The translations under genes were made by a program, and so were the position numbers. Source: Styela clava (lineage: Eukaryota > Chordata > Ascidiacea > Stolidobranchia > Styelidae). Taken from it: 64,000 bases of DNA. Below, piece by piece: positions 1 through 64,000 of this stretch. Location: positions 15,686,001 through 15,750,000 of the forward strand of contig NC_135261.1 in assembly GCF_964204865.1 (NCBI RefSeq). The letters run 5' to 3'. Positions within the stretch are counted from its first letter, which is position 1. Each line of letters opens with the position of its first letter. The notes beneath the pieces were generated by a model. The model made no database searches. It saw only the letters and a list, made by a program, of their open reading frames with translations, and was not told the origin of the DNA.

Positions 1-1239
1 ATCTAATCGAAGGCAAGAAAACTCTCTTACACGTTTCAAATGGTTAAACTAAAACGCGTGAGAAAGGAAAAGGTTCAATGAGTAAAATCTTCATTGGAAT
101 TTATGAATCTAGTGACTGGCATGACATTCCAGAGGATGATGATATGGTCAATTTTGAATAATGGCAGTTTTTTGTTTAATGAAAACGTGTTATTTTTAAG
201 TAAATGGATATCGGGTTTCATATTTTGTATATTTGAAAATCTCGTAATTTTCTACTTCGTAATTTTGTTTTTGATAAATGGCATCCTCCCATATAAGCCC
301 TAGTGTTATTTTTCGAAAGAAAATTAAAATAAGACCCTGTCTTATATTTGGGAAACACGGTGTATGTTAGCATTGGTTGATTAGAATTTAATACTAGTTA
401 CACGAAAATGGTTTTGACTAATAACGGATTGGAAGTTATTACTTCGATATTAACCTGAAGAGTCATGTTTTTCATTAAAATCAGCAAAAACAAGTGGGTT
501 CAACACACTTCTATAATTTAGTCTCAATTTGAGTTGTTATCTTCATCTCCACCGTACCTTTCCAGCATCGATTTCCATGCCCTCTGAAATACAGCTTTTC
601 TGTAACTGACTTGCATTTGTTATCAGTGCAATTGATGACAATAGTATGAGTAATTCAACAATTGAAATCATGCTCATTATGACCATAAACGCTTCGTGAT
701 TTTTCTAATTTACCTGTAACAAATAGGAAAACGTGTTGTTCGTATATGGGTTTGCTTTGTATAAAAGTTCATCTGTATTATATGTATCAAACAAAGGTTC
801 TTTAAAACGCCTTATTCAAAACATCTCAACTATATTATCAAAAATTAGAAGTTTATTTCAATGAAACAACCAAAAATAGAATGAACTGTTGTTCACATAG
901 CTGCAATGTGAATGCTGCTATAGTCTATATTCTATTGGGCTGCTTTTATGCCTCCCAAGGCCCTTTTTCATTTCATAGTTCTTGAGTAGAATCTTACTCA
1001 TTGTTTTGTTCTATCCTTCTATGTTTACTTTACGTCAAAATGAACTGTTTATAATTTGGGTGAAGATTCTCTGAGTCAGAGGACGCACAGGATACACGCA
1101 AAAAAATCAATTCATGTTGTGACGATACAAATCTGTGGCAGTTCCACATAAAATATTCTGATTCAGTAACATTTGAATGAACTAGTTTGAATGAAATATA
1201 TTTTATTCGCATTGCTCAAATTTTCTGTATATATATATA
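1..1239. other. Intergenic stretch with no recognisable gene
   Basis: AT-rich sequence with only short open stretches, none with recognisable motifs or convincing splice context. A (TA)n microsatellite lies at about 1231-1249, where the first copy of the 1.3 kb repeat begins. Nothing else is supported. Confidence 0.6.
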
Positions 1240-2555
1240 TATATATAAGCTTGGTGATAGAACACATAGCAACAATGACTCCAATTCTAAGACTACATAA
1301 ACGAAGCAACTACAAAAGCCTAGTATTTTCAATATATTATATGAAAGAGATTTCGAATCTTGTACTACTTCAACATAAGTATTTCTGTTCTAGATTGCAA
1401 CGCACCCAACATTCTCTTATTTTGAGATACTACGAAATAAACATCGAGAATCGAATCAGTGGACATTTGTCAGTGACAAGATGATCATTGGTGGGATTCG
1501 AAAATTTTAGGACCGGTTCACTTTTGTAACTCTGTAACAGCAGGTTACTCTCATTTCAGAAAATATATTTATGTGACTATCTGAGATGCACTAAAATAAA
1601 ACGCTCTACACTAATCCAATATGAAACTTTCAAAACGACGCATCTATATATGGCTAGTTGTCAGTTGCGGCGTACGTATCCCACTTGCTGCGGTCGTCTA
1701 ATGTCTTAAACAGGAACAGGTTTCGTCCGAACCTCCTGAACGTCACTGCTGAAAAGACCCCTTTGCATTACGCCGGAAACACAAACTGGCACGCTATTTA
1801 AAGTATATGGCATATTGATTAGTGCTGTGCAGTTTGAGTTAAAGAACTATCTGTCTTTGTTTATGTACGACGAGAGCCAGAACATAAGTCGCATTCCCAC
1901 ATTTCCTCGGATGCAAAATCACGTTGATTCCACAGACTTGATGAATCCAACATCTTTTTACATTATAACAGAATTCATTTCGGAACCCCATGCCTTTAAG
2001 AAAACCAGTTGCACAACCTATGCGCGAGAATCGGTAAAAAATTAATGCGATAAGGTCATGAGCATACACGAGCAAAAATAAAACTTCAAGAATTGAGCCT
2101 TGAGGAACTCCACAGATAATAATAAGTTTTGACGATTTCGTGTCATGTGATAAATAACTCACGGAAATTTCGGAAGTCGTTAAAAAGCCAAATCGCAAAG
2201 ATGTTCAGTCGTTCTGATATCATTGTATTTATTTTATTTTCAAGGTATTGTCAAGTAATCTGTTTCCAGCGCCACGGACGAATTGAATGAGATTTATGAC
2301 CTTTTCGGCCGAGAAAACAGTCTAATCTCGTACGGGTTGTAAATCAAAGTTTAACACGTTTTCCCCGAATTTATTTCCCCCTATTTTTTAACGCCACGGA
2401 TTCGTAATTGCCGTAGTAGGAATTTTATATATCCAATGGTGATAATAGTAGCTAAATTTCCTACAAAAACAATCAAATCGTTTTTTTATCAGCCATTCAG
2501 AAAAGGCACAGAAAAATGAAAGCAAGAGAGATCACGAAATATTTGTATAGAAAGA
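1240..2555 (-). repeat. First copy of a 1.3 kb dispersed repeat (non-LTR retrotransposon remnant)
   Basis: This segment is repeated in the same orientation at about 7095-8417, with a few per cent mismatches and small indels. Both copies contain the same reverse transcriptase fragment on the minus strand. The pair flanks the MULE transposon, but the MULE target duplication lies outside both copies, so they are neighbours rather than its ends. Edges are approximate: the left edge is at a (TA)n tract, and the right edge is where the copies diverge after a shared stretch ending in ACGAAATATTTGTATA. Confidence 0.7.
1839..2198 (-). pseudogene. Reverse transcriptase fragment of a non-LTR retrotransposon, decayed
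   Basis: A 119-codon open stretch contains CGVPQGSILEVLFLLVYAHDL. The GVPQGS...L.Y..DL pattern is the conserved block of LINE-type (Jockey/CR1-like) reverse transcriptases that precedes the catalytic (F/Y)xDD box. No DD box follows in this frame, and downstream similarity appears to pass into another frame, so the copy is frameshifted and truncated. A sister fragment with the same damage pattern lies at 7701-8060. An active enzyme would copy element RNA at a nicked target; this one cannot be functional. The assignment to LINE-type RT is firm; the clade is not resolved. Confidence 0.65.
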
Positions 2556-2937
2556 ATAAAATAGAAAGAATATAATAATAGAAAGAATAAAATAACAGTC
2601 TTCCTAGCACCGTGGCAATAATTTAGTACAAAAAAACGTGGTGAGGATATAAAACATAAATTTTGGAATAAAAGACTGTCCTTTATCACGCTTCAGTGAT
2701 ATATATATATACCATAAAAGTAGTGAGAAACGCGATTCACAGCGAACACTATGTCTTCAGAGAACCGCGACGTATTATGCATATATACACATGTTTCACG
2801 CACTGTCCAGTTCGTCATTTTAAGAGCTGGAAATATCTTGTGATAATATACTTATCGTGGCGTAGGCTACTTTGTGTGCTTTTGGAGGATTTCATTCAGG
2901 TGGGCAACTGGTTAACTATAGTCCAGACTTCACAAAT

Positions 2938-2946
2938 ATAATTCAC
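2938..2946. repeat. Left 9-bp target site duplication of the MULE element
   Basis: ATAATTCAC abuts the left end of the MULE and is repeated exactly at 7056-7064 next to its right end. Nine base pairs is the usual target duplication length for Mutator-like elements. Confidence 0.8.
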
Positions 2947-3490
2947 GGTTCCATTATCTTTGAACCCGCGTACATTTGAACCCGTACATCTGAACCCGTA
3001 ATTTGAACCCAGAACAATTGCACCTGTATACTATTGCACCTATGGACATTTGCACCTACGGACATTTGAACCCATACATTTCCACCCATGGATTTTAGCA
3101 CCCGCATATAGATTGAACCCGCGGACATTTGAACCCGTCTACGTTTGCACCCGCGTACATTTGAACCCATGTACATTTGCACCCGCGGACATTTGAACCC
3201 GTGTACGTTTGCACCCGCGTACATTTGAACCCATGTACATTTGCATCTGCGGACATTTGAACCAATGTACATTTGAACCCACGAACATTTGCACCCGCGG
3301 ACATTTGAACCCACGAACATTTGCACCCGCGGACATTTGAACCCATGTATATTTCCACCCACAGACATTTGAACCCACGTTTATTTGAACCCGCGTACAT
3401 TTGAACCCACGGACATTTGAACCAACGTATATTATATTTGAACTCGCGTACAGTTGAACCCGCGTACATTTGAACCCACGTACATTTTCA
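2947..3490. repeat. Left terminal array of a 16-bp minisatellite (TIR of the MULE)
   Basis: About 34 units of a 16-bp repeat, mostly ACATTTGAACCCGCGT or ACATTTGCACCCGCGG with ATGT, ACGT and GTGT variants at the unit ends. The units are imperfect and alternate between variant types. Because 16 is not a multiple of three and the unit lacks stops on one strand, long open frames appear in all three frames here. They are an artefact of the repeat, not genes. Confidence 0.85.
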
Positions 3491-4679
3491 CAAAAAATGT
3501 TTGCCCCAACGGCAATTTCCAGTCGCAAATAATTTTCATGTTACAGGCGCAAGCTCAATATTCTAAATTTCAACACTGTTTCACTTGTAGTTAGTTTTGG
3601 TGTATATGCATTTACCCGCTTCTACGAAGCAAGCATTTTTGAGTGTCATTGTAGTCCGAGAGATAAACGTCTCTTAATGATATAAATAACATTGTTCTGC
3701 TAAGGTCTTTTTTCTTTTGCTGTTTTTTTTACATTGACATTTGTAAATCCTTATCTCATTCGTTAGCCGCGATCTCCAAAACAGACGATGACCTAGAAAG
3801 CGGTATTTCGTTGAAATACCTGAAACCAGGGCTAATACGGAACAAATATCTCACAGACCAATGAAGTCCTAAATGAGGGTCCTACTAAAACTCTAGCTCT
3901 ACAGTAATATTTTTAGTGGTCAACTCCTATAAGTTTGTTCTGAAATTATTGCACCGAAAACGCCTACTATGATATCCCGTCCAGCATGGGATTTGGGAGC
4001 TCTGTGGCCACTTCATGTTTTCTTGCTAGCATGTTTACAAAATTGTTATATGTATGCATACACGACCACGCTTTACTGTTGAAAATAAGTGTTGTCTCAA
4101 ATCAGGTTTTGTCATTTTTCCTAAAATCAATCTATAAATTGAATACTATTGTCTGTATATAAATAAATAAACGCACAGATTCTTCGTTTCTAAGAAAATA
4201 TGAAATTAAGATAATGAAACTATGCCATTTTTGTAACAACATGTTCATAGCCAAATGCCAGTTTTATTGAAGTATTGTTTCATTAGAATGTCAGAACAAA
4301 ACTATACATAGAAATCGTAAGTCATGTAAATATGTTGAATATGCGAAAGTGAAGAAGTTTTAAAATCATTATCGTGGCCAAAAATGGTTTTTGCTGTTTA
4401 CACTATTTAGAGTAAATCGAACATATTCAGCATATAAGGTCTGTTAAATATGATATTGCAATTTACAAACGACGTCATAGGTTACGGATTACATTTATTT
4501 TAATATCTCAATAAAGTTATCACTCACAAATTTGTGTCGAATGGGCGATCAATTTTGAGATAGAGTAGCTATGGACGTTTTACAAAATAGGAATTTATCA
4601 ATTATGATACAATAGTTAAACAACAAATCAAAATAATGACGATAAACGAAATTTTACGATATCACGATCAAAGTCAAAA

Positions 4680-6086
4680 TCAAATAGACTGCATTTGAGC
4701 TATTGAGTGGATATACCTCAGCTTGTCGGTTTCAGTTCCATATGAAAAAACTTTAACTGACAACCTAACAGCAAATTGTACATACTTTGATCTTTGGTGG
4801 GCCGTAACTCCTACATGAGCATTTGCCGCAGTCAAAATGTGGACCGCAATGTCTTTTCGTAGGCCATTCAGCAAACCCCATATACTCGGATGTTTGCATC
4901 GGAACATTCCTTGTAAGGCGTTGTGAAATCCTTCTACAGCGTTTGTTGTTCTTGGGGCCGAAGGCATCATTTCAATCTCTTTGGCATAGTTCCACAATCG
5001 AGGGGGAAATCTTGCTTCTCTTGGACGTGAACCCCCTTGAGGTCCACGAATGTAGGTAGATTCGAAATATTGCAAAAGTTGATTGCATTCTGGCAAATCT
5101 TCGAAGGTGTCGCAAGGCAAGGTGAAGACTTCGGCAACCTCGTTAATGGGAACAAAAGCCAGAGCTGCCAAACCTCTAATTTTCAGATTGAAAAAGGGTA
5201 AACATTCAAACTTCTCTTTTAATCCGATAGAACCAACTTTTCGAATTATAGCTTGTGACAGGTGAAAATAACATCCTTTAATATCGGCCAGAGGAAATTG
5301 TGCATGGAATGTATTGATAGCTGCTATTTCAAAATCAACAATGATTTTGGTGGGGTTAGCATTTGGGAAAATGATTTTCAACACTTCCAACATCTGAACG
5401 TATGTTTCTTGTCGCTTGTCTCGTAATAGGAAATATACGCATGGTGGATAGGATGCGCCCACTTTACAGTGAATTGTATACAACTGGAAGAAAATATCGG
5501 GCACCACATCAAATGTACCGTCGCCAAGATATGTGTCACTATCTAGATGTGCAAGTAGTGATCGATCTCCAATGGCCATTATCCGATGACGATCCTCCGG
5601 GCCAGTGTCATGCAAAATGATATCTAAATATTCGCTCGGAATATCAAAGCTTGCACTTGTAGGATTCGTACGTGAACAATTTATTCGTACGTGAACAATT
5701 TTTCTGTCGCCTTACTCTGCGTATATTGGCCTCCAGAGTCGACTTGCCTGGCAAGCGCATTAGTACATCTGTTGATCTATTATTCAATACTTCACCTAAA
5801 ATATATCTTGTCGATGTATTTGATGGTGTTGATGCTGCTTCTTTTAATGTTGCACAGATGATCCCAACCCAGTCTTAATGCTGTCGCCAGAATGACTGTG
5901 ATATCCTAGTTCTTTTATTACATTTTCACCGATCGTAACAACAGTCGATTTACATCGAAATTTCCTAAACTGACGGCAGCGCCAATGAGTAGCATCTGAA
6001 ACCCGAACATTTCGCTCACAATATTCGTGGGTTTTGTAAATCAGTAAGTCGTTTCCTCTTGTGGTCTTGGAAAATGTAGGCGCCAT
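4680..6086 (-). pseudogene. FLYWCH-MULE transposase pseudogene
   Basis: The N-terminal part (ATG at 6084-6086) reads as a FLYWCH zinc finger: LLIYKTHEYCE, then HWRCRQFRKFRC, then GYHSH supply the W-x-C, C and H-x-H ligands. A linker follows, then a 311-codon MULE transposase core ending at 4680. The core carries the DDE residues in GDGTF, VDFEIAA and NAVEGFHN, plus the CYFHLSQ motif. A MULE transposase excises and reinserts the element by binding its terminal repeats. Two breaks separate the parts. One is a single-base shift near 5855-5870, after GDSIKTG. The other is a 19-bp tandem duplication at about 5664-5701 that shifts frame just before the core. The family assignment is well supported by motifs; activity is excluded. 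Confidence 0.85.
5664..5701. repeat. 19-bp tandem duplication that breaks the transposase frame
   Basis: ATTCGTACGTGAACAATTT occurs twice in direct succession. Nineteen is one more than a multiple of three, so the second copy shifts the reading frame. With one copy ignored, the linker frame (…LEANIRRVRRQKN) runs continuously into the catalytic core, which identifies this as a disabling mutation. Confidence 0.8.
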
Positions 6087-6160
6087 GTTTCCAACTCGTT
6101 TTCGCAAAGGGACTTGTCATCTTCGCAGCTGCAACGTCCTGAAGAAACAGTTTGGAATTG

Positions 6161-6271
6161 TCTGCGAGGGGAAAGGGCATTGATGCGAGGAAAAACTTTG
6201 CGCGGGATCGAACTATCTGCGAGGGGAAAAGGGCATTGATGCGAGGAAAAACTTTGCGCGGGATCGAACTA
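6161..6271. repeat. Two-copy 55/56-bp tandem duplication
   Basis: A unit starting TCTGCGAGGGGAAA and ending GGGATCGAACTA is present at 6161-6215 and again at 6216-6271, differing by one inserted A. It lies inside the MULE, just upstream of the transposase pseudogene in its own orientation. Confidence 0.85.
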
Positions 6272-6654
6272 ACACATCAATTAAAATCCTTGCTCGCGCT
6301 CTTCAAGAGTCGTCGACCGTTCAAAGCACAAATCATACTCCCCAATTTTGGCTCGCATTCGACAGCGGAACATTTTGTCCATCGAGTCTTATGATATCGA
6401 CAATTGCGATGACAATGACAGACGGAGTATAATATAATATAATTTAAATATATAGAAAATAGTTGTAATAAAGCCTTCGAGTATATAATCGAGAATTCCA
6501 TGGTAATATTGATTGTTTTCGCAACGTATGCATTTGGAGAAAGAATCCTAAGTGTACCTTCCAATCCTATATACTATAGTATATACATAGCATATAAGGA
6601 TAAGGGTGTATATGTAAAGACGCTAGTAGGGTGTATATGTAAAGACATCTAGCC

Positions 6655-7055
6655 CATGGGTGTAGATGTTCATGGGTGCAAATGTCTGTGCGTACAATTG
6701 TACGCGGGTGTAAATGTATGTAGGTTCAAATGTCCGCGGGTGCAAATGTACATGGGTTCAAATGTCCGCGGGTGCAAATGTACATGGGTTCAAATGTACG
6801 CGGGTGCAAACGTACATGGATTCAAATGTCCGCGGGTGCAAATGTACATGGGTTCAAATGTACGCGGTTGCAAACGTACACGGGTTCAAATGTCCGCGGG
6901 TTCAATCTATATGCGGGTGCTAAAATCCACGGGTGGAAATGTATGGGTTCAAATGTCCGTAGGTGCAATAGTATACAGGTGCAATTGTCCTGGGTTCAAA
7001 TTACGGGTTCAGATGTACGGGTTTAAATGTACGTAGGTTCAAATGTGCTGTCACC
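6655..7055. repeat. Right terminal array of the 16-bp minisatellite (TIR of the MULE)
   Basis: About 24 units, the reverse complement of the left array (TGGGTTCAAATGTACG, GCGGGTGCAAATGTCC and similar). The outermost part, reading inward from 7055, starts GGTGACAGCACATTTGAA and matches the left terminus in order of sub-blocks. Open frames in all three frames here are artefacts of the 16-bp period. Confidence 0.85.
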
Positions 7056-7064
7056 ATAATTCAC
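7056..7064. repeat. Right 9-bp target site duplication of the MULE element
   Basis: ATAATTCAC, identical to the copy at 2938-2946. Confidence 0.8.
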
Positions 7065-7094
7065 AAATATATTTGATGACGCCCTGTTATGTAG

Positions 7095-8417
7095 TATATA
7101 TGCTTGATGATAGAACGCATAGCAACAATGACACAAATTCTAATACCACATAAACGAAGCAACTACAAAAGCCTAGTATATTCAATATATTATAGAACGT
7201 TCACTCAATGAAAGAGATTTCGAATCTTGTACTACTTCATCATAAATATTTCTCTTCTGGATTGCAACGCACCCAAAATTCTCTTATTTTGAGATACTAC
7301 GAAATAAATATCGAGAATGGAATCAGTGGAACTTTGTCAGTGACAAAATGATCATTGGTGGGATTCGAAATTTTTAGAACCGGTTCACTTTTGTAACTCT
7401 GTAACAGCAGGTTACTCTCATTTCAGAAAATATATTTATGTGATTATCTGAGATGCACTAAAATAAAACGCTTTACACAAATCCAATATGAAACTTTCGA
7501 AACGACGCATATATGGCTAGTTGTCAGTTGCGGCGTACGTATCCCACTTGCTGCGGTCGTCTAACGTCTTCAACAAGAACAGGTTTCGTCCGAACCTCCT
7601 GAACGCCACTGCTGAAAAGCCCCCTTGCATTACGCTGGAAACACAAACTGGCACGCTATTTAAAGTATATGGCATATTGATTAGTGCTGTGCAGTTTGAG
7701 TTAAAAAACTATCTGTCTCTGTTTATGTACGACGAGAGTCGGAACATAAGTCGCACTCCCAAATTTCCTCGGATGCAAAATCACGATGATTACACAGACT
7801 TGATGAATCCAACATCCTTTCAGATTATTACAGAATTCATTTCGAAATCCCATGCATTTAAGAAAACCAGTCGCACCACCTATGCGCAAGAATCGGTAAA
7901 AAATTAATGCGATAAGGTCATGAACATACACGAGAAAAAATAAAACTCCAAGAGTTGAGCCTTGAGGAACTCCACAGTTAATAAGAAGTTTTGACGATTT
8001 CGTGTCATGTGATAAATACCTCACGGAAATTTCGGAAGTCGTTAAAAAGCCAAATCGCAACGATGTTCAGTCGTTCTGATATCATTGTATTTATTTTCAA
8101 GGTATTGTCAAGTAACCTGTTTCCACCCATTAGAGGGCGCCACGGCCGAATGGAATGAGATTTATGACCTTTGTGGCCGGGAAAACAGTCGAATCTCGTC
8201 AGGGCTGTAAATCAAAGTTTAACACGTTTTCCCCGAATTATTTTCCCTTATTTTTTAACGCCACGGATTCGTAATTGCCGTAGTAGGAATTTTATATATC
8301 CAATGGTGATAATAGAAGCTAAATTTCCCACAAAAACAATCAAATCGTTTTTCTATCAGTCATTCAGAAAAGGCACAGTAAAATGAAAGCAAGAGAGATC
8401 ACGAAATATTTGTATAT
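7095..8417 (-). repeat. Second copy of the 1.3 kb non-LTR remnant repeat
   Basis: Direct repeat of about 1240-2555. It matches through blocks such as GCAACACAAAATCA-like AT-rich sequence, the RT fragment, and the shared tail ending ACGAAATATTTGTATA, after which the two copies diverge. A short insertion relative to the first copy (GAACGTTCACTC) lies near 7196. Confidence 0.65.
7701..8060 (-). pseudogene. Second reverse transcriptase fragment, decayed
   Basis: Sister of the fragment at 1839-2198, with the RT block GVPQGSTLGVLFFLVYVHDL. This copy keeps the consensus TLG after GVPQGS better than the first copy. Like the first, it lacks a downstream catalytic DD box in frame, so it is a 5'- and 3'-truncated LINE-type remnant. 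Confidence 0.65.
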
Positions 8418-10424
8418 ATTCATGCCTTTGCCAGGAATGGACAGGATAACCGCTACTTGTCCGCCGCAACCTTGAAAAAGCTGCATGAATAAAACTTTTG
8501 AAATATGTGCGCTAAGCGTTGTTAACACTGTATGAAACGAGGCTTCCATACGACGAAGTTCTTGGTATCAAACATTAAGTTTCTCGGAGAGTCAATTGTA
8601 TATTTTCCTAGACCCCACAACCCCAAAATCGAGTGGCGTCCGTTCTTCCCCAAGCCCCAAGAGTAACTTCGCTATCACACAATTTGCTTTCTTTCTACCA
8701 GAAATCCACTGATCTGTGTAACAGGACCACCGATGTTCAATTTGCCGATGGATGATTGACATATATCTCCCAACTGTGACCCATACTTTGACAATGCATG
8801 AATAAACTTATATTTTCCGATCGACGAAATGACAAGAGCAAAAATATTCGGGAAACTCATTCAAAAGATTGTTCAAAACAATATTGAACTACCGTATAAC
8901 CCTACTTAATGCAAATATTTAATAATATTAATATAAAGTAACAAAAAATTGAAATAAAAAACTGAAGATATACATTTTTGTAACAAAAATAAATCTAAAA
9001 TATCAAATTTTCACTAGCTTTGTAAGGTTTTGAAAAGAGTACCAAAATCAACAAGACACAGTAATTTTTTCAAATAAAAAAAAATAGTGGAGCACTGATA
9101 GACATAAATAACTTATTCGGTATTCAAACTTGCAAAAATAAAAATGAATTGAACTGCAGAACATTCCTTGTGAAAAAATGAGCAACCGATGGAAATATTA
9201 TACAATTTTTTAGTAATCTGTCAAAGCAAATCAGAAAAAGGAAACAAGTTGAGAATCATATTGAACGGTTGAAAGATTCCAAATAAATACTTCCACTTTA
9301 AGGTTTATATAAGAGCTTTAAGTTGAAATACATATTATTGGAAGATATAGAGACCCAGCAACTGATGTTTTAATACCTATATTCGCATATAATGGGAGGA
9401 CAAGTCGAAAATAAAGATGATATATTCAGTTGCTAAATAGATAATAAAATTTAGTTACAGCTCTGCAAACAAGCAAAGGAGCTTCATTATTTAGATAGAA
9501 CCAGAATCTTAGGGTTTCCGCACTGCCCACGCAATTCAATATATCTTGGGTAAGGTGGTGTGCATGGGTTGATTTGAACACCAAATTTTACCCTACAACG
9601 TTATTACAGTTAAATTTAACTAGGGACTACATGGATTTGCAGTCGTACATTGTACAAATTTTATTAGGGATAGGGTTTCATCTTTATCCTGAAGAAGAGA
9701 AAAGTACATAAGGGAATTTAATCAAAAGCAGAACTGCAGACTCCCGGCTAGTTTCTAGTCAAGGTCTGCTTTGAGAATTGTTTGCCAGTTATGATTCCAG
9801 ATGCAAAAACTATTATGGTTTCATTATTTCAACATATGATTTTTTAATATCCTTCTGTTTCCAAATGATCCCAAATATCGCTTTAAAAAGTCAGTATTTC
9901 TAGTCATCAAGATGAAAAAGTGTTAATGTGCAACATAAGGTTCTAGTTGTAAGACGATTTGATTTGGCAACTTCTTAAATAATCAAAAAAAATACTAAAT
10001 TATTGAACACAGTTTGAAAAGTGAGTGCAAACACTTGAATAAATTGAGGCCAAATATTTAGAATTACAAAAACAAATAGTCCAATTTTGTGTATTTTAAA
10101 TTGAATCAAATACAGGCAAAAATAATTGAAGCATATGGTATGCTTCTACACAGAATAGAAAAATGGACTTATAATAGCACTACGTGAAGATATAAATGAT
10201 ATATAAAAGTAACAAAAAGTAAACATTCAATCAGAGATTCATTACCTGGAAGATCAAATCACAACCAGATATCATCTTCACATTGTGATTTGTAATCACA
10301 AGGTACTGGAGAAAATTAAATTTTTCAATCATACAAATAATAACAGATGAATATATAACTATCTTTTATTCATGCAACAATAATTAAAATATGTAGAATA
10401 ATTTAAGGCAAAAAAACACTAGAT
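8418..10424. other. Gene-free intergenic sequence downstream of KIF24
   Basis: AT-rich, low-complexity sequence with no long frame, no recognisable transposon end and no RNA gene that I can support. A minus-strand stretch of 61 codons at 8675-8860 has no recognisable motif and was not called. Confidence 0.55.
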
Positions 10425-10694
10425 AAGCGGTTCTCAAACTTTTTAAGTTGCGCCCTCTTATCAGAATTTGTCAAGTCTTGCGTTCCACCTCAAAAATAAC
10501 TAGCTAATAATAAGCTACAAATAACAGATAGTAAGGCGAAAATATGTTTTATTCAAAAAACACATTGAAAATACATGGATATAAATATCCAAAATAAGCC
10601 AAGCAAGATCAAATATAACAAATATGTTTATTTTTTCAGCTTCACGACCCCTGTAAAAATTGCAGGAAGCGCCTCACCGTTTGAGAACCACTGT
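10425..10694. mobile_element. hAT-type MITE (GGTTCTCAAAC family)
   Basis: The ends are inverted: AGCGGTTCTCAAAC on the left and GTTTGAGAACCACT on the right. The approximately 270-bp body includes GTAAGGCGAAAATATG and is shared with the element at 17070-17356. CAGNGGTTCTCAAAC ends are typical of non-autonomous hAT elements. An 8-bp target duplication is not evident. Confidence 0.6.
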
Positions 10695-11016
10695 GTTATA
10701 TGAACAAGAAATATACTCATAATTTAATAAGTAATAACTAATTTAACAAAAACTTGTTAAACTCACTTTTGTTATGAAGTAACTGCAGTAAATACGGTTA
10801 TATTTACACTAATATTGAATCTCATTGGTGTACACTAAACTCATGCTTGCGATTGTTTTTAAAACTACAGTCCTCTAATATAAAACAACTTCTACTAAAT
10901 ATGTTACAGCCAAAATGAACATAATCTTGTCCTAATTATTATCCAAAACTCAACTACATGGCTTAGTGAAAAACAATGAAAAATGGTTTATATAAAAAAA
11001 GTATTAAATTTCCTGG

Positions 11017-11022
11017 TTTATT
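11017..11022 (-). terminator. Putative poly(A) signal of KIF24
   Basis: AATAAA on the minus strand, 42 nt past the KIF24 stop codon. It is the first consensus signal downstream; the actual cleavage site is not visible. Confidence 0.45.
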
Positions 11023-11063
11023 TGATTGACCTGTAACAAAAGAAGACTTCGGTTGATGAAAAG

Positions 11064-27012
<15,949 letters not shown>

Positions 27013-27024
27013 CGTGACGAACAA

Positions 27025-28597
27025 TTCAGATAATTTATGGTTACCGCCTGGGAGGTCAATAAAATGGATGATAATAGACTTTTTTGAGGTTGATAGGGGA
27101 GACTATTGACTTATTTCTCTCGTTTTGTTGACTCTTACAAGCTTGTATTGACATAATACGAAACGTAGTACTATCGTGTGAAACATCACGTGGGTATTAC
27201 CCATAACAGCGTAAAAATCATTTCACTACGGCCTAGATACCATTACATTACGTTGTGCAAGGCCTGTTGCCCAGTAAATCTAAAAACACAAAACAAGACA
27301 TAGTCTGATGAAAATTTTACAATCAAACTTGCATGGGCCACAGTAAAAACTACCTTCATGAATCATGAGTCATAATCTCAACTAAAAAATAGTTCAAACA
27401 AATCTTCAACACATCCGTTAAAATAACAAAGTTTTAAAATAGCCACAGACAGATACTGACAAACCCCGTTGTAACAAAGCGTTGGAAGAAACACAATAGA
27501 TTCTGAATCACAATTGTAACAATTTATTGTGTTACGTAATTGAATATAATTTTTTTCAAGAGACAAAAGACATGAACGAAAAACGGTTTCATGTTTTCAA
27601 CATTAAAGAGATAAATAAAACAGAACATTACAAAAGCACTGACTACAGCGTTCATAGGAAACTCAAGAAATTGAAAAAATGATGCATTATAACTAATTTG
27701 CAGCATGAATTTGATTTTTTAGTTATATGTTTATACTGTTTCTATGGCAACACTGCTACATATTATGTTCGATCCAATATTAATCAATTATATCCCTAAG
27801 CACACATAGCTTGTTGACAAATTAGATCCTTAAGCTATGGTTTATCAATAAATCATACTTGATCAAACATCGCCTGTCAACAATCACAGAATAAGTACAA
27901 ATCATCACTCCTATAATTTGAAAGATGCTTTTATAACAAAGACCACAGTTCATGTCCAGACAACACACCATATCTTACCTGAAAAATTGTTTGCTTAGCT
28001 GAAGTGGGCAAACAAGAATCAAAACGAAGCATAACAATGGAGTAATGAGTGACATGCCATTTTTTACTATATTCCAGGTCTAGCATGACTATGCTTACTC
28101 ATTCTTAATGAAATTTCGATGAAAAATTAAACAATTCTACAACTTTGGTACAAACACTGAAAAATTGAGTGCTAACCTAACTGCTAATTTTTTTTTTCAA
28201 TACAAAAATATGACCTATACGATTTATTGTCAAATTTAAAATGCTTTAAACATCGAGCAAAAAAGTAACATATACAGTGATGGGCCAGTGACTATCACAT
28301 AGTGACACCAACTTCTAGGACCTCACCAAAAGGGGAGACAGACATTTAGACAAAGATGGAAAAGGGGTTTTGGTGCCCTGCTTGTTCAGCATCGTAGTGA
28401 GAGAAAAAGTCTTAAAAAGTGTTCCCAAATCTAAAATAGGCTAGAAGATAGCAAATCTGATATTGCTATATAATTACCATAATACTAATAATGTAGGACT
28501 TGATGCTTAACAGCTTAATGTGTTGCTATCAATCATAATTTTTGAAGCTGTTTGTTGCTTTTTTGACGTGAGTTGGTGATATTATGAATGAAGATAA
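27025..28597. other. Intergenic region upstream of KIF24
   Basis: This holds the expected KIF24 promoter and any untranslated exon, but no TATA box, CpG-rich stretch or splice pair could be identified with confidence. No other gene is visible. The duplicated-segment mosaic starts at 28598. Confidence 0.5.
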
Positions 28598-30034
28598 TAC
28601 CGTATTTCCCGGCGAATAAGTCTACCTGGTAAATAGGACGAGGCCTGGTTATAAGCCTGAAAAAATGGGTTTTTGCATATAACCTCTCAATAAGACAGGC
28701 AGTAAAATCGGAATCTCAAATTACCCTGTATCGGCTTCTGAGCGGTGGAGGTGTTTACGCATTCGTTAAAATAACCCCTTATTAATTTTTTATTGTAGCG
28801 TAATATTCAATTCATGACAACTACGGAATTCAAACTGTCTTTCAATTTTAATGTAATTGTGCTCAACGTAACACAGCAATGTGTGCAGTTTTGATACATA
28901 CTTTTGCACTTTTGCGAATTCGTTATCGCCACTATAAAAATCCCAAGATATGCGATAAAATCCCGGAAAGTACAATTTGATCAAGGGCAATAAATATACA
29001 TATAAAGTGTATATATGTAACATACACATTCATCCTCTCGAAATCTCCAGAAACGAAATGTGTTGCTTCATTAATATATTAATAGTGATCAATTTAATCT
29101 GCGATACCAACACAAATCCGTGGACTTAAACATGTACAATTATATATAGCTCTGATTTGTATTTTTGCAAATTAAAAAACATATCTGATCTGTTGCTGCA
29201 ACACTCATTCCGCTCCATCGCTATGCTGTCACTCATTATTTTAAGGATATCACCCTGAGAAAAGAACCTTAAGTCAGCGATAATATCCCACAGAGTAAAT
29301 TTATTTAAAAAAGTGAATTAAATATACTTTACATAAACTATTATACATATATCATAGTCGGTCACGCCCCATCGGTAGTTGTAGAACACAAAATGTTTTT
29401 CCAATTTGCAATGTCAAAAATCATCTTTAATCTGTCACAGGCCATCCTAGAATAAAACTTAAATGGTGTTTTCTATTTTTTAGTATTTTATAATGTGGCT
29501 TTTCAATCAAGAAAATCTGGGTCACGAATTCACTTCTTTGTTTATCTTAGCATCTTGTCACACATGATTATGTAATACTCTTATGATTATGTAATAACTC
29601 TTTCTCACAAGTGCCGTTGGTTTTTTGAGAACAATAAAGTAATTATCGTGGCACAAAACATATGCTGAGTGAAATCACGCTGACAAAAACAATTGACAGT
29701 TTTCACAAATTGCAATCCCATGTGTAACGGTATTAGCTGTTCACTCGTGATGCACACACGAATGCGGCAACTTCAAATATGGTAGTCACAGCATTGAAAT
29801 CTCAGATTCACAGCGCGAGAACGCCGATTCATTTGAACTCACCTGATGAGGACGGGACGTTATAGGAATGCTATCGCGGTAGATATTTTATGGTCCTAAT
29901 TAAATCTGTAAATAATGAGCACACCTCTGCACCTCGAAAAAATGGAAATTATCATACTCGCCCAATAGACCCTCCTAAAATCAGGCCAAAAATTTAGGTC
30001 CAGAAAAGCGACTTCTTCGCCAGGAAATATGGTA
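28598..30034. mobile_element. DNA transposon-like element with about 25-bp terminal inverted repeats
   Basis: The left end is TACCGTATTTCCCGGCGA and the right end, read inward, is TACCATATTTCCTGGCGA; the match extends to about 25 bp with three or four differences. The 1437-bp body has no transposase. The target duplication is not clear. Its inner and right parts (from about 28909) are repeated at about 55515-56632 in segment U3, where the left end is missing. Superfamily not assigned. Confidence 0.6.
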
Positions 30035-30395
30035 ATAGGTGGGAATTAATTTTTATTAATCTAGACTTGATATAATCATAATTATAATCTAATAACTGTT
30101 TAGTCGATCAACTAGGATAATCACAGCCATACAAAATGCAGAAATCCTTTTTCATCCAAAGCTATACAATAGTTTTGTAGTTGTCCAATTAATTTTCCTG
30201 TGTACAATGCTGCAATGGTTTAGTTTAAAGTCACCTTGGAAGTTTAGTTGAAAAGTTGGGTTTAAAGAAAATTTAAAATCACTGAGTTATTTTCCAAATG
30301 AACACTGGCAAATGGAAACGTCATGCGGTCATGTTTTTCCCATATGATCCCTGGTACTTTCTTTTAACAGACAAAACCTCATGATTTATTTCTCA

Positions 30396-32436
30396 CTTAT
30401 TACTAGGGCTGTCCAAAATCGAATAATTTTTTGATTCGAATCGAATCGAATATTTTCGCCGAATCGAACCGAATAATCGAATATTATTGCGCGCCTGCCC
30501 TTCGATGTTGTGGTAACGTATGTGCAGTTACATCAAAGGAGATCACACGCTTGTATGAACTGGTCAAAAAAATTGGAGAACTCCAAAATTTGGGTCTCGA
30601 AAACTGTTTGAGTGTTAAGAGTAAAAATTGCACTATTTAAAAATTGCAATCTCAATTTTGATGCAATTCAAGAGTCCTGCTGCACACTAACACAAATATA
30701 TTTCTGTAACGTTTCGTCTGACCAAAATCAGACTTCCTCAGACAAGCAGTTTACAACAATGACAAGAAAAGAGCAATCATGCAGTTTAAATATGGCGATA
30801 AATAAATTTGTTTGAAATTAATTGTGAGCAAACAATGTAAAAACAATTATTGATATTCAGAAACAGATTGCAAAATAAAAAAATGCAACCGGTTCTCAGC
30901 ATGGAATAATTGTTCCGCGGCGTGCTTGATTTCACAATAAGTTTCACTAGAACATTTATCAATGTGTTCTAGGCTCAGATCTTGATAGCCAGGGTCCTTA
31001 TAATGTGATTCTTTTAAAGGCGTTGAATTCTTTTTAGTATTGCTTCTAAATTCTTTTCTTGTGGTAGTTGTCGAGTCCGGAGTTTGGCAGGATCCATTCG
31101 GATACAGAAGTCACGCGAAAAAGGCTAATATAACGATCAGTAGAGGTTGCGCGAGACTAACTCCCAATCCTTTCTCTATGCCTTTAAAAGAATCACATTA
31201 TAAGGACCCTGGCTATCAAGATCTGAGCCTAGAACACATTGATAAATGTTCTAGTGAAACTTATTGTGAAATCAAGCACGCCGCGGAACAATTATTCCAT
31301 GCTGAGAACCGGTTGCATTTTTTTATTTCGCAATCTGTTTCTGAATATCAATAATTGTTTTTTCATTGTTTGCTCACAATTAATTTCAAACAAATTTATT
31401 TATCGCCATATTTAAACTGAATGATTGCTCTTTTCTTGTCATTGTTGTAAACTGCTTGTCTGAGGAAGTCTGATTTTGGTCAGACGAAACGTTACAGAAA
31501 TATATTTGTGTTAGTGTGCAGCAGGACTCTTGAATTGCATATTATGGTATTTTATTCCTGCTACAGCATCCTTGCATTACATGCATACGGATCCACTAGC
31601 GCAAAAGCATAGAGAAAGGATTGGGAGTTAGTCTCGCGCAACCTCTACTGATCAATTTTGATGGATTCAGTTTTAGTAGGACATATAAAGCCTGTAGATG
31701 CTATTTTAATCCTATTCACTAGTCTTTATGTTTTTTTGTGTAAATGTCAGCAAAATAATAACAACCATCAATATAGATAAAAATTGCATTTAAAAATTCC
31801 AAGCTAGTTTGATGACAATATTATTTGAGGACTATAATATTGTTAGTGTACAACAGCCATCAAAATGCAAGAGTGCAATTATTTGTCTTGGTATATAGAT
31901 GGATAATACAGTAATGCCATCATGAGAAATTACAAATTCCATTTAAAGAAGGTATTGCCATCATAAGGATCCCAAAACACCTGTTTCAGCTTTGAGTTGC
32001 CTGTACCATGTTCCTATGATAACTAACTCAACAGCTTCAAATCGATTCTATTTATAGAACTATCGTTTTCTAAATTGTCTCCTTTTTCTCCTTGTTCTCT
32101 CTCAAAAACGTCACGATCGACTATACCTTGTTTTGATGACCACGCATGAAATGGCTAATCACGTGCCACCGGGCGGGCATTAGTAATGACATGTTTATCA
32201 CAAAATGAAGGCGAGAGAAATACCGGGAAACCAATTAAGCAAGCCGGGAGCGAGAGTGGTCTGAGCTCGGAGCGCCGCCCCTTGCCCGATGAAAAACATC
32301 CCGTAAAGGTGGTTTCCGCTTTATGTACCGGTACCTAATTTTAGCGATTCGAAAATTAGCCGAAAAACGATTCGAATAATTTGCGATTCGATTCGATTTC
32401 GAATATTTGGTTCGCTTGGACAGCCCTACTTATTAC
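30396..32436. mobile_element. hAT-type element with 8-bp target duplication and an internal giant palindrome
   Basis: The element at 30404-32428 (2025 bp) is flanked by CTTATTAC at 30396-30403 and 32429-32436. Both ends start TAGGGCTGTCCAA, followed by ATTCGAAT/CGATTCG-rich subterminal sequence. The octamer duplication places it in hAT. No transposase is visible. The interior carries inverted arms at 30661-31021 and 31180-31540 and a second 47-bp inverted pair at 31135-31181 and 31607-31653. It lies in U1 in a region not shared with U3. Confidence 0.8.
30661..31540. repeat. Inverted repeat with two 361-bp arms
   Basis: The left arm 30661-31021 begins ATGCAATTCAAGAG, and the right arm 31180-31540 ends CTCTTGAATTGCAT. 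The arms are nearly identical through landmarks such as TCAGATCTTGATAGCC and its complement. The loop is 158 bp. Open frames across it are by-products. Confidence 0.85.
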
Positions 32437-32865
32437 AGTAGACTATTATCAAAAATTAACATTTTTTTACTTTAAATCAGATTGAAGAATGATGTTTAGA
32501 TATAAAAATAAAATACAGGTAGACTTGAAGGCTGTGAAGACAACTTCCAGACTGCTTGGGTTCTGAACCTACCGTAACAAAATCCTGCGATCTGGCAATG
32601 CCAGACTGCAAGAGGGCAGAAAGTCTGCAATTCACAGCCTTGAATTCTGTTCTCGATTGTTGAATTGGAAGATTGGGTTGATGGCTACAACACTGCACGC
32701 AAGTACCGGTACTGGCAGACTGGTACCGTAAAGGAGAAAAGACTGAAAGACCCATAGTCTACATCGGTAACATCGGGCGACTTGGAAATATCTTTTTATT
32801 TAATATTTTACTTTACTGTTCACCCTTGTTTAAGTAGTACGGTTACTAACAAATTGCATGTTTGA

Positions 32866-32890
32866 ATTTTTTTTTTTTTTTTTTTTTTTA
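32866..32890. repeat. Poly(T) tract
   Basis: A run of more than 20 T in U1, absent from the matching position of U3. Confidence 0.8.
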
Positions 32891-34735
32891 ATTGGTTCAC
32901 TCATTGAGTGATTTCAATAAATATGTAAAAAATAAATAAACAAATAAAATAAATTTTAGTCCACATTCCATTCATGATCCATTTGTTAAATTGAGTTTCA
33001 CAGTTTGAATTAATAGTGTTATTAGCCTACAAGTAAGAGCAGAACAAAAGTTTAACCTACAAATAAACTTCAGCATGAACAACCACCAAACTGCCAGAGC
33101 ACTGATTTCGGCTGCAAAGTTGCGCTAAGCTCCAAAACGGATTTGGATTTACCGCTGCTCAACGGTTAATGGATCTTTCACCGACCCTTGACCCCAGAAA
33201 ATTGTGGGCTATTCGCAGCTTTTATGATTTTATTTCGACCCCTATTTTCAGCATAATAGACGATAAAACAATTTATAGGAACAAAATAAATAGAACTGAT
33301 TACCGAATTGGGAGAGCAAACAAAACCTTAAGTAAGATTTGAAGCGTACAGCTTTTAGATGGAAAGGTATTGATAAAGAAGTTGTACGTGTTCGCTCACC
33401 CAAATTTTTCGAGACTAAATTTTGAATATTGTAGTAACTGAACTAAATCTCATCGGAAAACATAACTACAAATAAATTACTTCATTCGCAACTAATTTTC
33501 GGTTATTCACCTGAAAACTGGCAAAAAGAAAGACAAAACCGCGAAAACGAGGCAATGCTGTCTGAGTGAACAAAACGTCTGAGCGGCTGCAAAAATTGTA
33601 ATTGTTACATCATCTTAAAATCCTTGCTGATTGGTAATTGTTACGGAAAAAACAAGGAAATCGATGCTCGGGGATACATTCATTCAGAGAGTGATTTTGT
33701 GCATAACTGGTTTAAACATGAAATTTTCGCCCAGTGCTATAGAAGATTTTCGATTTTGTTGGATACTATACGAAAAATAACTCAAAGTAGAATTATACAA
33801 AAAAAACTATCTTGGCGCTACACACATCAGTAAGCAGTAAACATTTTCAACGAAATATAAACTTGGCTAACATAATGACTAAACACTGACAGAAATTAAA
33901 CACTGGCACAGAATCGAATATTGAAACAGTCGTTTAGGTGTCAATTGATAACGCATAAGCTTTGATGGCGGAGGAAAACGTAACCGACCCGCGTAACCGA
34001 ATTATTTTTCAGTTCATTCGATCTCCCACTGGTTTCCCAACTAGAAGCTCGAAGTAAGCTCGTCTCCAGTGATTTATTAGGCTCTAAGCGGTATTTCTTA
34101 ACGAACACTGTTAACACCAAGATAAAACTAACCAATCCCATACTCGAGATGGCTGGTAACCGGAAGAGAGGCTGTGATGCGCCATATGATTAAGCCGTCT
34201 AATCGCCTTTACTATCCCCGAGATAAATAAGTAAAGCCTATCCTAAAAATGAATTACATGAATCACATAACCATTGTTCTCTTGATCGGGGAAAATCGGT
34301 AGGCCTCTACTTCTTGGTATCCTTGTTGTTGTTGAAAAAAATCGCTTATGTCTTCAATTACTGCACCAATTGCTTTGGAATTTTCAGTGCTTAAATATTG
34401 TTGTTGTCGTTATAAGATTTTCACTGTTATTTATTTCAAACATTTCTGTAGAAATAATGGGATTCGTTTGTGCACTGATTCGCACTGTGTTGCAATTCCG
34501 CGATCGTTTTTTATCGATATCGTCGACAGCGAAGCGCGGGATTGTTTTGGTGTATAAGGTAGACTGCTGGTACTACAAAAATTTTTGCACGCGTTTCGCA
34601 CATGACATCGAGTCTGCAACCCACTTCCTAAATTTTAAAAATTAATATTTTTTTTTTATTATGGCCAAAAAGGTTCAGAACAAATGTGGCAAAGTGATAC
34701 TACACAAGTGCTGGTCAGTGACTTACACGTCAGTA

Positions 34736-37586
34736 GGGGAGAGTGGGGCACAGTGGCCCTCATTTTTTCTTTGGCGATTTTCGAACTATTCACTACGCTA
34801 TTTCAACTTCTAAAGAATATGACTACATTGTAAGAGAAACGAACTTTTTATTTCTTACCAAAGAATTTGCTCAATGGGAATATTTTTCCTGTGAGCCAGG
34901 TTTTTTGAAAAAAAAAATTTTTGTCCCACTCTGCCCCGACGTCGGTATACAGTGGGACGGTGGTTGGGTCACAGTGGGACATTCAGAAGGAAATAATTTA
35001 TAAAGAACAAAACACCATCAGGAAAGACATTTTGCTAAAATATCGAGCCATTATTCGTCCTTCAAAGCTACTGGATATTCCATTGTGTGAGATCTTCACT
35101 AAATCGGTAGTGTCTGGAAGCTCTTGCCGTGCCGCCAACTTTAACTGGAGCTTCAAGGCGACAGACTACATCTTCTTCATCCAGCCCGAATGTGCTTTCT
35201 TCATCTTCGGGGAAAGCAAAAGCGGAATTTGTTGCTTTCGACGGGATTCTTCGCATAAATATAACTTCAAATTCCTTCTCGTCGTCGTCCTTGTCAAGAA
35301 TTTTACCGACGTAATGCAACGCGTTTCCACCACGTCTTCTACTGAATTTAATAATGGCAAAATCCCCTACAGCTGCCACCAGATCTACACCATCGTCTAC
35401 ACGCGAATCAACTTCACTTTCCAGATCGCTATCGTCATTCAAGGGGACAGATGATTCATCACTGCTCGTTTCAGCAGGTGCCGCAGCCTTCTTTCGCTTG
35501 GGGTACTTCTTAGAGCTTTTGATTTTGGATTGTGAGGTAGTCAATTTAGCTGTTAAAGCCTCTTTCACCGGCGTATCCGTGAGAACAAGCGTCTTTGAGC
35601 TCTTTCTCCCACACCTTTTTCTTCGCGGACAGGCTTTGTTGAACGGTCTGACATCTTCTGGTGAGAAATGTGCAGTAGTGCCGGAGGTCCCAGGCAAAGA
35701 GCTTACATCGGCGTTGCTTGGCGCAGCCTGACACTCTTCGCTATCACCTACTTTTGGTTCTGGGCGATCTGTAACAAAGGAAGACAAGAACTCATGGTCG
35801 CCAAATATATCTCGATCAAACGGAAATATTCCAGACACCCGAAATCCCGACTGAATATTTTCAGGCGTGAACGCGCGAACGTATGCTGTTTTAGCAACTC
35901 CGGCGATATCGTATATCGTTAGAGTTTTGCCTGCATGTTCTGGAAGAGTTAGCCACGCATCAACGGCGTTATTGTAGTAATGTTTCAGCGGCCCATATAC
36001 AGACCTGTCCAGAGGCTGTAGTTTGTGACTACAGTGGGGTGGAAATGTGAAGAGAACCATACCATTTTCCTTTGCGTAATTGAGAGAATCAATCGTGGTG
36101 TGACTCTTGTGGTTGACCATTAGTAATAGTGCGGGAGTTGAAGGTGTGCAGTTTCCATGTTTTACGAAATGTTTCATTTATGAAAGAAAGATTTCTGAAT
36201 TTATCCAACCAGATTTGTTTGCAAACCCAGCTGCACCAAGTGGCGCACCTCTCAGCATATGTTCTCTGAAGTTGACTCTAGGAAAAATGAAGCACGGAGG
36301 TATGGAGTTTCCTAGTGCATTGACTGCTCCTATCATTGTCACAAGAAGTCCCCTTTCGGCCGAAGTAATCTTTCCCACTTGCTTTATACCTGTTTCGGCA
36401 ATGATCTTGGACGGCACTTGAACGGTAGTTAACCCGGTTTCGTCCATGTTATATATGGAATTTGGCTCAAACTTGTTACGCTTCATAACGGAATCAAGGT
36501 TATCAAAGAATTCGCCAACATTTTTCCTGTTGAAACTGGTAGCTCTCGACAAACTTGTGGCTTCTGGTTTGCGCAGAGAGAGTTTAGGATGACGCTGCAT
36601 GAATCCGTACAGCCAGTCGCTTCCTGCCCTACTGTTCTCAACCCATGACCGCGGAATGTTTGTTCCATTTTTAACTGCCATTTTATACGCTAGCTCTCGA
36701 ACCTCGTCTTTTCGAAGCCCGTAGTGGTGTCTGGATGCCTGTAGCAGATAACTCGAAAGCTCACCTTCTTCCTCATCCGAAAATATTCTTCTTACCGTGT
36801 AGTTAGGACGAAAATACTCGAGGCTATCTGAGGGCGCTGAGTCGGACACAGAACTTTCTGACATAAACTTCAGTTTTTTGACGTACCTTGATAGGGTTGT
36901 TTTGGGAATGACATTTTCTCTTGCAGTTGTACGCAGTTTTTTGCCTTCATGAATTACCTGCTCTGCTGCTCTCTTCATTACCAATGGATCGATCTGTCCT
37001 ATGAAGGTTTTTCTTTTCCTTTTACGTGGCATTTTGCTAGTTGTTTATTTAAATCAATTAGGATTGCTCTGAAATAGGAAGACAATCCAACATTGCAACT
37101 AGCAAGCAGGAGCGGGGACAGAAGGTAGGCTACTCTAGGTCTCTCAAACCCTACAGAGCTGTGGAGGGGTTCAGTGGGACACGTCCCAGTGTGTACTCGT
37201 GGTTGATGTCCCACTGTGCCCAAGCCCACCATTATGGGATAATTGACCCTCTCACGACAAGGAGGCTAGAGTGCCGATCTATCTTATACCCCGTCATAAG
37301 CCACTGTGGGGCATCTACCTGGCATGCCAATATGGGCGACAAAAGACATGCGGGCTGCAGTTTAGAAGAAAATACTCCGGCAATTTATTTTTACTTTGGC
37401 CCCCTAAAAACAACGAAAGTCTCCTAACTTTTTCCAATACGACCTACCGGCGCAAATAAATTTCCTAAAGGACAGGCTTGACCGTGACTTTTTTCAGTTT
37501 GGTCACGTGCCCGGTACGACCACCGGTGTCGCTAGTGAGTGGATTGGACCACTGTGCCCCATGGGCCACCGTGCCCCACCCTCCCC
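34736..37586 (-). mobile_element. pogo/Tigger-type DNA transposon
   Basis: The 2851-bp element has inverted ends GGGGAGAGTGGGGCACAG (left) and GGGGAGGGTGGGGCACGG (right, read inward) and a TA duplication at 34734-34735 and 37587-37588. The equivalent site in U3 (59408-59409) reads ...GAGTACTTTTGAAG with one TA and no element, which is an empty site confirming both edges. Variants of the end motif (AGTGGGAC, TCCCACTGTGCCC) recur inside both ends. It encodes one interrupted DDE transposase on the minus strand. Confidence 0.92.
35068..37032 (-). pseudogene. pogo/Tigger transposase pseudogene (in-frame stop, catalytic Asp lost)
   Basis: The 654-codon frame starts at the ATG at 37030-37032 and is interrupted only by a TAA at 36178-36180 (codon 285). 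Order: psq-type helix-turn-helix (about 1-56, MPRKRKRKTF start), CENP-B-type DNA-binding region (about 80-150), DDE catalytic domain, and a Lys- and acid-rich C-terminus. The first catalytic Asp is present in YNMDETGL (D197) and the third in HKLQPLD (D342). The second, expected in the LLLxDNHxSH motif, is Val here (LLMVNHKSH, V306, codon 36117-36115). The spacing from 306 to 342 fits DD35D. Two independent lesions make it inactive, although the rest of the frame is intact, so the copy is fairly young. Confidence 0.92.
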
Positions 37587-38118
37587 TACTTTTGAAGTAT
37601 GCGCTTCTGAAAATGTTTTCTGACATTCGAATTACCAAATTTTATTCCGTGGATATTTCGAAAATATTTTAGGAAATGAATATATATATTTATATATTGA
37701 GTCCAACAAAGCGGCGGTGAAATTCTGATTATTTTATTGTGATTCTAAATATTTATCGCTTAGATGCAACTTCTATATTCATCAACAATACGAGATTCCT
37801 TGAGTATTGCTGGTCTTTTTAATCGATTTCCACCGAGAAAGTGTGGCTTCACTATTAAGTGAAAACAAAAATTCCAATCTGAACAATTTTAATAACACGA
37901 CTTATAATATATATATCAGAAAAATACTTGCTTGGGGATTTTGGAGATCTGCGCTTTACAATCAAATATTAGGCCTGAAATAAACTTCTTTAGAGTTTAG
38001 AGAACTATTCCTATTAAATTTCTGGTCGATGGTTTACCCTGGTCATTGTTCCATTTGATAAACCCTGCTTCAACAGCAGAGAATGATATATTTATGTCAA
38101 AAATTGTAATGCTTCAAG

Positions 38119-38124
38119 TTTATT
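38119..38124 (-). terminator. Poly(A) signal of peptide gene A
   Basis: AATAAA on the minus strand, 97 nt past the stop; conserved at the same distance in genes B, C and the hybrids. Confidence 0.65.
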
Positions 38125-38220
38125 CGATTTGAAAATAAAAATGACAATGAGATGCATTTAATAAATTTCAGGTGATTTCAAAATTTCACAAAAAGCTGTC
38201 TTGAATTTCCGACCGTTCGA

Positions 38221-39176
38221 TCATCCTATACTTGGCCCTCCTTTATCCAAGTCTTCAAAATCAGCAAGAAAATCTGTAACACGTATTTGTATATTTATAA
38301 TACACAATCATATGTAAATGATATCATCAATTAGAAGACTCCACTAAGTCAAGATTCCAATCTTCAATTTGAATTAGGTACGTGAGAATGTCATAACACA
38401 ACGGCGTCAATAGGGAATCATTTTAATTCAGCATTTCCGAAATGAAGTTCCAAATCGTAAAAAAGTTCGAATCGAAAATTGAATATACTTTAATTAACTA
38501 TACTATATGACTTTGTTAATTTTCAATTTGCTTGTAGGGATTACGATTGAACATTTCTGGTTGGAAATCGACAAAATTTTAAAACAATTCTATATATTGT
38601 CAGCCAACGTAATGCCATAATTGACCGCTCTAAATTTAGTATACATATGGATAGATTTATTGAGAGATTTTTAATTAGTTCGACGAAACATATCAAAAAC
38701 AAAATTTTACGGTTTTTATGGAAAAAATAAAAAATATATATACTCGGAGACTACTTTATACAATCTTACCAGCAAAATTGTCATCGTGAAAAATCGAACG
38801 TTTTTTCTTTGCCCAATTTATAGGCGGTGTTCGTCTGTTTGAAAGTAATTTAGTGTAAGAGATAAAAAGCGAGAGTGTACGACGATAATAGTGTTCGCAG
38901 CCATTTAATTTCGACTCAAGTACGTACGTAAATGAGTAGAATGTCAGTGATTTTGAAAAATTAAAAGTTTGCTTAAAGTCTGACAACACGAATTAAATTT
39001 CAAGCTCATATATATATATACCATCTTCTGAATATGACTTATTTTATAATTGTTTACCTCGTTTCCCCGTGGTCATTTATAGGCGCCGGAGTTGCACCGG
39101 TATCAAATGGTGTCACTTCAACAACCATAGCGGCATAAACAACAAAAACAGTTGCTGCGAAATATCTGAGTTTCAT
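38221..39176 (-). CDS. Secreted peptide precursor, type A (unrecognised family, 78 aa, three exons)
   Basis: Exons 39176-39058, 38834-38770 and 38273-38221 join in frame (phases 2 and 1) with GT-AG introns into 78 residues. Exon 1 encodes a signal peptide (MKLRYFAATVFVVYAAMV) and a Thr/Pro-rich stretch (TPFDTGATPAP). Exon 2 encodes PPINWAKKKRSIFHDDNFA, with a tetrabasic furin/convertase-type site at 49-52. Exon 3 encodes an acidic tail (DFLADFEDLDKGGPSIG). A TATA box lies 49-56 bp upstream of the ATG and an AATAAA 97 nt past the stop. Such a layout suits a processed secreted peptide (hormone-like, neuropeptide or host-defence), but the product and function are not known to me. Support comes from conservation of all exons, splice sites and control signals in genes B and C. 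Exon 3 lies just outside the tandem block, so this is the only complete type A gene. Confidence 0.75.
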
Positions 39177-39224
39177 CTTGCTTTGGTATCAGTTTGTAGC
39201 ATGTTCAAATGAAATCACTCGCTT

Positions 39225-39232
39225 TATTTATA
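39225..39232 (-). promoter_or_regulatory. TATA box of peptide gene A
   Basis: TATAAATA on the minus strand, 49 bp upstream of the ATG; the same motif and distance occur in genes B, C and both hybrids. Confidence 0.7.
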
Positions 39233-39840
39233 CGGCTATCTCTTTATTTCCTTAAGTAATAAAAAGCTTTCTACTCGAATGAATTATCGTTATCAATTTG
39301 AAAGTAGAGTCAATTTAATTAGCATAATCTGGGGTGGTGACTCTTCAATAGATAAGATCGGTTGCTATTTGGCTATGTTTTTTTGGGTTGAAACTGCTCA
39401 ATCACTTGCAAATAGGTCGATTTTTCTCGATAAGTACATATGACTGAGGTAATTAAGGAATGCATAATATCCACTTAACAATAAATATAGTAATAGCCAC
39501 AGAATCAATTAAAAGTGAAAAATTGATTGTATAAAGCTTGTTAAATTTTAGCTAATTTTTATCTTTCTTCTTTTTTATCTATTTAATAAATGTAATGATG
39601 ATAAGCGTAATGTATTCATTGTCAAAAAATTTCTTATTGTTTCAAAATTACATATTATCTATGCACATGTCTTAATCGTTTTTACATTCATGAACGATCC
39701 ACAATTGCAAAAACAAAAACCTTCTGTTAAATCGAGTTTCAGAATTTATTCCATATACTTATATCTATTACACTAATAATAATGTGACGACTATCTTATA
39801 GTCATAAAATTGGTATAATTGAACATATGATGTTACATAT

Positions 39841-40671
39841 CGTCAGGCTAATAACCGAATTGCGTAAGTCATTTTTGGCGGTTTTGAGTTTCTCGTAAAA
39901 TTGGTATTTATGTAATGCTGTGCACTGTCTGTTAACTCAGATTTTATTTTAAGAATTCCGAAACCCATAAAATTGGAGGTTTTGTATGACATGCACATTT
40001 ACGTAATTGTTTCGTCATAATGAACTATCATTGTTACCACAGGACTATTGTGACGTCACAAAGGCAAAATAACCTAGACTACGGATTTTTAAGTTTTTGC
40101 ATCTCAGATTCTAGCTTAGCGCATATAAATTTGAATTTTTACTACAGTATAGGAAGGCGTACACTTGTGATATTCACTGTCTGAGTCCAATTCAACTTAG
40201 TTGGCTTTTATATAGGGGACATTGCTGCTTGATTCTTTATATTTAATTTTAGTCTTATTTCGGTGGGTGTGCAGAACGTGTTATATAGTTATATACGATG
40301 AAGTATATATTTTTAAACATAAAAAATATTGTAATTAAAACAGATTAGCTATTTTGGAGATTACACATCGTAGATACTGAGAATTCCATTCGCCTTTTAG
40401 ATTGTTTGGTTTTCAGGACTGGTGCATATAGTCAAGTTGCAAAATTGCGTATGTCCCCAAGTCATAGACACATTTCTGCCTAAGTCACAGTGCGCCATTA
40501 TGACGTCACATAACTGCGTCATACAAATTAACTTAAATCCGGCTACGATCAAAAAATTGAACCATGGCAAATCATTGACTTTCAATGGCATAACAATATC
40601 ATTAGGAAGTTTTTTACGTTTTTCTCAAAACTGCTAAAAATGACTTACGCAATTCGGTTATTAGCGTGACG
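39841..40671. mobile_element. 831-bp MITE with long terminal inverted repeats (tandem copy 1)
   Basis: The ends are CGTCAGGCTAATAACCGA and, inward from the right, CGTCACGCTAATAACCGA; the inverted match runs for about 50-60 bp. ATAT flanks both sides (39837-39840, 40672-40675), giving a 2- to 4-bp target duplication. U2 (near 53735) and U3 (near 61672) have the uninterrupted site ACATATGGCGC. No coding capacity. It carries two consensus CRE palindromes, TGACGTCA, at 40051-40058 and 40501-40508. It sits upstream of peptide gene A. Confidence 0.85.
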
Positions 40672-41712
40672 ATATGGCGCTATAACTATTGACATTGTGC
40701 TTTTAAAAAATAAGAAGAGGTCATTGATTATCTTTCAACAACATAGTCATATACCTATCGAAAGAAAACAAATATTGAGGCAACGTTAAAGCATGGAAAA
40801 TAATATTTTAATTTTAAATTTAGTCCAAGGATTCCATACATCCACGCATATACATCAAGAAATCCAAATTTAATTTAATAATAACATTTAATAATAATAT
40901 CCATATTTTCGTTACATTGACTAGATTGACAATTTCGCAAAAAAGCAGTTTTACGCCCTACGCTTTCAGAAGAGCCTTTGAATTTTTTGCAATCTTTTTC
41001 TGTATAATTATATTTTCCAGAATATGCTGTCTCTGGAGAAATTCATTTTTTATGTTGTAAAAAGGGTTGATAAAATTTTTTCCATTGAATCGAAGCATCA
41101 TAATCAATTTAAAAACATATGTATGTACAGATGCATTGTTAGAAATAAAGAGGATTTTTTCGTGTGAAGGTAGCTGTCCATTCTGTTGTTGTTGTTGTTG
41201 CCGTGGGATACAATTTTCATATTGGAGAATAGAAGAAAACTGGAAATTCATAATTTTATTCTTGATGTTGCTATAGTGAGAAATTCTATACAATAATAGC
41301 GTGATGTGTTTAAACTCGGTTAACAATTCATTTCTTTTCCAGATTGTAATTTAGCACTATTCTCTTATTTACGTGATTTCAATACAATAAGCTCAACAAT
41401 CTCTAATTCAGCATTTATGCGATGCGAAAAATGTCTGTTCTAGTGATCCTGGTCCGCACAAAATAGTTGAATTGCTTCGAGTATTTGCGGTTTCAGCCCA
41501 TAATTCGATTACGCGACTTTCCAATAGACAGACATTTGGCACGCAATACTGTGTGTACTATTGCCTCTGATGGAATCAAGTAGCCTAGGTTATATATTAT
41601 GTTCCTGCGCTTTATAGTTCTTAAGTTTCAATCTTTCACGTTGATTCTTCGTGGTTACCTGTATCTCATTTTCTCATCCTGAAATGTTTTGTTTTTTTAT
41701 GTATAGCTCACA

Positions 41713-41958
41713 GTTGGCGAGTGCGTCGATCCCCAGGACACTAAAATCGTTCATGGTATGGCCTTTACTGTTGAAGTGGTTGACAACTGATGTTGGGGCT
41801 TTTTTCGAATATCCCTGATAGCGACAGAAAATTGAAGACGAGAATCTCGGACCACATCAGGGATATTCGAAGCACCAACACCAGTTGCCAATCAATTCAA
41901 GAGCAAATGCTACACCCTGAACGATTCCAGTGTCCTGGGAATCGACGCACTCACCAAC
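41713..41958. repeat. Imperfect foldback with PLE/GIY-YIG-like coding trace (tandem copy 1)
   Basis: Arms 41713-41820 and 41857-41958 are inverted copies at roughly 80% identity (for example GAGTGCGTCGAT with CGACGCACTC, and CGAATATCCCTGAT with ATCAGGGATATTCG), with a 36-bp loop. The right side reads RKLKTRISDHIRDIRSTNT, which resembles the C-terminal GIY-YIG region of Penelope-like elements, then shifts frame. The foldback is certain; the protein resemblance is tentative. Confidence 0.6.
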
Positions 41959-42169
41959 CGTCACTTCCAAATATTGTTCCATATCGCTGTGTTTGTTCAT
42001 ACTAAAAATGTATTTGACGTGTGTTTGCCCTTTAGCCTACATCTCCTATAGGAGCTAGACAACTTGCATATTAGTATTGGTTGCTAGCAAAAACACTTGG
42101 TTATTTATTGCAAACGATTCACAAAAATACGATGCTGCGCTGTGTTTTATGCATTTATTCAGCGCATGT

Positions 42170-43220
42170 TTGTGAAAGTCTGATTATTTTATTGTGCTCC
42201 TAAATATTTATCGCTTTCGTTGGGTATTGCTGCTCTTTTTAATCGATTTTTACCGAGGAAACGTGACTTCACGATTATGTGAAAACGTTAGGGATAAAAA
42301 ATTGCAATCTAAAAGATTTTAATAACATGGCGCATTCGCAAAACATCTGATCGGAGATTTAAGATCAGCGCTTTAAAAAAAATAGGCCTGAACCAAACCC
42401 CTTTAGAGTCTGTCAGAACTATTTCTATTGAATTAACCTGATCATTGTAACATTTGATCAGAACTCTGATCACCCTGCTTCAACAGTAGAGAATAATATA
42501 TTTGTCTCAAAAATTGCAAATCTTCAAGTTTATTTGATTTAAGAAAACAAATGTAAATGAATTCAATAAATTTCAGTTGAGTTCAAAATGGCACAGAAAG
42601 CTGTTTGAATTGCCGATGATTTGATCATTCGATCATTCACTTGGCTCTCCTTTATCCATGTTGTCAAAATCAGCAAGGAAGTCTGTAACACGTATTTGTA
42701 TATTAATAATACACAGTCAGATGTAAATGATATCATCGATTAGAAGACGCCATTAAGTCAAGATTTAAATCTTGAATTTGAATTATGTGAAGATGTAAAT
42801 ATATTTGAATAGTCTTCTGGCTAGACTTTTTTTTAAATTTTGGTTGATCTATGGAGCTTACGATTGAATAATTTTGGTGGGGACTCGACGAAATTTTTAA
42901 AATATTCTCTATATACAATGTCAGCCAACGTAATTCCATAATCGACAGCTCTAACTACAGTATACATATGGATAACTTTATTGAGAGATTTCTAATTAAT
43001 TCGACAAAACATATCAAGTACATATAAAATTATTAATTGTTTTATGGAAAAAAGAAGAAATTCATCCGGAGACGATTTTATAGAATCTTACCAGCAAAAT
43101 TGTCGTCGTGAAAAATCGAACGTTTTTTCTTTCCCCAATTCACAGGCGACGGTCCTCTGTTTGAAAGTATTACAGTATATATAAAAATAAGTCATCAAGA
43201 ATAAGAGTTTACGAAGATGA
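42170..43220. repeat. Duplicated segment U2, left part (also the end of tandem copy 1)
   Basis: Resembles U1 near 37715-38830 and U3 near 59530-60560 but is more diverged from either than the tandem copies are from each other. It continues, in copy 3 and beyond, at 52809-55049. It contains exons 3B and 2B. Confidence 0.65.
42529..42534 (-). terminator. Poly(A) signal of hybrid peptide gene 1
   Basis: AATAAA on the minus strand about 99 nt past the exon 3B stop. Confidence 0.6.
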
Positions 43221-43970
43221 TTCAGCATTTCCGAAATGAAGTTCCAAATCGTAAAAAAGTTCGAATCGAAAATTGAATATACTTTAATTAACTATACTAT
43301 ATGACTTTGTTAATTTTCAATTTGCTTGTAGGGATTACGATTGAACATTTCTGGTTGGAAATCGACAAAATTTTAAAACAATTCTATATATTGTCAGCCA
43401 ACGTAATGCCATAATTGACCGCTCTAAATTTAGTATACATATGGATAGATTTATTGAGAGATTCTTAATTAGTTCGACGAAACATATCAAAAACAAAATT
43501 TTACGGTTTTTATGGAAAAAATAAAAAATATATATACTCGGAGACTACTTTATACAATCTTACCAGCAAAATTGTCATCGTGAAAAATCGAACGTTTTTT
43601 CTTTGCCCAATTTATAGGCGGTGTTCGTCTGTTTGAAAGTAATTTAGTGTAAGAGATAAAAAGCGAGAGTGTACGACGATAATAGTGTTCGCAGCCATTT
43701 AATTTCAACTCAAGTACGTACGTAAATGAGTAGAATGTCAGTGATTTTGAAAAATTAAAAGTTTGCTTAAAGTCTGACAACACGAATTAAATTTCAAGCT
43801 CATATATATATATACCATCTTCTGAATATGACTTATTTTATAATTGTTTACCTCGTTTCCCCGTGGTCATTTATAGGCGCCGGAGTTGCACCGGTATCAA
43901 ATGGTGTCACTTCAACAACCATAGCGGCATAAACAACAAAAACAGTTGCTGCGAAATATCTGAGTTTCAT
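42633..43970 (-). CDS. Hybrid A/B secreted peptide gene 1, with two alternative second exons
   Basis: Exon 1A 43970-43852, exon 2A 43628-43564, exon 2B 43156-43092, exon 3B 42682-42633. Exons 2A and 2B are each 65 nt, enter at phase 2 and leave at phase 1. Either 1A-2A-3B or 1A-2B-3B gives a 77-residue precursor. Joining both shifts the frame and meets a stop six codons into 2B. The predicted isoforms differ in PPINWAKKKR versus GPSPVNWGKKKR before a common acidic tail (DFLADFDNMDKGEPSE). A TATA box (44019-44026) and a poly(A) signal are intact. The gene was created at the tandem junction, which fuses intron 2 of type A to intron 1 of type B. Whether it is transcribed, and which exon is used, is not visible. 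Confidence 0.65.
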
Positions 43971-44018
43971 CTTGCTTTGGTATCAGTTTGTAGCATGTTC
44001 AAATGAAATCACTCGCTT

Positions 44019-44026
44019 TATTTATA
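44019..44026 (-). promoter_or_regulatory. TATA box of hybrid peptide gene 1
   Basis: TATAAATA on the minus strand, 49 bp upstream of the ATG at 43970. Confidence 0.65.
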
Positions 44027-44634
44027 CGGCTATCTCTTTATTTCCTTAAGTAATAAAAAGCTTTCTACTCGAATGAATTATCGTTATCAATTTGAAAGTA
44101 GAGTCAATTTAATTAGCATAATCTGGGGTGGTGACTCTTCAATAGATAAGATCGGTTGCTATTTGGCTATGTTTTTTTGGGTTGAAACTGCTCAATCACT
44201 TGCAAATAGGTCGATTTTTCTCGATAAGTACATATGACTGAGGTAATTAAGGAATGCATAATATCCACTTAACAATAAATATAGTAATAGCCACAGAATC
44301 AATTAAAAGTGAAAAATTGATTGTATAAAGCTTGTTAAATTTTAGCTAATTTTTATCTTTCTTCTTTTTTATCTATTTAATAAATGTAATGATGATAAGC
44401 GTAATGTATTCATTGTCAAAAAATTTCTTATTGTTTCAAAATTACATATTATCTATGCACATGTCTTAATCGTTTTTACATTCATGAACGATCCACAATT
44501 GCAAAAACAAAAACCTTCTGTTAAATCGAGTTTCAGAATTTATTCCATATACTTATATCTATTACACTAATAATAATGTGACGACTATCTTATAGTCATA
44601 AAATTGGTATAATTGAACATATGATGTTACATAT

Positions 44635-45465
44635 CGTCAGGCTAATAACCGAATTGCGTAAGTCATTTTTGGCGGTTTTGAGTTTCTCGTAAAATTGGTA
44701 TTTATGTAATGCTGTGCACTGTCTGTTAACTCAGATTTTATTTTAAGAATTCCGAAACCCATAAAATTGGAGATTTTGTATGACATGCACATTTACGTAA
44801 TTGTTTCGTCATAATGAACTATCATTGTTACCACAGGACTATTGTGACGTCACAAAGGCAAAATAACCTAGACTACGGATTTTTAAGTTTTTGCATCTCA
44901 GATTCTAGCTTAGCGCATATAAATTTGAATTTTTACTACAGTATAGGAAGGCGTACACTTGTGATATTCACTGTCTGAGTCCAATTCAACTTAGTTGGCT
45001 TTTATATAGGGGACATTGCTGCTTGATTCTTTATATTTAATTTTAGTCTTATTTCGGTGGGTGTGCAGAACGTGTTATATAGTTATATACGATGAAGTAT
45101 ATATTTTTAAACATAAAAAATATTGTAATTAAAACAGATTAGCTATTTTGGAGATTACACATCGTAGATACTGAGAATTCCATTCGCCTTTTAGATTGTT
45201 TGGTTTTCAGGACTGGTGCATATAGTCAAGTTGCAAAATTGCGTATGTCCCCAAGTCATAGACACATTTCTGCCTAAGTCACAGTGCGCCATTATGACGT
45301 CACATAACTGCGTCATACAAATTAACTTAAATCCGGCTACGATCAAAAAATTGAACCATGGCAAATCATTGACTTTCAATGGCATAACAATATCATTAGG
45401 AAGTTTTTTACGTTTTTCTCAAAACTGCTAAAAATGACTTACGCAATTCGGTTATTAGCGTGACG
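44635..45465. mobile_element. 831-bp MITE (tandem copy 2)
   Basis: Same element as 39841-40671, carried along by the tandem duplication rather than inserted independently. CRE palindromes are at 44845-44852 and 45295-45302. Confidence 0.85.
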
Positions 45466-46506
45466 ATATGGCGCTATAACTATTGACATTGTGCTTTTAA
45501 AAAATAAGAAGAGGTCATTGATTATCTTTCAACAACATAGTCATATACCTATCGAAAGAAAACAAATATTGAGGCAACGTTAAAGCATGGAAAATAATAT
45601 TTTAATTTTAAATTTAGTCCAAGGATTCCATACATCCACGCATATACATCAAGAAATCCAAATTTAATTTAATAATAACATTTAATAATAATATCCATAT
45701 TTTCGTTACATTGACTAGATTGACAATTTCGCAAAAAAGCAGTTTTACGCCCTACGCTTTCAGAAGAGCCTTTGAATTTTTTGCAATCTTTTTCTGTATA
45801 ATTATATTTTCCAGAATATGCTGTCTCTGGAGAAATTCATTTTTTATGTTGTAAAAAGGGTTGATAAAATTTTTTCCATTGAATCGAAGCATCATAATCA
45901 ATTTAAAAACATATGTATGTACAGATGCATTGTTAGAAATAAAGAGGATTTTTTCGTGTGAAGGTAGCTGTCCATTCTGTTGTTGTTGTTGTTGCCGTGG
46001 GATACAATTTTCATATTGGAGAATAGAAGAAAACTGGAAATTCATAATTTTATTCTTGATGTTGCTATAGTGAGAAACTCTATACAATAATAGCGTGATG
46101 TGTTTAAACTCGGTTAACAATTCATTTCTTTTCCAGATTGTAATTTAGCACTATTCTCTTATTTACGTGATTTCAATACAATAAGCTCAATAATCTCTAA
46201 TTCAGCATTTATGCGATGCGAAAAATGTCTGTTCTAGTGATCCTGGTCCGCACAAAATAGTTGAATTGCTTCGAGTATTTGCGGTTTCAGCCCATAATTC
46301 GATTACGCGACTTTCCAATAGACAGACATTTGGCACGCAATACTGTGTGTACTATTGCCTCTGATGGAATCAAGTAGCCTAGGTTATATATTATGTTCCT
46401 GCGCTTTATAGTTCTTAAGTTTCAATCTTTCACGTTGATTCTTCGTGGTTACCTGTATCTCATTTTCTCATCCTGAAATGTTTTGTTTTTTTATGTATAG
46501 CTCACA

Positions 46507-46752
46507 GTTGGCGAGTGCGTCGATCCCCAGGACACTAAAATCGTTCATGGTATGGCCTTTACTGTTGAAGTGGTTGACAACTGATGTTGGGGCTTTTTTC
46601 GAATATCCCTGATAGCGACAGAAAATTGAAGACGAGAATCTCGGACCACATCAGGGATATTCGAAGCACCAACACCAGTTGCCAATCAATTCAAGAGCAA
46701 ATGCTACACCCTGAACGATTCCAGTGTCCTGGGAATCGACGCACTCACCAAC
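46507..46752. repeat. Imperfect foldback (tandem copy 2)
   Basis: Same structure as 41713-41958, shifted by 4794 bp. Confidence 0.6.
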
Positions 46753-47322
46753 CGTCACTTCCAAATATTGTTCCATATCGCTGTGTTTGTTCATACTAAA
46801 AATGTATTTGACGTGTGTTTGCCCTTTAGCCTACATCTCCTATAGGAGCTAGACAACTTGCATATTAGTATTGGTTGCTAGCAAAAACACTTGGTTATTT
46901 ATTGCAAACGATTCACAAAAATACGATGCTGCGCTGTGTTTTATGCATTTATTCAGCGCATGTTTGTGAAAGTCTGATTATTTTATTGTGCTCCTAAATA
47001 TTTATCGCTTTCGTTGGGTATTGCTGCTCTTTTTAATCGATTTTTACCGAGGAAACGTGACTTCACGATTATGTGAAAACGTTAGGGATAAAAAATTGCA
47101 ATCTAAAAGATTTTAATAACATGGCGCATTCGCAAAACATCTGATCGGAGATTTAAGATCTGCGCTTTAAAAAAAATAGGCCTGAACCAAACCCCTTTAG
47201 AGTCTGTCAGAACTATTTCTATTGAATTAACCTGATCATTGTAACATTTGATCAGAACTCTGATCACCCTGCTTCAACAGTAGAGAATAATATATTTGTC
47301 TCAAAAATTGCAAATCTTCAAG

Positions 47323-47328
47323 TTTATT
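47323..47328 (-). terminator. Poly(A) signal of hybrid peptide gene 2
   Basis: AATAAA on the minus strand about 99 nt past the stop at 47427. Confidence 0.6.
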
Positions 47329-47426
47329 TGATTTAAGAAAACAAATGTAAATGAATTCAATAAATTTCAGTTGAGTTCAAAATGGCACAGAAAGCTGTTT
47401 GAATTGCCGATGATTTGATCATTCGA

Positions 47427-48764
47427 TCATTCACTTGGCTCTCCTTTATCCATGTTGTCAAAATCAGCAAGGAAGTCTGTAACACGTATTTGTATATTAA
47501 TAATACACAGTCAGATGTAAATGATATCATCGATTAGAAGACGCCATTAAGTCAAGATTTAAATCTTGAATTTGAATTATGTGAAGATGTAAATATATTT
47601 GAATAGTCTTCTGGCTAGACTTTTTTTTAAATTTTGGTTGATCTATGGAGCTTACGATTGAATAATTTTGGTGGGGACTCGACGAAATTTTTAAAATATT
47701 CTCTATATACAATGTCAGCCAACGTAATTCCATAATCGACAGCTCTAACTACAGTATACATATGGATAACTTTATTGAGAGATTTCTAATTAATTCGACA
47801 AAACATATCAAGTACATATAAAATTATTAATTGTTTTATGGAAAAAAGAAGAAATTCATCCGGAGACGATTTTATAGAATCTTACCAGCAAAATTGTCGT
47901 CGTGAAAAATCGAACGTTTTTTCTTTCCCCAATTCACAGGCGACGGTCCTCTGTTTGAAAGTATTACAGTATATATAAAAATAAGTCATCAAGAATAAGA
48001 GTTTACGAAGATGATTCAGCATTTCCGAAATGAAGTTCCAAATCGTAAAAAAGTTCGAATCGAAAATTGAATATACTTTAATTAACTATACTATATGACT
48101 TTGTTAATTTTCAATTTGCTTGTAGGGATTACGATTGAACATTTCTGGTTGGAAATCGACAAAATTTTAAAACAATTCTATATATTGTCAGCCAACGTAA
48201 TGCCATAATTGACCGCTCTAAATTTAGTATACATATGGATAGATTTATTGAGAGATTCTTAATTAGTTCGACGAAACATATCAAAAACAAAATTTTACGG
48301 TTTTTATGGAAAAAATAAAAAATATATATACTCGGAGACTACTTTATACAATCTTACCAGCAAAATTGTCATCGTGAAAAATCGAACGTTTTTTCTTTGC
48401 CCAATTTATAGGCGGTGTTCGTCTGTTTGAAAGTAATTTAGTGTAAGAGATAAAAAGCGAGAGTGTACGACGATAATAGTGTTCGCAGCCATTTAATTTC
48501 AACTCAAGTACGTACGTAAATGAGTAGAATGTCAGTGATTTTGAAAAATTAAAAGTTTGCTTAAAGTCTGACAACACGAATTAAATTTCAAGCTCATATA
48601 TATATATACCATCTTCTGAATATGACTTATTTTATAATTGTTTACCTCGTTTCCCCGTGGTCATTTATAGGCGCCGGAGTTGCACCGGTATCAAATGGTG
48701 TCACTTCAACAACCATAGCGGCATAAACAACAAAAACAGTTGCTGCGAAATATCTGAGTTTCAT
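47427..48764 (-). CDS. Hybrid A/B secreted peptide gene 2, with two alternative second exons
   Basis: Same layout as hybrid gene 1, shifted by 4794 bp: exon 1A 48764-48646, 2A 48422-48358, 2B 47950-47886, 3B 47476-47427. Coding exons are the same as in hybrid gene 1 by eye, so both genes would yield the same two alternative 77-residue precursors. TATA box at 48813-48820. The near-identity means short reads could not tell the two genes apart. Confidence 0.65.
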
Positions 48765-48812
48765 CTTGCTTTGGTATCAGTTTGTAGCATGTTCAAATGA
48801 AATCACTCGCTT

Positions 48813-48820
48813 TATTTATA
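48813..48820 (-). promoter_or_regulatory. TATA box of hybrid peptide gene 2
   Basis: TATAAATA on the minus strand, 49 bp upstream of the ATG at 48764. Confidence 0.65.
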
Positions 48821-49428
48821 CGGCTATCTCTTTATTTCCTTAAGTAATAAAAAGCTTTCTACTCGAATGAATTATCGTTATCAATTTGAAAGTAGAGTCA
48901 ATTTAATTAGCATAATCTGGGGTGGTGACTCTTCAATAGATAAGATCGGTTGCTATTTGGCTATGTTTTTTTGGGTTGAAACTGCTCAATCACTTGCAAA
49001 TAGGTCGATTTTTCTCGATAAGTACATATGACTGAGGTAATTAAGGAATGCATAATATCCACTTAACAATAAATATAGTAATAGCCACAGAATCAATTAA
49101 AAGTGAAAAATTGATTGTATAAAGCTTGTTAAATTTTAGCTAATTTTTATCTTTCTTCTTTTTTATCTATTTAATAAATGTAATGATGATAAGCGTAATG
49201 TATTCATTGTCAAAAAATTTCTTATTGTTTCAAAATTACATATTATCTATGCACATGTCTTAATCGTTTTTACATTCATGAACGATCCACAATTGCAAAA
49301 ACAAAAACCTTCTGTTAAATCGAGTTTCAGAATTTATTCCATATACTTATATCTATTACACTAATAATAATGTGACGACTATCTTATAGTCATAAAATTG
49401 GTATAATTGAACATATGATGTTACATAT

Positions 49429-50259
49429 CGTCAGGCTAATAACCGAATTGCGTAAGTCATTTTTGGCGGTTTTGAGTTTCTCGTAAAATTGGTATTTATG
49501 TAATGCTGTGCACTGTCTGTTAACTCAGATTTTATTTTAAGAATTCCGAAACCCATAAAATTGGAGATTTTGTATGACATGCACATTTACGTAATTGTTT
49601 CGTCATAATGAACTATCATTGTTACCACAGGACTATTGTGACGTCACAAAGGCAAAATAACCTAGACTACGGATTTTTAAGTTTTTGCATCTCAGATTCT
49701 AGCTTAGCGCATATAAATTTGAATTTTTACTACAGTATAGGAAGGCGTACACTTGTGATATTCACTGTCTGAGTCCAATTCAACTTAGTTGGCTTTTATA
49801 TAGGGGACATTGCTGCTTGATTCTTTATATTTAATTTTAGTCTTATTTCGGTGGGTGTGCAGAACGTGTTATATAGTTATATACGATGAAGTATATATTT
49901 TTAAACATAAAAAATATTGTAATTAAAACAGATTAGCTATTTTGGAGATTACACATCGTAGATACTGAGAATTCCATTCGCCTTTTAGATTGTTTGGTTT
50001 TCAGGACTGGTGCATATAGTCAAGTTGCAAAATTGCGTATGTCCCCAAGTCATAGACACATTTCTGCCTAAGTCACAGTGCGCCATTATGACGTCACATA
50101 ACTGCGTCATACAAATTAACTTAAATCCGGCTACGATCAAAAAATTGAACCATGGCAAATCATTGACTTTCAATGGCATAACAATATCATTAGGAAGTTT
50201 TTTACGTTTTTCTCAAAACTGCTAAAAATGACTTACGCAATTCGGTTATTAGCGTGACG
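49429..50259. mobile_element. 831-bp MITE (tandem copy 3)
   Basis: Third copy of the element described at 39841-40671. CRE palindromes are at 49639-49646 and 50089-50096. Confidence 0.85.
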
Positions 50260-51300
50260 ATATGGCGCTATAACTATTGACATTGTGCTTTTAAAAAATA
50301 AGAAGAGGTCATTGATTATCTTTCAACAACATAGTCATATACCTATCGAAAGAAAACAAATATTGAGGCAACGTTAAAGCATGGAAAATAATATTTTAAT
50401 TTTAAATTTAGTCCAAGGATTCCATACATCCACGCATATACATCAAGAAATCCAAATTTAATTTAATAATAACATTTAATAATAATATCCATATTTTCGT
50501 TACATTGACTAGATTGACAATTTCGCAAAAAAGCAGTTTTACGCCCTACGCTTTCAGAAGAGCCTTTGAATTTTTTGCAATCTTTTTCTGTATAATTATA
50601 TTTTCCAGAATATGCTGTCTCTGGAGAAATTCATTTTTTATGTTGTAAAAAGGGTTGATAAAATTTTTTCCATTGAATCGAAGCATCATAATCAATTTAA
50701 AAACATATGTATGTACAGATGCATTGTTAGAAATAAAGAGGATTTTTTCGTGTGAAGGTAGCTGTCCATTCTGTTGTTGTTGTTGTTGCCGTGGGATACA
50801 ATTTTCATATTGGAGAATAGAAGAAAACTGGAAATTCATAATTTTATTCTTGATGTTGCTATAGTGAGAAACTCTATACAATAATAGCGTGATGTGTTTA
50901 AACTCGGTTAACAATTCATTTCTTTTCCAGATTGTAATTTAGCACTATTCTCTTATTTACGTGATTTCAATACAATAAGCTCAACAATCTCTAATTCAGC
51001 ATTTATGCGATGCGAAAAATGTCTGTTCTAGTGATCCTGGTCCGCACAAAATAGTTGAATTGCTTCGAGTATTTGCGGTTTCAGCCCATAATTCGATTAC
51101 GCGACTTTCCAATAGACAGACATTTGGCACGCAATACTGTGTGTACTATTGCCTCTGATGGAATCAAGTAGCCTAGGTTATATATTATGTTCCTGCGCTT
51201 TATAGTTCTTAAGTTTCAATCTTTCACGTTGATTCTTCGTGGTTACCTGTATCTCATTTTCTCATCCTGAAATGTTTTGTTTTTTTATGTATAGCTCACA

Positions 51301-51546
51301 GTTGGCGAGTGCGTCGATCCCCAGGACACTAAAATCGTTCATGGTATGGCCTTTACTGTTGAAGTGGTTGACAACTGATGTTGGGGCTTTTTTCGAATAT
51401 CCCTGATAGCGACAGAAAATTGAAGACGAGAATCTCGGACCACATCAGGGATATTCGAAGCACCAACACCAGTTGCCAATCAATTCAAGAGCAAATGCTA
51501 CACCCTGAACGATTCCAGTGTCCTGGGAATCGACGCACTCACCAAC
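51301..51546. repeat. Imperfect foldback (tandem copy 3)
   Basis: Same structure as 41713-41958, shifted by 9588 bp. Confidence 0.6.
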
Positions 51547-52116
51547 CGTCACTTCCAAATATTGTTCCATATCGCTGTGTTTGTTCATACTAAAAATGTA
51601 TTTGACGTGTGTTTGCCCTTTAGCCTACATCTCCTATAGGAGCTAGACAACTTGCATATTAGTATTGGTTGCTAGCAAAAACACTTGGTTATTTATTGCA
51701 AACGATTCACAAAAATACGATGCTGCGCTGTGTTTTATGCATTTATTCAGCGCATGTTTGTGAAAGTCTGATTATTTTATTGTGCTCCTAAATATTTATC
51801 GCTTTCGTTGGGTATTGCTGCTCTTTTTAATCGATTTTTACCGAGGAAACGTGACTTCACGATTATGTGAAAACGTTAGGGATAAAAAATTGCAATCTAA
51901 AAGATTTTAATAACATGGCGCATTCGCAAAACATCTGATCGGAGATTTAAGATCTGCGCTATAAAAAAAATAGGCCTGAACCAAACCCCTTTAGAGTCTG
52001 TCAGAACTATTTCTATTGAATTAACCTGATCATTGTAACATTTGATCAGAACTCTGATCACCCTGCTTCAACAGTAGAGAATAATATATTTGTCTCAAAA
52101 ATTGCAAATCTTCAAG

Positions 52117-52122
52117 TTTATT
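52117..52122 (-). terminator. Poly(A) signal of peptide gene B
   Basis: AATAAA on the minus strand about 99 nt past the stop at 52221. Confidence 0.65.
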
Positions 52123-52220
52123 TGATTTAAGAAAACAAATGTAAATGAATTCAATAAATTTCAGTTGAGTTCAAAATGGCACAGAAAGCTGTTTGAATTG
52201 CCGATGATTTGATCATTCGA

Positions 52221-53112
52221 TCATTCACTTGGCTCTCCTTTATCCATGTTGTCAAAATCAGCAAGGAAGTCTGTAACACGTATTTGTATATTAATAATAC
52301 ACAGTCAGATGTAAATGATATCATCGATTAGAAGACGCCATTAAGTCAAGATTTAAATCTTGAATTTGAATTATGTGAAGATGTAAATATATTTGAATAG
52401 TCTTCTGGCTAGACTTTTTTTTAAATTTTGGTTGATCTATGGAGCTTACGATTGAATAATTTTGGTGGGGACTCGACGAAATTTTTAAAATATTCTCTAT
52501 ATACAATGTCAGCCAACGTAATTCCATAATCGACAGCTCTAACTACAGTATACATATGGATAACTTTATTGAGAGATTTCTAATTAATTCGACAAAACAT
52601 ATCAAGTACATATAAAATTATTAATTGTTTTATGGAAAAAAGAAGAAATTCATCCGGAGACGATTTTATAGAATCTTACCAGCAAAATTGTCGTCGTGAA
52701 AAATCGAACGTTTTTTCTTTCCCCAATTCACAGGCGACGGTCCTCTGTTTGAAAGTATTACAGTATATATAAAAATAAGTCATCAAGAATAAGAGTTTAC
52801 GAAGATGATAGTGTTTGCCCTTGAAGCCATTTAATTTCGACTCAAATATGTGCGTAAACGATCAGAATGTCATTGATTTGAAAAAAAGGAAAAATTGCTT
52901 AAAGTCTGACAACAAGAATTAAATTTCAAGCTCATACATACACACATATATATATTTATATACCATCCTTTGAATATGACGTATTTTATAACTGCTTACC
53001 TCGTTTCCCCATTGTTATTTGTAGGCGCTGGAGTTGCGCCGGTATCAAATGGTGTCACTTCAACTACCATAGCGGCATATACAACAAAAAGTGCAAAATA
53101 TCCAAGTTTCAT
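52221..53112 (-). CDS. Secreted peptide precursor, type B (unrecognised family, 75 aa, three exons)
   Basis: Exons 53112-53000, 52744-52680 and 52270-52221 join in frame to 75 residues. Signal peptide MKLGYFALFVVYAAMVV; then TPFDTGATPAPTNNNGETR; then GPSPVNWGKKKRSIFHDD; tail DFLADFDNMDKGEPSE. Type B alone has Gly before the basic run (WGKKKR, Gly46). If KKKR is cut and trimmed, that Gly would be an amide donor, as in amidated neuropeptides and some host-defence peptides. Types A and C have Ala there. The exon 3 tail ends GEPSE instead of GGPSIG because of changes around the stop. TATA box at 53160-53167. Introns are about 255 and 410 bp. Function unknown; the gene model is supported by three-way conservation. 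Confidence 0.75.
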
Positions 53113-53159
53113 CTTGCTTTGCTGTCAGTTTGTAACATGTTTCTATATATCATGCGCTG

Positions 53160-53167
53160 TATTTATA
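53160..53167 (-). promoter_or_regulatory. TATA box of peptide gene B
   Basis: TATAAATA on the minus strand, 48 bp upstream of the ATG at 53112. Confidence 0.7.
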
Positions 53168-54239
53168 CAGCTTTAGCTTTCTACTTAAAGGAATTATCGT
53201 TATCGATTTAAAAGTAGAGTCAATTTAATTCGCCTAATCTGGGGTGGTGACTCTTCAATAGATAAGATCGGTTGCTATTTAGCCATGTTTCTTTGGATTG
53301 AGACTCATCAATTATCTTGCAAATGAATCAATTTTTCTCAATAAGTATATATGACTGAGGTAATTATGGGATGCATAATATCCACTTAACAATAAATATA
53401 GTAATAGTCTCGCGGAATCACTTAAATAGGAAAAATTAATTGAATTAAGCTTGTTCAATTTTCATTAAGTTTTATCTTTCTTCAATCTATCAACAAATGT
53501 AATGACAATAAGTGTTCAATTCATCGTCAAAAACTAATTGATTTCAAAATTACATATTATCTATGCACATTTCTTAATCGCTTTTACTTTTATGAACGAT
53601 CCACAATTGCAAAAACGAGAACCTTCAGTTAAAAAAGATTCGGAATTTATTTCATATACTTATATCCATGACACTAATAATAATGTGAAGACTATCTTAG
53701 TCATAAAATTGGTATAATTGAACATATGATTTTACATATGGCGCTATAATTATTGAGATTATGATTTTGAAAAATTAAAATGGAGTCTTTGATTCTCTTT
53801 TAACAACGTAGCCATTTACTTATCGAAGGAAAACAAATATTGAGAGAACATAAAACATGAAAAAATAAAGTTTTTAGTTTGAATTCAGTCCAAGGATTCC
53901 ATACATACATGCATATACATCAGGAAATCCAAATTTAATTTCATATCAATAATATCCATATTTCCATTTCATTGACTAGGTTCATAATCTCGCAAAAAAT
54001 AAGAACTATTACGCCCCTCGCTCTAAGTCTAAGTGGAGCCTTTGAATTTTTTCCAATATTTTTCTGTATAATTATATTTTCCAGAATATGCTGTCTGTGA
54101 AGAAATTCGTTTGTTATGGTGTAAAGAGGGGTTGATAAAATTTATTCCATTGAATCGAAAAGGAGCATCATAATCAATCTTGAAAACTTATGTATGAACT
54201 TTTAACTTAGTGTCAAAAGTTACGCCACTCCGATACATT

Positions 54240-54325
54240 ATTAGAAATAAATTAGAATTATAAATTAGATATTATTAGATTAGATATAATTAGATTAGAT
54301 ATAATTAGATAAATTAGAAATAAAG
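54240..54325. repeat. AT-rich minisatellite (TTAGATATAA/TTAGATAAAT units)
   Basis: Several imperfect copies of ATTAGATTAGATATA. The matching tract at about 62175-62265 in U3 has a different copy number. Confidence 0.75.
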
Positions 54326-55049
54326 AGATCGGTGCTTTTGCTAAAATATGGCTGTCCATTCGGATGTTGTTGTTGCTTTAGGATAAAATAGAGTTTTTTG
54401 AGTCTAGTTGAGTGCGACTTGTAGCTTTTCATGCAAAAAAATGCTCGTTTAAAACAATTTATCGAGCTTTGTCATCTGAAAAGCTGTTGCTATAGAGGAA
54501 ACTCTTTTCAATAATAGCGTGATGGGATAAAAAATTATGGTTATCAATTCATTACTTATCGATCTTGATCGGTAAGTATGTTGATAAGTATTTTTCTCTT
54601 TGTCTGTTAGATAAACGCGATATCTCACGAAAGCGAGGATGAATCCGCTCTAAATTTTGCCAATGCATTCATCATATCTTGCATCAGAAGCCTATTGATT
54701 TTGGATGAATTATGTTGTATAATTAGCGAGTTATTGATTAATTAGTGATGGGACACGCGGTGTCACTAATGAGTGAGAGCGAAAGATACACGCCGCGATA
54801 AGTCGGCGGTCTCTGATCGCTATCTAGTTTAATATTCAGATTGTAATTTTGCAATATTCATTTCTTTACATGAGTTCAATAGAATAAGCACAACAATCTC
54901 GAATTCAGCGTTTATGCCATTTGGAAAATGTCTGTTCTCATAATCCTGTGCCGCGCCAGATTAAATTGCTCTCCGAGCATTTGCGGTTTCGGCCAATTCT
55001 CGTATATTCCGCTTTAAACATTTGGCACACAATACTTTGTGTTCTATTG

Positions 55050-55430
55050 CAGTGGTTCCCAACCTTTCTACCCTGGCGGACCGGTAAAATTGGATTAAAT
55101 GTTCTCGCGGACCGGTAAAAAATTGAAATGACCGGAAGGAAACGACTAACATATATTTGCGTAATATAAAGCGATGTCGGGCACTCAATATGCTTTTAGG
55201 AAAAAAAGGCGCACTTATAAACATTTCACACGAAGGAAAACTATCAAATAATGTGACGGCCAGAAATTGAAATGGGTGAAACATAAAATAATACCATATA
55301 TTTGCGTAATGAAAATCTGTGTTGGGCACCAATTATGCGCAAGAAAGGCACTTATAAAACATCTCACATAAAAATTATGTACATGCCAAATCATGTACAA
55401 ACACAATTAACTCTAGTGAGAATTTTGCTG
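55050..55430. mobile_element. Left part of a hAT-type element in U2
   Basis: Starts CAGTGGTTCCCAACCTTTC, then ACCCTGGCGGACCGG, typical of a hAT non-autonomous end. U1 has uninterrupted sequence at the matching point (near 41570). The same insertion is at 63177 in U3, so it predates the U2/U3 split. The right end was not found. Confidence 0.55.
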
Positions 55431-57556
55431 CTGTTTCGTCTCTATATATGTGGATATAATAATGTGAGATAAACTGCCTGAATATATTTAGATTTGATAC
55501 ATGCTTTTGGGCTCTTGCAAATTCGTTATCGCCACTATAAAAATCCCAAGATATGCGATAAAATCCCGGAAAGTACAATTTAATTAAGGGCAATAAAAAA
55601 ACATATAAAGCGTATATATCAAACATACACATTATTCATCCTCTCGAAATCTCCAGAAACGAAATGTGTTGCTTCATTAATTTATTGATAGTGATCAATT
55701 TAATCTGCGATTGCCACAATAGAAATAGTATCTCTGCTCCAAAATATCAACACAATCCGTGGACATAAACATGTACGATTATATTTTGCTTTGATTCGTA
55801 TTTTTGCAAATTAAAAAACATATCTGAGCTGTTGATGCAACACTCATTCCGCTCCATCGCAATGCTGTCACTCATTATTTCAAAGATATCACCTTGAGAA
55901 AAAAACCTTAAGTCAGCGATAATATCCCACAGAGTAAATTTATTTCAAAAAATGAATTAAATATACTTTACATTAATTATTATACATATATCATAGTCGG
56001 TCGCGCCCCGTCGAACACAAAATGTTTTTGCAATGTCAAAAATCATCTTTAATCTGTCACCGGCCATCCTGGAATAAAACTTAAATGGTGTTTTTTATTT
56101 TTTAGTATTTTATAATGCCCTTTTCAATCAAGAAAATCTGAGTCACGAATTCACTTCTTTGTTTATCTTAGCATCTTGTCACACATGATTATGTAATAAC
56201 TCGTTTCTCACAAGTGCTGTGGTTGTTTGAGAACAATAAAGTAATTTTAGGTGTCCTTGTGGCACAAAACATATGCTGAGGGAAATTTGTGATCACGCTG
56301 ACAAAAACAATTGACAATTTTCACAAATTGCAATCTCATGTGTATCGGTAATAGCCGTTCACTCGTGATGCACACACCAATGCGGCAACTTTAAATATGG
56401 TATTCACGGCATTGAAATTCCAGATTCACAGCACGAGAACGATGATTCATTTAAACTCACCTGATGGGGACGTTATAGGGATGCTATCGCGGTAGATATT
56501 TTATGGTCCTAATTGAATAACTGAATAATGAGCACACCTGGAAAAAATTAAAATTATCATACTCGCCCAATAGGCCCCCCTAAAATCAGGCCAAAAATTT
56601 AGGTCCAGAAATTCGCCGGGAAATATGGTAATATGTGGGAATTAATTTTTGTTAATCTGGACTCTATATAATCATAATTATAATCTAATATCTGTTTAGT
56701 CGCTCTACTAGGATAATCCCAGGCATACACAATGCGGAAAAACTTTTTCATCCAAAGCTATACAATAGTTTTGTAGTTGTCCAATTAATTTTCATGTGTA
56801 CAATGCTGCAATGGTTTAGTTTAAAGTCACTTCGTAAGTTTAGTTAAGAAGTTGGATTGAAGAAATTTTGAAATTAATGACATTTGAAAAATTAGTGCTT
56901 TTGAAGGAATAACAAATAAAAGTATCGCTTTGATAAAGTTCACCATCATTGCATCAAAAAAGTTATTTTCCAAATGAACACTGGCAAATGGAAATATCAT
57001 AAGGTCATGTTTTTCCTATATCGACGCCTCAAAACCAAACAGTGCTAAGTCCTCTTTTCCCAAAAATGACATTTTTTAACCGCTGTTTAAGTAGTACGGT
57101 AACTAACAAATTGCATGTTTGAATTAGTAGTGTTATTAGCCCACAAGTAAGAGCAGAACAAAAGTTTAACCTACAAATAAACTTCAGCATGAACAATCAC
57201 CAGACTGCCAGGTCACTGATTTCGACTGCAAAGTTGCGCTAAGCTCAAAATCGGATTTGGATTTACCGCTGGTCAACGGTTAATGGATCTTTTCACCGAC
57301 CCTTGACCCCAGAAAATTGTAGACTAGTCTATTCGCAGCTTTTATGATTTTATTTCGACTCCATTATCAGCATAATAGACGATAAAACAATTTATAAGAA
57401 CAAAATAAATAAAACTGATTACAGAATTGGGAGAGCAAACAAAACCGTAAGTAAGGTTTGGGACGTACAGATTTTAGATGAAAAGGTATTGATAATAAAG
57501 TAGTACGCGTTCGCTCACCCAAATTTTTCGGGACTAAATTTTGAATATTGTAGTAA

Positions 57557-57957
57557 CTGGACCGTAAATATATACTACTACTAGATGTCCAACTCCGCTC
57601 GCCGTATAATAAACAAACAAAGGCGATGTTGCACCTCCAAGTGGCGGGCGTCACGGTTGGTTTTGTTCAGACTAGATGCTTAACGACGACGACGCTCCTG
57701 CAGCTCGAAAACTAGCCCTGTTCATTGATGACCGATCGAAATATTTTCTGAAGGACGAAGAAATTCGATAAAAATGAACAAATAATTGTGAAAACGAAGA
57801 CACAGTCTGTCTTGCAAATGACCAGGATGATGTGACAACTTCCTTGTCGAAAGAAAGCAAGGCATCAAAAATGCGATGCATTGCAAAAAATGTCAGTCAG
57901 ATGTAGGTAAAGTGGTGACGAAAATGAATACTTTGCACTTTATATAAAAAAAAAATT
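57557..57957. other. Insertion of about 400 bp in U3 relative to U1, A-rich at one end
   Basis: U1 reads GTAGTAACTGAACTAAATCTC without interruption near 33430. U3 carries extra sequence between GTAACTGGACC and TTAGCTAAATCTC, GC-richer than its surroundings and ending in A10 followed by TTAGC. This may be a retrotransposed fragment, but no clear target duplication or protein match was found. Confidence 0.45.
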
Positions 57958-59720
57958 AGCTAAATCTCATCGAAAAACATAACGACAAATAAATTACTTC
58001 ATTTGCAACTAATTTTCGGCTATTCACATGAAAACTGACAAAAAAAAGGGAAAAACGCGAAAACGAGGCAATGCTGTCTGAGTGAACAAAACGTCTGAGC
58101 TGCTGCAAAAATTGTAATTGTGACATCATCTTAAAATCCTTGCTGATTGGTAATTGTTACGGATAAAACAAGGAAATCGATGCTCGGGGATACATCCATT
58201 CAGAGAGTGATTTTTGTGCATAACTGGTTTAAACAGGAAATTTTCGTCCAGTGGTATAGGGCCACATCTCTAGATACTGGAATATGTTGCTTTTTCTTTC
58301 TAAAGATTTTCAATTTTGTTGGATACTATACGAAAAATAACTCAAAGTAGAATTATACAAAAAGAACTATCGTGGCGCTACACACATCAGTAAGCAGTAA
58401 ACATTTTCAACGAAATATAAACTTGGCTAACATAGTGACTAAACACTGACAAAAATTTAACACTGGCACTGAATCGGATATTGAAATAGTCGTTTAGGAC
58501 TAGGTGTCAATTGATAACGCATTAACTTTGATGGCGGAGGAAAGCGTAACCGACCCGCGTAACCGACTAGTTTACAGTTCATTCGATCTCCCACTGGTTT
58601 CCCAACTAGAAGCTCGAAGTAAGCTCCGTCTCCAGTGATTTATTAGGCTCTAAGCGGTATTTCTTAACGAGCACTGTTAACACCAAGATAAAACTAACCA
58701 ATCCCATACTCGAGATGGCTGGTAACCGGAAGAGAGGCTGTGATGCGCCATATGATTGAGCCGTCTAATCGCCTTTTCTATCCCCGAGATAAATAAGTAA
58801 AGCCTATCCTAAAAATGAATTACATAATCATTGTTCTCCTGATCAGGGAAAATCGGTAGGCCTCTACCTCTTTGTATCCTTGTTGTCGTTGAAAAAAATC
58901 GCTTATGTCTTCAATTACTGCACCAATTGCTTTGGAATTTTCAGTGGTTAAATATTGTTGTTGTCGTTATAAGATCTTCAATGTTATTTATTTCAAACAT
59001 TTCTGTAGAATTAATGGGATTCGTTTGTACATTGAAGTTCTGTGTGAATACATCATCATTGCGCACTGTATTGCAATTCCGCAATCGCATTTCATCGATA
59101 TTGTCGACATCGAAGCGCGGGATTGTTTTGATGTATATATAAGGTAGACTACTGGTAATACAAAAATTTCATATTACTTCGTTTTGGTCTCCGTGTTCAT
59201 ATATTTGAGCATTACTCTCTTGTTCACGTAATAATAGCCTACCTTTAAAAGAAGCCGATGTGCGCGTTTCGCACATGAAATCGAGTCTGCAACCCACTTC
59301 CTAAATTTTAAAAATAATAATATTTTTTTTTAATACGGCCAAAAAGGTTCAGAACAAATGTGGCAAAGTGATACTACACAAGCGCTGGTCAGTGACTTAC
59401 ACATGAGTACTTTTGAAGTATGCGCTTCTGAAAATGTTTTCTGACATTCGAATTATCAAATTTTATTCGGTGGATATTTCGAAAATATTTTAGGAAATGA
59501 ATATATATATATATTGAGTCCAACAAAGTGGCGGCGAAATTCTGATTATTTTATTGTGATTCTAAATATTAATCGTCTAGATGCAACTTCTATATTCATC
59601 AACAATACGAGATTTCATTGAGTATTGCTGGTCATTTTAATCGATTTCCACCTAGGTAGCGTGGCTTCGCTATTAAGTGGAAACAAAAATTGCAATCTGA
59701 ACAATTTTATTGACATGACT

Positions 59721-59742
59721 TATATATATATATATATATATA
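59721..59742. repeat. (TA)n microsatellite
   Basis: About eleven TA units in U3; the matching tract in U1 near 37905 is shorter. Confidence 0.8.
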
Positions 59743-59955
59743 TCAGAAAAATACTTGCTTGGGGATTTTAGAGATCTGTGTTTCACAATCAATTATTAGG
59801 CCTGAAATAACCTTCTTTAAAGTTTAGAGAACTATTCCTATTAAATTTCTGGTCCATGGTTTACCCTGGTCCTTGTTCCATTTGATAAAATTCTAATCAC
59901 CCTGCTTCAGCAGCAGAGAATGATATATTTATGTCAAAAATTGTAATGTTTCAAG

Positions 59956-59961
59956 TTTATT
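59956..59961 (-). terminator. Poly(A) signal of peptide gene C
   Basis: AATAAA on the minus strand, 98 nt past the stop at 60059. Confidence 0.65.
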
Positions 59962-60058
59962 TGATCTAAAAATAAAAATGACAATGCGATTGCATTCAAT
60001 AAATTTCAGTTGATTTCAAAATTTCACAGAAAGCTGTCTTGAATTCCCGACCGTTCGA

Positions 60059-61019
60059 TCATCCTATGCTTGGCCCTCCTTTATCCATGTCCTCAAAATC
60101 AGCAAGAAAATCTGTAACACGTATTTGCATATTTATAAAACACAATCAGATGTAAATGATATCATCAATTCGAAGACTCCACTAAGTCAATATTCCAATC
60201 TTCAATTTGAATTACGTGAGAATGTCATAACACAACGGTGTCAATAAGGAATCATTTTAATTCAGCATTTCCAAAATGAAGTTCCAAATCGTAAAAATGT
60301 TCGAATCGAAAATTGAATATACATTCAAATCGTATTCTAGCTGGACTTTGTTAATTTTAATTTGCCTGTATTGAGAAATTTTTAATTAATTCGACAAAAC
60401 ATATCAATTACATATAAAACTATTAATTGTTTTATGGAAAAAGGAAGAAATTCATTCGGAGACGATTTTTTAGAATCTTACCAGCAAAATTGTCGTCGTG
60501 AAAAATTGAACGTTTTTTCTTTGCCCAATTCACAGGCGACGGTCCTCTGTTTGAAAGTATTACAGTATAAGAATAAGTCATCGAAAATAAGAGTGTACGA
60601 AGATGATAGTGTTTGCACTTGGAGCCATTTAATTTCGACTCAAGTATGTGCGTAAAAGATAAGAATATCATTGATTTGGAAAAAATGAAAGATTGCTTAA
60701 AATCTGACAACAAGAATTAAATTTCAAGCTTATACATATATATATATATATACCATTCTTTGGGATCTCCTGAAGTATGCGCATCAAGATGGCGCATAAC
60801 CTGAACTCAGGTTGTGTACCAGGTTAGGTTCAGGTTGTGCGACATCTTGGTGCGCATACTTCAGGAGTACCATTCTTTGAATATGACCTATTTTATAACT
60901 GCTTACCTTGTTTCCCCATTGTTATTTGTAGGGGCTGGAAATTCGCCGGTATCAAATGGTGTCACTTCAACTACCATAGCGGCATATACAACGAAAAGTG
61001 CAAAATATCCAAGTTTCAT
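60059..61019 (-). CDS. Secreted peptide precursor, type C (unrecognised family, 76 aa, three exons)
   Basis: Exons 61019-60907, 60546-60482 and 60111-60059 join in frame to 76 residues. The signal peptide is identical to type B (MKLGYFALFVVYAAMVV). The following segment has GEFPAP in place of GATPAP. Exon 2 reads GPSPVNWAKKKRSIFHDD, with Ala before the basic site as in type A, and the tail is DFLADFEDMDKGGPSIG. Gene C therefore combines the B-like body with the A-like tail and cleavage context, consistent with the A and C end being ancestral. TATA box at 61068-61075. Intron 1 carries a 105-bp hairpin insertion (60763-60867) that leaves the splice sites intact. Function unknown. Confidence 0.75.
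60751..60879. mobile_element. 105-bp hairpin insertion with 12-bp target duplication in gene C intron 1
   Basis: 60763-60867 is almost all hairpin. The arms start CTCCTGAAGTATGCGCAT on the left and end ATGCGCACTTCAGGAG-like sequence on the right (about 40 bp each, three mismatches), with a 21-bp loop. TACCATTCTTTG flanks it at 60751-60762 and 60868-60879. Gene B has a single TACCATCCTTTG at the same point (52962-52973), so the insertion is clean. Confidence 0.8.
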
Positions 61020-61067
61020 CTTGCTTTGCTGCCAGTTTGTAACATGTTTCTATGAAATCATGCGCTG

Positions 61068-61075
61068 TATTTATA
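61068..61075 (-). promoter_or_regulatory. TATA box of peptide gene C
   Basis: TATAAATA on the minus strand, 49 bp upstream of the ATG at 61019. Confidence 0.7.
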
Positions 61076-62174
61076 CAGCTATCTCTTTATTTCCTCAAGT
61101 AATGGAAAGCTTTCTACCTGAATGAATAATCGTTATCGATTTAAAAGAAGAGTCAATTTAATTCGCCTAATCTGGGGTGGTGACTCTTCAATAGATAAGA
61201 TCGGTTGCTATTTAGCCATGTTTCTTTGGATTGAGACTCATCAATTATCTTGCAAATGAATCAATTTTTCTCAATAAGTATATATGACTGAAGTAATTAT
61301 GGGATGCATAATATCCACTTAACAATAAATATATTAATAGTCTCGCGGAATCACTTGAATAGGAAAAATTAATTGAATTAAGCTTGTTCGATTTCCATTA
61401 ATTTTTATCTTTCTTCAATCTGTCTAACAAATGTAATGGCAATAGGTGTTCAATTCAACGTCAAAAACTAATTGATTTCAAAATTACATATTATCTATGC
61501 ACATTTCTTAATCGCTTTTACCTTTATGAACGATCCACAATTGCAAAAACGAGAACCTTCAGTTAAGAAAAGATTCGGAATTTATTTCATATACTTATAT
61601 CTATGACACCAATAATAATGTGAAGACTATCTTAGTCATAAAATTGATATAATTGAAGATATGATTTTACATATGGCGCTATAATTATTGAGATTATGAT
61701 TTTGAAAAATTAAAATGGAGTCTTTGATTCTCTTTTAACAACGTAGCCATTTACTTATCGAAGAAAAACAAATATTGAGAGAACATAAAACATGAAAAAA
61801 TAAAGTTTTTAGTTTGAATTCAGTCCAAGGATTCCATACATCCGTGCATATAAATCAAGAAATCCAAATTTAATTTCATATCAATAATATCCATATTTCC
61901 ATTTCATTGACTAGATTCATAATCTCGCAAAAAATAAGAACTATTACGCCCCTCGCACTAAGTCTAAGTGGAGCCTTTGAATTTTTTCCAATCTTTTTCT
62001 GTATAATTATATTTTCCAGAATATGCCGTCTGTGAAGAAATTCGTTTGTTATGGTGTAAAGAGGGGTTGATAAAATTTATTCCATTGAATCGAAAAGGAG
62101 CATCGTAATCAATCTTGAAAACTTATGTATGAACTTTTAACTTAGTGTCAAAAGTTACGCCACTCCGATACATT

Positions 62175-62265
62175 ATTAGAAATAAATTAGAATTATAAAT
62201 TAGATATAATTAGATTAGATATAATTAGATTAGATTAGATATAATTAGATAAATTAGAAATAAAG
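62175..62265. repeat. AT-rich minisatellite in U3
   Basis: Imperfect ATTAGATTAGATATA units, the counterpart of 54240-54325. Confidence 0.75.
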
Positions 62266-63176
62266 AGGTCGGTGCTTTTGCTAAAATATGGCTGTCCATT
62301 CGGATGTTGTTGTTGCTTTAGGATAAAATAGTGATATTTAGAGATGGAAGTGTCTTCAGGAATAATAGTACTTCTATATATATACTCTTCTCTAAAATAA
62401 CGAGAACCCTCAGGCTTGGTTATTTCGAAAAACTTCGCCTCCACTTTATTCCGTTCACAAGTAGTTTACTGTTAGCGAATTTAATTTTATACATTTTTGC
62501 AATAAACTGTGAGTTTTTTGAGTCTAGTTGAGTGCGATTCTGTGTAGCTTTTCATGCAAAAAATGCTCGTTTAAAACAATTTATTGAGCTTTGTCATCTG
62601 AAAACCTGTTGCTATATAGAGGAAACTCTTTACAATAATAGCGTGATGGAATAAAAAATTATCAAGGTTATCAATTCATTACTTATCGATCTTGATCGGT
62701 AAGTATGTTGATATGTATTTGTCTGTTTGTGTCTTTGTCTGTTAGATACACGCGATATCTCACTAAAGCGAGGATGAATCCGCTCCAAATTTTGCAAATG
62801 CATTCATCATATCTTGTATCAGAAGCCTATTGATTTTGGATGAATTATATTGTATAATTAGCGAGTTATTGATTGATTAGTGATGGGACACACTAATGAG
62901 TGAGAGCGAAAGATACACGCCGCGATAAGTCGGCGGTTTCTGATCGCTATCTAGTTTATTTTTCAGATTGTAATTTTGCAATATTCATTTCTTTACATGA
63001 TTTCAATACAATAAGCACAACAATCTCTAATTCAGCGTTTATGCCATTCGAAAAATGTCTGTTCTCATAATCCTGGGCCGCGCCAGATTAAATTGCTCTT
63101 CGAGCATTTGCGGTTTCGGCCAATTCTCGTATATTCCGCTTTAAACATTTGGCACACAATACTTTGTGTTCTATTG

Positions 63177-63575
63177 CAGTGGTTCCCAACCTTTCTCTAC
63201 CCTGGCGGACCGGTGAAATTAAATTAAATGTAACCTACTCGCGGACCGGTAAAAAATTGAAATGACCGGAAGGAAAAGACTAAGATATATTTGCGTAATA
63301 TAATGCAATGTCGGGCACTCAATATGCTTTTAGGAAAAATAGGCGCACTTATAAACATTTCACACGAAGAAAAACTATCAAATAATGTGACGGCCAACAA
63401 TTGAAATGGGTGGAACATAAAATAATACCATATATTTGCGTAATGAAAATCAGTGTTGGGCACCCATTATGCGTGAGAAACTCACGCATAAAACATCTCA
63501 CATAAAAGACATGTACATGCCTATTTATGTACAAACACAATTAACTCTAGTGAGAATTTTGCTGCTGTTTCGTTT
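63177..63575. mobile_element. Left part of a hAT-type element in U3
   Basis: CAGTGGTTCCCAACCTTTC start, as at 55050. It stays similar to that copy up to about 63570 and then diverges. Confidence 0.55.
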
Positions 63576-64000
63576 CCAATATAGGATTGCAAACGAGGCC
63601 TCCAAGAAGCTCTGCAGCGGCGTGCAGACTATTTCTTTGCTTCGTTTTAATTAAAACTAGTGATGAAAGTGTTTTTTTTCGCATAAAGCATAAGTTACTG
63701 GTTGAAAATACGGACAACAGTTCGATTGCTCGATTACTCAGCGATGGGTATTCGTTATCAAGAGATCCAAAATTGTGACAGTGGTTCGTTTTTTAAAATC
63801 CGGACAGTAGAGTAGAATCACAATTGTAATCAAGCTTTTTCTTTTTCATCGAATTCATCATATGAATCTGTCTGCAGTTGATCGACGCCGCAAACGAAAT
63901 GAATTTACATTACAATGAGAGTGTCGTAGGTAACTTGGCACCAGGCTCAAAATACTACTGTGTCTGCTCAAAATACTGGAAAAGATCTCTACGGCCCATG
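63576..64000. other. No feature recognised
   Basis: Sequence past the end of the U2/U3 similarity. No gene, repeat end or RNA could be supported. Confidence 0.5.

Follow-up and report, generated by a model that had tools for sequence, protein, structure and literature searches.

The window analysed here, a 64,000 nt stretch of Styela clava DNA (NC_135261.1, positions 15,686,001 to 15,750,000), carries a cluster of short genes on its minus strand. An exon encoding a putative signal peptide is present in five copies, starting at 39176, 43970, 48764, 53112 and 61019 as listed in the first-pass annotation, along with seven copies of a 65 nt second exon encoding KKKR and five copies of a short, acidic third exon. 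Only three of the five exon 1 copies belong to simple three-exon genes, here denoted A1, B and C. All six introns of these genes are GT-AG, their spliced reading frames are open, and the predicted precursors of 78, 75 and 76 aa, respectively, all lack cysteine. The in-phase succession of KKKR exon and acidic exon proposed earlier was borne out in these three genes by the open joined frames. The features are:

39225..39232, minus strand: gene A1 TATAAATA
39058..39176, minus strand: gene A1 exon 1, 119 nt, with start codon, hydrophobic leader and linker
38770..38834, minus strand: gene A1 exon 2, 65 nt, KKKR
38221..38273, minus strand: gene A1 exon 3, 53 nt, acidic tail and stop; predicted protein 78 aa
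38119..38124, minus strand: gene A1 AATAAA, 97 nt past the stop
53160..53167, minus strand: gene B TATAAATA
53000..53112, minus strand: gene B exon 1, 113 nt
52680..52744, minus strand: gene B exon 2, 65 nt, KKKR
52221..52270, minus strand: gene B exon 3, 50 nt; predicted protein 75 aa
61068..61075, minus strand: gene C TATAAATA
60907..61019, minus strand: gene C exon 1, 113 nt, B-like
60482..60546, minus strand: gene C exon 2, 65 nt, B-like, KKKR
60059..60111, minus strand: gene C exon 3, 53 nt, A1-like; predicted protein 76 aa

TATA boxes were present at the five exon 1 copies and are kept among A1, B and C. The element TATAAATA, previously placed near -49, was found at all five copies, at -56 to -49 from the ATG in A1, C and the two copies A2 and A3 described below, and at -55 to -48 in B. 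It should be noted that both strands of the window together hold 17 occurrences of this 8-mer, five of these being the sites upstream of exon 1. AATAAA starts 97-99 nt past the stops, in accordance with the distance of about 98 nt given before. A KIF24-like gene flanks the cluster; all 14 of its tblastn pieces match S. clava LOC120329853 with identities of 90-100%, and the three longest pieces lie at 98-100%. This match places the DNA in S. clava or a species very close to it, and led us to reject an insect origin that the composition had suggested for consideration.

The remaining two exon 1 copies lie in a tandem triplication of a 4794 nt unit:

38426..52809, strand not assigned: tandem triplication, unit starts 38426, 43220 and 48014, 99.9% identical
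43852..43970, minus strand: chimera A2 exon 1, A type
43564..43628, minus strand: chimera A2 first 65 nt exon, A type
43092..43156, minus strand: chimera A2 second 65 nt exon, B type
42633..42682, minus strand: chimera A2 exon 3, B type
48646..48764, minus strand: chimera A3 exon 1, A type
48358..48422, minus strand: chimera A3 first 65 nt exon, A type
47886..47950, minus strand: chimera A3 second 65 nt exon, B type
47427..47476, minus strand: chimera A3 exon 3, B type

At the triplication junction intron 2 of gene A is fused to intron 1 of gene B, and the repeats show 2 to 6 differing sites. The genes at 43970 (A2) and 48764 (A3) are chimeras with the order exon1A-exon2A-exon2B-exon3B, and the description of three exons for every gene therefore fails for two of the five copies, each of which has two copies of exon 2. 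With a single exon 2, either 2A or 2B, both chimeras have an open 77 aa frame; with both 65 nt exons spliced in, a premature stop is met five residues into exon 2B. As A2 and A3 lie inside 99.9% identical repeats they do not count as independent evidence. Judged from the sequence, the cluster genes are recently amplified, and A2 and A3 are products of tandem duplication.

To assess coding status we compared A1, B and C. Pairwise dN was 0.05-0.09 vs a dS of 0.16-0.40, giving dN/dS of 0.33 (A1-B), 0.20 (A1-C) and 0.29 (B-C). In a neutral simulation the probability of so few amino acid changes was 0.0001-0.0009 for A1-C, 0.02-0.04 for B-C and 0.06-0.10 for A1-B, these three pairs being mutually non-independent. 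Variable columns were distributed 11/6/18 over codon positions 1/2/3 (chi-square P 0.044). The two indel events in the exons, of 6 and 3 nt, are both divisible by three, vs 5 of 30 gaps in the A1-B noncoding alignments, end gaps counted. The first-pass annotation had argued that three diverged versions keep frame and splice sites, and it named exon divergence equal to that of the introns, together with frame breaks, as evidence against real genes. The former holds for A1, B and C, where we detected no frame breaks. The latter does not amount to a refutation: dN stays below dS, but raw exon identity (0.82-0.97) is not uniformly above that of the introns (0.72-0.87), and the two ranges overlap. 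We see signs of mild purifying selection on A1, B and C, and the coding status is supported by the dN/dS values, the frame-keeping exon indels and the kept splice sites, in both cases on a small sample.

The family was not recognised in the first-pass annotation, and the searches for relatives agree with this. No protein homologue was found for gene C in a database containing S. clava proteins, and the cluster genes appear to be missing from the S. clava protein annotation. A1, B and C gave no Pfam family at E up to 1, and no Rfam match reached the gathering score. The best NCBIfam match had an E of 0.11, far under its cut-off, and the PDB sequence search returned nothing meaningful, the best match being a nucleoprotein at E 1.3. 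The literature searched held no printed sequence match, and against 22 entries of published Ciona antimicrobial peptides (18 of the 22 genes of the table) no similarity was found, the best E being 0.15.

The predicted precursors of A1, B and C start with a hydrophobic leader (hydropathy peak 2.5-2.7 over 11 residues). KKKR and the 15 residues following it are invariant in all three, including FH-DD four residues downstream of KKKR. The core contains prolines and has a net charge of only +2 to +3, and the stretch after KKKR, 25-26 aa long, has a charge of -6 to -7. The separation of basic and acidic charge was equalled in 8 (A1), 47 (B) and 9 (C) of 5000 shuffles. Applying published numeric limits, cationic windows precede C-terminal anionic windows in all three precursors, a screen that is weak alone as 478-785 of 5000 shuffles pass. 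Cationic windows within the limits for hydrophobicity, moment and charge number 5 (A1), 4 (B) and 4 (C), a weak test as well with 844-1531 of 5000 shuffles containing one, and C-terminal anionic windows within the numeric limits, helicity apart, number 9, 9 and 10. The passing core windows have a helical moment of 0.16-0.23 and 2-5 Pro+Gly per 18 residues; among the Ciona controls Ci-MAM-A and Ci-PAP-A reach 0.42-0.51, and KH.S921.1 windows range from 0.15 up to 0.57. For the segment downstream of KKKR the helical moment did not reach significance, being equalled in 406-430 of 2000 shuffles.

The order of these parts resembles known ascidian systems. In the available text of PMC7387483 the precursors of most Ciona antimicrobial candidates run from a signal part through a cationic to an anionic part, and the linear cationic alpha-helical peptides among them (Ci-MAM, Ci-PAP and others) share with our genes a short Cys-free precursor of 50-100 aa. 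Unlike these, the Styela core contains prolines, is for the most part less amphipathic and carries KKKR four residues before DD, and its sequence is not detectably similar to any of the 18 genes compared. Styelins and clavanins, from S. clava itself, are reported in the same text to be cleaved N-terminal to D and DD, and the DD of the cluster precursors is fittingly placed for such a cut; these peptides are described as alpha-helical and Phe-rich (styelins) or His-rich (clavanins), from which our core is set apart by description only. CiEMa, a Ciona hemocyte peptide (PMC10888236, as far as its available text goes), is likewise a short lineage-specific secreted precursor with no database relatives reported. 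It is amidated via a C-terminal Gly, as A1 and C could be, a likeness that is one of description only. It differs in its processing, where unusual cleavages between Trp and Asn and between Gly and Asp yield 14 residues. Because of its prolines and the lack of a clear amphipathic helix, we do not assign the core to any known family.

The best reading of our analysis is a family of lineage-restricted secreted peptides, for which host defence seems more likely than a hormonal role. In full, we suggest, with a probability of roughly 0.43, that these are real, recently amplified S. clava genes for secreted precursors of 75-78 aa, the core of which is a lineage-restricted host-defence peptide. The leader would direct the precursor into the secretory pathway and the acidic C-terminal piece would keep the basic, proline-containing core quiet, until proteolysis would free it by a cut either in front of DD, as is reported for clavanins, or behind KKKR; the released core would then serve in defence, perhaps stored in hemocytes. 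Given the antimicrobial-type order and the invariant FH-DD, KKKR could belong to the active peptide instead of being a hormone-type cleavage site.

The distribution of amino acid changes bears on this. For the 12 codons ending in KKKR, the codons before and the codons after, nonsynonymous changes per sites were 5.5/27.7, 5/86.7 and 5/61.7 in A1-B, 4.5/27.7, 8/87.3 and 1/63.3 in A1-C, and 1/27.7, 3/87.0 and 4/62.0 in B-C. The core thus changes most in A1-B and A1-C, as expected if it is the effector; B-C does not follow this pattern. In A1-C the acidic tail is best kept, with one nonsynonymous and four synonymous changes.

Lineage-restricted small secreted proteins are common, and the peptide might instead act in another tissue (tunic, follicle, gonad or gut), being neither antimicrobial nor hormonal. 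One species-specific peptide of Ciona, 51 aa long, reportedly has its site of action in the ovarian follicles (PMC10570924, available text). No result speaks directly against such a role, but it predicts nothing specific on the charge layout, and we regard it as rather unlikely.

The first-pass annotation took signal peptide, tetrabasic site and acidic propiece as the usual layout of processed peptide hormones, neuropeptides and some host-defence peptides. If the precursors are of the peptide hormone or neuropeptide-like kind, a convertase would cut after KKKR, and the active product would be the conserved acidic peptide, amidated in A1 and C from the Gly at the stop. The invariance of KKKR and of the residues behind it fits this, as does the well-kept tail in A1-C, and numerous species-specific neuropeptides are described for Ciona in the available part of PMC8936170. 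However, KKKR is doubtful as a processing site of a hormone-type precursor: no basic processing motif was found between core and propiece in the Ciona antimicrobial candidates, as far as the available text of PMC7387483 states, for styelins and clavanins the reported cleavage lies N-terminal to D and DD, and FH-DD is present here. The terminal Gly is absent from B, A2 and A3, the product would be strongly acidic, and the searches run matched no known peptide. Recent tandem amplification with chimeras, as seen here, is moreover commoner in defence and secretory genes. We find a hormonal role unlikely.

That the copies are relics or a non-coding transcribed repeat with accidentally open frames is very improbable; the protein search that found no match, the weak constraint for A1-B and the overlapping exon and intron identities would fit, but dN/dS is below 0.35 in all three pairs, all six introns keep GT-AG, frame breaks are lacking, and TATA boxes and AATAAA are kept.

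Returning to host defence, we speculate on a new class of styelid host-defence peptides. Their core, tetrabasic, non-helical and with prolines, would be freed in front of an anionic tail that begins with DD, and their locus would be producing chimeric genes that hold two alternative copies of the core exon. This narrower proposal is itself improbable, yet if true, exon choice in the chimeric genes could let one gene deliver two core variants. The chimeric copies, if real, would represent a very early stage of exon duplication inside a peptide-coding gene. Antimicrobial peptides from S. clava have been studied for a long time, and the seeming absence of this cluster from its protein annotation suggests that in tunicate genomes short peptide genes of several exons are being overlooked.

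The minus strand carries five copies of a hydrophobic leader exon, at 39176, 43970, 48764, 53112 and 61019, where the first-pass annotation had placed them as members of an undescribed family of short secreted peptide precursors. The flanking signals it described are also present, as TATAAATA ends 48-49 nt 5' of each ATG and AATAAA begins 97-99 nt past each stop. The three-exon structure postulated for every copy holds for A1, B and C, where the leader is followed by a 65-nt exon with KKKR and a short acidic exon, but not for the copies at 43970 and 48764 (A2 and A3), which carry two successive 65-nt exons. In A1, B and C all six introns are GT-AG and the joined exons give open frames:

38221-39176, minus strand: gene A1, open frame of 78 aa
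52221-53112, minus strand: gene B, open frame of 75 aa
60059-61019, minus strand: gene C, open frame of 76 aa

Gene C is a mosaic, its exons 1-2 being nearest B and its exon 3 and 3' flank nearest A1. Intron 1 of gene C holds a palindromic MITE-like insert (60760-60870), absent from B and bordered by a direct repeat of ~11 nt. Further, A1, B and C share an identical block of ~46 nt lying some 125-195 nt 5' of the ATG (39325-39370 in A1, with matching stretches 5' of 53112 and 61019); it contains CTTATC, a GATA-factor-like word.

By self-comparison of the window, a 4794-nt unit (38426-43219) occurs as three copies that are 99.9% identical. Compared without gaps, units 1 and 2 differ at 6 sites, units 2 and 3 at 2, and units 1 and 3 at 6, hence units 2 and 3 are nearest each other. 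The repeat junction joins A intron 2 to B intron 1, so A2 and A3 are chimeras. These keep the frame with either 65-nt exon alone, while both together give a stop, in A2 48 nt 5' of the last junction. The array may be an assembly artefact. A larger block, 28.9-38.5 kb, recurs with gaps at 55.5-60.4 kb. One copy of a duplicated block contains ~2.85 kb (34735-37587) missing from the other, with two adjoining minus-strand transposase ORFs divided by a stop codon (37032-36178 and 36177-35068); the latter has a DDE_1 domain (E 6.3e-11), and the transposase shares 52% identity with LOC144419992 of S. clava. The window also holds an inverted repeat (30661-31540; 361-nt arms, 99.2% identity, 158 nt between), a minisatellite of 16/32/64-nt units in inverted arrays with long open frames (2959-3491 and 6655-7046), and a minus-strand ORF (4680-5615) that encodes a MULE transposase domain (E 3.7e-9).

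The proposed comparison of dN/dS with intron divergence was borne out in part. Pairwise dN/dS was 0.33 (A1-B), 0.20 (A1-C) and 0.29 (B-C) over ~49 synonymous sites, A2 and A3 being omitted because their exons copy A1-type and B exons, but raw exon identity (0.82-0.97) overlaps that of introns (0.72-0.87), which counts against coding. Neutral simulation put P at 0.06-0.10 (A1-B), 0.0001-0.0009 (A1-C) and 0.02-0.04 (B-C), and 27-53% of runs acquired a premature stop. Variable columns fall 11/6/18 on codon positions 1/2/3 (P 0.044). The two exonic indel events are of 6 and 3 nt; in A1-B noncoding alignments 5 of 30 gaps (end gaps counted) are multiples of 3. On these sequence comparisons, A1, B and C are far more likely to be mildly constrained coding genes than anything else.

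All 14 tblastn pieces of the KIF24-like kinesin gene in the flank (27012-12621, minus strand) match S. clava LOC120329853, with identities of 90-100% overall and 98-100% for the three longest pieces (303, 243 and 117 residues). This places the DNA in S. clava or a species very close to it; the protein database searched therefore includes S. clava proteins. There, gene C found no candidate with three shared 5-residue words among proteins 0.55-1.75 times its length, hence the genes look unannotated as proteins of 75-78 aa, in a search blind to longer fused annotation. Six peptide words matched nothing across the full texts of 5.39 million open-access papers, a set that covers few subscription journals and no supplements.

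According to PMC7387483, most Ciona antimicrobial candidates run from a signal through a cationic region to an anionic one at the C-terminus, the cationic/anionic boundary lacked basic processing motifs, and styelins and clavanins are cleaved before D and DD. By the numeric limits in PMC7387483, cationic windows precede C-terminal anionic windows in A1, B and C. Charge separation was as strong in just 8, 47 and 9 of 5000 shuffles, respectively. FH-DD is invariant, four residues after KKKR, and cleavage at that point would give a basic core of 34 residues, with a charge of +2 to +3 if it starts at PFDTG as assumed, and an acidic C-terminal tail of -6 to -7. Amino-acid change is densest in the 12 codons ending in KKKR for A1-B and A1-C, but not for B-C, where the tail changes most. 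The layout screen, for which a hydrophobicity scale was assumed, is weak, as 478-785 of 5000 shuffles pass it.

The core has prolines and its passing windows are weakly amphipathic; one Ciona control includes equally weak windows. When profiles were compared against 22 entries, drawn from 18 of the 22 published Ciona genes, the lowest E was 0.15. Read from sequence, the cluster apparently consists of unannotated, lineage-restricted secreted peptide genes of a tunicate, for which host defence would be a more likely role than that of a hormone.
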